DNA of 48,350 bases from Candidatus Caccomonas pullistercoris (GCA_018714085.1 DVNY01000147.1:1-48350), one strand, 5' to 3'; shown: positions 1 to 48,350, counted from the first letter of the stretch. Translations and numbers: made by a program. Notes: a model not told the origin generated them from the sequence alone.

Positions 1-1146
1 CAGAGTCGCAACACTTTCAGAGCGTTTCATTTCATAGTACATCGGTCGTTTCACTTTTCCGGTGATATTGACGAGACAGTCGTAGGGACCGACTACTATG
101 ACGTCGTTGGCGGCTAAACGTATGTTCCCGCTTAATTTCCCGTTGAGGATATAGTCGTAGATGTCGACTGTTGTGACAAGTTTGTTGTTGCGATACACTT
201 TGATGTCGCGCAGTGTGCCGATATCGTTTGTCCCGCCAGCCATGTAGAGGGCGTGGAAGACCGTGGCAAACGCTGACAGGGTGTATGTCCCCGGTGCGAC
301 GACTTCGCCCATCACGTTGACTGTGATTGTCTTTGTCTGTCCCACGGATAGCTTAACGTTTGAGTTGCTGTATCGTTGGCCCAGTGTGGCCTTGATTTGC
401 TGGTTGGCTTCTTCTACGGTCAGCCCGCTGACTTGTATGGGGCCAAAACCTTCGAGGTCGATAGTCCCTTCGGGCGACACGGTGCTGGAATATGTTTTTT
501 GCGAGGCTCCCCACACGTCGACGAACACGGCATCGCCCGGACCGAGTCGGTAGTCGGACGGTGTCGCGATGTTCATGTTCGGTTCAAAGGAGAGGTATTT
601 CTGGTTAAATATGTTACGTCCGAAAACGAGTTTCTTGTTCTTGTCTTGTTCGCGTTCACTCATGATGTCGTTGAACAGCTCCATTGAATCAGGAAGCACA
701 AAGTCAAGTCCATCCAGATAGTCGTCTTCTTTTCGTTGTTGGAGCAGGCGTTTCCGCCGGTCGCTCATGATGGCTTCTTCTTCCTTTTCTTGGATGACGC
801 GGCGTCTGTAATTTTCAGCGTTTTCTAATTTATCGTCTTTCTTGTCACCGTTGTTCTGTCGCAGTCTGCTTTCGATGGCGTTTTTCCCGGTGAGATCTTT
901 GGCGCCAAGTACGTCGCCCTTATGCTCTTTCTCATATTTCTCACGGATTCGCCGTATCTGTTGGATATCGACGCCGCGTTGCATGAGCTTTGTGACAATC
1001 TGTTGTTGCGAAGTGCCTTTGGCGTTCTCGTTAATGACAAATTCCATGACTTGCTCGTCGGTCATGGACGATTGGGCATGTGCGCCAAAAGAAAGAGTAC
1101 ATGCGAGTGCGGCAAGGAGCGCGCACCGTCTTATTTTCAGGTTCAT
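1..1146 (-). CDS. Capsule/exopolysaccharide export protein, SLBB family (partial, C-terminus outside window)
   Basis: The first 382 residues of an outer-membrane polysaccharide export protein are visible; the ORF track omits it because it is open at the left edge. A signal peptide ends near residue 24 (FGAHA|Q). A charged, helical stretch with many Lys, Glu and Arg follows, then the poly-export domain beginning YRLGPGDAVFVDVWG, and SLBB-type beta-grasp repeats (VNVMGEVVAPGTY, then VNITGKVKRP). In characterised relatives (Wza family) these proteins form the periplasmic/outer-membrane channel for capsule or exopolysaccharide. The start ATG overlaps the stop of the upstream sugar transferase (TGATG), so the two are probably translationally coupled. 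The long charged segment before the export domain is usual for Bacteroidales versions, which are about 800 residues. Confidence 0.9.
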   Translation of the reverse strand, partial: MNLKIRRCALLAALACTLSFGAHAQSSMTDEQVMEFVINENAKGTSQQQIVTKLMQRGVDIQQIRRIREKYEKEHKGDVLGAKDLTGKNAIESRLRQNNGDKKDDKLENAENYRRRVIQEKEEEAIMSDRRKRLLQQRKEDDYLDGLDFVLPDSMELFNDIMSEREQDKNKKLVFGRNIFNQKYLSFEPNMNIATPSDYRLGPGDAVFVDVWGASQKTYSSTVSPEGTIDLEGFGPIQVSGLTVEEANQQIKATLGQRYSNSNVKLSVGQTKTITVNVMGEVVAPGTYTLSAFATVFHALYMAGGTNDIGTLRDIKVYRNNKLVTTVDIYDYILNGKLSGNIRLAANDVIVVGPYDCLVNITGKVKRPMYYEMKRSESVATL

Positions 1147-1790
1147 CAGAACTTTTTGCCGTTAATAATAGAAAATGCGGTTTTTGTCAGTATGACGAAA
1201 TCTCCCCACAGGGAGCGTGTTTGCAGGTAGTTAAGGTCCATTTCCAAACGGTCCAGCATCTTTTCCATGGTGTCTGTGTAGCCATTGTAGAGTGTGGCTT
1301 CGGAAGTCACGCCCGGTTTCATTTTGAAGATAAAGATATACCTGGAGTCGCGTTTCATGATTTGATTGATGAAGTATTGCCGTTCGGGGCGTGGGCCGAC
1401 CATTGACATGTCGCCTTTAAGGACATTCCAAAGTTGTGGAAGTTCGTCCAAATGATGTTCGCGCAGGAACTTGCCTGTGCGTGTCAGCCTGTCGTCTTCC
1501 TTGCAGGCCAGTTGCGGGCCTTGGACTTCCGCGTCTATGCGCATGGTGCGGAATTTATAGATGTAAAAAGGTTCACCTCCATAGCCGATACGTTCTTGCT
1601 TGAAAATGATGGAGCCTTTCTCTTTCCATTTCAGGGCAATTGCGACAGCCAGAAAAACTGGTGAACAGGCAATCAGTCCGACAGAAGACGCCAAGATATC
1701 GAAGATGCGTTTCATCGCTCTTTGCGTGATGTTCATAGCGTCTTCTATTTCTGCCACATTGCATCTCCGGTTCATTGACATATATAGCAT
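1146..1790 (-). CDS. Undecaprenyl-phosphate sugar-1-phosphate transferase (bacterial sugar transferase)
   Basis: A 214-residue initiating transferase that would load the first sugar phosphate onto undecaprenyl phosphate at the inner membrane, starting repeat-unit synthesis. One membrane segment (about residues 32-52) precedes the family core: KQERIGYGGEPFYIYKFRTM, then DELPQLWNVLKGDMSMVGPRPE. It is the short, single-membrane-segment type rather than the long WbaP/WcaJ type. It is the first gene after a strong promoter and overlaps the SLBB export gene, which fits a capsule or exopolysaccharide operon running leftwards out of the window. ATGs at codons 4, 6 and 19 are alternative starts; no Shine-Dalgarno sequence discriminates them. 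The sugar substrate cannot be read from the sequence. Confidence 0.9.
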   Translation of the reverse strand: MLYMSMNRRCNVAEIEDAMNITQRAMKRIFDILASSVGLIACSPVFLAVAIALKWKEKGSIIFKQERIGYGGEPFYIYKFRTMRIDAEVQGPQLACKEDDRLTRTGKFLREHHLDELPQLWNVLKGDMSMVGPRPERQYFINQIMKRDSRYIFIFKMKPGVTSEATLYNGYTDTMEKMLDRLEMDLNYLQTRSLWGDFVILTKTAFSIINGKKF

Positions 1791-1861
1791 GTTTATTCTC
1801 TAAAAGTTACACTTTTGTGAATTGTTATATTTAATAAAACAGAGAATTAGAAATTTTATTG

Positions 1862-1892
1862 CAAAGATAAGGCGTTTTTTTCAATCGTCAAA
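1862..1892 (-). promoter_or_regulatory. Bacteroidota-type promoter of the polysaccharide operon
   Basis: On the minus strand TTTG (1889-1892), a 19-nt spacer and TATCTTTG (1862-1869) match the sigma-ABfr consensus (TTTG, 19-21 nt, TAnnTTTG). Transcription would start about 65-70 nt before the sugar transferase ATG. Confidence 0.75.
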
Positions 1893-2211
1893 ACGCTATT
1901 TCCTTTGATTTTTAGAGCTGATTTTGTGACTAAATGATGATTTTTTTCTCCTCATTCTCTCTTTTGAAATTATATGCGTGCGATAGTGACGAGGTTGTTC
2001 CTCCTATCGCACAGTTTGTGTGAATTTGTCAAAAGAGAAAAACTCGTTTTCGGCAGTAAGTTCTAAGTCGTAGCCGAATGTTTCCGGCAATCAGTATGCA
2101 ATGCCCAACTTCTGAATTGCTGCCTCGGTGCTGACTGAAGGCTAAGTCAGGGAAGGAGTAGCTGGCCGAGGCTCATAATAGGGAATGTTAAGTATATCTT
2201 TGGCCTGAATT
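1893..2211. other. Gene-free stretch with two nested hairpins, possible structured RNA
   Basis: No credible ORF lies here. Two structures stand out. GTGCGATAG (1978-1986) pairs perfectly with CTATCGCAC (2004-2012) and encloses GAGG/CCTC around a TTGTT loop. GCCTCGG (2122-2128) pairs with CCGAGGC (2166-2172) and encloses CTGACT/AGTCAG. A stray TATCTTTG at 2195-2202 could be a second -7 box for ssrA. I do not recognise a known RNA family here. Confidence 0.35.
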
Positions 2212-2242
2212 TTTGTGATTTGAAATAAAATCCGTAATTTTG
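2212..2242 (+). promoter_or_regulatory. Promoter of ssrA
   Basis: TTTG (2212-2215), a 19-nt spacer and TAATTTTG (2235-2242) fit the Bacteroidota promoter. The transcript would begin about 15 nt before the mature tmRNA 5' end, as expected for a precursor trimmed by RNase P. Confidence 0.7.
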
Positions 2243-2264
2243 CAAGGAATTATAGAGCATCTTA

Positions 2265-2658
2265 GGGCCAGACTGGATTTGACAGCGGGCCGAAAGGGTG
2301 CGTAAGCATGCAGTGCGTTGTTAGTTGGCACTTTAATCTCGGCTATCAAAAATTTAACTGGCGAAAACAAGTACGCTCTCGCTGCTTAATCGAAGTATAG
2401 TAGATTAGCTTTATCTTCTCACAAGGTGAGGAGACGAGACATCACTCAAAAGCTGTGGTTCCGAAGCGTTTTGATCCAGTGGTGCAGATAAATCGGAAAT
2501 AGTTTCAGGCAGCTCCGTGTCTGGGATGAAATTTTAGGAGATAAGGTGTGAGTAAGTGGCTCCGGTCGGGCTTACACTCGAAAATTAAAACGGAGATAAG
2601 CATGTAGAAAGCGCATTGTTTCCCCGTTTGGACGAGGGTTCGATCCCCTCCTGGTCCA
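2265..2658 (+). ncRNA. ssrA: Transfer-messenger RNA (tmRNA)
   Basis: tmRNA rescues ribosomes stalled on broken messages and tags the nascent peptide for proteolysis. The 5' GGGCCAG (2265-2271) pairs with CTGGTCC (2651-2657) to form the acceptor stem. The 5' region has the tmRNA signature CTGGATTTGACAGCGGGC, and the 3' tRNA-like half has the T-arm GAGGGTTCGATCCCCTC. The tag frame runs from 2360 to 2389: GGC GAA AAC AAG TAC GCT CTC GCT GCT TAA, giving GENKYALAA. This differs by one residue from the GENNYALAA tag I recall in relatives. The 3' CCA is not encoded (ACAA follows the stem), so it must be added afterwards. ORF-track entries over this gene are shadows. Confidence 0.97.
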
Positions 2659-2704
2659 CAACTTGGATGTGCGTACGTTAAGCGTGACACCTGTGAAGTT
2701 TTAG

Positions 2705-2740
2705 GTGGGACGTTCTTCAATGAACGTCCCACTTTATTTT
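2705..2740 (+). terminator. Intrinsic terminator of ssrA
   Basis: GTGGGACGTTC (2705-2715) pairs perfectly with GAACGTCCCAC (2722-2732) around a 6-nt loop and is followed by TTTATTTTG, about 50 nt past the tmRNA 3' end. Confidence 0.9.
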
Positions 2741-2845
2741 GTTTCTGCCGTCGCCGTCGGGTTTGTGCGGAGCGGCAGACAGTAAGCATTGGCTGTCCAT
2801 GATTCATGGGCGTCAATGCCGACGAATTCCTCGAATGGCTGGAAA

Positions 2846-2928
2846 GGAAAACGGGAGTACCGACAGGATGAACGGGAGTACTGATAGGAAAAACTATGAC
2901 TGCGATCGTTTTTCTTGTCGCAGTCACA
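2846..2928. repeat. Array of degenerate 21-nt intergenic repeats (copy A)
   Basis: Four consecutive units of 20, 21, 21 and 21 nt share the pattern (C/T)GA(C/T)AGGA followed by an A-rich stretch. The first three read GACAGGA/GATAGGAAAAA; the fourth is inverted (TTTTTCTTGTCG), so GACTGCGA (2899-2906) pairs with TCGCAGTC (2917-2924). It lies in the gap between the ssrA terminator and the convergent GT2 gene. The same unit recurs at six other clear intergenic sites in this window. Confidence 0.75.
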
Positions 2929-2983
2929 GATATTCGTATTCTCCGGTTCTGGGCTGACGCAGAGGTGACGCCTGCTTCGTTTG

Positions 2984-3745
2984 TTACTTTTTAGGGCAAG
3001 TTACAAACTGAAAAAGTTTAGGTAGAAGCCTGTAAGCCGGATAAAGCAGGGGAGGGCGGAGTCCGTTTACGCGGAATGCTCGTTTGCATTGTCCGATGCC
3101 GCGGAGTATAGGTAGGATGTTTTTGCTCGTAGTGCCGCCGATGCGCATTTTCACCAGAACGGTGTCTATGAAATGTGTACGAATCCGGCAACATTCAAAG
3201 AACCTGAGCATCAACTCAAAGTCTGCTGAAAGCGGGAAGCGTAGGTCATAAAGACCATATTTCTCGTAGATGTCTTTTTTGACGTAAAAAGTGGGATGAG
3301 CAGGATGCCATCCGTGAAAGAAAGCACGAGGTGAAAATTCTTTGCTTTTCCAGAAACGGATGACTTTGTCTGTGTCTTCGCCATCTACGTAGTATAGGTT
3401 GCCGTAAACAGCGTCGAGGCTCTTGTCTTTCTTAAATTCGCGGGCAATGAGGGAAACCGCGTCTTCGCGGGCGAAGAAGTCGTCAGAATTGAGGATACCG
3501 ACGACCTCGCCTGTGGCCATCTGGATGCCTTTGTTCATGGCATCGTATATGCCTTTATCCGGCTCTGAGATATACTTGGTGATGTGGGGCTCGTAGCGAC
3601 TGATAATGTCCAAAGTCCCGTCAGTGCTGCATCCGTCGACAACGATATACTCGATGTCGGGGTAATCCTGGCTGATGATGCTTTCAATCGTGTCGGCTAG
3701 GGTATTTGCACTGTTGTATGTCACTGTAATTATGGAGACTTTCAT
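2984..3745 (-). CDS. Glycosyltransferase family 2
   Basis: A 253-residue cytoplasmic glycosyltransferase with a GT-A fold that would move a sugar from a nucleotide donor onto a growing glycan. The start is classic GT2: MKVSIITVTYNSANTLADTI, then EYIVVDGCSTDGT and the metal-binding region GILNSDDFFA. Its length fits the WcaA-like single-domain group. A gap of 29 nt follows the small lipoprotein gene upstream, and it may be the last gene of the Wzi/RNase Y run. A role in capsule, O-antigen or glycoprotein glycan synthesis is inferred from the nearby capsule operon; donor and acceptor are unknown. Confidence 0.9.
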   Translation of the reverse strand: MKVSIITVTYNSANTLADTIESIISQDYPDIEYIVVDGCSTDGTLDIISRYEPHITKYISEPDKGIYDAMNKGIQMATGEVVGILNSDDFFAREDAVSLIAREFKKDKSLDAVYGNLYYVDGEDTDKVIRFWKSKEFSPRAFFHGWHPAHPTFYVKKDIYEKYGLYDLRFPLSADFELMLRFFECCRIRTHFIDTVLVKMRIGGTTSKNILPILRGIGQCKRAFRVNGLRPPLLYPAYRLLPKLFQFVTCPKK

Positions 3746-3774
3746 TGAGCCGTTGTTTCGTCAAATGAAATGTG

Positions 3775-4233
3775 CTAAAATTTTCGGAACAAGATGCGGG
3801 CGAAATCAGATCGCAGGTGCATCTGGTTTGCATCGAGCTTTTCGATTTGGAATTGTGCCCGATTGCCCATGATGCCTGTCGGCTTGAGCTTGTCGAATGC
3901 AGGATCGGTGATGAGGCTGTCGTTGCCCCTGCGATTGACATATACGTCGGTGATGGCCAGCTGGTCGCCGGTGTAGGAGAACCGGCATAGCGTTTGCGAG
4001 GTCTCCCCATTGTCGATTCCTTGGATGTTGAGCAGGCCGAGTTGGATGCCCCAAAAGACATCTCTGTCCTTCATGGGGACAACGGAGTCATATATCCCGT
4101 TCCGAGCAAACTGAACTTCTGTGACTTGCCAAAATCCATCCAGCTTCCCATTTGCCGGAAGCTTGTCGCACGAAGCCCATATGCAGGAAATGCAGATGCT
4201 GGCGAGGCAGCAAAATATGTTGCGCTTCTTCAT
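3775..4233 (-). CDS. Small lipocalin-like lipoprotein
   Basis: A 152-residue predicted lipoprotein with a membrane segment followed by WASC|DKLPANGKLDGFWQVTEV. The GxW motif straight after the lipidated Cys, plus predicted beta strands through the rest, resembles lipocalin-like domain families common in Bacteroidales; the family call is by eye. I start it at the internal ATG at 4233 rather than the track start at 4245, because that gives an exact ATGA overlap with the stop of the Wzi-like gene. Its coupling to an outer-membrane capsule protein suggests an envelope role; the function is unknown. Confidence 0.75.
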   Translation of the reverse strand: MKKRNIFCCLASICISCIWASCDKLPANGKLDGFWQVTEVQFARNGIYDSVVPMKDRDVFWGIQLGLLNIQGIDNGETSQTLCRFSYTGDQLAITDVYVNRRGNDSLITDPAFDKLKPTGIMGNRAQFQIEKLDANQMHLRSDFARILFRKF

Positions 4234-5762
4234 TTTGTGAGCCATCCCGTTTTGCTGATTGTCAGTTGGAAACCTGTGTGGCTTCCTGTTTGTTTGCCCC
4301 GGTCAAGCCCGAATGCGGCTTTCGCCTGCCATCCCTGCGTGCGGAGCTTTCCTATGCGTTTGGGGCTGTATGCCACTTCGCACAGGAACGAGTTGCCGTA
4401 TTTGATCTCGTCGTATGGTGCGGTGTACGTGCCCCAGTTGCTGGTGTAAGTGTATAGAATGCGATAGTCTATTTCTTCGGTGGGTGAACCACTTACGCCG
4501 AAGTGGTGGCCGATGAAACGGTTGTTGTCGAACGAGAGCAGCCCATCATGTCGGTATAGCGGTGACATGTAAAGTGGATTGCCGATGGCTAGCCCCCAAT
4601 GTGTCCAACTGGTGTACAGACCATGGTTGTAGTAATTGTCTTTTGCGCTGATCTGGTCTGGTATCGCTTCGGTGTGGTCGTGATAGACTGCGCCACTTTG
4701 GTCTTTGGTTCCGATGCGTTCATACAGCAGTGTGCTGATGAAGCGGTTTTTAGGCAGTTGAAGTTCTATGCCAACAAGGCCGTCTTTCCAGCCGTACTGA
4801 AAGAAAAGTTGGGAGTGGTCCTCAAAAAAGTGGTCGTAGTAGACGCGCAGTTTGGCGCCCTTATATTTATAACTAAGGCTGAACAGCCAGCTGCCGACCG
4901 TGTTCCCCATGGCGTTGGCGTAGACGCCTTCACCCGGGTCGCTCCCACCGGAGTAAATGATTTCGATGAAATCTTTTATACCGTGCCCCATGGGAAGGCT
5001 CTCGCCCTTCCGGGGATAGTTGTGGATGATTCCGCCAAACTGATTGGCCATTTCAATCCCTCCTTCGAAGACGAGCGGGAATTTATCTTCATTGCCGAAA
5101 CGAAGAAATCCCGATTTGCTGTGGTAAAGGACGTGGTCGGCATATTGTTTGCCGGGTTCGGTATATCCTTTTTTCCAATTATTATCCGTGAAGAAGCCGT
5201 AGCCGAAATGGCCTTTAATACCAATCCAGTTTGATGTACCTGTCAGCGAAATGTATTCGGGAATTTCAATGCGGAATTCAGGGATAGGACGAGCGTTGGT
5301 ACCAAATGTTTGACTTCCACTGCTGAGAAGTGGATTTTTTAAGTTGGCAGGTCTTTCCTTGCTTCCGATGGAAAGGCGCACTTTTTTGTACTGTATGTCC
5401 GCGTAGAGCTGTTGCAAGACGAAACTGCTTGTGAAGTCGTATGTGGCAGCCAAGTCAACGCCATAGCCAAACTTCCAGTTATAAGCGGAGTCAGCCTCTG
5501 TGCTGCGGAACGCGCCCACGCGGATGTAGCCATTGTTCCCGGAAACGCTTGAGAGGCCATACTTGTTGGCGTTGAGCCAAAGTGGGGAGTCGTGGTCTGA
5601 GAACGTGGATTGGCCTTCAACTTTATAGGAAACGTTATGCCCTAACTGCTTGGCGCGTTCGTGCGCCTCGCTTTGCGCCTGGGCTTTTATTCCACAGGCG
5701 CAAAGCAGGCAGCACATCAGCAAAGCCGACGTGCGTGTCGGGCATATCGTTTTATTTTGCAT
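4230..5762 (-). CDS. Capsule assembly Wzi family outer-membrane protein
   Basis: A 510-residue outer-membrane beta-barrel protein. A signal peptide ends near residue 30 (GIKAQAQ|S). Alternating aromatic and polar strands run through the rest, with features such as [31 protein letters not shown] and [23 protein letters not shown]. coli Wzi is a capsule lectin that anchors group 1 K polysaccharide to the surface; Bacteroidales homologues are about this length. The gene overlaps the end of rny by 11 nt and the lipoprotein by 4 nt, so all three are probably one transcript. Capsule attachment as the local role is inferred. Confidence 0.82.
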
Positions 5763-7284
5763 AACTTACGGCGCGGGTTTCACGGATAACGGTGATTTTC
5801 ACTTGTCCCGGATACGTCATCTCGTCTTGTATCCGCTTGGCGATGTCATGGCTGAGACTTTCGGTCTGTTTGTCGTCAATTTTGTCTGCACCCACGATAA
5901 CGCGCAGCTCACGGCCGGCTTGGATGGCGTATGTCTTTGTCACGCCGGGATAGCTCATTGCTATGTTTTCCAAGTCGTTGAGCCGTTTGATGTAAGCCTC
6001 TACAATTTCGCGGCGGGCACCGGGACGGGCTCCGCTGATGGCGTCGCAGACTTGTACGATGGGGGCCAAAAGAGTTGTCATCTCCATCTCGTCATGATGG
6101 GCGCCGATGGCGTTGCATATGTCAGGCTTTTCTTTGAATTTTTCAGCCAACTTTGCGCCGTAGAGAGCGTGGGGCAGTTCGGGTTCTTCGTCGGGCACTT
6201 TTCCTATGTCGTGCAGAAGTCCGGCGCGTTTGGCCTTTTTGGGATTCAGACCTAACTCCGCGGCCATGACGGCGCACAAGTTGGCTGTCTCACGGGCGTG
6301 CTGCAAAAGGTTTTGGCCGTAGGATGAGCGGTATTTCATCTTTCCGACGATGCGGATCAGCTCAGGGTGCAGGCCGTGGATGCCTAAGTCAATGGCTGTG
6401 CGCTTACCAGTCTCGATGACCTCTTCTTCCACTTGTTTGCGGACTTTTGCAACGATTTCCTCGATACGGGCTGGGTGAATGCGTCCGTCGGCGATGAGCT
6501 GGTGAAGGGCGAGTCTGCAAATCTCGCGGCGTACAGGGTCGAAGGCTGAAATGACGATTGCCTCGGGCGTGTCGTCGACAATGATTTCCACGCCTGTGGC
6601 AGCTTCGAGAGCACGTATGTTACGGCCTTCGCGGCCAATAATGCGGCCTTTGACCTCATCATTGTCAATGTGGAACACGGTTACGCTGTTTTCGATTGCA
6701 GTTTCCGTGGCAACGCGTTGGATGCTCTGAATGACGATGCGTTTGGCTTCTTTATTGGCCGTCATTTTCGCGTCGTCCATGATTTCGTTGATATAGCTTT
6801 GTGCGTCGCTCTTTGCTTCATCTTTGAGCGAGTCGACCAAGCGCTTCTTTGCTTCTTCTGCTGAGAGGCCGCTGAGTTCCTCTAATTTCTCTCTTTCTTT
6901 CAATTGCAAGCGTTCGAGCTCTTCCTCACGGGCTGTGAGGGCTTGCTGCTGGTTATCAATGCGGTTTTGCGCCTTTTCGATTTCAACCTTGCGGCGACTT
7001 AACTCTTCCTGGCGCTGGTTCAGACCGATTTCGCGTTGTTTGAGTTTGTTCTCGGCCTGCGCAATTTTTTGGTTGCGAAGCTGAACTTCTTTTTCAAGTT
7101 CAGCCTTTTTGTTGAGGAACTTCTCTTTGACTTCCAGCAACTTCTTTTCTTTGATAACCTCGGCTTCTTCGTTGGCCTTGGCCGTCATTCTCTTGTATTT
7201 TCCAGTCAGTACGTAGCGGAAAAGGGCGTATCCCCCGATTCCTCCTATGACGAGACCGACTATAAGTGCTATAACAGTAAACAT
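5752..7284 (-). CDS. rny: Ribonuclease Y
   Basis: A membrane-anchored endoribonuclease that initiates mRNA decay in many bacteria without RNase E. The parts appear in the standard order: an N-terminal transmembrane helix (about residues 4-24), a long coiled coil (about 30-165), a KH RNA-binding domain ([15 protein letters not shown]), and an HD phosphohydrolase domain with the LLHDIGK catalytic motif and a later GAHHDEME. The length (510 residues) is normal. It lies 120 nt downstream of zapA, which is common in Bacteroidota. Its 3' end overlaps a Wzi-type capsule gene by 11 nt, an uncommon partner for an RNase. Confidence 0.97.
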
Positions 7285-7404
7285 GTTGATAATTTTGGGT
7301 TATGTGATTTGTGTAGTCCGGTTCTTGGTCTCTTTGTGGATTGGAATGGACACACATGGCGTCTTTTCCTTCCGTTCCGGCGGAAGCAGACGTCCTGACG
7401 CTGG

Positions 7405-7707
7405 TCATGAATACTCGTGTAGGGCGGTTTCTATTTCGCCCGTGAGTTGGTTCATGGCCTGACGATAAGGTTCGGTATCGTTCTTTTTTTCAAGAAGCAA
7501 CAACTGAGTGTATACGTCAATAAGGGCTAACGACATATTTTTCTCGACGCTGTGCTCCGGGTAGGCTGTGTGGAAATAGCCTATCTTTTCGTTAATCAGC
7601 CTTTCTGCTTTTCTGTACAGCTCTTCTTTTGCCCTCGGGATGTTGATGGCAAACCGCTGATTGGCTATCTTAACGGTGATGTCGAATCTTTGCTCGTCTG
7701 TGTCCAT
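7405..7707 (-). CDS. zapA: Cell division protein ZapA
   Basis: A 100-residue ZapA, which binds and bundles FtsZ at midcell. The N-terminal FtsZ-binding beta-hairpin region reads DITVKIANQRFAINIPRAKEE, followed by the long helix that forms the tetrameric coiled coil (AERLINEKIGYF through LLLLEKKND). It starts 12 nt after the upstream small coiled-coil gene, so the two form an operon. The 120-nt gap to rny has no clear terminator, only a short CTTCCG/CGGAAG hairpin (7369-7386), so rny may be co-transcribed. Confidence 0.9.
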   Translation of the reverse strand: MDTDEQRFDITVKIANQRFAINIPRAKEELYRKAERLINEKIGYFHTAYPEHSVEKNMSLALIDVYTQLLLLEKKNDTEPYRQAMNQLTGEIETALHEYS

Positions 7708-7719
7708 TCCGCGTCCGTG

Positions 7720-8013
7720 TTATACGCTCAACAGCGCGATGCACTTGTTTACCTCCCGGGTGAGGCGTGACAGCTTGGCTTTGGCTTCTTCAAGGTCGCC
7801 ATTGCTGATTTTCATCATGGCTGCCATTTTCAGGTTTGCGTAATGTTGGCGCAGTTCGTCGCATGTGGCTTGAAGTCGCTCGACTTGTGCCTCCTTTTCT
7901 CCAATCTGTGCTTGGAGATTGGCGTTTTCTTTCGCCAATTCCTGATAGTTCAGGATGAGTTGTCTTACCCTCGTGCTGAGTTTTTGGAGTGCGATGTCGT
8001 CTTCGGGTGTCAT
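7720..8013 (-). CDS. Small coiled-coil protein upstream of ZapA, possible ZapB-like partner
   Basis: A 97-residue cytoplasmic protein that is almost entirely heptad-patterned helix (LQKLSTRVRQLILNYQELAKENANLQAQIGEKEAQVERL). There is no signal or membrane segment. Size, composition and position resemble ZapB, the coiled-coil protein that binds ZapA in Enterobacteria, but I cannot show homology. It is the first gene after a good promoter and lies 12 nt before zapA. A divisome role is inferred from this coupling only. Confidence 0.75.
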   Translation of the reverse strand: MTPEDDIALQKLSTRVRQLILNYQELAKENANLQAQIGEKEAQVERLQATCDELRQHYANLKMAAMMKISNGDLEEAKAKLSRLTREVNKCIALLSV

Positions 8014-8032
8014 CGTGCGACAATGTTTTTCG

Positions 8033-8064
8033 CAAAGTTAGTATTTTTTTATACTCATGCCAAG
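8033..8064 (-). promoter_or_regulatory. Promoter of the coiled-coil/zapA operon
   Basis: On the minus strand CTTG (8061-8064), a 20-nt spacer and TAACTTTG (8033-8040) match the Bacteroidota promoter with one mismatch. The leader would be about 15-20 nt. Confidence 0.7.
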
Positions 8065-8072
8065 GCTTTGGC

Positions 8073-8711
8073 TTACTTTTCTTCGCTATCGGCAGGCTTG
8101 GGTTCTTTTTTCGCAAGCAGGACGATGTGATAAACATATTCTGTCATCCATTCCGCGCTATATCCTAAAGCATGTTGATAGTTACGGATGGCTATGCAGG
8201 TCTTCCTTACGCCTTCATCTTTCCAGGTATGTCTTGTCAGTACTTGGTTAATCGTCTTTTCGGTCATTGCGCGGAGGGCTTTTTTGAAAATGCCGGGGAC
8301 ACGGAACTTCCATTTCATCAAGTTGCCCATAAGCATCATGAGGTCTTGCGAGAAACCTTGGAATTGGATGAAGTACGTGCGTACGTCGTTGATGTTTCGG
8401 CAGTTGTGTTTGATGCTTGCGTCGATTTCCTTAAAGAATGTTTCGGGCAGTCCGTAAAGTTCGCCGAGCATTTTTTTGCAGCGGTTCTTCTCGCCGATGC
8501 CTAATTTGTTATTGACAGTCGGCACGTGAAGCGTTTGCTTGAATATGCGCAGGTCGGGCAGGGCGCTTAGGTTTGTGATGCCGAGGTTGGCAGCCATGAC
8601 GGCTTGGTAGTATACGCGTATCAGAGTCATGAAATCCTCCATGCCACCGACGCGCCAGCCGTTGTCTGCGGTATTTTGCTTTTTGCCCAAAAGCTTGCTA
8701 AGTATATTCAT
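8073..8711 (-). CDS. Conserved hypothetical protein
   Basis: A 212-residue protein of unknown function. It is predicted soluble and mainly helical, with basic segments (KNRCKKMLGELYG, RVPGIFKKALRAMTEKTIN) and no signal peptide or membrane helix. The C-terminus is charged (KKEPKPADSEEK). It has its own -7 box upstream and is followed by the zapA operon, which has a separate promoter. Base use is like the neighbours, and the ORF is long and unopposed by a better reading. I do not recognise a domain. Confidence 0.75.
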   Translation of the reverse strand: MNILSKLLGKKQNTADNGWRVGGMEDFMTLIRVYYQAVMAANLGITNLSALPDLRIFKQTLHVPTVNNKLGIGEKNRCKKMLGELYGLPETFFKEIDASIKHNCRNINDVRTYFIQFQGFSQDLMMLMGNLMKWKFRVPGIFKKALRAMTEKTINQVLTRHTWKDEGVRKTCIAIRNYQHALGYSAEWMTEYVYHIVLLAKKEPKPADSEEK

Positions 8712-8741
8712 CGTCTTGTGTGTAAAAACTTATTTGGCGTA

Positions 8742-8749
8742 CAAAGTTA
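8742..8749 (-). promoter_or_regulatory. -7 box of the 212-residue gene
   Basis: TAACTTTG on the minus strand lies about 30 nt before the ATG at 8711. I see no good TTTG at the usual -33 distance. Confidence 0.5.
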
Positions 8750-8764
8750 CTATTTTTTATGACA

Positions 8765-8891
8765 GGAATGGCCGTATGGCGACGCTTTTTGCCGTGACTA
8801 AGAAGATAAAGGCCGTTTGGGGCGATTGGGTATTCCTGTCACTGCGATAATAAAAAGCAACGCAGTGACAGAAAAACTCGTCACTGCGTCT
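8765..8891. repeat. Array of degenerate 21-nt intergenic repeats (copy F)
   Basis: Six units (five of 21 nt, one of 22) fill most of the gap between the 212-residue gene and the GT4 gene. Cores include TGACAGGAATGG, TATTCCTGTCACTGCG and CGCAGTGACAGAAAAAC. CTGTCACTGCG (8836-8846) and CGCAGTGACAG (8861-8871) form an 11-bp perfect inverted repeat. The array may continue, weakening, to about 8910. Confidence 0.75.
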
Positions 8892-8949
8892 GTGTCTTTC
8901 AGAAGCGTATTGCGGGAAGAGGGTGTACGCCGCGTCTCTTGCCGGCAGG

Positions 8950-10032
8950 TTATAGTTCGATGAATCGCGCGTATAGTTCTTCGATTTGAGCGAACGTGCG
9001 TGCCCAGGTGAAGCGTTTGGCGTTTTTCATACCGTCCTGAATGATGCTGTTTCTTGTCGGCGCATCGCGCAGTAAGGACAGGCAACGATGGATTTCTTCG
9101 ATTGAGGGTTCTTTGAGTAATAACGTCTTGTTGCCAATGATTTCCGGGATTGATGAGGAATTCGATGCAATCACAGGGCATCCTGCCTTTTGTGCTTCGA
9201 GCACTGGAATGCCAAACCCTTCGTATGAGGATGGGTAAAGCAGGCAGTAGGCGGAATTATATAGCTCGTTAAGTCGTTTGTTGGATACACGTCCGAGTTG
9301 GGTGAATTGTCCGGCTAACTGTTCGTTCAGCATGTTTGTTTCCTCTGGCGTAAGGGGATTGCCGACAATGACCAGTTTCAGCCCTGTGCCACGGAGTGCA
9401 TGTACGGCCAGCCCGAAGTTTTTGTAGCTGACGCGGCTACCGACGAATAAGACATAGGGGCTGTCCGTGTATGGCAGTGTCTCGGGGGACGGAGAAGACA
9501 AGCGGTTGTATTCTTTGGATACTCCGTTGTAGATGACGGTGACATTGTCCGGATTGATCTCGGGCATAAAGTGAAGCAGGTCTCTCTTTGTATGCTCGGA
9601 GACGCAGACGATGTGTGTGGCGTGCCGTATGGCGTTGTATTTCTGGTGGCTGTGCAGTCGGCGGACTATGCCGTGCATGAAATGTTCATACGTGAAATCG
9701 TGTACCGTTGTGATATTGATTGCTTTACGGTTAGTGCATGTCCGGTAGTACGATGAGTGGAATATGAATTCCTCCTTGCACGAGACGTCAGGGTTGATAT
9801 AACGTTGCAGCGGCATGAACACATGGTTCCGGTGAATAATTTGCCTTTCAGGCAGGTTCAGGTGTTTCCTGAAAAGGTTGCCTTCTGCGTGGCTGTATTC
9901 GAGAAAGCGTAGCCTCTCGTGCCATGCTGTGGACATAAAATGTTTGAGGAGTTCATACCATACTATTGAAATGCCTCCTGTCTTTTGTAGTGAGAATATG
10001 ATGTTGTCCAGGTATATGTTTCCCTGAGTCAT
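8950..10032 (-). CDS. Glycosyltransferase family 4 (GT-B fold)
   Basis: A 360-residue glycosyltransferase with a Rossmann-like N-terminal half (NIYLDNIIFSLQKTGGISIVWYELLKHF) and a GT1/GT4-type C-terminal half. The latter has SPYVLFVGSRVSYKNFGLAVHAL, then YEGFGIPVLEAQKAGCPVIASNSSSIPEI, whose Glu-x7-Glu pattern holds the donor sugar nucleotide. I start it at ATG 10032, not at the track start (10116), because the -7 box at 10083-10090 lies between them. It is a single-gene unit. The role is likely cell-surface glycan synthesis; the substrate is unknown. Confidence 0.88.
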   Translation of the reverse strand: MTQGNIYLDNIIFSLQKTGGISIVWYELLKHFMSTAWHERLRFLEYSHAEGNLFRKHLNLPERQIIHRNHVFMPLQRYINPDVSCKEEFIFHSSYYRTCTNRKAINITTVHDFTYEHFMHGIVRRLHSHQKYNAIRHATHIVCVSEHTKRDLLHFMPEINPDNVTVIYNGVSKEYNRLSSPSPETLPYTDSPYVLFVGSRVSYKNFGLAVHALRGTGLKLVIVGNPLTPEETNMLNEQLAGQFTQLGRVSNKRLNELYNSAYCLLYPSSYEGFGIPVLEAQKAGCPVIASNSSSIPEIIGNKTLLLKEPSIEEIHRCLSLLRDAPTRNSIIQDGMKNAKRFTWARTFAQIEELYARFIEL

Positions 10033-10082
10033 GTCTGTTGTCGTGATGGTGTTCCTTTTTCGTGTGTGAAAGTTCCTGCGAG

Positions 10083-10090
10083 CAAAGATA
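10083..10090 (-). promoter_or_regulatory. -7 box of the GT4 gene
   Basis: TATCTTTG on the minus strand, about 50 nt before ATG 10032. It fixes the start choice for this gene. The -33 box is unclear. Confidence 0.6.
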
Positions 10091-10281
10091 ATAAAAAAGC
10101 CTGCGACTATCCTCATCCTGCCTCACTTTCGTGTCGAAAAGTTCGTTTTTCCCCGAGCGGAGTGCCGGTTTCCGGATGGTGCTTATATATAATTAATGTG
10201 TAGTCCTGTTTTTCGCTCTTCCGGATACGGGTTGTCGGATTAAAATCGCAACGTTTTTTATGACTTGTAACAGAAATGCAG

Positions 10282-10289
10282 TATCTTTG
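10282..10289 (+). promoter_or_regulatory. -7 box of the phosphate transporter gene
   Basis: TATCTTTG on the plus strand, 27 nt before the ATG at 10317. Upstream is AT-rich, with no exact TTTG at 19-21 nt. The 10091-10281 gap otherwise holds nothing I can name. Confidence 0.6.
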
Positions 10290-10316
10290 CAACAAAATTG
10301 TTAAAGGGAATCTATT

Positions 10317-12548
10317 ATGGATTTTATTTACATGGGAATCTTGGGATTCCTTTTAGTGCTCGCCACATTTGACCTTTTTGTGGGTGTCGCCAATGACGCC
10401 GTGAATTTTCTAAGTCCCGCCGTCGGGGCCAGAGCAGCCAAGTTCCGTACTATTCTGATAGTCGCGGCTGTCGGTATTTTTGTCGGAGCTGCCACAAGCA
10501 GCGGCATGATGGATATAGCCCGTCATGGAATCCTGAATCCGGCTATGTACAGTTTCGAGCAGGTTATGTGCATCTTTTTAGCTGTCGCGGCTACCGATGT
10601 CGTCCTGCTCGATATTTTTAATATGCTTGGGATGCCGACTTCGACCACCGTCTCCATGGTGTTCGGGCTTCTAGGTGGTAGTACAGCTCTCGCAATGGTG
10701 AAGCTCGTCGAAGGCGGGCACACGTATGCAGAACTGATCAATACGGACAAGGCTCTTTCCGTCATTCTTGGTATCTTTCTTTCGGTGGCCATCGCTTTCG
10801 TGTTCGGTTATCTCGTGATGTGGATTTCCCGAATGATATTCACGTTTAATTACAAGCGGCATTTGCGTTGGACCATCGCCCTTTTCGGTGGCATTTCCAT
10901 TACTTCTATTATTTATTTCCTGCTTGTGAGCGGGATTGGTGAGGCACGTTTCATGACTCCTGTCGTCACTGAATGGATCAAAGGTAATCAGGCTTTCATC
11001 CTGTTGTGCTGTTTCGTGGTCTTCACAGTCTTGATGGAAATCCTGCACCTGTTCCGCGTAAACATTTTCAAGATTATCGTGCTTTTCGGCACATTCGCGC
11101 TTGCCATGGCCTTTGCCGGAAACGACCTTGTCAACTTTATCGGTGTGCCCTTGGCCGGACTTGAATCGTACGAGGACTACGTCGCTTCAGGCGGGGGAAA
11201 TCCTGCGACGCATATGATGGGAGCCTTGCTTCTCCCCTCGACGACAAGTCCGTGGTTCCTGATAGCGGCAGGTCTTATTATGACGGTTGCCATCTTCCGT
11301 TCTAAGAAGGCGCATAAGGTGATAGAGACCTCTGTCAATCTGGCCCGCCAAGATGAGGGTGATGAAGTTTTCAGCTCGTCGCGCATTGCGCGGCGCACCG
11401 TGCGCAATGTCTTGGCCGCGACGTCGGTCGTCGACAAATGTATCCCGCGTCGTGTCAAAACGTGGGTGAACAGTCGTTTCAACACCGAGGAAGCCGTCCT
11501 TCCGGAAGGCGTAGCCTTTGACCTCGTGCGTGCCTCCGTGAACCTTGTCCTTGGAGGCCTGCTTATTGTCGTGGGTACGTCGTTGCAACTTCCCCTTTCG
11601 ACCACTTACGTCGCTTTCATGGTGGCCATGGGTTCTTCTCTTGCCGACCGGGCATGGGGGCGCGAGACCGCCGTTTACCGTATTACGGGAGTGATTACAG
11701 TTATCGGTGGCTGGTTCGTGACAGCAGGTGCGGCGTTTATCGTCAGCTTTACGTTCAGTCTTCTTAATTACTTTGGCGGAATCATTGCCATGGTTGCTGT
11801 GATGGCGATAGTCGTCTTTGCGTTGGTGAACAATAACCGCAAGTTTAAGAAGAAGCAAGAAGAAGAGAGTGTGGATACCCTTTTCCGCAAACTTGTGCGT
11901 AGTCACGATAAAGCCGAGACTTGGCAGTTGCTCGCAGAGCACGTGCGTACCACACAGTCTGCCATGGCCGCATTTGCCGGCGAACAATATGGGCGCGTGG
12001 TCAACGGACTCCTCAACGACGACATAAAGACGCTGCGTCATGCCGCCGAGGCCGTTGACGATGAGAAGAACATGTGGAAGCGCTATCGTCGTAAGGAAAT
12101 CATCGGTATGCGCAAGATTGATTATTTGCAGGCTGTGGAGAAAAACACGTGGTTCCATTTGGGATGTAACAGCTCCACGCAAATTATCTACTGCCTCAAA
12201 CGTATGATTGAACCTTGTGTGGAGCATGTCGACAATAACTTTGCGCCGATGCCGCAGGCATATGCGGATGAATTGAAGCCTCTCTGTGACGACGTGATCA
12301 CCCTGTTCAACGAGGCTGCCAAGGCTATCCAAACCGGCGACTTCTCCGACGCCGACCGTATCCTTGTTGATGGAAACGCCTTGAAAGCGCGTTTGTCCCA
12401 GTTGCGCCACCAGCAGCAAGACCGCATCCAGCGTGAGGACAGCAACATCAAGGTCGCTCTGCTGTATCTCAGCACTTTGCAGGAAACGCAGGAACTCATC
12501 AGCGCTGTCCGCCACCTGCTTCGGGCGGCCCGTCGCTTCCAAGAATAA
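10317..12548 (+). CDS. Inorganic phosphate transporter, PiT family, with cytoplasmic C-terminal domain
   Basis: A 743-residue inner-membrane phosphate permease driven by an ion gradient. The PiT signature near the N-terminus reads GVANDAVNFLSPAVGARAAKF; the second half-repeat has the matching AGNDLVNFIGVPLAGLES, and LPLSTTYVAFMVAMGSSLADRAWG follows. Roughly a dozen hydrophobic segments fill residues 1-510. The remaining 230 residues are soluble and helical (from NNNRKFKKKQEEES) and resemble a PhoU-like bundle, possibly a built-in phosphate-signalling module; that is inference. The gene is a single unit closed by a strong hairpin terminator. The 459-residue antisense ORF across it is a shadow. 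Confidence 0.92.
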   Translation: MDFIYMGILGFLLVLATFDLFVGVANDAVNFLSPAVGARAAKFRTILIVAAVGIFVGAATSSGMMDIARHGILNPAMYSFEQVMCIFLAVAATDVVLLDIFNMLGMPTSTTVSMVFGLLGGSTALAMVKLVEGGHTYAELINTDKALSVILGIFLSVAIAFVFGYLVMWISRMIFTFNYKRHLRWTIALFGGISITSIIYFLLVSGIGEARFMTPVVTEWIKGNQAFILLCCFVVFTVLMEILHLFRVNIFKIIVLFGTFALAMAFAGNDLVNFIGVPLAGLESYEDYVASGGGNPATHMMGALLLPSTTSPWFLIAAGLIMTVAIFRSKKAHKVIETSVNLARQDEGDEVFSSSRIARRTVRNVLAATSVVDKCIPRRVKTWVNSRFNTEEAVLPEGVAFDLVRASVNLVLGGLLIVVGTSLQLPLSTTYVAFMVAMGSSLADRAWGRETAVYRITGVITVIGGWFVTAGAAFIVSFTFSLLNYFGGIIAMVAVMAIVVFALVNNNRKFKKKQEEESVDTLFRKLVRSHDKAETWQLLAEHVRTTQSAMAAFAGEQYGRVVNGLLNDDIKTLRHAAEAVDDEKNMWKRYRRKEIIGMRKIDYLQAVEKNTWFHLGCNSSTQIIYCLKRMIEPCVEHVDNNFAPMPQAYADELKPLCDDVITLFNEAAKAIQTGDFSDADRILVDGNALKARLSQLRHQQQDRIQREDSNIKVALLYLSTLQETQELISAVRHLLRAARRFQE

Positions 12549-12577
12549 TTCGTAGCTGGTTCGCAAAGCTCATATCG

Positions 12578-12630
12578 CTACAAAGAACCCCGGGAACGAG
12601 TGTTCAGCTTGTTCCCGGGGTTCTTTGTAG
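12578..12630. terminator. Long perfect hairpin, bidirectional terminator between pit and the rmlA operon
   Basis: CTACAAAGAACCCCGGGAAC (12578-12597) pairs over all 20 bases with 12611-12630, and the stem continues inwards with one wobble pair to a 7-nt loop. It lies between two convergent genes and would end both transcripts. No long T run follows on either side. Confidence 0.8.
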
Positions 12631-12722
12631 TCACAGAGGTCGTTTTTGAAAACTTGGGTGGTTTGTTGTCCGGCGAAACCGCTATTCTTGCACGCTTTTG
12701 TGCGGAGAAAAAGTTGCCCGGA

Positions 12723-14624
12723 TTATCTGAAGACTTTCTTCCCGTCGTAGATGAGGATTTCTCCTCTGCCGGTGCGGCCCTCCGCACGGCGACGGCCGTC
12801 GACGCCGTATATCCTGTTCTCCCTGTCTGTTTTTGTCGCAGGGCGGATCGCTGTTGCTGGCGAATGTTGCACCCTGACCGATGCGCCGGAATGCCCGGCT
12901 GACAGGTATGCACGGAAAGGAGTCAGGGCGCTCGATGCGTCGGCCATGACAAAGGCTGTCCCGCTTTCATTCAACAGATAGCAAGAACCTACGAGCGAAT
13001 CGACAGTGAAGTTGATGTAGTTGACGCGCAAGGGTGAAGCCGATGGCTTTTCCTGCGTGTCTACGTATGCATTTGTGGCCGGAATGCTGAGCGTGGCGTT
13101 TCCAGTGCCGACGTTTTCTGCCGTGCAGGTGAAGATGACGGGCGAGTTGGCTGCTATTTCGGTCGCGGGGGTAAATGCGATTGCGTGCCCGTCGAAGTTT
13201 TCGACCTTTTCGAATATGAATCCGGACGGCAACTCACTTACGTCGAACGGAAGGCTGAGTGTTTCCCATCCGCCGTCTGTGAACGCCTCGCGGCGGTAGG
13301 TGATGCCTTGGGCTGCGATGAAAGGATAGGGCGTATGGAACGGCGCGCGGTCCGTCAGGAGGATTGACGTCGTGGCTGTTCCTGTTCCGCCTTCCATGGC
13401 AATGACGTTTTCCCACCCGGCCGGAGCAAATCCCGTTTCGTCGTGGCGTATATATATTAATGTGTTCGGATTTTCTGGCGACAACGTGGCGGCTGTGTGG
13501 GGTAGTGAGATGTGCGACAGGTCGAGCGCCGTGAGTCCGTCGAGGGGCAGTGCTTCCAATGCGGTGGCGCTCCATGCGCCTGTAAGGACGGCTGTGCCCT
13601 GCGTGTCGGTGTGGAACTGAGGTTCAGGGCCTATGGCGCGGAACAGCATTGTGGCGAAACTGCTTTCTTGGAACTCGTCGGGGGTGCATAGTGCCGGCAC
13701 GGCTTTTTCATTGCTATTGTCGGCGCAGAGCACCAATGGGGGCGATGTCGTGTCGGCCGTAGCGATGAGCCCGTCTGTTATGCGCCACAAGGTGGCAGCG
13801 TCGTCCGACGTGCTGAGGAGGGCAAGCCGCCTGTCGATGGCGCCAAGCTGCGACCCGTCTTGCCCCACGAGGCGGAAACGGCCGTCGTCCTCGTATTTTA
13901 CGATCCATTGGGCGAAATTCCCGTCGGGCGTCAGTGTGTCGTTGGCCAAGCGGAAGCGGTCTGCATTGTCCATGGTGGCGAGGTCCGGCGTAACAGCCGT
14001 GAGACCGTCTCCGGTCGCCGCGCAGAGCGCGACGCAAGTCCGGTCGGCCGGCAGTTGTGCCTGTTCCGTTTCCAAGCGGTAGAGGTAGATTTTAGTCCGC
14101 GAGTCGGTGTAGCTGAACCGGCCGAAGTAGTGCGTGCCTGACCTGTCTGTGACGCTGACGCGCTGGTTGGGCGAACCGGTCGCCGTGAGCGTAAATGTCC
14201 CGTCGCCGTTTTCCGCGAACTGCCAGGCGTCCGGTCGGCTGTTTAGGGCGAAATTGTTGTTGCCCTCGGGAGCGAGATAGCCTTTCTCGCCCTTGATGGT
14301 CCAGCCTGTTACGGCCGGTTCTATCAGCCAGAAGTTGTCTGATGTCGACAGGGTATAGGCATCGCGCTGTTCGCCGGCGGCAGCCACGGTTTGCTTGCCT
14401 TCGTAGTTGACGGCGGGCGTCTGGCGCATCAGGTAGTGGCCGTCTGGGTCGCTGGCGCCGATGGCGTAGAATCCGGCGCGCGTCACGCCGGACAACGATG
14501 TCACCCTGACAAAACGGGCAGGCACTTCGGGCCACTCCTGCGCCTGCAAGGTGCAGGTCGAGAGCATGAACAGGCATGCGGAAAGCCAGCCTGACCGCTG
14601 CGGAAACGGTCCTGTTCGTCTCAT
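12723..14624 (-). CDS. Secreted protein of unknown function with a T9SS-like C-terminal segment
   Basis: A 633-residue predicted exported protein. The start at ATG 14624 gives an exact ATGA overlap with the rmlA stop and places a signal peptide at the N-terminus ([19 protein letters not shown]). The middle has repeated beta-rich segments such as [19 protein letters not shown] and [19 protein letters not shown] that recall beta-trefoil (ricin-type) folds, but I cannot assign a family. The C-terminus ([30 protein letters not shown]) resembles the 'VYDLxGRRV...GIYIxNGKKV' end of many Bacteroidales surface proteins, read as a type IX secretion-like sorting end. The link to dTDP-sugar synthesis is only positional. 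Confidence 0.75.
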
Positions 14625-15514
14625 GCTTTCTGGCTGTCGGCCTCGTCGGCCAGTTTGAGCAAGTATTGTCCGTAATCGTTTTTCCGCATGGGCTGTGCCA
14701 CTTCGCGCAACCTGTCCGGGCTTATCCATCCTTGTTCGAGGGCGATTCCTTCGAGGCAGGCTACTTTCAGACCAGTGCGTTTCTCGATGACTTCGATAAA
14801 AGTCGACGCTTCGCTGAGGCTGTCGTGTGTGCCTGTGTCCAGCCAGGCGAAACCGCGGCCCAAGGTCTGCACTTTGAGTTCGCCGTCGGAAAGGAATTGT
14901 TGGTTGACCGACGTGATTTCCAGCTCACCCCGCGCAGAGGGACGTATGCCCTTGGCCACTTCCACCACTTTGTTTGGATAGAAATAAAGTCCCACTACGG
15001 CGTAGTTCGACTTCGGATGCTCGGGCTTCTCTTCTATGCTGACGCAGTTCCCTTCGGCGTCATATTCCACCACGCCGTAGCGCTCGGGGTCGTTGACGCG
15101 ATAGCCGAAGACCGTGGCTTTCCCGTTCTCTTCGGCGTCTGCCACCGACTGTTGGAGCATCCGGCTCAGACCGTTGCCGTGGAAAATGTTGTCGCCCAAG
15201 ACAAGGCAGACACAGTCGTCGCCGATGAAGTCCTCACCGATGAGGAAAGCCTGTGCCAGTCCGTCGGGCGAAGGCTGTTCGGCGTAGGAGAAGCTGACGC
15301 CATAGTCTGAGCCGTCACCAAGCAGGCGTTTGAACCCCGGGAGGTCCTGCGGGGTCGAGATGATGAGGATGTCGCGGATGCCTGCGAGCATCAGGACGGA
15401 TATGGGGTAGTAGACCATAGGTTTGTCGAAGATGGGGATGAGCTGTTTGCTTATTCCTTTGGTAATGGGGTAGAGGCGGGTTCCGCTGCCGCCGGCTAAG
15501 ACAATTCCTTTCAT
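14621..15514 (-). CDS. rmlA: Glucose-1-phosphate thymidylyltransferase
   Basis: A 297-residue enzyme that makes dTDP-glucose from dTTP and glucose 1-phosphate, the first step to dTDP-L-rhamnose and related surface sugars. The nucleotide-binding start is [18 protein letters not shown], with the conserved [35 protein letters not shown] and [13 protein letters not shown]. The start was moved from 15544 to 15514 because the -7 box lies at 15542-15549 and the enzyme family begins at MKGI. No rmlB, rmlC or rmlD is present here. The secreted protein gene overlaps its end by 4 nt. Confidence 0.97.
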
Positions 15515-15541
15515 CGTGTGGAAATTTATAAAGTTACGGGA

Positions 15542-15549
15542 CAAAGATA
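15542..15549 (-). promoter_or_regulatory. -7 box of rmlA, at the edge of the 85-bp repeat
   Basis: TATCTTTG on the minus strand lies 27 nt before the rmlA ATG. Seven of its eight bases are the first bases of the 85-bp direct repeat, so the duplicated element abuts or supplies the promoter. The second copy carries TATCTTTC instead. Confidence 0.65.
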
Positions 15550-15712
15550 GTGCAAACGAGTGGAACGCACGCGGAAAAGCCGGAGGATTTTCCGCAGCGC
15601 ACTCCCGAGTGCCGCCTTATCTTATGGAAAGATAGTGCAAACGAGTGGAACGCACGCGGAAAAGCCGGAGGCTTTTCCGCAGCGCACTCCCGAGTGCCGC
15701 CTTATATGATGA
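15543..15712. repeat. Two tandem copies of an 85-bp element with internal hairpins
   Basis: Copies at 15543-15627 and 15628-15712 are nearly identical: one inner substitution and a few differences at the tail. Each begins AAAGATAGTGCAAACGAGTG. Each holds a stem, GCGGAAAAGCC with GGCTTTTCCGC (15656-15680 in copy 2, perfect; one mismatch at 15571-15595 in copy 1), followed by a GCACTC/GAGTGC hairpin. A third degenerate beginning (AAAGGCGGTGC) follows at 15713. ORFs across it are not convincing. Confidence 0.9.
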
Positions 15713-15753
15713 AAAGGCGGTGCGCTCGACCGAAACTCCTGGATGCCTTGATC

Positions 15754-15837
15754 GGATTACCCGGACGGCTGACAGAAAATCCCAGACGGCTGACAGAAAA
15801 ATCTGTCAGTGCGATAGGTTTTCCTGTCGTACTGACC
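15754..15837. repeat. Array of degenerate 21-nt intergenic repeats (copy B)
   Basis: Four exact 21-nt units in the divergent rmlA-nadE gap. The first two share GACGGCTGACAGAAAA across their junctions, the third combines both orientations (GACAGAAAAATCTGTC), and the fourth is inverted (GGTTTTCCTGTCG). It lies directly after the 85-bp element. Confidence 0.85.
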
Positions 15838-15881
15838 GTTCAAACAAGCCCCCTTTTATGTGATGCCTCATGACCGGGAGG

Positions 15882-15913
15882 TTTGTGGCAGTGGCAAAAA
15901 AAACGTAACTTTG
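15882..15913 (+). promoter_or_regulatory. Promoter of nadE
   Basis: TTTG (15882-15885), exactly 20 nt, then TAACTTTG (15906-15913) is a textbook Bacteroidota promoter, giving a leader of about 30 nt before the ATG at 15949. Confidence 0.85.
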
Positions 15914-15948
15914 TGGCGGAATAAAACAATCAGAAGACCGAAGAGCGT

Positions 15949-17886
15949 ATGAAGTACGGCTTTGTTAAAGTAGCGGCCGCTGTCCCGCACGTGCGGGTGG
16001 CCGACTGCAAATATAATACGGAACAGATTGAAAATCTGATGGCGCAGGCCGAGGGGCAGGGCGTTGAAGTGTTGTGCTTTCCGGAGTTAAGTGTGACAGC
16101 CTATACCTGTCAGGACTTGTTTCACCAGCAATTGCTACTTGAAGAGACTGAGGCAGCTTTGCTCAAACTGATGGCATTCAGCCATTCGCTGAACGTCGTG
16201 ACCATCGTGGGCGCCCCGTTGAGCCTGGACGGCACGTTGTTCAACTGCGCAGTAGTCATACACCGCGGGAAAATAGTCGGAGTAGTCCCGAAGACTTATT
16301 TGCCAGATTACAATGAATACTACGAGCAACGCTGGTTTGCTTCGGCTTCGGTGACCGGCGATGTCGTGTTGCGGTTCTGCGGGCAAAGCGTCCCGATGGG
16401 GGCTCACCTCCTTTTCGACACGGGCCACTGCACGTTCGGCGTTGAGATCTGCGAGGATCTTTGGGCGCCCATCCCTCCCAGTTCGCACCTGACCCTGCAT
16501 GGCGCGGAAGTGGTGTTCAACCTCAGTGCGAGCAATGAGGTCGTCGGCAAGAGCGCCTATACGCGCAGTCTTGTGGCCAGCCAAAGTGCGCGTAGCCTTT
16601 CGGGCTATGTCTATGCCGGTGCCGGCTTTGGCGAGAGTACGCAAGACTTGGTCTTCTCCGGTCGGGCCTACGTGGCTGAAAATGGCCGCATCATGGCCGA
16701 AGGCCAGCGTTTCAGGTTTGACGATCAGCTCGTGGTGAGCGAGATTGACGTGGAAAGCCTGCGCCATGAACGCCGGCACAACACCACGTTTGCCCACGCA
16801 AAGCAGTTGATGTGCCCGTCGCAGTCCTATCGTGTCGTGGAGTTGGAGCCAGTGAGCATTCCCGAAGAACGGCAACAGGGGCTGAGCCGGACCGTCAATC
16901 CGCGACCGTTTGTTCCCGAAGGTGCAGAGCTCGACGCCCGTTGTGAAGAAATCCTGAGCATACAGGCTACGGGACTGGCCCAGCGCGTTGCGCACACCAA
17001 GGCCAAAACGATAGTTGTCGGCATCAGCGGAGGCTTGGATTCGACACTCGCGCTCCTTGTCTGCGTGTACGCTTTCGACCGCTTGGGACGCGACCGCCGT
17101 GACATCGTCGGCGTCACGATGCCCGGGTTCGGCACGACGGGGCGGACGTATGCCAATGCGCTCAGCCTGATGCGCAGCTTGGGGGTGACGGTGCGCGAAA
17201 TCAGCATTAAGGCTGCCTGCTTGCAACACTTTGATGACCTCGGACACGACCCTGAAGTCCACGATGTGACTTACGAGAACAGCCAGGCGCGTGAGCGGAC
17301 ACAGGTTCTCATGGATGTGGCCAACCAGACGGGGGGCTTCGTCGTCGGAACAGGCGACCTGAGTGAGCTGGCGTTAGGTTGGGCCACCTACAACGGCGAC
17401 CACATGAGCATGTACGGCGTCAATGTGTCTGTGCCTAAGACGCTGGTGAAGCATCTTGTGCTTTGGGTGGCAAACAATGTGGCGGACGAAATGAGCCGCG
17501 CTACGCTGCTTGACATCGTGGCCACTCCGATCAGTCCGGAACTTATCCCGGCAGACAGTGAAGGGCACATCACGCAAAAGACCGAAGACCTCGTCGGTCC
17601 TTATGAACTGCACGACTTTTTCCTTTATTATTTCTTGCGCTACGGTTTCCGTCCGGCCAAAATCTATTATCTCGCCCGCCATGCTTTTGCCGGCACTTAC
17701 GACGACGAATGTATCAAAAAATGGCTGACAACGTTTTTCCGTCGTTTCTTCTCCCAACAATTCAAGCGCAGTTGCTTGCCCGATGGTCCCAAGGTGGGCA
17801 GTTGTTCGTTGAGTCCGCGTGGCGATTGGCGTATGCCGAGTGATGCGTCATCAGCGTTGTGGCTGGCTGAATGCGAGAACCTTTAA
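15949..17886 (+). CDS. nadE: Glutamine-dependent NAD+ synthetase
   Basis: A 645-residue two-domain enzyme that converts deamido-NAD to NAD using ammonia released from glutamine. The N-terminal carbon-nitrogen hydrolase domain shows its Glu-Lys-Cys triad in CFPELSVTAYTCQD, PKTYLPDYNEYYEQR and GVEICEDLWAP. The C-terminal ATP-pyrophosphatase domain starts near residue 355 with the P-loop GISGGLDSTLAL and contains GTGDLSELALGWATYNGDHMS. The length is that of the glutaminase-fused form. A BatD-like gene follows after 12 nt. Confidence 0.97.
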   Translation: MKYGFVKVAAAVPHVRVADCKYNTEQIENLMAQAEGQGVEVLCFPELSVTAYTCQDLFHQQLLLEETEAALLKLMAFSHSLNVVTIVGAPLSLDGTLFNCAVVIHRGKIVGVVPKTYLPDYNEYYEQRWFASASVTGDVVLRFCGQSVPMGAHLLFDTGHCTFGVEICEDLWAPIPPSSHLTLHGAEVVFNLSASNEVVGKSAYTRSLVASQSARSLSGYVYAGAGFGESTQDLVFSGRAYVAENGRIMAEGQRFRFDDQLVVSEIDVESLRHERRHNTTFAHAKQLMCPSQSYRVVELEPVSIPEERQQGLSRTVNPRPFVPEGAELDARCEEILSIQATGLAQRVAHTKAKTIVVGISGGLDSTLALLVCVYAFDRLGRDRRDIVGVTMPGFGTTGRTYANALSLMRSLGVTVREISIKAACLQHFDDLGHDPEVHDVTYENSQARERTQVLMDVANQTGGFVVGTGDLSELALGWATYNGDHMSMYGVNVSVPKTLVKHLVLWVANNVADEMSRATLLDIVATPISPELIPADSEGHITQKTEDLVGPYELHDFFLYYFLRYGFRPAKIYYLARHAFAGTYDDECIKKWLTTFFRRFFSQQFKRSCLPDGPKVGSCSLSPRGDWRMPSDASSALWLAECENL

Positions 17887-17898
17887 CGAAGGGCGGTC

Positions 17899-18429
17899 AT
17901 GTGGCGAAGACTGACATTGTGGATGCTGACGGCTTGCATGGCCTTGGCTGTGGGATCGAAGGACAGGACGGACGGGGATTTCTTCGTGCGTGCAGAGTGT
18001 CGGAACAGTGATGTAATTGTAGGCGACAGTTGTCTGGTCGTTTTCCGTCTCTATTCCCGTTACCCGGTGCACCGTGTCGAAAGAGCCGAGTCGCCCAAAG
18101 TGAAAGGGTGCCGGGTGCGTCGTGTTTCAGTACGCCGCGCCTCGCAGCGCGTGCGGCTTGACGGGCAGGTCTATTATGCAGTGCCGTGGGATGCCTATTA
18201 TGTTGTGCCCGAGAAAGTAGGCGATTATAAGGTGCCTGAGTGCAAGTATGAAGTCGTGCTGAGCCGCGGAATTCCCAGTCAGGATCCCTTCGAGCGCTTT
18301 TGGGGGCGCATGGAGCGCTATGAGGCTTTGGAACGTACTGCAAAGAGTGGCACGCTGACCGTGACGGCTAAAAAAAATCCTCCGCGAAGCACGGAGGAGA
18401 TGTTGAGGTCAGGCGCAAAGGTCTTCTGA
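17899..18429 (+). CDS. Short BatD-like exported protein
   Basis: A 176-residue protein with an N-terminal hydrophobic segment (LTLWMLTACMALAVG) and a beta-sandwich-like stretch: FFVRAECRNSDVIVGDSCLVVFRLYS, then VYYAVPWDAYYVVPEKVGDYKVPECKYEVVL and IPSQDPFERFWG. This resembles the N-terminal domain of BatD/oxygen-tolerance proteins (VGD..., DPF.R.FG), which are usually 500-600 residues and membrane-anchored at the C-terminus. Here only one domain is present, with no bat operon alongside. It is probably co-transcribed with nadE. Its last 60 bases also encode, on the other strand, the terminator of the pan operon. Confidence 0.7.
   Translation: MWRRLTLWMLTACMALAVGSKDRTDGDFFVRAECRNSDVIVGDSCLVVFRLYSRYPVHRVERAESPKVKGCRVRRVSVRRASQRVRLDGQVYYAVPWDAYYVVPEKVGDYKVPECKYEVVLSRGIPSQDPFERFWGRMERYEALERTAKSGTLTVTAKKNPPRSTEEMLRSGAKVF
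18370..18398 (-). terminator. Intrinsic terminator of the panC-panD-nitroreductase operon, inside the convergent gene
   Basis: On the minus strand TCCTCCG, a 7-nt loop and CGGAGGA are followed by eight T residues, about 40 nt past the nitroreductase stop. It lies within the last codons of the plus-strand BatD-like gene. Confidence 0.85.
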
Positions 18430-18436
18430 CGGCTTT

Positions 18437-18949
18437 TCAACGTTCTACCCAAGTTTCCGAGATTTCTTTCCGCTTTTTGGCCGGTGTGTCTTCATCCGCA
18501 GGATAACCCATCGGGATGATCGCAACAGGGATGACACCGTAAGGCAGGTCAAGGGCTTTGCGGCAAATCTCGACGTCAAAGTTGCAGACCCAGCATGTGC
18601 CGATGCCCTTTTCTGCGGCAGCCAGGCAGAGGTGCTCCACTGCGATGGCCACGTCGATGTCGCCGTGTGGTTTTTGGTCTGCTTCGCGCTTCCATTCTTC
18701 GGCAGTCAGTTTGCAGGCTACTACGCAGACGGGCGCCTCGCGGAACCACGTGCGGTCGTAGCAGGGGTAGAGCAGTTCGAGCGTAGAGGCTTCACGGATG
18801 AGGTAGAACTTCCACGGCTGGCGGTTAACCGCCGAGGGAGCCAAGCGTGTGCATGCCTGGATGTATTTCAACACTTCCTGAGGTATTGGGGTGTCCTTGT
18901 ATTTCCTTACGGAGTATCGTTGTGCGCAGAGGTCAAGAAAGTCTTTCAT
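18437..18949 (-). CDS. Nitroreductase family protein
   Basis: A 170-residue FMN-dependent NAD(P)H oxidoreductase of the nitroreductase fold. Motifs are [20 protein letters not shown] with the Arg-Ser-x-Arg FMN phosphate contact, [15 protein letters not shown], and the late [13 protein letters not shown] and [10 protein letters not shown]. It is short for the family but complete. Its start overlaps the end of panD by 4 nt (ATGA), so it is the last gene of the pan operon. The substrate is unknown. Confidence 0.88.
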
Positions 18950-19299
18950 TGTACAAGGCGGTTGGTGTTTGAGTCGGGGAATATGATTTTCGGCTTGAAG
19001 CTTTTGGCCTCTTCAAAGTCCATGGTGGCGTAGGCCATGATAATGACAATGTCGCCCACTTGCACTTTCCGGGCCGCAGCGCCGTTCAGGCAGATGCAGC
19101 CAGAGCCGCGCTCGCCTTTGATGATGTAGGTGTCCATTCGCTCACCGTTGTTGTTGTTGACGATGAACACGCGTTCGCCCGCGATGAGGCCTGCGGCGTC
19201 CATCAGGTCTTCGTCGATGGTGATGCTGCCCATGTAGTGGAGATTGGCTTCCGTTACTCGGGCACAGTGAATTTTGGACTTCAAGACTTCGATCAGCAT
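18946..19299 (-). CDS. panD: Aspartate 1-decarboxylase
   Basis: A 117-residue pyruvoyl enzyme that makes beta-alanine from aspartate for pantothenate and coenzyme A. The self-cleavage site is Gly24-Ser25 in [19 protein letters not shown], with Lys9 in [15 protein letters not shown] and the conserved NGAAAR further on. The length is normal. It overlaps panC by 7 nt and the nitroreductase by 4 nt. Confidence 0.97.
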
Positions 19300-20150
19300 G
19301 TGACCTTGTATTTGATGTTATCGATCAGGCGCACGGGGCGGCCGCCGCAGAAGACGGTGATGCAGCCGACGACGTAGGGTGCGTCGTTCCAATCACTGAT
19401 GGCTTGCAGGGTGTCGCCGTTCACAATCTCGTAGTATTCAACCCGTAGACCGTCGATGGCGTTGAGGGCGTCGGTCACGTGTCTCTGGGTCTCGGACACG
19501 CTGTGTGTTTGGGCGTAACCGACACTTTCTTTAAGTGTGCGTGAGATGTTGACTGCAAGTTCTCTTTCAGCTTCGGTCAACAGTGTGTTCCGGCTGCTGA
19601 GCGCCAGTCCGCTTGCTTCGCGGACGATGGGACAGGCGCATATCTCGACGGGCAGTTCGAGGTCGGCGACCATCGCTTTGATGACGGCGATTTGCTGGAA
19701 ATCCTTTTCTCCGAAATAAGCCCTGACCGGTTTTACCAGCATAAACAATTTGCTCACAATCTGACACACGCCATTGAAGTGGCCTGGCCGGCGGCTTCCC
19801 TCCATGACCGTGTCGGTCGGCGGGTAGCTGAAATGCCGGGTGTCGGGTTCGGGGTACATCGTGTCGACCGACGGGGCGAATGCGATTGTCGCACCGGCTT
19901 TTTCGAGCAGGGCGCAGTCTGCTTCCAACGTACGAGGGTAGTTGGCGAGGTCTGTCTTATCGTTAAATTGTGTAGGGTTGACAAAAATGCTGACGACTGT
20001 GACGTCGTTTTCCGCTATGGCGCGTTCCACGAGCGACAGGTGGCCAGCGTGGAGTGCGCCCATCGTCGGCACGAGGCCAATGCTGCGGTTTTCAGCCCTT
20101 GCGGCTGACAGTTCTGCGTCTAATTCAGAAATAGTAGTGATAACTTTCAT
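19293..20150 (-). CDS. panC: Pantothenate synthetase
   Basis: A 285-residue enzyme that joins pantoate and beta-alanine using ATP. The nucleotidyltransferase motif is [17 protein letters not shown] (HxGH), with [23 protein letters not shown] and the second-motif region [12 protein letters not shown]. panB is not in this window. An AGGAG lies 9 nt before the ATG, one of the few clear Shine-Dalgarno sequences here. The gene starts the panC-panD-nitroreductase run and is divergent from the GT5-like gene. Confidence 0.97.
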
Positions 20151-20300
20151 GGGATCAATCTCCTATATACTAATACCTATCGGCCTGCAAATTAACAGCT
20201 TTTTTACCATATAGGGAAACATTATAGCTATAAAAGTCCCCAGATGTGCGGTGGAGGCCATTCGTTGCCCATTTGTAAGGCCTGTTTGCCGATTTTTTCG

Positions 20301-20308
20301 TACCTTTG
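20301..20308 (+). promoter_or_regulatory. -7 box of the GT5-like/DUF4270 operon
   Basis: TACCTTTG lies 27 nt before ATG 20336. TTTG occurs at 20272-20275 and 20285-20288, neither at the ideal spacing. Its position rules out the earlier track start at 20306. Confidence 0.6.
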
Positions 20309-20335
20309 CCTCGACAGAAACTTATATCGGTAAAC

Positions 20336-21160
20336 ATGAACGTCAAAAAGGTTTTATTTATAACCCAAGAGATAGTCCCTTACGTTTCAGAAAGCGCGAT
20401 GTCAAATGCCGGGCGTCACCTGCCGCAGGCCATCCAAGAAAGCGGGCGCGAGATTCGTACGTTTATGCCACGATGGGGCGGGATAAACGAACGCCGTAAC
20501 CAGCTGCACGAGGTGATCAGGCTGTCGGGAATGAACATCATAATCGACGATACGGACCATCCGCTTATCATCAAAGTCGCGTCTATACAAGCAGCGCGAA
20601 TGCAGGTTTATTTTATTGATAATGATGACTACTTCCACAAACGCCAGATGCTCGTGGATGAGAACGGAGAGGAATACCCCGACAACGTGGAGAGAGCCAT
20701 ATTCTACGCCCGCGGTGTACTTGAGACCGTAAAGAAACTCCGGTGGTGTCCTGACGTCATTCATTGTTTCGGTTGGATGTCTGCTGTCGCTCCGTTGTAT
20801 ATCAAAACCGCATATAAGGACGACCCTCCATTCGCTAACGCCAAGGTGGTTTATTCCGCATATAACGAGATGCCTTCATCGCTATCGGTGGACGACTTCA
20901 AACGCTGTTTGGCTTTCCGCTGTGTGGATGATGCGTTTTTGGACGGACTGGACGTTGACTATTCCAGCCCCGACGTGTTGAACCGTTTGGCCGTCGCTTT
21001 CTCTGATGGCTTGGTGCAGGCTGAGGAAGGCGCTTGTCCGGATTTGATGGATTTCGCGGCAGCGCGCAACCTCCCCGTCCTGACGTATCCCGGCGCTGAC
21101 AGCTTGGCGGAAACCTATGGCGAATTTTACGAAAGGGTTTTTTCAGAAGTCCAAAAGTAG
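20336..21160 (+). CDS. Glycogen/starch synthase-like protein, N-terminal GT5 domain only
   Basis: A 274-residue protein matching only the first half of a GT5 glycogen synthase: KKVLFITQEIVPYVSESAMSNAGRHLPQAIQ (the usual KVGGL is here AMSNA), then RTFMPRWGGINERRNQLH, DVIHCFGWMSAVAPLYI and KVVYSAYNEMP. The C-terminal GT-B half that holds the donor sugar in true synthases is absent. The form and its position beside panC and a DUF4270 gene seem common in Bacteroidales. Whether it has transferase activity is doubtful. The start at 20336 follows the promoter. Confidence 0.82.
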   Translation: MNVKKVLFITQEIVPYVSESAMSNAGRHLPQAIQESGREIRTFMPRWGGINERRNQLHEVIRLSGMNIIIDDTDHPLIIKVASIQAARMQVYFIDNDDYFHKRQMLVDENGEEYPDNVERAIFYARGVLETVKKLRWCPDVIHCFGWMSAVAPLYIKTAYKDDPPFANAKVVYSAYNEMPSSLSVDDFKRCLAFRCVDDAFLDGLDVDYSSPDVLNRLAVAFSDGLVQAEEGACPDLMDFAAARNLPVLTYPGADSLAETYGEFYERVFSEVQK

Positions 21161-21182
21161 ACTCTCTCATTTCAGAAGAAGT

Positions 21183-22685
21183 ATGTCTTTCCAGAGTAAG
21201 TTATTTTCGATGGTCATAAGCGCCGTCGCGTTCTTTTCGGTGGCTGTCTGCGTTTCATGTGACGAAGATACGGCGACTATCGGTACGGGCGTGATGCCCA
21301 GCGGCGACGGCATGACTGTCAATTCGGATACGTTCGACGTGGCCAGTCGCTCTTTGGTGGTCGACTCGGTGCTTGCGACGACAAACGACTGCCGTCTTGG
21401 GCGCATCGTTGACCCGGAGACGCAGACATTGACGACGTGCGGGTTTCTGGCTCAGTTCCACATCATGGACAACTATTCTTTTCCAAAAAAGGAAAAAATG
21501 ATTGTGGAAAACGGGAGGGTCATTGCAGACTCCTGCGATATCCGCGTTTTCATCCGCTCGTATTACGGTGACTCGCTGAATACGATGAAAATCCGCGTCC
21601 AAGAACTTGACACGGCTAACGTTATGGAAGAGACCGACGTCTACTACACGAACATCGACCCGTCGCAGTATGTGAACCAGAAGTCGCCCTATAAGAAAGA
21701 ACTGACATTTGCTGTCAAGGATTTGACCGTAGCGGACAGTCTGCTTAATTCGAGCAGTTATTACCAGCAGATCCGCGTCAAGTTGCCGGCTTCCTATGCC
21801 ACGGAAATCCTGAACAAGTACTATGACCATCCGAGTTATTTCACGGATTCTTATGAGTTCATCCGCCACGTGTGTCCCGGCTTTTCTTTCGAGACAATCG
21901 GTGGTATCGGAACCATGATTAACGTTGATGTGTCGACGCTCAACATCTATTTCCGCTATCATACCACCCAGAGCGACGGCTCAGACACGATTGTCGACGG
22001 TATGCAGCGAATGGGGGCGACTGCCGAAGTCATTCAGAGCACGCACGTGGACAACACGGGGCTCAGCGCCCTCGTGCAGGACGGTCAAGATGCATACACG
22101 TACATCAAGACCCCTTCCGGCATTTTCACCGAGGTCGAACTCCCGATCAGTGACGTTGTGGCCGGCACCCATTATACGGACACGATCAATAGCGCCCGAA
22201 TTGATTTCGTTCGTCGCAACAACGAGGTGAATTCGAAATACAGCCTGTCTTTGCCTTCTACGCTCCTGATGGTTCGGAAGAGTGAGATGTTCAAGTTCTT
22301 CGAAGAGGGAAAAGTTCCTGACGAAATAACTTCGTTCTTAGCCAGTTATTCCTCGACCACGAACGCCTATTCGTTTACGAACATCGCTCGACTCGTTTCC
22401 TATTGCCGCACTTTGCGCGACAAGGAAGCCGGCGTCATGCCGGGTGAGAGTGAGACCGTGCGCGCAGAAAAGTACGCAGCGTGGGAGGCTGACAATCCAG
22501 ATTGGAACAAGGTCGTCCTGATTCCGGTTCAGGCTGTGTACACGACCACAACGAGCAGTTACGGAACTTCGACAAAGGAACTGCTGCGAGTCAATAACGA
22601 CATGAGCCTTTCCACAACCCGACTTGTCGGTGGTTCTGAGGGCGGCATCAAACTTACGGTGATTTACAGCAAATTCGCCCAGTAA
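21183..22685 (+). CDS. DUF4270 family lipoprotein
   Basis: A 500-residue predicted outer-membrane or surface lipoprotein. The signal peptide ends at FFSVAVCVSC|DEDTATIGTGVMP, and the TIGTGVMPSGD motif followed by DSVLATTNDCRLGRIVDPE is what I recognise as DUF4270. The rest is beta-rich, without a known catalytic motif. I use ATG 21183 rather than 21117 because it begins the signal peptide directly and clears the upstream gene by 22 nt. It is co-transcribed with the GT5-like gene and closed by a strong terminator. The function is unknown. Confidence 0.85.
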   Translation: MSFQSKLFSMVISAVAFFSVAVCVSCDEDTATIGTGVMPSGDGMTVNSDTFDVASRSLVVDSVLATTNDCRLGRIVDPETQTLTTCGFLAQFHIMDNYSFPKKEKMIVENGRVIADSCDIRVFIRSYYGDSLNTMKIRVQELDTANVMEETDVYYTNIDPSQYVNQKSPYKKELTFAVKDLTVADSLLNSSSYYQQIRVKLPASYATEILNKYYDHPSYFTDSYEFIRHVCPGFSFETIGGIGTMINVDVSTLNIYFRYHTTQSDGSDTIVDGMQRMGATAEVIQSTHVDNTGLSALVQDGQDAYTYIKTPSGIFTEVELPISDVVAGTHYTDTINSARIDFVRRNNEVNSKYSLSLPSTLLMVRKSEMFKFFEEGKVPDEITSFLASYSSTTNAYSFTNIARLVSYCRTLRDKEAGVMPGESETVRAEKYAAWEADNPDWNKVVLIPVQAVYTTTTSSYGTSTKELLRVNNDMSLSTTRLVGGSEGGIKLTVIYSKFAQ

Positions 22686-22780
22686 GAATGATGTTCCACG
22701 TGCGGCGGAACGAGCATCAGACCACAATGATGTGGCTTACGCGAACGGAGAGGAACAACTTTATCAAGTGAAACATTACG

Positions 22781-22820
22781 AGCCAGCGGCTCCGGTTTGT
22801 TCCGGAGCCGCTGGCTTTGT
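22781..22820 (+). terminator. Terminator of the DUF4270 operon
   Basis: AGCCAGCGGCTCCGG (22781-22795) pairs perfectly with CCGGAGCCGCTGGCT (22802-22816) and is followed by TTGTTG, about 95 nt past the stop codon. Confidence 0.9.
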
Positions 22821-22922
22821 TGTATGTGCCGTTGACTCGTAGCGGTGCGAGCGGACTTCGTGCTTCCACGTTGAACTACGAACTGCACTGTCCACGTAGG
22901 CGGAAACTATGGGCCGGGCGGG

Positions 22923-23006
22923 AGTGGCACGTGTCGGCTGACAGAAAAACCGGGATGGCTGACAGGAATTTCTGTCAGAGCGACAGTCTTTTCTGTCACT
23001 GCGACA
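22923..23006. repeat. Array of degenerate 21-nt intergenic repeats (copy C)
   Basis: Four exact 21-nt units, ending CGGCTGACA, TGGCTGACA, AGCGACA and TGCGACA. The first units read CTGACAGAAAAACC, the last two are inverted (TTTCTGTCAG, TTTTCTGTCAC). The array lies between the convergent DUF4270 and porin genes. Confidence 0.85.
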
Positions 23007-23404
23007 GAAGTACCGTGCTGAAGACCTTGTCTGTTTTTGCGTCGACAGGCGGACTTTCCGGCTGTCGGACGCAAATTTCCTACGCTGCAAGCTCGGTTTT
23101 GTATAGGGAAGTTATTTTTCTTTCTTCAATTTGTCGTCAGGGACTTCCGCCTAATAGTCAGCTGCGCCCTGCGATTGGGCAAGCAAGAGGCCATACGTGT
23201 GGCCTTACGACTGTGCACGACTTTATGAATGAGCCGTGTATGTTTTTATGTACATCGAAGATTGGCCGGACTGACTGGTCCGGCGTGTAGGGGATTGCTC
23301 CTATTGTCCCATGGACCGGTCGCCGAAGTGGCGGGGCTGGTTTAGGCCAAGCGGGGCTTTCTGTAAGGCTTCGGTCTTTGCGGGGTGTGCTGCGTTGCCG
23401 GCCG
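23007..23404. other. Gene-free stretch with several short hairpins
   Basis: No convincing ORF. Visible hairpins are AGGCCA/TGGCCT (about 23188-23205), GCCGGAC/GTCCGGC (23265-23284, perfect 7 bp) and TCGCC/GGCGG near 23320. The second could be a weak terminator for the porin gene, but no T run follows. A small RNA is possible; I recognise none. Confidence 0.3.
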
Positions 23405-25663
23405 TCAGTTGTGGAATGTCCACGAGATGCCGAACTTGATGGTCATCGGGTTGATGGGATAGTGCGGGACGAGGAATGATTCGCCCGTCATGAATGTCTC
23501 GTTCAGGTGTGAAGCCATGACATAAAGGCGGCAGCGTTGCAGGTGTAGGTTGGCGTAAAGGTTGATGATAGGATAGTTTCCAACCTTAACCCTGTCGCCC
23601 GCTGCATCCTGTGTGGCAAACGTGCCGCTCAGTGGAGAGTAGGTTGGAGCATAGTATTTTGTGAAATAGCGGACGTCGGCGCCGAACTCCACTCCCAACA
23701 CTTTGGCAATGCGGAACGAGAGGTAGAGGTTGCTGTAAGCCGAGAAGGCCGGAACGGACAGGACGTCTTGGTCCGAGCTGGCCTGATAGGTGAGCTCGTT
23801 GTCCCAGTGGAAAATTCCGAACGCCAAATCTTGTTTCAGCGTGGCCGAGAACAGCTGGATGTTTTTACTGCTCTGGCGCACGCCGACGGCGTGCCGGTAC
23901 GTGCTGATGCCTTCTGATGTACTCACAGGAGTGCTCAATGCGGCGAAGTAAGCATAGTTCTGAATGGTCTCGGCGTTGATGCTCAGCCTTGTGTTTTTGA
24001 AAACGAGGTCTCCTCCCACACGGGTGCGGAAGATGTCGTTGAGGCCGCCGTTGTCCCACCATGCGAATTGTGAGTGGTAGTGCTCATAGTAGAACGACGG
24101 CTGTTCGTTGGCGATGCGTCCGTGAGCTGTCACTCGGAGTGTGTCTTTGAACATCGGGATATTGAAGTTGATGTTTCCTTCGACGTTAAAGATACCCCAG
24201 TGTTTGCCCGTGGTGGTCAGTTCTCCCAGAACGTCGTAGTGGAAAATGCGCCCCTCGCGTTTCATCAGTTGCGCGCCCACGGTGAAGTAGTTGCGGACAT
24301 ATTTCTGAGTGGCCAGTGAGAACGGGCCGTGGGTCTGAGCCCATGTGACGCCGGGCACGGAGTCGGGGAGGGTGTATCGCTCGAACTCGTGCATAGCGTA
24401 GAGCCTGAGACCTGATTTGACCCAAGAGTTGAACCCCTCGTGCAATTCAATGGCCACGGTGTTGGCAATACGCATATAGTCAGTCTTGTTCACGGACGAG
24501 TCCCCCGGCAGGAAGCGTTCGGTAAAGAAGTTATTGGGGTCGTCGTTGATGGTCAGGCGGCGGTCGTGTTTGTCAATTTGAAGTGTATGGATGAGGCTCG
24601 TGACGGGGATGTATTCCGTACGGTAGCGCACACTGTCTTGCTTGTCGTCGTGGGGAGCAGCCAGCGAAAGGCGTGCACTGCTGTCGGCTGTGGCGAGTAG
24701 CGCAGTCGTGTCGTTGAGGGCGGGGAGCGAGTCGGATTTCACAATTCCCCGGAGCTGGCTGTTTTGCTCTTCGGAGGTGATTTTGACGATGTTACCATCC
24801 TCATCATAATTGCGTTCGAAGCCCAAACTGTATCGGTGGGTGAGGTAGAACGTGTTTACGTTGAGCCTGTTCCACACTTTTGAGAGTCGGGTGGGCATGT
24901 CTGACGAGCCATAGCGCGTGGGGAACGCCTCGGGGTTGGTGATGTATGTGTCGTTTTCGATTCCGCCGTTTTCGCGTGTTTTCAGGTGGTTGGCCGTGTA
25001 GTAGGCGTGCAACTGGTATTGGCGCCCTATGTATGAGCCGAATAGTGTTCCGCCGAAATGAGCTGTTGACTGGTTGGCATAGTAGCCACGGCCATACAGG
25101 TAGTCAAGATCGAAGCCGACACCGAGGCGCTTGTTGACATTGACGGCAAAGTAGGCCTGTATGCGGTCTTCGCCTGTGCTCTTGTTTCCACATTTGTCGT
25201 AGGTGATGTTAGTGACGGGCGACTTGGTGTTGAAATAGAACATCTGTTCCGGCTTTTTCAGAAAGAAGTCGTAGGGTTTGGCGAAGATGAAAGAGGAGTG
25301 CGTCATGCGTTCGTCGCGTTCGAAGTATAAGCGGCTGATGCGCGGTGCTCCCATGTTGCCCAAAAAGTTGTACGTGCCGTTGAGCCCGTCGGTCAGGTTG
25401 GCGTTCTGAAACCAGTGGGGGAGGGTATCGGGCGTAGCGGGCACGACATCGCCAAAGCGTGGACTGACGTGCCAGACGTAGTAGCCCACGGGAATGTCGG
25501 TTTTCTTGACTGTATCGCTTTGGAGGTCGGCATCAGAGCGTCGGCCTGAGTTCATGTCATCACCTAACGGGGCGAATACGTTGTTGTCGCCCAACGTGAT
25601 TTGCGCGTGTGCTGCTGCCCCTAAGGTAAGCAGGAGAAACAGGAGGAAAGTGATTCTTTTCAT
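23405..25663 (-). CDS. Putative porin, large outer-membrane beta-barrel protein
   Basis: A 752-residue exported protein with a signal peptide (MKRITFLLFLLLTLGAAAHAQ|ITLGDN). It is followed by repeated amphipathic strand pairs typical of outer-membrane barrels, for example RLGVGFDLDYLYGRGYYANQSTAHFGGTLFGSYIGRQYQ and the final strand PMTIKFGISWTFHN, which ends in an aromatic-rich strand. The opening TDIPVGYYVWHVSPRFGDV and the RLYFERDE region match the Bacteroidota 'putative porin' family as I know it. The cargo is unknown. The track start is a TTG inside the -7 box, so I use ATG 25663. Confidence 0.82.
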   Translation of the reverse strand: MKRITFLLFLLLTLGAAAHAQITLGDNNVFAPLGDDMNSGRRSDADLQSDTVKKTDIPVGYYVWHVSPRFGDVVPATPDTLPHWFQNANLTDGLNGTYNFLGNMGAPRISRLYFERDERMTHSSFIFAKPYDFFLKKPEQMFYFNTKSPVTNITYDKCGNKSTGEDRIQAYFAVNVNKRLGVGFDLDYLYGRGYYANQSTAHFGGTLFGSYIGRQYQLHAYYTANHLKTRENGGIENDTYITNPEAFPTRYGSSDMPTRLSKVWNRLNVNTFYLTHRYSLGFERNYDEDGNIVKITSEEQNSQLRGIVKSDSLPALNDTTALLATADSSARLSLAAPHDDKQDSVRYRTEYIPVTSLIHTLQIDKHDRRLTINDDPNNFFTERFLPGDSSVNKTDYMRIANTVAIELHEGFNSWVKSGLRLYAMHEFERYTLPDSVPGVTWAQTHGPFSLATQKYVRNYFTVGAQLMKREGRIFHYDVLGELTTTGKHWGIFNVEGNINFNIPMFKDTLRVTAHGRIANEQPSFYYEHYHSQFAWWDNGGLNDIFRTRVGGDLVFKNTRLSINAETIQNYAYFAALSTPVSTSEGISTYRHAVGVRQSSKNIQLFSATLKQDLAFGIFHWDNELTYQASSDQDVLSVPAFSAYSNLYLSFRIAKVLGVEFGADVRYFTKYYAPTYSPLSGTFATQDAAGDRVKVGNYPIINLYANLHLQRCRLYVMASHLNETFMTGESFLVPHYPINPMTIKFGISWTFHN

Positions 25664-25669
25664 GCGCGG

Positions 25670-25677
25670 CAAAGTTA
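25670..25677 (-). promoter_or_regulatory. -7 box of the porin gene, almost touching the ATG
   Basis: TAACTTTG on the minus strand ends 6 nt before the ATG. TTCG occurs 20 nt further up (one mismatch to TTTG). A start site at the usual distance would give a leaderless or near-leaderless mRNA. Confidence 0.6.
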
Positions 25678-25752
25678 GCGAAAAAAAACGTAAGGGGCGA
25701 ACGCTCTGTAGCTTTGTGCGGGCGGTGGGATGCTTTGATGCACCTTTAATAA

Positions 25753-25788
25753 GAAATCCTCGCCCGGAGGAAGTCTGGGCGAGGATTT
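25753..25788 (-). terminator. Terminator of the glycogen operon
   Basis: GAAATCCTCGCCC (25753-25765) pairs with GGGCGAGGATTTC, extended inwards by three more pairs to a GGAAG loop. It lies about 27 nt past the GH57 stop; on the minus strand TTATTAAA follows. Confidence 0.8.
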
Positions 25789-25814
25789 CATGATGAGGTT
25801 TGTCTGGCTATTGT

Positions 25815-27191
25815 TTATCCTTTGCTTTTTGCGGACGCTTTGCTCGTTGCGCTTTTCTTGGGAGCAGCAGGCGCGGCTTTTTCTTCGGGATTGTTTTCCA
25901 GACGTTTGAGCATTTGACGGAGCTTGGTGATTTCTTTGTCCTTGATGCCCAATTCTTTGTCTTGGTTCTTGATGGTGGTGAGCAGGGCGTTGAGCTCTTC
26001 GAGGTCCATGTCGGCCGGATACAGGTTGTTGACGCGGGTGATGAAGTCGCCGAGGATGTTCATGTAGTTGGTGAACGCGTCATACGGGGAGTCGTAGATA
26101 CCCCTGTAGCTACCGTAGCTGTTGGGCTTGGTACTCATGAAGCGCAGGTTGTTGGAGGCTTGCAGGTAGGCCCAGTCTTGTTTGATGCGGCGGTTGTTGC
26201 AGATCCTTACACGGTCGGCTATGCTGTAAAGCTTGTTGAATGCTTCTTTCTGCATGTCGTTGCCGAGCCATGGACTGATGTCTCTTTCTTCGTCGACCCA
26301 CGACGTGGGGTAGGCTACGTCGAGCGGTCCTGCTGATTTCATCTTGGCACAGATTTCAGACGGTGTCGAGAAGATGATTCCGCGTTGCTTCAATTGATCG
26401 GGCAGGGCTTTCATGAATTCGAGTATGTTGCTCGACAGGGGCTGGAAGATGCCCAAGGCGCAAAGCTCCATGAAAATATTGATGATTTGCTCTTCTTCGG
26501 GCAGGTGGGCAATCCAGTCGGCGTAGGTGTCGGCAAAGAGCGGATACTCGCTCCAATTGGAATCGTTGAAGCGGAGGCTGATGTCTTCTGACAGGCGATA
26601 GTCGCGGAGAAGCAGTTTGAGGTCAGGATTGCGGTTGCTGTTATAAAGGAAGTGTGGGCTCTTCCAGCCGAGGATGTGGCGAGCGCCTTCGGCCAGCATT
26701 CCCTTGAAGCCCATTTGCGCAACGAGGTCACCGATGTCGTCAGAGTAGATAAGGCAGGAGTTGCGGAATATCTTTGGGTCTTGTCCGAAGAGCGACTTGA
26801 CTTTCTTGCAGAGTTGGGTGACTTCTTCTTTGAAACACTCTGGGTTCGCCAGCGACGAGAAACCGTGGGAGTAGGGTTCTGCCAAGAACTCGACGCATCC
26901 GGTCTCATTCAGTTCCTGCAGCAGTTCGATGACTTGCGGCGAATGGTTTTCAAGAAGTTCTATGGCGCTTCCCGACAGCGAGAATGCACATTTGAAATAG
27001 CCGGGATGCTTTTTGGCCATCTCAATCAAGGCATTGAGCGCGGGGACGTAAGAGTGGTCTGCCGTCTCCGTGATTGACCGTTCGTTCTCGTAGTCGTCGT
27101 AGTAGTAGTGGTCTGTTCCTATGTCGAAGAACCGGTACCTTTTGAGGTGGATGTTCTGGTGTATCTCAAAGTATAAACAGATTGTTTTCAT
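25815..27191 (-). CDS. Glycoside hydrolase family 57 (alpha-amylase/4-alpha-glucanotransferase type)
   Basis: A 458-residue cytoplasmic enzyme acting on alpha-1,4-glucans. GH57 motifs are in order: FEIHQ (HQ motif, residues 9-11), EFLAEPYSHGF, the nucleophile motif GMLAEGARHILGW with Glu168, and LLLRDYRLSEDISLRF with the likely acid/base Asp197. After the barrel come a coiled coil (ELGIKDKEITKLRQMLKRLE) and a Lys/Ala/Ser-rich tail (KKSATSKASAKSKG), which look like an interaction or tether region. It is the third gene of the debranching enzyme-GT4-GH57 cluster. The exact reaction (amylase or transferase) cannot be told apart by sequence. Confidence 0.92.
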   Translation of the reverse strand: MKTICLYFEIHQNIHLKRYRFFDIGTDHYYYDDYENERSITETADHSYVPALNALIEMAKKHPGYFKCAFSLSGSAIELLENHSPQVIELLQELNETGCVEFLAEPYSHGFSSLANPECFKEEVTQLCKKVKSLFGQDPKIFRNSCLIYSDDIGDLVAQMGFKGMLAEGARHILGWKSPHFLYNSNRNPDLKLLLRDYRLSEDISLRFNDSNWSEYPLFADTYADWIAHLPEEEQIINIFMELCALGIFQPLSSNILEFMKALPDQLKQRGIIFSTPSEICAKMKSAGPLDVAYPTSWVDEERDISPWLGNDMQKEAFNKLYSIADRVRICNNRRIKQDWAYLQASNNLRFMSTKPNSYGSYRGIYDSPYDAFTNYMNILGDFITRVNNLYPADMDLEELNALLTTIKNQDKELGIKDKEITKLRQMLKRLENNPEEKAAPAAPKKSATSKASAKSKG

Positions 27192-27202
27192 AGCGGTGGT
27201 GT

Positions 27203-28480
27203 TTATCTATTGCTGAGGAGTTTTTGGTAATGATTATAGATGCGCTCGCCGACTTTTTCCCAAGTGATTTGTGCCACTTCGTTTCGTCCTTCTTCGCGCA
27301 GATAGTTGTAAAGGGAGTCGTTGGTGCAGATCGAGTAGATGGCGTCCGCCATGGCATAGATGTCCCAATAATCGATCTTGATGCACTTGTCGAGGATTTC
27401 AGCACAGCCACTTTGTTTGCTGATAATGGACGGGACGCCGCACTGCATGGCTTCAAGTGGCGAGATGCCAAATGGTTCTGACACGGAAGGCATGACATAG
27501 ACGTTGCTGGCGCGGAAAGCTTCAAAAACCTGTCGGCCTTTCATGAAACCGGGGAAGTGGAAACGGTCGGCAATGCCGCGGCGGGCTACAAGCTCGATCA
27601 TGCTGTTCATCATGTCGCCTGAACCAGCCATGCAGAAACGTATGTTGTGCGTGCGTTGCAGTACGAGGGCTGCCGCTTCGACGAAGTATTCGGGACCTTT
27701 CTGCATCGTGATTCGCCCTAAGAACGTGACGACTTTTTCGTGGAAATCGTTGAACGGCTTCTTTTGGTTGACGAAATCAAGAACGTCCGGCGAAAGCGGG
27801 TATACAGCGTTGTGCATGGCGAAACACTTGGCCGGATCTTGGTGATAGTGGTTGATGACGGTCTGGCGCGTAAGTTCGCTCACGCACATGATGCAGTCGG
27901 CGTGGTCCATACCGTCCTTTTCAATGTTGTATACAGTGGGGTTAGGTTTTCCACGGCTGCGGTCGAACTCTGTGGCATGGACATGGATCACCATCGGTTT
28001 GCCTGACACTTGCTTGGCGTGGATGCCGGCTGGATAGGTAAGCCAATCGTGGGCATGGATAATGTCGTATTGTTGTTGGCGAGCCACGACGCCGGCTACG
28101 ATGGAATAGTTGTTGATTTCATCGTAAAGATTGTCAGGGTAGCGACCCGAGAACTCAATGCATCCGAGGTCGTCTGTCAGACGATAGCGGAAGTCGGCGT
28201 AAATATGGTCGCGCAAGTTGAAATAGAGTTGCGGATCCATCTTGTCGCCGATGCGTTGTTTGACGTAATCGTAGGATACGTCTTTCCAGACGATGGGCAC
28301 CTCGCTTAGGCCGATTATGTCCATGAACGAGGTGTCCTCATCGCCCCATGGCCGTGGCAGGCAGAATGTAATGTGCATATCGGGCTGAACGGACAAGCCT
28401 TTGGTGATTCCGTAGCTTGCCGTGCCCAAGCCTCCTAAGATGTGTGGGGGAAACTCCCAACCAAACATTAATACTTTCAT
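27203..28480 (-). CDS. Glycosyltransferase family 4, glycogen-synthase-like
   Basis: A 425-residue GT-B enzyme with MKVLMFGWEFPPHILGGLGTASYGITKGL at the start, HAHDWLTYPAGI, VTFLGRITMQKGPEYFVEAA and SEPFGISPLEAMQCGVPSIISKQSG, the C-terminal nucleotide-sugar site. A strong Shine-Dalgarno sequence (AAGGAGGGAG) precedes the ATG, unusual for this phylum. Its place between a debranching enzyme and GH57 makes elongation of an alpha-glucan (glycogen or similar) the best guess. It carries both GT-B halves, unlike the GT5 fragment at 20336. Confidence 0.9.
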   Translation of the reverse strand: MKVLMFGWEFPPHILGGLGTASYGITKGLSVQPDMHITFCLPRPWGDEDTSFMDIIGLSEVPIVWKDVSYDYVKQRIGDKMDPQLYFNLRDHIYADFRYRLTDDLGCIEFSGRYPDNLYDEINNYSIVAGVVARQQQYDIIHAHDWLTYPAGIHAKQVSGKPMVIHVHATEFDRSRGKPNPTVYNIEKDGMDHADCIMCVSELTRQTVINHYHQDPAKCFAMHNAVYPLSPDVLDFVNQKKPFNDFHEKVVTFLGRITMQKGPEYFVEAAALVLQRTHNIRFCMAGSGDMMNSMIELVARRGIADRFHFPGFMKGRQVFEAFRASNVYVMPSVSEPFGISPLEAMQCGVPSIISKQSGCAEILDKCIKIDYWDIYAMADAIYSICTNDSLYNYLREEGRNEVAQITWEKVGERIYNHYQKLLSNR

Positions 28481-28501
28481 AGATTGTCTCCCTCCTTTGA
28501 G

Positions 28502-30457
28502 TTAGTCTTCAATTTTGTTCCGTTCATACAGGCGTATTGCTCTCAGAATGCCGCTCACGTTCATAGCAAAGGAAATGGCGCCGCGGCCGCTGAACGGAGG
28601 ATTGCCGTCAAACAGTTCGGGGATTGTTCCGATGCAGTGATAAAACAGCTCTTCCTCAAAGCCGATAAGCTGGCGTTCAATGTAGCCAAGGCCACTCATC
28701 TTATATATTCTGAGGTAAGCTTCCAAATAGAAACCGGTGAGCCATGGCCATGCCGTTCCCTGGTGGTAGGCTTGGTCGCGCTGGCTTTGCGGGCCGACGT
28801 ACATGGGGGTGTAGCCACCGCTTTTTGGTGAGAGAGAACGGATACCCTTGGGAGTTACAAGTTCTTTGGTGCAGATGTCCAATACTTTCTTGCGTTCTTT
28901 GAGGTCCAAGGGTGAGAAGTCGAGCGCAATGGCAAAAATCTGGTTCGGCCTGACGCTCCAGTCCATCATTGGTCCGTCCACGTAGTCGAGCAGGTAGCCG
29001 TACTCGTTCAGGAAAACTTTTTTGAAAGATTGGCTGACTTCTTCGGCTTCATGCTCATACTCTTGCGCTTTCTGCCGGTTCTCTTCGCTTCCTGTCTCTG
29101 TTAGCAGCAACGCGTAGAAGCGTAGCGCGTTGTACCAGAGGGCATTGAATTCTACAATGTATCCCGAGCGTGGGATGATTGGCCGGCCGTTTGCCGTTGA
29201 GTTCATCCATGTGATCGGAGTGTTGCGGCCGTTGCTGTATAAAAGGTGATTTTCATGCACGGCAAGGTTTGCGTGTTGTCCGTCGCGGATGAACGCAATG
29301 ATGTCGCCTATGAGTTGGCCATAACGTTCGTAACATTTCTTCCGGGAGGTGTCCTTCGCATATTGTTGGAGGCACCAGATGGCCCACAGCAAGGTGTCGG
29401 GCTGTTCCATCTCATAGATCTGGACGTCTATGGGCTGCTTGTGGATGTATTGGTTGATTGCTTTTTCCGCTGTGGCCATATATTGGTCGAACCGCTCTTC
29501 TTCGCCAATTGACAGGGTCAGTCCGGGGAGCGAGATGAACGTGTCGCGTGCACGGCACTTGAACCATGGATAACCGGCCAAGATATAGTGCATACCTTCT
29601 TTCTCTATGTCGAACTGATGGGCAGCATTGACAAGGCAATGGTAGAAACTGTCGTATTTCGGCGCTTTGCTGATTTCGTCTTCCATCTGTTGTGGGAGTT
29701 GCGCGGGAACGCCAGCCTCGACCGAGGCCGAGAATACGATGGTCTCTCCTTTCTTGATCGGCATTTCGAAATACCCCGGGACGAGCAAGTCTTCGGATGA
29801 TTCATATCCACGTTCGCGCTCTTTGGGATAGTCGAGTCCCTTGTACCAGTTGGGCTCGTAGACGAAGGAGTTTTTCTTATTTACCTGCATGTACAGGTCT
29901 GGGTAGCCTGCATAAAGGTTCATTTTGATACCGTTTGCTATCTCTTCATAGCTCTTGTCGGCAACGCCGTTTTCATGTGTCCACTGGCGGACACTGCGGA
30001 ATGCCAAGTAAGGCCGCAGGCGGAGAGTTGTCGGGGAGTGGGCTTCTTCAAGTGTGTAGCGGATGAACAGCCGTTGTGCTTTATGGTGGAAAGCTATCTC
30101 TTTTTTGAGGATAACTCCCCCAATCCGGTAGTACGTCGTCGGAATTTTATCCCACTCGAAACCGATGATGTACTTATGGCCTTTTGGGCTGAAATTCTCG
30201 CCTTGGTATTTGTGGATTCCGAGGTTGAATTCCGCTCCGTGCTGGATGACAGTCTCGTCAAGCGAGGCGAGGAGAACATGATTCTCATCGTCCAGATTAG
30301 GTACCGGTGTCACCAAAAGGCCATGATACTTGCGGATGTTGCATCCTACCAGCGTCGTACAACAGTATGCGCCCAAATCGTTTGTCAGCAGCATCTCTTT
30401 ATACAAAGAGTCCTGCAAATTGGTCATTTCAGTCTTGTCGAATCGTAGGTAGCACAT
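28502..30457 (-). CDS. Glycogen debranching enzyme (amylo-alpha-1,6-glucosidase, GH133-like)
   Basis: A 651-residue enzyme that cleaves alpha-1,6 branches in glycogen. The N-terminal beta domain shows LLTNDLGAYCCTTLVGCNIRKYHGLLV; the (alpha/alpha)6 barrel follows from about residue 270 with ILAGYPWFKCRARDTFISLPGLTL, VDYVDGPMMDWSVRPNQIFA-like segments, and RDQAYHQGTAWPWLTGFYLEAYL, whose conserved acids are likely catalytic. The length matches the bacterial family. It is the first gene of the cluster and is divergent from a Crp/Fnr regulator. Confidence 0.93.
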   Translation of the reverse strand: MCYLRFDKTEMTNLQDSLYKEMLLTNDLGAYCCTTLVGCNIRKYHGLLVTPVPNLDDENHVLLASLDETVIQHGAEFNLGIHKYQGENFSPKGHKYIIGFEWDKIPTTYYRIGGVILKKEIAFHHKAQRLFIRYTLEEAHSPTTLRLRPYLAFRSVRQWTHENGVADKSYEEIANGIKMNLYAGYPDLYMQVNKKNSFVYEPNWYKGLDYPKERERGYESSEDLLVPGYFEMPIKKGETIVFSASVEAGVPAQLPQQMEDEISKAPKYDSFYHCLVNAAHQFDIEKEGMHYILAGYPWFKCRARDTFISLPGLTLSIGEEERFDQYMATAEKAINQYIHKQPIDVQIYEMEQPDTLLWAIWCLQQYAKDTSRKKCYERYGQLIGDIIAFIRDGQHANLAVHENHLLYSNGRNTPITWMNSTANGRPIIPRSGYIVEFNALWYNALRFYALLLTETGSEENRQKAQEYEHEAEEVSQSFKKVFLNEYGYLLDYVDGPMMDWSVRPNQIFAIALDFSPLDLKERKKVLDICTKELVTPKGIRSLSPKSGGYTPMYVGPQSQRDQAYHQGTAWPWLTGFYLEAYLRIYKMSGLGYIERQLIGFEEELFYHCIGTIPELFDGNPPFSGRGAISFAMNVSGILRAIRLYERNKIED

Positions 30458-30510
30458 GCTTCTAGATATTAAGGTTATATAGTTTTTCTGTTCGTACTTA
30501 TTTTTATTTC

Positions 30511-30518
30511 CAAAAATA
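30511..30518 (-). promoter_or_regulatory. -7 box of the glycogen operon
   Basis: TATTTTTG on the minus strand, about 54 nt before the debranching enzyme ATG, in a very AT-rich stretch. A T-rich tract stands where TTTG is expected. Confidence 0.5.
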
Positions 30519-30608
30519 GGGAAAAGAAAAATAATAGAAAAGTTTTTTTCGAGAAAAATACGGATAAGCTATCCAATTTGTATCACGGAGTTATTTTTAA
30601 CAAGATTC

Positions 30609-30650
30609 GCGCGTTTAGTCAGTGCGACAGGAATTTTTTCTGTATCCTTT
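30609..30650. repeat. Degenerate copy of the 21-nt intergenic repeat (copy H)
   Basis: About two units: AGTCAGTGCGACAGGAATTT then TTCTGT. The core CAGTGCGACAGGAA fits the family, but no array is kept. It lies in the divergent gap before the Crp/Fnr gene. Confidence 0.4.
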
Positions 30651-30742
30651 GCTTGTGTTTTAGCTGTGGCTGATTTGATAGATAGTCTGCCGGGAATAAC
30701 TGAATAATTTGTCAAAAAGTTTCGCTTGGCCTGCGCGCGAGA

Positions 30743-30774
30743 TTTGGCAGTCTCGCAGAGTTTATCTACTTTTG
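30743..30774 (+). promoter_or_regulatory. Promoter of the Crp/Fnr gene
   Basis: TTTG (30743-30746), exactly 20 nt, then TACTTTTG (30767-30774). The leader to ATG 30805 would be about 25 nt. Confidence 0.8.
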
Positions 30775-30804
30775 TAATCCGAAACAGTGTTGTATAACAT
30801 ATTT

Positions 30805-31509
30805 ATGGAGACTTCGAACTGCTTATCCAAAGAGGAGGCTATCGCGCGTATTTCGGGTTTGTGGAATCTTTTGACGGAGGATGAACGAGCTGCGTTTGCC
30901 GCGCATTTGGAGGTGCGCTCATTCAAGAAGAACGAACCGATTTACCGTGAAGGCGAGCGCCCTGATTCTTTGATTTGCCTGCTTTCCGGTAAGGTCAAGA
31001 TCTACCGAGACGGAGTCGGCGGCCGCAGCCAGATTATCCGAGTGATTAAGCCGGTGGAGTATTTCGGCTATCGGGCCTATTTGGCCAGTGAGCCCTATGT
31101 GACGGCCGCGGCAGCTTTCGAGGCTTCGGTCATGTGTTTTATTCCGATGCACTTGGTTGAGGAAACGATGACGCATAACAACGCTTTGGCAATCTTCTTT
31201 GTGCGTCAACTGGCTATCGATTTGGGAATTTCGGACAAACGCACCGTCAATCTGACGCAGAAACATATCCGCGGGCGACTGGCGGAGTCTCTCTTGTTCC
31301 TGAAAGACTGTTACGGATTGGAGGAGGACAAGTCCACGCTGAGCATATACTTGTCGCGGGAGGATTTGGCCAGTTTGTCGAACATGACGACGTCGAACGC
31401 CATCCGGACGTTGTCTAATTTTGCGGCCGAGAAGATCATTGCCATTGACGGCCGGAAAATCAAGTTGATCGACGAGGATAAATTAAATCAGATTTCAAGA
31501 ATCGGCTGA
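30805..31509 (+). CDS. Crp/Fnr family transcriptional regulator
   Basis: A 234-residue regulator with an N-terminal cyclic-nucleotide-binding-like beta roll (RSFKKNEPIYREGERPDSLICLLSGKVKIY, IIRVIKPVEYFGYRAYLASEP) and a C-terminal winged helix-turn-helix (LSREDLASLSNMTTSNAIRTLSNFAAEKII). There is no cysteine cluster of the Fnr iron-sulphur type, and the usual FGE...LL cNMP phosphate loop reads FGYRAYLAS, so cAMP binding is doubtful. It is divergent from the glycogen operon and could control it, which is inference. ATG 30805 is preferred to the GTG at 30787. Confidence 0.9.
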   Translation: METSNCLSKEEAIARISGLWNLLTEDERAAFAAHLEVRSFKKNEPIYREGERPDSLICLLSGKVKIYRDGVGGRSQIIRVIKPVEYFGYRAYLASEPYVTAAAAFEASVMCFIPMHLVEETMTHNNALAIFFVRQLAIDLGISDKRTVNLTQKHIRGRLAESLLFLKDCYGLEEDKSTLSIYLSREDLASLSNMTTSNAIRTLSNFAAEKIIAIDGRKIKLIDEDKLNQISRIG

Positions 31510-31537
31510 CGCTTTCCTGCAGGCTTCAAAATGCCGT

Positions 31538-31570
31538 TTCCTCATTCCGGGCTTATTGCGGAATGAGGAA
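31538..31570. terminator. Convergent terminator hairpin between the Crp/Fnr and lipid-kinase-like genes
   Basis: TTCCTCATTCCG (31538-31549) pairs perfectly with CGGAATGAGGAA (31559-31570). It overlaps the last codons and the stop of the minus-strand gene and can end both transcripts. Confidence 0.75.
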
Positions 31571-32485
31571 TTCAATCGCTTCAGGTTGCAGAACGACGTC
31601 CATGCTTTTCACTGTGTAGTGGAGCCTGTGGCCGTCTATGGCGATGGGGGCTTTGTCCGTTGCGACGAAATTCACGTGTTTCGTGCGCCATGATTTCACG
31701 TTGTCTGATTTCAGAAAGCGTCCGGCGAAAAGAAGCCGCAGGCCATAGAACAGTTGTGTCAGTTTCGGGTGAGTCGTGGTCGTGACGTCGAGCTGGCCGT
31801 TATAGGGGACGGCGCTGGGCGTCTGCCCGTAGCCTGTTGATGAGCCCACACAAGCATTCATGACGTGTGCGGCCTTTTCTTCGCTGTTCAGGCGGAACGT
31901 GATGTGATAGGTCATGCGCTGGAAGACGAGCCACAACGCCGAGCACAGATATGAAAGCGTGTTGAAGCCAAGGAATGAATGGGTCTTGCGCCGGATGCCC
32001 ATAATGGCTGCGCCTACGCCGATGCTGATGCAGTTCAGGAAGTAACGAGTCTCGTGTCCCTGTTCGTTTTCGATGTCGGCCCGGCCGACGTCCACGCGCC
32101 GCGTGCGCCGCAGGCGGAGCCAACTGATGGTCTGTTTGTAGTCGTCCTCATCGAAGCCCCAATAGTGGGCAAAGTCGTTGCCGAATCCATTGGGTATGAC
32201 GCCGAGTGCCGGTCGTTGTGTGGTGTGTGGCGTCCGCTCCATGATGCCGTTCAGGGCGTCACAGAGGGCGGCGTCGCCGCCTACGACGACGATGGTGCGG
32301 TAGCCGTTGTCGGTCATCATGGCTGCCAGGCGTTTGACGGATCCGGCGCCTTCGCTTTGTACGAAGTCGAATGCCACACCCTGTTCCGTCAGGCAGCGGC
32401 GTATCTTGTTCCATCGTCTGTGCGTCTTGCCCGATCCTTCTTTCGGGCAGTAAATCACGCCCCATTTGTGTTGCGTCGAGTTCAT
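31553..32485 (-). CDS. Diacylglycerol kinase-like (DAGK catalytic domain) protein with altered motifs
   Basis: A 310-residue protein of the lipid kinase fold, which normally phosphorylates diacylglycerol or sphingoid lipids. The order of motifs is kept: YCPKEGSGK, VVVGGDAALCDALNGIM, GVIPNGFGNDFAHYWGF and the later DVTTTTHPKL and IDGHRL. Two motifs differ from the consensus: GGDGT reads GGDAA (residues 69-73), and PxGTxND reads PNGFGND. The start at ATG 32485 gives an ATGA overlap with miaA; the track start lies inside miaA. Whether it still binds ATP and acts as a kinase is open. Confidence 0.83.
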   Translation of the reverse strand: MNSTQHKWGVIYCPKEGSGKTHRRWNKIRRCLTEQGVAFDFVQSEGAGSVKRLAAMMTDNGYRTIVVVGGDAALCDALNGIMERTPHTTQRPALGVIPNGFGNDFAHYWGFDEDDYKQTISWLRLRRTRRVDVGRADIENEQGHETRYFLNCISIGVGAAIMGIRRKTHSFLGFNTLSYLCSALWLVFQRMTYHITFRLNSEEKAAHVMNACVGSSTGYGQTPSAVPYNGQLDVTTTTHPKLTQLFYGLRLLFAGRFLKSDNVKSWRTKHVNFVATDKAPIAIDGHRLHYTVKSMDVVLQPEAIEFLIPQ

Positions 32486-33429
32486 TCTTTCATGGGATTT
32501 GTGGCTTCCTGTGCCTGCCACATTTGTTTTATTTGTTTTATCTTCTCAGCCTCAGGCAGTGCGTAGTCCAACCATTGTATATGGACGCCGCGCCGCTCCA
32601 TCCCCCTGAACCACGTCATCTGCCGCTTGGCGAACTGGTGGATGGCTATTTCGAGTTGTCTGGTCATCGTGTCGGCGTCGATGCTCCCTGTGACGAACAG
32701 GGTGACGTATTTGTATTCCAGTCCGTAGTAGATGAGGTCCTCTGGCGCCAGTCCTTTGTGGAGCAGGCGGCGGACTTCATCGGCCATCCCCTCGGCCATT
32801 CGTTCGCGGAGTCGGCGGCTGATGTTCTCGCGCCGTTGCTCGCGGCTGATACTGACTCCCAACGTCAGGCTGCGCAGGCAGGGGAATGTGCGGCTTTCAA
32901 CCGGTTGCCGGCGATAGTATTCTTCGATTTCGATGGCGCGGATGGCCCGTTTGGGTGTGTCTACGTCTGTCGTGTTGTGCAGGGTCTTGTAGCTGGCAAG
33001 GATTTCCGTGAGTTCAGCCAGGCTTTTCGTGCTCAACTGTTCCCGGAGTTCGGGATTCTCCGGGACGGGAATAAGTCTGAACCCCCGAAGGACACTTTCG
33101 AGATAGAGCCCCGTTCCCCCGCAAAGGATGGGAACGTGCCTGCGGCTTCGGATGGACTCATAGGCGGCGAGGAAGTCGCGTTGGAACTCGAACACATTAT
33201 ATTTATAGCCGGGTTCGGCGATGTCTATCAGGTGATAAGGGACTGTCCTTCCGTCGACTACGTAGTCGGAGAGGTCTTTTCCTGTGCCGATGTCCATTCC
33301 GCGGTAGACCTGGCGGCTGTCGGCGCTGATGATTTCCCCACCGATGGAGTCGGCCAGCCGGGCTGCCAGCCTGGTCTTCCCCGAAGCGGTGGGGCCTAAA
33401 ATCGTGATGAGGTCGTAGGGCGCTGTCAT
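32482..33429 (-). CDS. miaA: tRNA dimethylallyltransferase
   Basis: A 315-residue enzyme that adds the dimethylallyl group to A37 of tRNAs reading UNN codons. Walker A is LGPTASGKTRLAARL, followed by EIISADSRQVYRGMDIGTGK, the VPYHLIDI motif, PILCGGTGLYLESVLRG, and the C-terminal KRQMTWFRG. The length is normal. The lipid-kinase-like gene overlaps its stop by 4 nt. The gap upstream (33430-33636) holds 21-nt repeats and no obvious promoter box. Confidence 0.97.
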   Translation of the reverse strand: MTAPYDLITILGPTASGKTRLAARLADSIGGEIISADSRQVYRGMDIGTGKDLSDYVVDGRTVPYHLIDIAEPGYKYNVFEFQRDFLAAYESIRSRRHVPILCGGTGLYLESVLRGFRLIPVPENPELREQLSTKSLAELTEILASYKTLHNTTDVDTPKRAIRAIEIEEYYRRQPVESRTFPCLRSLTLGVSISREQRRENISRRLRERMAEGMADEVRRLLHKGLAPEDLIYYGLEYKYVTLFVTGSIDADTMTRQLEIAIHQFAKRQMTWFRGMERRGVHIQWLDYALPEAEKIKQIKQMWQAQEATNPMKE

Positions 33430-33538
33430 GACGTGCGAACTTACAACTTTTTTTTGACGTGTGGAAGCGATTACGTTTTTCAGCGCAACATTTCCTGTTT
33501 TATGACTGCTTGTCTCTCGTTTCGTGCTCCTTGTGTAG

Positions 33539-33622
33539 AAATCTCAGTCGCCGACCCGTAAATCCTAATCGCCGATCCGTAAATCTTAGTCGCCGACCTG
33601 TTGAAATTGCCAGCCGTCACTG
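33539..33622. repeat. Array of 21-nt intergenic repeats, diverged subtype (copy G)
   Basis: Three close units (AAATC..AGTCGCCGACC.GT form; cores CAGTCGCCGACCCGT, TAATCGCCGATCCGT, TAGTCGCCGACCTGT) and a fourth weaker one, all 21 nt. Read on the minus strand they give GTCGGCGACTGAGATTT, close to the CGGCTGACAGAAAA core elsewhere. Here all the close units point the same way. Confidence 0.85.
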
Positions 33623-33636
33623 TTCGGCAGGGTTGC

Positions 33637-35796
33637 CTACCAGTTGTTGAACAGACAGATGGAAAATTTTGCGCCGAAGCCGAAGCCCGCCCCATTGGCC
33701 ATGCTGACAAAGGCCGCTGCGTTGAACAGGTGTGTCGATAAGCCGTAGCCGATTTCGGCATAGGGTTGGAGGGCGTGGACAGACAGCAGGTTACAGTAGA
33801 CGTGCTCCTTCTGGATATAGTTGGACAGGTATTTGATGCGTGAGAGCAGGAGCATCGGGCTTTCATAAGCGGTGCAGAGGCGGACGTAGTATGGCGATTC
33901 GTTGTACCAGCGTGAGTCGAGGAGCTGGAATTGTCCTGACATCTCGTCGTCCCAGCCTTCGGGCATGTTGTTGTCGCGGAAGTTGTCGAAGTCGACGAAG
34001 TAGACAGAGTTCTGGTTCGTATACAAACCGCCGCCCAGCCGGAAATAGAGTTTGCGCAGGGCATACAGGCGCAACTGGTAGGAGATGTCGGCTTCCCAGC
34101 GTTCATATTCTGTCTTGCATTTTCCCCATTTGACGCCGCGTTCGTAGTCAATGGTGAATGTGGGCCAGTGTGAATAGACGGGGATGCGCCGTCGCTGGTC
34201 GCGATAGTAGTAGGTGCCGGGTGTCCATTCGGCGCGGAGATGGGGAGCCACGCTCCTGATGTGCTGCGCCATGCCGCTGGCCTCGGCCAGTGCGTTCCAG
34301 TTTTGCAGCGTCCGGTCATGAAATCGCATGCCGACGGTGAGGTTCAGTCCGGCAAGGGGCTCGAAGTAGGCGTTTCCTTGTACGTAGAAGTCTTTGTAGT
34401 ATTGGAAGTCGAATTGGTCGAACACGTGCAGGAGGCTGTCATACTGTGTGACACCTTCGAGAGCGTTGCGGACGGCGTCAGCCTGCTCGCTGTTATAGAT
34501 GATGTTGCCGTTGCCGACTTCGACGTGCAGCCTGCCGTTCAGTTCCGGCGCAAACAGGAAAGTGAGTGGCACGCGCCAGTAGAGTTGCCGTTGTTTGAAC
34601 GTGTATCCGACCCGGACGTCAGCGCCCAAATGGTAGTCTGTCCCTATCGGAAAGTGGGCCGTGAAGCGCGTTTGCAGGCTGATGCCTTTCTGGTGGCTCC
34701 ATTGGAACATCGACGGGGTGATGATGGGGGGCAGGTGCAGCGAGCCCCTGTTCTGGAAGTCAATGTTGTGGTTCCCGAAGAGGACGTCTTCGGTCCGGCG
34801 GCTGAGAAGGCGCCGCCTGGGGTGCTTGGCGACTGTGTCGGTGGATGGACGCAAGGTGTCGGCGTAGAGGGCGGCTTCGGCTTCGCGCAGCGGGTAGGGG
34901 CGGATGCTGTCGAAAAACGCGCGGTCGGTGCGCATGTGGCTCGTGTCAGTTTTGAGGCGGTTGGCTTCGGTCAGGTCGTAGCCTTGTGCAGGCGACCCGT
35001 TGGCTGTGGAGTCGGGTTGGGTCTGGATGTGTCCGTATTTGATCTGTGCGTCGAAGCGGCTTCTGATCTTATTGCCGACGAGGTTGAGCCGCGTCGTGAA
35101 GTGCAGTTCTTCGGGGACGAGCGATGCTGCCCCCTGCATGCCGAGTTGGCCGGCCACGTGCAGGCGGATGAAGTCGTAGTACGACGCGAAGTCGAACCGT
35201 CGCACTCCTCCTGTTTTTTTCAATACTTCAATATATCCCTGCACAAGCTGGGTGTTGTGGAAACGGGGGATCACTTCAATGTGGTGGAGCGTGTCGCCTG
35301 TCGATGAGGTGTAGTCGTACGTGTGGCGGTACTTATAGAATTTCCGGTTGCGAGGATTGACCGGGGAGAGAATGCGCCCTGTGAGCAACGTCGCGTTATA
35401 GAGTGATACGTTCACGTTGTCCGTGATGCGTGGGGCCAGGTTGTCGAGGGGCGGGAGGGTACTGTGGAGCGCCACGACTTTCTGATTGATCGTCCCTGGT
35501 TGGCTGAATTGTGAATGGAGCAGTGCTTCGCCGACATATTGGTGCTCTCCACGTTCCAAGGGGAAAAGCCCGGGAATGTATTTGCAGATGAAGTTGCGCC
35601 GCTTGGTGGAGATTTGGAATCTCAGGTAGCTTTCAGATGAAAAGGCATACAGGCGGAGGCCTTGACGCTCGGGATAGGTGAAAACCTTGTCAATGATAGA
35701 GTCTGTCTTGACTGCTGCGGCACGGCAAACAGCCCCGCCGCCCAGAAACAGGGCGGCGGCCAAAGCGAGTAGGCTGGCTGCGGCGAAACGGTGCAT
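33637..35796 (-). CDS. DUF5686-like outer-membrane beta-barrel protein
   Basis: A 719-residue predicted outer-membrane protein with a signal peptide (FAAASLLALAAALFLGGGAVCRAAA|VKTD), an N-terminal periplasmic region (YAFSSESYLRFQISTKRRNFICKYIPGLFPLERG) and a long series of amphipathic strands ending GFGFGAKFSICLFNNW, with a C-terminal aromatic residue. I place it in DUF5686, a family that in many Bacteroidota carries an added carboxypeptidase-like N-terminal domain, which is missing here. It starts 24 nt after the RelA/SpoT-like gene. The function is unknown. Confidence 0.75.
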   Translation of the reverse strand: MHRFAAASLLALAAALFLGGGAVCRAAAVKTDSIIDKVFTYPERQGLRLYAFSSESYLRFQISTKRRNFICKYIPGLFPLERGEHQYVGEALLHSQFSQPGTINQKVVALHSTLPPLDNLAPRITDNVNVSLYNATLLTGRILSPVNPRNRKFYKYRHTYDYTSSTGDTLHHIEVIPRFHNTQLVQGYIEVLKKTGGVRRFDFASYYDFIRLHVAGQLGMQGAASLVPEELHFTTRLNLVGNKIRSRFDAQIKYGHIQTQPDSTANGSPAQGYDLTEANRLKTDTSHMRTDRAFFDSIRPYPLREAEAALYADTLRPSTDTVAKHPRRRLLSRRTEDVLFGNHNIDFQNRGSLHLPPIITPSMFQWSHQKGISLQTRFTAHFPIGTDYHLGADVRVGYTFKQRQLYWRVPLTFLFAPELNGRLHVEVGNGNIIYNSEQADAVRNALEGVTQYDSLLHVFDQFDFQYYKDFYVQGNAYFEPLAGLNLTVGMRFHDRTLQNWNALAEASGMAQHIRSVAPHLRAEWTPGTYYYRDQRRRIPVYSHWPTFTIDYERGVKWGKCKTEYERWEADISYQLRLYALRKLYFRLGGGLYTNQNSVYFVDFDNFRDNNMPEGWDDEMSGQFQLLDSRWYNESPYYVRLCTAYESPMLLLSRIKYLSNYIQKEHVYCNLLSVHALQPYAEIGYGLSTHLFNAAAFVSMANGAGFGFGAKFSICLFNNW

Positions 35797-35820
35797 GGCG
35801 GCGTGAGCGCGGTGTGGGGG

Positions 35821-38034
35821 TTAGCTGCGCGTCACGGCTTTGACTCCTTTGACGGTGCGCAGTTTCTTGATGAGTGCGGTCAGGACACGGGTGTCGTCCA
35901 CCATGACGGTCAGGATGCCCGAGAAGAGGCCGTCGTTCGAGTCGATGCTGATGGAGCGGAGGCTGACGTTTGCTTCCTTGCTGATGATCGACGTGATGTT
36001 GTTGACGATGCCCAAATCATCGTGTCCGACTACGTGCAGCGTGATGGCGTATTGGCTACTTCCTTTTCCGGCCCAGCGTGCCTTGACGATGCGGTAGCCG
36101 AAGCGTTCGCGCAGGGCTTGGGCGTTAGGACAGTTGGTCCGGTGTATCTTTATGCCGCCGTTGACGGTGACAAAACCGAAGATGTCGTCGCCGTAGACCG
36201 GCCGGCAACAGCGTGCCAGCTGGAAGTCGATCCCTTTGAGGTTCTGGTCAATGACGAGGACGTCGTCGTCGCCTTGCGCCTTGTGCTGGCCGTTGGCTTC
36301 GAACGTGAATTCTTCGGCGCTACGCGCGGCCTGACGCTCGAGCAGGTTGTTCTCGTGGCGGTAAAGTTCGACGTAGGTGTCGATGAGTTCGTTGATGCTC
36401 AGGCGTTCTTCGGCAAGGGCTTTGTAGAATTCACTGGCTTCCTTGAACCCCGTCTTGCGCACCAATGCGCTGATGGCGCTCTCGTCCCATTCGATCTTGC
36501 GGTTTTTCAGCTTGCGTTCGAGGAGTTCGCGTGCCATGAGGCCCTCTTTGGCCTGCTCCTCTTTGACCGACTGGCGGATTTTCGCCTTGGCGCGTCCTGT
36601 GGCCACGTATTTTGTCCATTCGAGCTTGGGGTGTTGTGTGTTTGACGTCAGCACCTCGATGGTGTCGCCGCTGACGAGGGCCTGACGCATGGGGACGTTG
36701 CGGCCATTGATGCGGCCGCCGACGCATCGGTTGCCTACGTTCGTGTGTATGTGGTAGGCGAAATCGAGCACGGTGGCGCCTTTGGGGAATTTGAGCAGGT
36801 CGCCCTTCGGTGTGAACACGTAGACCTCGTCTTCGGTCAAGCCGGTTTTGAATTGGTCCATCAGCTGGAGGTCGTCGCCTGTTTCGAGTGCTGAACGGAT
36901 GTTGGCCAACCATTCGTCCACGGAACTGTCGCCGGCGCGCACGCCCTTGTAGCGCCAGTGTGCGGCCAGCCCGTGTTCGGCTATCTCGTCCATGCGCTCG
37001 GTGCGGATCTGGACTTCGACCCATTTGTTCTCAGGACCGAGCACGGTGATGTGCAGGCTTTCGTATCCGTTGCTCTTCGGGATGCTCAGCCAGTCGCGGA
37101 GGCGTTTGGGGTTGGGCTGGTAGCGGTCTGTGATGAGGCTGTATGCCTGCCAGCATTGCTGTTTCTCTTTCTCGCGGGGGGCATCAATGATGATACGTAT
37201 GGCGAAGAGGTCATAGACACCCTCGAAGGGGCAATGCTGCTTCTTCATCTTTTGCCAGATGGAGTGGATGCTTTTTGTCCGGCCTTTGATGTGGAAACGC
37301 AGGCCGGCGTGTGTGAGCATGTCCTGTATGGGGGCAATGAATCTTTCTATGTAGGCGTCGCGAGTGGCTTTGGTAGCGTTGAGCTTGTCCTTGATCATGT
37401 AGTACGCATCGTGTTCAAGGTATTTCAGGGACAAGTCTTCGAGTTCGCTTTTGAGCTGGTAGAGGCCCAGCTTGTGTGCCAAGGGAGCATAGAGGTAAGA
37501 TGCTTCGGTGGCGGCGCTGCGGACGGCTTCCTGGTTGGGGTTATTCTTGATGTGACGCATGAGGTTGACGCGGCTGGCTATAATGAGGAGTACGACGCGC
37601 ATGTCCTCGGCGAACGACACAAGCAGGTTGCGGAAATTGTCACTTTGGATGCTGGGAGTCTTGGCGTAGAGCTGGCTGACTCGGCGGAGGCCGTGAAGCA
37701 CGGTGGCCACACCCTGGCCGAATGTTTCTCCGACGGGGGCAAGGTCGGCGTCAGGGGGGAGGCTGGGCTGGACAAGGCATGCGGTCAGGGCGTCGCCCCG
37801 CATTCCGATTTCGCTGGCGGCCAGAATGGCTGTTTGCAGCGAAGTGATGACGGGGTTGAGTCCAAATGTGTCGCGTGACAGCGTGCAGCCTCGGGCCGAC
37901 TGCTCGATGCGGTCGCGCAGCAGGCGATAGTTCTTACGGGCGAAGAGGTCGGCGTCGGCTTGACGCAATGTGCGGAACAGGGATAGCAGTTCAGCGTGTT
38001 CTTCGGGGGTGAAGAAAGGTTTTTCAGCAGTCAT
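35821..38034 (-). CDS. relA: RelA/SpoT homologue, synthetase with degenerate HD domain
   Basis: A 737-residue long RSH protein. The synthetase domain is intact: GRTKSIHSIWQKM, YDLFAIRIII with its Asp, IPKSNGYESLHITV and WVEVQIRTERMDEIAEHGLAAHWRYKG. The TGS domain (VYVFTPKGDLLKFPKGATVLDFAYHIHT) and a C-terminal ACT domain (ITLHVVGHDDLGIVNNITSIISKEANVSLRSI) follow. The N-terminal hydrolase domain has lost its catalytic residues: the HDxxED stretch reads LVQPSLPPDADL (about 87-98), and LADRLHNMR reads IASRVNLMR. It should make but not degrade (p)ppGpp. A second, bifunctional copy is expected elsewhere in the genome. Confidence 0.93.
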   Translation of the reverse strand: MTAEKPFFTPEEHAELLSLFRTLRQADADLFARKNYRLLRDRIEQSARGCTLSRDTFGLNPVITSLQTAILAASEIGMRGDALTACLVQPSLPPDADLAPVGETFGQGVATVLHGLRRVSQLYAKTPSIQSDNFRNLLVSFAEDMRVVLLIIASRVNLMRHIKNNPNQEAVRSAATEASYLYAPLAHKLGLYQLKSELEDLSLKYLEHDAYYMIKDKLNATKATRDAYIERFIAPIQDMLTHAGLRFHIKGRTKSIHSIWQKMKKQHCPFEGVYDLFAIRIIIDAPREKEKQQCWQAYSLITDRYQPNPKRLRDWLSIPKSNGYESLHITVLGPENKWVEVQIRTERMDEIAEHGLAAHWRYKGVRAGDSSVDEWLANIRSALETGDDLQLMDQFKTGLTEDEVYVFTPKGDLLKFPKGATVLDFAYHIHTNVGNRCVGGRINGRNVPMRQALVSGDTIEVLTSNTQHPKLEWTKYVATGRAKAKIRQSVKEEQAKEGLMARELLERKLKNRKIEWDESAISALVRKTGFKEASEFYKALAEERLSINELIDTYVELYRHENNLLERQAARSAEEFTFEANGQHKAQGDDDVLVIDQNLKGIDFQLARCCRPVYGDDIFGFVTVNGGIKIHRTNCPNAQALRERFGYRIVKARWAGKGSSQYAITLHVVGHDDLGIVNNITSIISKEANVSLRSISIDSNDGLFSGILTVMVDDTRVLTALIKKLRTVKGVKAVTRS

Positions 38035-38051
38035 AGGCCTAACGTTTTGGA

Positions 38052-38059
38052 CAAAAGTA
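38052..38059 (-). promoter_or_regulatory. -7 box of the relA-like gene
   Basis: TACTTTTG on the minus strand, 17 nt before the ATG. No good -33 box at the usual distance. Confidence 0.55.
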
Positions 38060-38290
38060 CGTTTTTCCGGTGATATGATAGACCTTGTTGTACGAAAAAA
38101 AGTGAACCCGTGTTTTTCGTGTTATTCAGACAGCTGGATTCGTGTTCAGGAGAGGCGGATGGTTGGGATTTGTGCGGCGCTTGGAGTCTCGGGGGAAGTG
38201 TGGCGTGTGGGGGGAGACGCTTGTGGATGTGCGGATGCGGTGACACTGGTTCTGCGCGTGGCAGCATGTGGAGTGCCGGTGTCGGTCGGG

Positions 38291-38436
38291 CTTTTTGTCT
38301 GTCGTTTGCGGTCTTGACAGCGAAGTGTCGGATTTTTCCTGTCGCCCTGACCGTGATTTCTGTCGCCCTGACGGAAAAAACTGTCAGCCGTCCCGGTTTT
38401 CCTGTCTGCCGTCCCGTGTTTTCAGTCACCTTGCCT
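38291..38436. repeat. Array of degenerate 21-nt intergenic repeats (copy D, the longest)
   Basis: Seven units (six of 21 nt, one of 20). Cores include TTTTTCCTGTCGCCCTGACC, ATTTCTGTCGCCCTGACG, ACTGTCAGCCGTCCC and GTTTTCCTGTCTGCCGTCCC. Most point in the inverted sense, with GACGGAAAAAACTGTCAG as a mixed unit. It lies between the relA-like gene and the sulfatase. The stretch 38060-38290 before it holds no recognisable gene. Confidence 0.85.
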
Positions 38437-38467
38437 GTGTTTGCGCGGAGGAGGCGGGTAAGTGCAT

Positions 38468-38516
38468 AAAAAGAGCGCCCCGCCGGCCGTTTGGTTGCAC
38501 GGTGGCGGGACGCTTT
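38468..38516 (-). terminator. Terminator of the sulfatase operon
   Basis: On the minus strand GCGTCCCGCC and GGCGGGGCGC form a stem with one mismatch, followed by TCTTTTTATG. It begins about 27 nt past the sulfatase stop. Confidence 0.82.
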
Positions 38517-38539
38517 GAGGGTTTAGGCGAACAGCCTGT

Positions 38540-40072
38540 TTAGTTCGGGAGCGTGACTTTGAAGAGTTCGCTCTCGGTGTGCTGTTCGCGGATGATTGAC
38601 TTCATCTGGTTCAGGATGGCGCTGTTGCTTCCCGAGACGTCGTTGTCCTCGTGGAGGTCATTGGCCAAGTCATACAAGCGGCAGTTGCCGTTCTGCACGA
38701 CGAGTTTCCAGTTGCCCATACGGACGCCCAGCATGTTCGTCTCGTGGAACTCCCAGTAGAGGAAGTCGTGCTTCTCTTGTTTGTCTGCCTCGCCCATGAG
38801 GGTGGGATAGAACGAAATGCCGTCGAAGTAGTCGTTCTCGATTTCGGGATTTTTGAAGGCGTCGGGGAAGCCCGTGATGCCGGCTACGTCGCAGAACGTG
38901 GGCATCAGGTCATAGAAGGCGAGCTGATGGTCGGACACGGAGCCGGCTTGGATCTTGCCCGGCCAGCGCACGATGAACGGCACGCGGATGCCGCCTTCGT
39001 AGGTGCTGCGCTTCTTGCCCTGCAAAAGGCCGTCGCGGTTGAAGAAGTCGGGATCGGCGCCGCCTTCCTCATGCGGGCCGTTGTCAGAGGTGAAGATGAC
39101 GAGCGTGTTCTCATCGAGCCCTTTCTCTTTGAGCTTGGCAAGTATCTGTCCGACGTAGGCATCGAGGCGCGTGATCATGGCCGCGAATTGGGCGTGCGCG
39201 TTGTCCGTGGGGGCATAACGCGAGCCAGCGTCGCCGTTATACGTCTTCTCTTGGCAGAAGTAACCGGCGTAGGCTTGGAGAATGGAGTCGTTGGGATTGA
39301 TCAGCTCAGCGTGCGGCAGGGTGTAGGTGAAGATGCCGAAGAAAGGCTTGTCGGCGCTTTGCTTGTCGAGCCAATTCATGGCCTTTTCGTGGATGAGGTC
39401 GGCAGAATACTCCTTGCGGTTGAAGTAGTCGTCGCCCGAGAGCTGGTGTTGCGTGTTCTGCTTGAGCTCGACACGCTGTACGCCATCGTCACCCCGCGTG
39501 CGGCTGTACTCATTCAGGAAGTTGGGATAGTAAGCGTGAGCTTGGAACTGGCAGATGAAACCGTAGTATTCGTCGATGCCGCGCTTGTCGGGCGTCGATT
39601 CAGAGCCCTCGTAGCCGCCGGCCCACTTGCCGAACATACCCGTGGTGTAGCCGTTCTTCTTCATGATTTCGGGCAGGATGATGTGGTCAGGGTCATAGGG
39701 TTCCTGGCCGACGAGATCATAGTCTTGGCTGACGCCGTATTGGATCATGGGACGGTTCCGCCAGTATTCCTTGTTACCGCGGACGTGTGTATGTCCTGAG
39801 TGCTGTCCGGTCATGAACGTGGCGCGCGAAGGAGCCGAGACGGGGCTTCCGGCGTAAGCCTGTGTGAAGCGCATGCCTTCGGCGGCCATGCGGTCGATGT
39901 TAGGAGTGGAGATGAACATTTGGCCATAGCAGCCGAGGTCTCCGTAGCCCATGTCGTCACACATTATATATATAATGTTGGGCTTGGTGTTTTGTGCTTG
40001 TGCCGGTAAGGCTAAGGCTGCGAGGGCACTGCAACCGATGACGATGGTTTTCTTGTGATTGATGGTATGCAT
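38540..40072 (-). CDS. Exported sulfatase, serine-type formylglycine family
   Basis: A 510-residue sulfatase that would hydrolyse sulfate esters, probably on host or algal glycans. A signal peptide ends near residue 27 (LALPAQAQ|NTKP). The metal site NIIYIMCDDMGYGDLGCYG is followed by the modification motif SPVSAPSRATFMTGQHSGHT, in which Ser79 (S-x-P-S-R) is the formylglycine precursor, so an anaerobic maturase (anSME) is needed; none is in this window. FTSDNGPHEEGG and a C-terminal subdomain complete the family pattern. It ends a three-gene group with a secreted CTD protein and a lipoprotein. The glycan substrate is unknown. Confidence 0.94.
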   Translation of the reverse strand: MHTINHKKTIVIGCSALAALALPAQAQNTKPNIIYIMCDDMGYGDLGCYGQMFISTPNIDRMAAEGMRFTQAYAGSPVSAPSRATFMTGQHSGHTHVRGNKEYWRNRPMIQYGVSQDYDLVGQEPYDPDHIILPEIMKKNGYTTGMFGKWAGGYEGSESTPDKRGIDEYYGFICQFQAHAYYPNFLNEYSRTRGDDGVQRVELKQNTQHQLSGDDYFNRKEYSADLIHEKAMNWLDKQSADKPFFGIFTYTLPHAELINPNDSILQAYAGYFCQEKTYNGDAGSRYAPTDNAHAQFAAMITRLDAYVGQILAKLKEKGLDENTLVIFTSDNGPHEEGGADPDFFNRDGLLQGKKRSTYEGGIRVPFIVRWPGKIQAGSVSDHQLAFYDLMPTFCDVAGITGFPDAFKNPEIENDYFDGISFYPTLMGEADKQEKHDFLYWEFHETNMLGVRMGNWKLVVQNGNCRLYDLANDLHEDNDVSGSNSAILNQMKSIIREQHTESELFKVTLPN

Positions 40073-40092
40073 GGTTCTGTGATTTCTGAGGG

Positions 40093-42018
40093 TTAGCGGA
40101 TTTGGATTTTGGCGGTTGAACTTTGGCTGTCAGTCGTGACATTGACGAGATATGTGCCTGTGGCGGCGCTTTTCAGCGAGACGTGGCTATCTGTTGTCTG
40201 GGTCACGAGGGCGCCTTTGGCGTCGAACACTTTCACCGATTTGATAGGGGCGTTGGCCGTTACTTCGATCTCGCGGTTGTCGTAGCTGACTTGTATGTCG
40301 ATGCCGTCGTTCTGTGTGGCTTCGCCGATGCCGAGAGGCACGACGCGCGAGCTGGGTCTGAAATATGCCGTGAGGTCAACGTTGTGCTCGACGGTGAAGG
40401 TGTACTCGTCGTCCGTCGATACTACGTTGTTGCCATCGCGCCAGCAGACGAACCTGTTCATCGTGGCAATCGGGGTGGCCGTGACGGTGACGCTTGTGCC
40501 CGGTTCGTATGTCTCACTTTCAGGCGAGATGCTGACCGTGCCGCGGAACTCAGACGAGGTCTTGGCTGTAACGGTGTAGGCTTCCGGAGCTTCGACCGTG
40601 TAGACTACGAAGTCCTGAACTTGTCCGTGTGTGTCATCCTCAGCGCCGGTCAGTCCGTTGTCCGTCAGACGGATACGCATACGGGTGCTGCTGGCTGTTG
40701 CGTCGGTAGGCACGCTGACGTTGGCGGTGTATGCGTTTCCATCCTGAGTGAAGGGGATGGCAACTTCAAAGACACCGTCGCCGTTCCAGTCGAAGTAGGC
40801 GAACATTTCGTAGCCTTCGGGGTTGACGGGGTAGTAGGTCGTGCGCAGTGTGAACGACTTCCCACGTGCCAGCACAGCTCTGTCTTTGGTGAAGATGCTG
40901 AACACTGTCGACGGCTTAGTCACGGTGTGGAGGATGGTTCTTCCGTTGGTCGAGAGCGTGCCGATCGGGAAAGTGATAGGTCTTACGACGCCTTCGCCCT
41001 CCATAGAGAGCTCACGCAGATAGGTGTTGCTGATCGTGCCGCAGGGCAGGTTGTATACTTTGAGTGCCAGTTGGTATTTGCTGCGGCGCTGGCTGAATGT
41101 GAAGAGAGAGTCTCCGTCAACGGTCAACGCGTTGCCGAGTGCACCATGGTTTTCATAGGGACGGAATACGTAGTAAACGCTGCCGTCGACAGTCTGTTCG
41201 TAGACGCACCAGTGGGTTCCGCCGAGGCTGTCGGCCGCGAGGGTGTTGCCTTCGCCTATGGGGCGTTTCGTGTCGGTTGAGACGATGAGGTAGCCGTTCT
41301 CGGCATTCGATGTGCCGACGAAATACCACGACTGGTCGCTGCCGTTGTCAACAGGCTGGGCGCTGATGGCGCTGCCGTCTGCCGGATCCGTGAGTGCGTT
41401 GCCTTTCGAGTTTACGATGTCGTACTCCATGGCCACATTGTTGAAGAGGGCAGAACTGTTGAATGGGTGAACCTCGTAGAGGTATTCGCTTTCAACAATG
41501 TTCCAGTAGGAGTTGCCGCGGCCAGATCCGCACATGTAGGCCACAACGGTTGTTCCGCCTCCTCCGCGGTTGAGGCCGATGGTCTCATCGCTGACTTGGT
41601 CGAATACGTCGTTGTCTGTGGAACTCATGTACCAGTAGCCTTGGGTCGTGGCGCCCTCGGTGTTGTCTTGCCCGACGTAGAACTCAACAGCCTCCGAACC
41701 AGTGCTGACACGGACATTTTGTGCGACGTTAGACGACTGGATGTAGTTGCCCGTAGTCATATTGCGGATATAGTAGCGATTGGGTTCACCCGTCGGGACG
41801 AACTCCCAATAGCAGCGTGTGGCGGGATCGACCGATCCGATGCTCAATAAGCCGTCCGATTCTTCCTGAATGCAAGTTCCGGCGGCTTGACAAGGTTGCA
41901 GGGTGTAACACTGGCCGGCTTCGGGGAAAGCGGCGTCAGATGTGTCTTGACCCAGACAGATCTGTGGGATGGCGAGGCTAAGGCTTAGCAGAGCGCCAAA
42001 TTTACTGATGTGTGTCAT
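40093..42018 (-). CDS. Large secreted protein with GEVED and repeat domains and a type IX-like sorting domain
   Basis: A 641-residue surface or secreted protein. After the signal peptide (PQICLGQ|DTSD) come two beta-trefoil-like stretches (CYWEFVPTGEPNRYYIRNMTTGNYIQ; SWYFVGTSNAENGYLIVSTDTKRPIG). A GEVED-type domain follows (MFAYFDWNGDGVFEVAIPF through MRIRLTDNG...DTHGQVQDFVVYT), then a Listeria-Bacteroides-type repeat (GTVSISPESETYEPGTSVTVTATP...FVCWRDGNNVV...AYF). The end (KSVKVFDAKGALVTQ...GTYLVNVTTDSQSSTAKIQI) resembles a type A sorting domain of type IX secretion. It lies 20 nt before the sulfatase, suggesting shared glycan handling, which is inference. Confidence 0.83.
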   Translation of the reverse strand: MTHISKFGALLSLSLAIPQICLGQDTSDAAFPEAGQCYTLQPCQAAGTCIQEESDGLLSIGSVDPATRCYWEFVPTGEPNRYYIRNMTTGNYIQSSNVAQNVRVSTGSEAVEFYVGQDNTEGATTQGYWYMSSTDNDVFDQVSDETIGLNRGGGGTTVVAYMCGSGRGNSYWNIVESEYLYEVHPFNSSALFNNVAMEYDIVNSKGNALTDPADGSAISAQPVDNGSDQSWYFVGTSNAENGYLIVSTDTKRPIGEGNTLAADSLGGTHWCVYEQTVDGSVYYVFRPYENHGALGNALTVDGDSLFTFSQRRSKYQLALKVYNLPCGTISNTYLRELSMEGEGVVRPITFPIGTLSTNGRTILHTVTKPSTVFSIFTKDRAVLARGKSFTLRTTYYPVNPEGYEMFAYFDWNGDGVFEVAIPFTQDGNAYTANVSVPTDATASSTRMRIRLTDNGLTGAEDDTHGQVQDFVVYTVEAPEAYTVTAKTSSEFRGTVSISPESETYEPGTSVTVTATPIATMNRFVCWRDGNNVVSTDDEYTFTVEHNVDLTAYFRPSSRVVPLGIGEATQNDGIDIQVSYDNREIEVTANAPIKSVKVFDAKGALVTQTTDSHVSLKSAATGTYLVNVTTDSQSSTAKIQIR

Positions 42019-42036
42019 AGGTATGTGTTTAGGTTA

Positions 42037-42531
42037 TTATGGTTTTGCAACGACTGTAAATCGTTTGTTTACTTTGATTTTGTAGATGAACAGCGACGCT
42101 GAGCATGAATAGGAGAAGCTGCCGTCCTGCGACGTGTTGGAGTAGGTGGCTCCATCCGACTGGCCAGAGATATTATAGCTGGCGTCAAGCGTGAGCGTAT
42201 ATGTTCCCGGCGTTTGAATGGTCAGCGTATCGGTCGGATTTTCTGAGGCGTATGGATAAATGACGAGGTCTTTGTAATTATGATTTGCTTCGACCGTCGA
42301 GCCGTTCTGGGATAGGCTCCATGCATACGTAGTCCGGTCGACAAGTGTCGCTTGGCGTGATTGCACGGCCGTAGCTACGAATGGTTCACCCGCATAGATT
42401 GTCTCTTTGTTAAACGTGACGTCCGAGAATATCGGCGGGTGCGACTGATATTGTTCTTCGTCATCGCACGATGTCAGTGACATGCCGGTTGCCATGACGC
42501 CGAGGAGTAAAAGTGACTTACTGATATGCAT
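42037..42531 (-). CDS. Small lipoprotein of unknown function
   Basis: A 164-residue predicted lipoprotein: signal peptide and lipobox MATGMSLTSC|DDEEQY, then one beta-sandwich-like domain with IYAGEPFVATAVQSR and TIQTPGTYTLTLDASYNI, recalling PKD-like or Ig-like folds. The acidic DDEE directly after the lipidated Cys matches the surface-export signal described for Bacteroidota lipoproteins, so it is probably surface-exposed. It lies 18 nt before the large secreted protein and 12 nt after the CorC-like gene. The function is unknown. Confidence 0.8.
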   Translation of the reverse strand: MHISKSLLLLGVMATGMSLTSCDDEEQYQSHPPIFSDVTFNKETIYAGEPFVATAVQSRQATLVDRTTYAWSLSQNGSTVEANHNYKDLVIYPYASENPTDTLTIQTPGTYTLTLDASYNISGQSDGATYSNTSQDGSFSYSCSASLFIYKIKVNKRFTVVAKP

Positions 42532-42543
42532 GATTGTGAGTAT

Positions 42544-43842
42544 TTAAGTTGTTGCAGATTCTTTGGGGATGGTGACAAGCAGTTTGTCTACACGTTCTCC
42601 GTCCATGTCTATCACTTCAAAGTGGATGTGCCGATAGTCGAACGTGTCGCCGGGTTTGGGGATACGCCCGATGAAGAACATTGCCATGCCTCCCAGTGTG
42701 GTGAATCCTTCATCTTCGATGTCCTCGTAGTTGAGTACGTGAACTTCGTCCATGAAGTCGTCGAGGTTCATTGAGGCGTCGACAAGCAGGGAGCCGTCGT
42801 TACGGTGAACGACCTCGTGTTCTTCCGCTTCGTTCTCTTCGAGGATGTCGCCGAAGATGCTTTCCGTCAGATCGTGTAGGGTGATGATGCCTTCTGTGCC
42901 TCCGTACTCATTAACGATGATGGCGAACTTTGTTTTGTTGTTTTTGAAAAGTTCGACAACTCGCTTGGCGTCGAGTGTTTCCGGTATGAACAGTGCCGGG
43001 CGCGCTATGCGCTTCAAGTCGAATGGTTCGTTGCTGTTTAGCAGCAGAATCATGTCTTTCACTGAAACGACGCCGACTACTTCGTCTTTATCGTCGTCAA
43101 TCAGGGGGTATTTGCTGAAATTGTTTTCTTGGATGGTAAGCAGGACTTTTTCCTTGTCATCGTTTGTGTCAAGGGCAACGACATCTGGGCGCGGTGTCAT
43201 GAGCTCGTTGACGCGTTTGTCTGAAAAACGGAACACGTCGCGCAGCATTTCTGTCTCGTGTTTGTCAATGACGCCTTGTTCGGAACTTTGGTGTAAGATT
43301 ACTTTCAGCTCTTCCTGCGTAATGGGGCGGTCGTCGCTTCCTGAGACTCCCAGCGCGTGATTGACGAGGCGCGTGGTGATACTTAGTATCCACACGACGG
43401 GATAGGCGATCCACATCAGCACCCGCATGATCGGCGACATGCCCACGGCCCAGCGCTCCGGCCGGCTTAGGGCTATCGATTTCGGGACAAGTTCACCAAT
43501 AATGAGCGACAGGAACGTGATGATGACAATGGTGAGCGCCATCGCTAACCGTTCGGCGTGAGGAGCCAAAGCCGGGAACGCTTGTATCAGGGGGACGAAA
43601 TCGTCGGCGACCGAAGTTCCGCCGTATGCACCCGATATGATGCCTACGAGGGTGATGCCGATCTGGATTGTCGAGAGGGTTTTTTCTGGATTTTTCTGTT
43701 GATCGAGCAGTTTTTGCGCAGACTTGCTGCCTCCGCTCGCCATGGATTCAAGGCGAACCTTGCTTGCGGAAACGAAGGCCATTTCGTAGAGCGCAAATAG
43801 ACCGTTAATAATAAGTAATAAAAGGATTACTAAAAATTCCAT
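42544..43842 (-). CDS. CorC/HlyC-type membrane protein (DUF21 and CBS domains)
   Basis: A 432-residue inner-membrane protein related to the CNNM/CorB magnesium and cobalt transporters, often annotated as haemolysin. There are four hydrophobic segments in the DUF21 domain (residues 1-190, including IGITLVGIISGAYGGTSVAD and IITFLSLIIGELVPKSIAL), then two CBS domains (VNELMTPRPDVVALDTND; IARPALFIPETLDAKRVVELF) and a C-terminal CorC-HlyC domain (FTTLGGMAMFFIGRIPKPGDTF). It is spaced 21 nt from tsaC. Ion specificity is unproven. Confidence 0.92.
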   Translation of the reverse strand: MEFLVILLLLIINGLFALYEMAFVSASKVRLESMASGGSKSAQKLLDQQKNPEKTLSTIQIGITLVGIISGAYGGTSVADDFVPLIQAFPALAPHAERLAMALTIVIITFLSLIIGELVPKSIALSRPERWAVGMSPIMRVLMWIAYPVVWILSITTRLVNHALGVSGSDDRPITQEELKVILHQSSEQGVIDKHETEMLRDVFRFSDKRVNELMTPRPDVVALDTNDDKEKVLLTIQENNFSKYPLIDDDKDEVVGVVSVKDMILLLNSNEPFDLKRIARPALFIPETLDAKRVVELFKNNKTKFAIIVNEYGGTEGIITLHDLTESIFGDILEENEAEEHEVVHRNDGSLLVDASMNLDDFMDEVHVLNYEDIEDEGFTTLGGMAMFFIGRIPKPGDTFDYRHIHFEVIDMDGERVDKLLVTIPKESATT

Positions 43843-43863
43843 GTATTAAGTTGAAGTTATTAT

Positions 43864-44481
43864 TTAGCTGTACAGTTCGCCTTTTCCTTGGCGCAGAATG
43901 ACGGGTTCGTCGCCGGTGCAGTCGACAACTGTCGAAACTTCGAGCGTTCCTATCCCACCGTCGACAACGAGGTCAACTTGTTTCCCGAATGCTTCGTTGA
44001 TGAGTTCGGGGTCTGTGGCATATTCTGGTTCCATGTTGTCTGTCACGGGCAACGTCGTGGTCATGATGGGTGCGTCAAGCAGGCGAGCTATTTCGCGCAG
44101 GACCGGATGGTCTGGCATACGGATGCCGACTTCCTGTCCTTGGCGGTTGCGGAAAATTTTGGGCAGTTTGCTTAGGCCGGGCAGGACGAATGTGAACGGT
44201 CCGGGCAAGTTGCGCTTCATCAGTTTGAACACAGGTGTTGAGATACGGGCATACTCGCTGATGGAGCTGAGGTCGTAGCAAATGATGGAGAGGTGGCTTT
44301 TCGTCGGGTCTATGTTTTTTAATTTACATATGCGTTCAACGGCCCGTTCTTTGAGGGCGTGGCAACCGATGGCGTACATCGTGTCCGTCGGGTAGATGAC
44401 GATTCCTCCGTCGGCCAGGATGTCAACGATGCGTTGCAGGTCGCGCGGGTCGTTGTTCTTGTTATAAAGTTTCAGCAGCAT
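43864..44481 (-). CDS. tsaC: Threonylcarbamoyl-AMP synthase (TsaC/YrdC/Sua5 type)
   Basis: A 205-residue enzyme that makes threonylcarbamoyl-AMP for the t6A37 modification of tRNAs reading ANN codons. Key regions are GGIVIYPTDTMYAIGCHALKERAVERICKLKN (nucleotide site with the conserved K-x-R-like pattern) and KRNLPGPFTFVLPG, followed by VGIRMPDHPVLREIA. It has the short TsaC length, without a Sua5 C-terminal domain. It begins 5 nt after maf, so the two are co-transcribed. Confidence 0.94.
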   Translation of the reverse strand: MLLKLYNKNNDPRDLQRIVDILADGGIVIYPTDTMYAIGCHALKERAVERICKLKNIDPTKSHLSIICYDLSSISEYARISTPVFKLMKRNLPGPFTFVLPGLSKLPKIFRNRQGQEVGIRMPDHPVLREIARLLDAPIMTTTLPVTDNMEPEYATDPELINEAFGKQVDLVVDGGIGTLEVSTVVDCTGDEPVILRQGKGELYS

Positions 44482-44486
44482 GGCTG

Positions 44487-45068
44487 TCAGAATTTTTTCA
44501 GTACATTATAAAGACGTTGTACGGGTAGCCCCATCACGTTGAAGTAGCTGCCGCGCAGCTCTTCGACTGCGACCATGCCAATCCACTCTTGAATGCCGTA
44601 GGCGCCGGCTTTGTCAAAAGGCAGGTAGTTATCGACGTAATAGTCGACTTCCTCGTCCGTGAGGTCGGCAAATTTGACTTGGCTCGTCACGGCAAAGTTC
44701 TCCATCCGGTCTTTTGTCATCACGGTGACCCCTGTGATGACTTGGTGGAACCGGCCGGACAGCTTGTGCAGCATGTCCTTGGCTTCTTGCGCGTCGTGCG
44801 GTTTTCCCAGCGTCCGGCCATCGAGGCATACCACAGTGTCGGCGGCAATGAGCAACTCGTCGTCAGCCATTGACGAACGGTAGGCTTCTGCCTTTTTCCG
44901 GGAAATGAAGCGTGGGATGTCTTCTCCGCGCAGGGTGTCGGGGTATTGCTCGTCAATGCCGAAGAGGGTGCGGACCTTGAATGTAAGTCCTAAGTTTTGC
45001 AGCAACTCTTTGCGGCGTGGCGAAGCGCTTACCAATACTATCTTGTATTTCTTTAAGTTGTCAAACAT
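44487..45068 (-). CDS. maf: Maf family nucleoside triphosphate pyrophosphatase
   Basis: A 193-residue house-cleaning enzyme that hydrolyses non-canonical or excess NTPs such as dTTP, UTP or modified bases. Motifs are IVLVSASPRRKELLQNLGL, ISRKKAEAYR, LIAADTVVCLDGRTLGKPHD and YVDNYLPFDKAGAYGIQEW. The set DTVVC..G..LGKP with KAGAYGIQ is that of the YhdE-like (dTTP/UTP) branch. A gap of 65 nt, without visible signals, separates it from the KdsC-like gene upstream. Confidence 0.95.
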   Translation of the reverse strand: MFDNLKKYKIVLVSASPRRKELLQNLGLTFKVRTLFGIDEQYPDTLRGEDIPRFISRKKAEAYRSSMADDELLIAADTVVCLDGRTLGKPHDAQEAKDMLHKLSGRFHQVITGVTVMTKDRMENFAVTSQVKFADLTDEEVDYYVDNYLPFDKAGAYGIQEWIGMVAVEELRGSYFNVMGLPVQRLYNVLKKF

Positions 45069-45133
45069 TTTTGTTCATGAGTTTGTTAAAGGTGTCAGGC
45101 CTGCCTTGCAGGGCTTGGGGCTTTTCTCTTGCC

Positions 45134-45652
45134 TCACCAGCCGAATGCGTGGGCGTCGGACATCCATTGTCCTTGTGCACGGAGCACTTGCTCGACCACG
45201 TCGCGCACGCAACCGCAGCCCCCCTTGTATTGGCTGACGTAGCGGGCGAGCGACTTGATTTCGGGCGCGGCATCAGCAGGGGCACAGGGGCAGCCCACGC
45301 GGCGCATGACTTCGTAGTCGGGGATGTCGTCGCCCATGTAGAGCACTTCTTCGTCGTGGAGGCCGTAGTCCGTGATCCAATCGTCGTAGGTCTCGATTTT
45401 GACGGCGCAGCCGAGAAAAACGTCCTTGATGCCCAGCCCCTCGTAGCGATGACGGACGGCTTCGGTGCGGCCTCCTGTGATGATGGCCAGATGTAGCCCG
45501 CGTTTCACGGCCAGTTGCAGGGCATATCCGTCCTTGATGTTGGCTGTGCGTTGCGGCTCACCGCCGGGATGCAGGGTGATGGTGCTGGCGCTCAGCACCC
45601 CGTCCACATCGAATGCCATGGCTTTTATTTGTGTGAGGTCGTAGTCAATCAT
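45134..45652 (-). CDS. kdsC: KdsC-like HAD phosphatase (KDO 8-phosphate phosphatase)
   Basis: A 172-residue HAD-superfamily enzyme of the C0 (capless) type, which in known members removes phosphate from KDO 8-phosphate for lipopolysaccharide core synthesis. Motif 1 is [13 protein letters not shown], motif 2 is [12 protein letters not shown] with [15 protein letters not shown], and motif 4 is [16 protein letters not shown]. It overlaps the DUF2520 gene by 8 nt. No other KDO genes are near, so the substrate is inferred from the family. Confidence 0.88.
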
Positions 45653-46424
45653 TTTCTTGGGCGTATTGATAAATGTGCTGGCTCAGCAGTTCATAGATCC
45701 GTCGCAGTTCGGGATTGTCGGCCAGCATTCGTTCGTGGCGGTCGATGACGTTCCGGTCGAAACGGACGGCCGGACCCGTCTGTGCCTTGCATGCTGGGAG
45801 TTCATGGACCTTGGCTGCGGTTTCGTCGATGAGCGGAAGCAACGAGTCGGAGGGAATGCCTTCTTTTTCGAGCAAACGTGCCGCGATGTCGTAGCAGTGG
45901 TTTGAAAAATTGCAGGCGAACACTGCGGCCAAGTGCAGCCAGCGCCGGCGTTCGGATGGCAGGACATAGACTCGGTCGCTCACCGAGCGGGCCAGCTGTG
46001 TCACCTTGTCGAGCGTTTCCGGAGCATTGGCTTCGATGAAACAGGGGATGGCGTGGAAGTCCACCTGTCGCGTCTTGCTGAAAGTCTGCATGGGATAGAG
46101 CACACCGTAGTTTTCCACTTTCCCTTCGAAGATGTCCATCGGCACACTGCCAGCGGTGTGCAGGCAGAAGCTGTCGGGATGCAGCGCGCCCCACCGGGCG
46201 GCAAGGCTGGGCAGGGCGTCGTCTTTTACAGCAAAGAGGCAACAGTCCGCCTCAGGGAGGGCTTCGAGATGGTCGGTGGCGTCACAGTGCAGGGTTCCGG
46301 CTAAGGCTTGTGCGGCTGCCAGTGTGCGACTGAACACTCCGTTGATCCGGTAGCCGGCCTTGGCCAGTGCGTGGCCGATGTGGGTCGCTACGTTGCCCGA
46401 TCCGATGAGGCTGATAGTCTCCAT
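45645..46424 (-). CDS. Rossmann-fold DUF2520 protein
   Basis: A 259-residue NAD(P)-binding protein related to pyrroline-5-carboxylate and 6-phosphogluconate dehydrogenases. The N-terminal Rossmann motif is [30 protein letters not shown], and the C-terminal helical DUF2520 domain includes [23 protein letters not shown]. Length and layout are normal for the family. It lies 1 nt after the nitroreductase and overlaps the KdsC-like gene, which I recall as a recurrent neighbour in Bacteroidales. The substrate is not known. Confidence 0.88.
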
Positions 46425-46425
46425 G

Positions 46426-46974
46426 TTATTGCGCGTCGTTAGCAGGGCTGTACTCGTTCAGGTGGATTTTCTCCCAAAGGAGCTTTTCGTCGTTCTGCGG
46501 TTTGCGTTCCATGCCTTTATGGCCTACGGCGACGATGGCCACAGGTTCCAAGACTTCGGGCAGGTTGAGCAGTTCTCTGACGATTTTTGCCGATGGTGTC
46601 CCGTCGTCCTGTGAGCGGCCGCGCACCTGCACCCAGCAGGCACCCAGCCCCATGTCTTCGGCTTGGAGGAGGAGCATGGTGGCGGCCACCGAGGCATCCT
46701 CAACCCACATGTCGCTGACCGTCCTGTCCGCGACGACCACGATGGCTAACGGGGCTTCGGCCACCATGGCGGCACCGCTTGGCTTGCACTCTGAAAGCTG
46801 GTGGAGCAGGTCTGCGTTGTCCACAAGGACGAACTCCCAAGCCCGCAGTCCTTTTGACGAAGGTGCGAACAGGGCTGCTTTCATCAGTTCGACGACTTGG
46901 TCTTCGCTGAGTTTTTCAGGCGTGAATTTACGTATGCTTCGGCGTTTTCGCGCCAAGTCTGTAAAGTTTTGCAT
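46426..46974 (-). CDS. Nitroreductase family protein
   Basis: A 182-residue FMN-dependent oxidoreductase, distinct from the one at 18437. Motifs are ARKRRSIRKFTPEKLSEDQVVELM, APSSKGLRAWEFVLVDN and GLGACWVQVRGRSQDDGTPS. The ATG at 46974 is chosen over the track start at 47001, since the -7 box TAAGTTTG lies at 46999-47006. It opens the long head-to-tail run that reaches the sulfatase. The substrate is unknown. Confidence 0.9.
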   Translation of the reverse strand: MQNFTDLARKRRSIRKFTPEKLSEDQVVELMKAALFAPSSKGLRAWEFVLVDNADLLHQLSECKPSGAAMVAEAPLAIVVVADRTVSDMWVEDASVAATMLLLQAEDMGLGACWVQVRGRSQDDGTPSAKIVRELLNLPEVLEPVAIVAVGHKGMERKPQNDEKLLWEKIHLNEYSPANDAQ

Positions 46975-46998
46975 CTGTCTTTGTCTGCAATGTCGCAG

Positions 46999-47029
46999 CA
47001 AACTTACGAATTAAATGTGACACGGACAA
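46999..47029 (-). promoter_or_regulatory. Promoter of the nitroreductase-led operon
   Basis: TAAGTTTG (46999-47006) on the minus strand, with TTG (47027-47029) 20 nt further upstream. The leader would be about 18-20 nt. Confidence 0.65.
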
Positions 47030-47171
47030 TTTCGGCGCCATGAAAAGCGATGCAAATGTCAAGTTGGGATGTCCGGGCACATTGTGGAGCCTCCCGTGCA
47101 GGACGTTTCGACGGGGCGGCCAGGCGGTCGGGCGAGTCAGGAAGCAGCAGCGGAGCAGGCGGCGTCTGACA

Positions 47172-47255
47172 GCAGAAACGGAGGCCGTGACAGGAAAAAC
47201 AGTCACTGCTTCCGTCCGTTCTGTCACTGCGACCGTTTTCCCTGTCAGCCGTCAC
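47172..47255. repeat. Array of degenerate 21-nt intergenic repeats (copy E)
   Basis: Four exact 21-nt units in a divergent gap. The first junction reads CCGTGACAGGAAAAACAGTC; then come the inverted TTCTGTCACTGCGACC and GTTTTCCCTGTCAGCCGTCAC. An earlier partial unit ends CGTCTGACA at 47171. Confidence 0.85.
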
Positions 47256-47298
47256 GTCGTTCCGTGGCGGAGCAATGGCTTTTTTCGGTGCTCAATTC

Positions 47299-47329
47299 TT
47301 TCGTCGTGCGGAAAAGTTTGTTACTTTTG
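47299..47329 (+). promoter_or_regulatory. Promoter of the bifunctional nuclease/rsmE operon
   Basis: TTTC (47299-47302), 19 nt, then TACTTTTG (47322-47329). Start site about 47335, leaving a leader of about 24 nt. Confidence 0.65.
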
Positions 47330-47338
47330 CATAGCCAT

Positions 47339-47356
47339 ATGTTTAGACAGGCGTAA
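47339..47356 (+). other. Five-codon leader ORF just before a TTG start
   Basis: ATG TTT AGA CAG GCG TAA (MFRQA) ends 2 nt before the TTG start of the nuclease gene and may affect its translation by termination-reinitiation. It could also be chance. Confidence 0.3.
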
Positions 47357-47358
47357 AG

Positions 47359-47904
47359 TTGAGAAAGATTGAGCTTACAGTACAGGAAATCTCCAAAGGT
47401 GTCACGTATCGCGGCATCTACATCCTGCTTTTGGAAGAGAAGGACGGCACCCGCAAACTGCCCGTCATGCTGGGCATGGCCGACGCCCACGCATTGCTGC
47501 GCAAGCTCCACCCCGAACAGACCGGCGGTGGGCGCGACGTGGCAGACGTGATGGCATCTGTGACCGGACTGTATGACATTCAGGCCGAAGAAGTGCTGAT
47601 TTACCGCATAGAGCGGGGAGAGTTCATGGCTTTCTTGTTTTTCAGCCAAAACAATGTGGTGCGGCATACCATAGCGCGTGCTGTCGACGCAGTCCTCGTC
47701 GCGCTTACGTATCACTGCCCCATCTATATCAATGCAGAGCTTTTCGAGCGCCAATACCTGCGCGAGTTGGGCAATGGTGTCGTTTCGTTCCCATTGAACG
47801 TGCTGAGTCTCGAATTGCTTGAAGACGTGTTGCGGACGGCCGTCGAAAACGAAAATTATGAACTGGCTTCGCAAATACGTGATGAGATAAACCGCCGCAA
47901 ATGA
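47359..47904 (+). CDS. Bifunctional nuclease (BFN/DUF151) family protein with UVR-like C-terminus
   Basis: A 181-residue protein with an N-terminal BFN domain: IELTVQEISKGVTYRGIYILLLEEKDGTRKLPVMLGMADAHALLRKL. A short UvrB/UvrC-type motif is at the end (ENENYELASQIRDEINRR). Relatives have DNase and RNase activity in plants and Thermotoga. The start must be TTG: an in-frame stop lies four codons upstream (TAG), and the first in-frame ATG is over 100 nt downstream inside the conserved domain. rsmE overlaps its end by 4 nt (ATGA). Confidence 0.9.
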   Translation: MRKIELTVQEISKGVTYRGIYILLLEEKDGTRKLPVMLGMADAHALLRKLHPEQTGGGRDVADVMASVTGLYDIQAEEVLIYRIERGEFMAFLFFSQNNVVRHTIARAVDAVLVALTYHCPIYINAELFERQYLRELGNGVVSFPLNVLSLELLEDVLRTAVENENYELASQIRDEINRRK

Positions 47905-48350
47905 AAGAAGTACGCTATTTTTATGCGCCTGACATTTCCGTCAGCCCGGTGCTTCCCGACGAAGAAGCCGCCCATGCAGTCCGCGTCTTGCGCCTGCAAG
48001 AGGGCGACGAACTCCTTGTGACCGACGGGCGGGGCGGCTTGTTCCGTTGTCATGTGGCATTGGCATCGGCCAAACATTGTTCCGTGACGGTCGACGAGGT
48101 CCTCCCTGCGTCGAAAGGCTGGCCGGGACAGGTCTGCTTGGCCGTGGCGCCGACCAAAAACATCGACCGGCTCGAATGGCTGGCCGAGAAAGCCACCGAA
48201 ATCGGTTTCGACACCCTCTCGCTCCTGCTTTGCGACTTCTCAGAAAGGCGGGTGGTGAAGGCTGAACGTCTTGAGAAAATTCTTGTCGCTGCCATGAAAC
48301 AGAGCCACAAGGCGTGGCTGCCCCGGCTCGAAGCGCCGGAACGTTTCAGC
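47901..48350 (+). CDS. rsmE: 16S rRNA (uracil1498-N3)-methyltransferase (partial, runs off window)
   Basis: The first 150 residues of RsmE, a SPOUT-fold enzyme that methylates U1498 of 16S rRNA. Visible are MKEVRYFYAPDI, the N-terminal PUA-like region HAVRVLRLQEGDELLVTDGRGG, and LAVAPTKNIDRLEWLAEKATEIGFDTL followed by AAMKQSHKAWLPRLE, the conserved EQS/KQS-type segment. The ORF track omits it because it is open at the right edge. Its ATG overlaps the nuclease stop, so the two are coupled. Confidence 0.95.
   Translation, partial: MKEVRYFYAPDISVSPVLPDEEAAHAVRVLRLQEGDELLVTDGRGGLFRCHVALASAKHCSVTVDEVLPASKGWPGQVCLAVAPTKNIDRLEWLAEKATEIGFDTLSLLLCDFSERRVVKAERLEKILVAAMKQSHKAWLPRLEAPERFS

Follow-up and report, generated by a model that had tools for sequence, protein, structure and literature searches.

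The window (the whole 48,350-nt stretch of DNA analysed) comes from Candidatus Caccomonas pullistercoris, a member of the Bacteroidota whose genome (G000; 2.15 Mb in 181 contigs, 86.5% complete) encodes T9SS tail and BamH_bt-like proteins. Seven arrays of short tandem units and one degenerate remnant are located in the window, all of them between genes. An array of about four units (2842..2925) occupies the convergent gap between the tmRNA gene (+ strand, ending at 2661) and a glycosyltransferase gene (- strand, ending at 2984), and contains a 21-nt repeat called by TRF (2850-2889) together with the grid tokens described below. A tandem gap holds about 2.5 units whose halves are inverted, CTGTCACTGCG..CGCAGTGACAG (8834..8890), and the divergent gap upstream of NAD synthase holds about four, two forward and then inverted (15756..15838; TRF 15760-15800, period 21). 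Half-sites alternate every 11/10 nt in the array of a further convergent gap (22931..23007). The remnant, as read from the sequence, is one dyad, TCAGTGCGACAGGAATTTTTTCTGT, in a divergent gap (30614..30648); the orthologous gap of the nearest relative compared, G016, has no clear array. A different word, CTAATCGCCGATCCG plus TAAATC, makes up the array of a tandem gap at 33540..33601 (TRF 33548-33598, period 21, 86%), and the tandem gap between relA/spoT and a sulfatase gene carries about five units (38328..38432), also called by TRF. The last array, of about 4.5 units, lies in a divergent gap (47161..47256), and the orthologous G016 gap has an array of other words in the same place. In an Rfam search of the window at the gathering score the tmRNA was the sole match, and no known structured RNA coincided with the arrays.

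The preliminary description of this DNA had reported seven arrays and a remnant, with a period of 21 in tandem, divergent and convergent gaps, all of which was borne out, the remnant lying near 30614; two arrays that it had placed at 8765 and 38291 exist, and their actual positions are about 8834-8890 and 38328-38432. It had also given every site one shared core, CTGACAGGAAAA, and this did not hold: the exact core has 25 matches in the G000 genome and zero in the window's contig, and the site listed at 33539 uses the other word, CTAATCGCCGATCCG, though on the same 21-nt grid. Two unrelated repeats were seen beside arrays. A tandem element at 15543-15716 (85 nt x 2, 95% alike) adjoins the 15756 array, and DNA related to it flanks arrays at L010:4500, L019:9576 and L026:4304. 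Array flanks in L211, L018, L221 and L015 contain the other, a dispersed hairpin of the GTAGGGGCGA..TCGCCC type that is shared by several gaps and has no relation to the 21-nt arrays.

In G000 the unit joins a 15-bp dyad word, CTGTC-N5-GACAG or a variant of it, to a 6-bp A/T spacer, and recurs at a 21-bp step on both strands. Read as a grid, the order is G-half, 6-bp A/T box, C-half and 5-bp middle, which then repeats. G-halves are GACAG, GATAG, TCCCG, ACTTG, TTTAG, TTCCG and GACCG, C-halves are CTGTC, CTATC, CGGGA, CAAGT, CTAAA and CGGTC, and the middles include AGCCG, ACTGC and GCAGT. The A/T box reads GRAWTTYC, with the end G in 93% and the end C in 92%. Single arrays mix unit orientations, with 11 nt from GACAG to CTGTC and 10 nt from CTGTC to GACAG, so that the lattice is about 10.5 bp and one kind of half-site gives way to the other at each helical turn. 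Array ends are enriched in GACCG half-sites (odds ratio 3.3, Fisher p 2e-5, with counts that are partly non-independent).

The phase of this grid is stricter than first read. Spacing was measured in 517 kb of sampled G000 DNA, part of it chosen for matches and 171 kb of it unbiased, using a 10-nt core model that is blind to the neighbouring unit; 125 of 126 same-strand core pairs 14-28 nt apart are separated by exactly 21 nt. Same-strand matches fall at 21/42/63 and opposite-strand matches at 11/32/53 and 10/31/52, with almost none off phase. Over the whole genome there are 176 TGACAG-N5..34-TGACAG pairs vs 6 for the control, and about 93 among the 100 pairs listed are spaced exactly 21. Neighbouring units differ from each other at 7.5 of their 21 bases, so the 125 in-phase pairs set hundreds of substitutions against a handful of off-phase events. 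The proposal that spacing is kept while the bases drift is thus strongly supported, both in G000 (125 vs 1 pairs) and by a lag-21 peak across the genus.

The phenomenon is also much wider than the window. The tandem pair GGCTGACAG-N12-GGCTGACAG has 89 matches in the G000 genome vs 0 for the reversed control and no more than one in 60 related genomes, and the arrays of the window are far beyond chance. When public genomes were scanned with the same pair, none of the matches listed was array-like and no locus among them had three PWM hits; those inspected were coding or other repeats. Array density is 0.164 per kb in the G000 stretches taken without choice by matches (171 kb), or about 350 per genome by extrapolation. 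Genes were called with a simple hexamer-based ORF caller, and among gaps of at least 80 nt an array is present in about 35% of tandem (39/110), about 35% of divergent (14/40) and 48% of convergent gaps (15/31), with biased and unbiased samples pooled. Restriction to the space between genes, true of the window, does not extend to the genome sample, where 10 of 88 arrays are inside called ORFs; the ones that were translated read as array-derived stretches, several of them as 7-aa repeats. In the Rho gene (L014:1162-3150) an array is translated within the long linker (TEKTVAVTENPIAVTENPVAVTE).

Other species of the genus have an intergenic lag-21 peak built mostly of unrelated units, and only G016 has a related vocabulary. 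Pooling the genus minus G000 gave 85 events at lag 21, 8 at lag 20 and 17 at lag 22, where 22-nt families are present, and at least eight species with different words have the 21-nt peak. In 76 kb of intergenic DNA sampled from other genera of the order there were 3 lag-21 events, and a 21-nt peak sought in 17 other genera was found in none. The words are private: CAAACNATNGTTTG has 201 copies in G080 and 0-2 in other genomes of the genus, CTRTCGTAGTACTTG has 209 in G016, 0 in G000 and at most 2 elsewhere, and TTACAAANTTTGTAA has 209 in G036 and 0-1 elsewhere. The G036 word was first read at one 5-kb locus, from which its genome-wide presence was predicted, and the prediction held; its listed copies recur at 42,21 or 21,42 spacing, which would be expected if whole arrays were copied. 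With a 22-nt step, TATCATNNNNRTGATA has 42 copies in G020, 28 in the sister genome G008 and 0-6 elsewhere. Two genomes depart from the common period, and 21 bp is therefore not universal in the genus: G004 uses multiples of 9 nt (9/18/27) in dispersed intergenic arrays of GAAGTTAAC (L160, L171), and G081 has periods of 10.5, 13 and 16, with intergenic 13-nt (GGTAGCGTTTTGT) or 16-nt arrays (L172-L174). Heptamer-like intergenic arrays (TTAGACG; AATTGTC) occur at L181:18-289 and L158:13888-17817 with a 7 x 3 = 21 nt periodicity. HU-family proteins (PF00216) have a median of 5 per genome in the genus vs 2.5 in 24 other genera, a weak lead.

The arrays behave as dispersing elements. The sole clear empty site is a GT11 (fucosyltransferase-like) gene of G000 (L019:16627-17601), in which the array adds about 36 aa cleanly and in frame; 10 homologues lack this insertion, and they are too diverged at the DNA level for a target site duplication to be read. 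Over 85-133 bp, one array of G008 matches arrays at several different G020 loci with 84-96% identity. Recent spread, as had been suggested, is upheld by the private words at about 200 copies, the near-identical arrays at different G008 and G020 loci and the in-frame insertion in the glycosyltransferase gene. At orthologous gaps of G008 and G020 the array stays in place. The clearest case, L156/L155, has no internal indel and keeps its spacers, and the unit centres change together from GCGC to TAGG/TATA/TATG/TAAG; parallel substitution and whole-array replacement cannot be told apart by comparing the two sequences. Gain or replacement is seen between G000 and G016 (proteins about 82% identical), where two sampled gaps carry arrays of differing words in both genomes and the relA-sulfatase gap carries one in G000 only. 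A segment of L232 (G008) and L237 (G020) is about 91% identical overall and near-identical around its array, a closer match than for most segments that the two species share (often 80-87%), and recent transfer of this segment is possible.

DNA curvature was predicted with a wedge (dinucleotide) model using provisional parameters. For six species with different words the model bends the 21-nt arrays by 55-83 degrees per 84 bp, and for G008 and G015 by 48 and 43 degrees, respectively (four arrays for G015), vs 31-41 degrees for same-period column permutations, a control that also disrupts A/T runs. Dephasing cuts the predicted bend from 61 to 20 degrees, and the bend is maximal at a period of 21-22. 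No curvature is predicted for the 22-nt families of G008, G020 and G080. Because the parameters are provisional and the bend is partly inherent to any 21-bp repeat, which sums its bends in phase, curvature supports an architecture and does not prove it.

With about even confidence, we read the arrays as a dispersing non-coding element with a REP/BIME-like mode of life, whose 21-bp phase would be kept through a docking lattice on one face of the DNA. The element consists of about 3-6 units (15-bp dyad word plus 6-bp A/T box) on a 21-bp lattice of two helical turns; whole arrays spread into gaps and occasionally in frame into genes, and each species amplifies its own word, so that words are replaced over time and the phase is not. 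Comparison of the arrays points to spacing, not sequence, as what is kept in the spreading element. Words and A/T boxes would share one face of DNA that is predicted to be curved, which may be why the phase is kept, and the lattice could serve to dock a dimeric DNA-binding or DNA-bending protein, either a nucleoid protein or a factor that copies the element. Both the helix phase and the curvature predicted by the model would fit the binding of a protein to one face, the partner itself being conjectural. A wider reading, which we consider rather doubtful, is that chromosomes throughout the genus are organised by a fast-evolving DNA-binding protein that changes in concert with its hundreds of helix-phased sites; every species would then have a recognition word of its own, and most would retain a two-turn lattice with a curved A/T box. 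In at least eight species of the genus, the part that is kept (the two-turn lattice) can be told from the part that is free (the word), which offers a natural experiment on the persistence of bacterial dispersed repeats. A word can be predicted from one locus and then checked across the genome, and the phase is open to deliberate disruption, so that direct tests could tell apart selfish spread, DNA architecture and termination.

The strictness of the phase has a rival account in neutral minisatellites, in which tandem duplication, unequal exchange and gene conversion spread the units and make them uniform, and the period of 21 is an accident of history passed on in register. Words are indeed concerted within species, arrays are copied whole and G004 and G081 have other periods, and array-level copying alone would keep the phase within a species without selection; but the 21-nt peak recurs in at least eight species with different words, indels are almost absent against hundreds of substitution differences, and dispersal to unrelated loci and into a gene is not local duplication, which makes this account rather unlikely. 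The dyads could alternatively belong to bidirectional intrinsic terminators, the inverted units forming hairpins that are followed by T-runs. Most arrays, not all, fold as RNA well below shuffles (median best-strand z -4.2; -7.0 in convergent gaps), perfect hairpins with T-runs occur (e.g. L026:9453-9506), the median distance of an array is 108 nt from a 3' end and 197 nt from a 5' end, and convergent gaps are slightly more often filled (15/31). Divergent gaps, however, from which terminators would be expected to be excluded, are filled as often as tandem gaps (14/40 vs 39/110), the direct-only arrays at L020:3305 and L014:9788 have no such hairpin, and a hairpin does not need an exact 21-bp step. 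Selection at the RNA level, sought through G.U asymmetry in the arrays, found no support, as the transcript strand has no excess of G.U pairs (83 vs 110). Terminators are thus an unlikely explanation.

No description of this array family came up in a literature search. In the DNA uptake sequence dialects of Neisseria and Pasteurellaceae, short words peculiar to a lineage recur in great numbers, at times as inverted pairs close to the ends of genes, and the arrays here also have lineage-private words in very many copies. An uptake word, however, stands alone or in a pair, is frequent in coding DNA and does not follow a 21-bp lattice. Iteron and centromere arrays such as parC/ParR are helix-phased tandem protein sites at one or few loci per replicon, in contrast to the hundreds of arrays spread here through a chromosome. 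BrickBuilt elements of Porphyromonas gingivalis, also Bacteroidota, have a 23-nt unit, 19 copies, and a leader and tail with 12-nt terminal inverted repeats (PMC4596501). They resemble the arrays in being intergenic, hairpin-forming and made of tandem units of similar length (21-23 nt), and a MITE with an internal minisatellite would be an explanation of this kind. The arrays differ in their 21-nt unit, in numbering hundreds and in occurring in both orientations, and an all-against-all comparison of 166 flanks revealed no common leader, tail or terminal inverted repeats, only 21 weak pairs due mostly to two unrelated repeat families. The unit is accordingly distinct from BrickBuilt, as first thought, membership fails because there are no common ends, and a MITE origin is highly improbable.

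The likeness to REP, BIME and REPIN elements is closer: short palindromic units in alternating orientation, regular spacing, hundreds of copies, a mostly extragenic location and species-specific families, much as reported for those elements, which exceed 100 copies (PMC2817692; PMC3733652). BIMEs are reported to bind gyrase and IHF (PMC2817692), and in REPs the palindrome has at one of its ends a GTAG or CGTC tag that is left unpaired (PMC3733652). The arrays differ in their 15+6 unit, exact 21-bp lattice and A/T box framed by G and C; by inspection no GTAG/CGTC end tag is present in the tokenised G000 units, and a search for PF01797 (Y1_Tnp) gave no match in the array-bearing genomes G000 (86.5% complete), G016, G073 and G032. 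It is therefore very unlikely that the arrays are genuine REP/BIME elements whose mobility depends on a RAYT (Y1 tyrosine transposase), and membership is not claimed. With no RAYT visible in these four genomes, unlike REPs, a new dispersal route may exist, and by analogy it is the REP/BIME mode of life that fits the arrays best among the systems compared.
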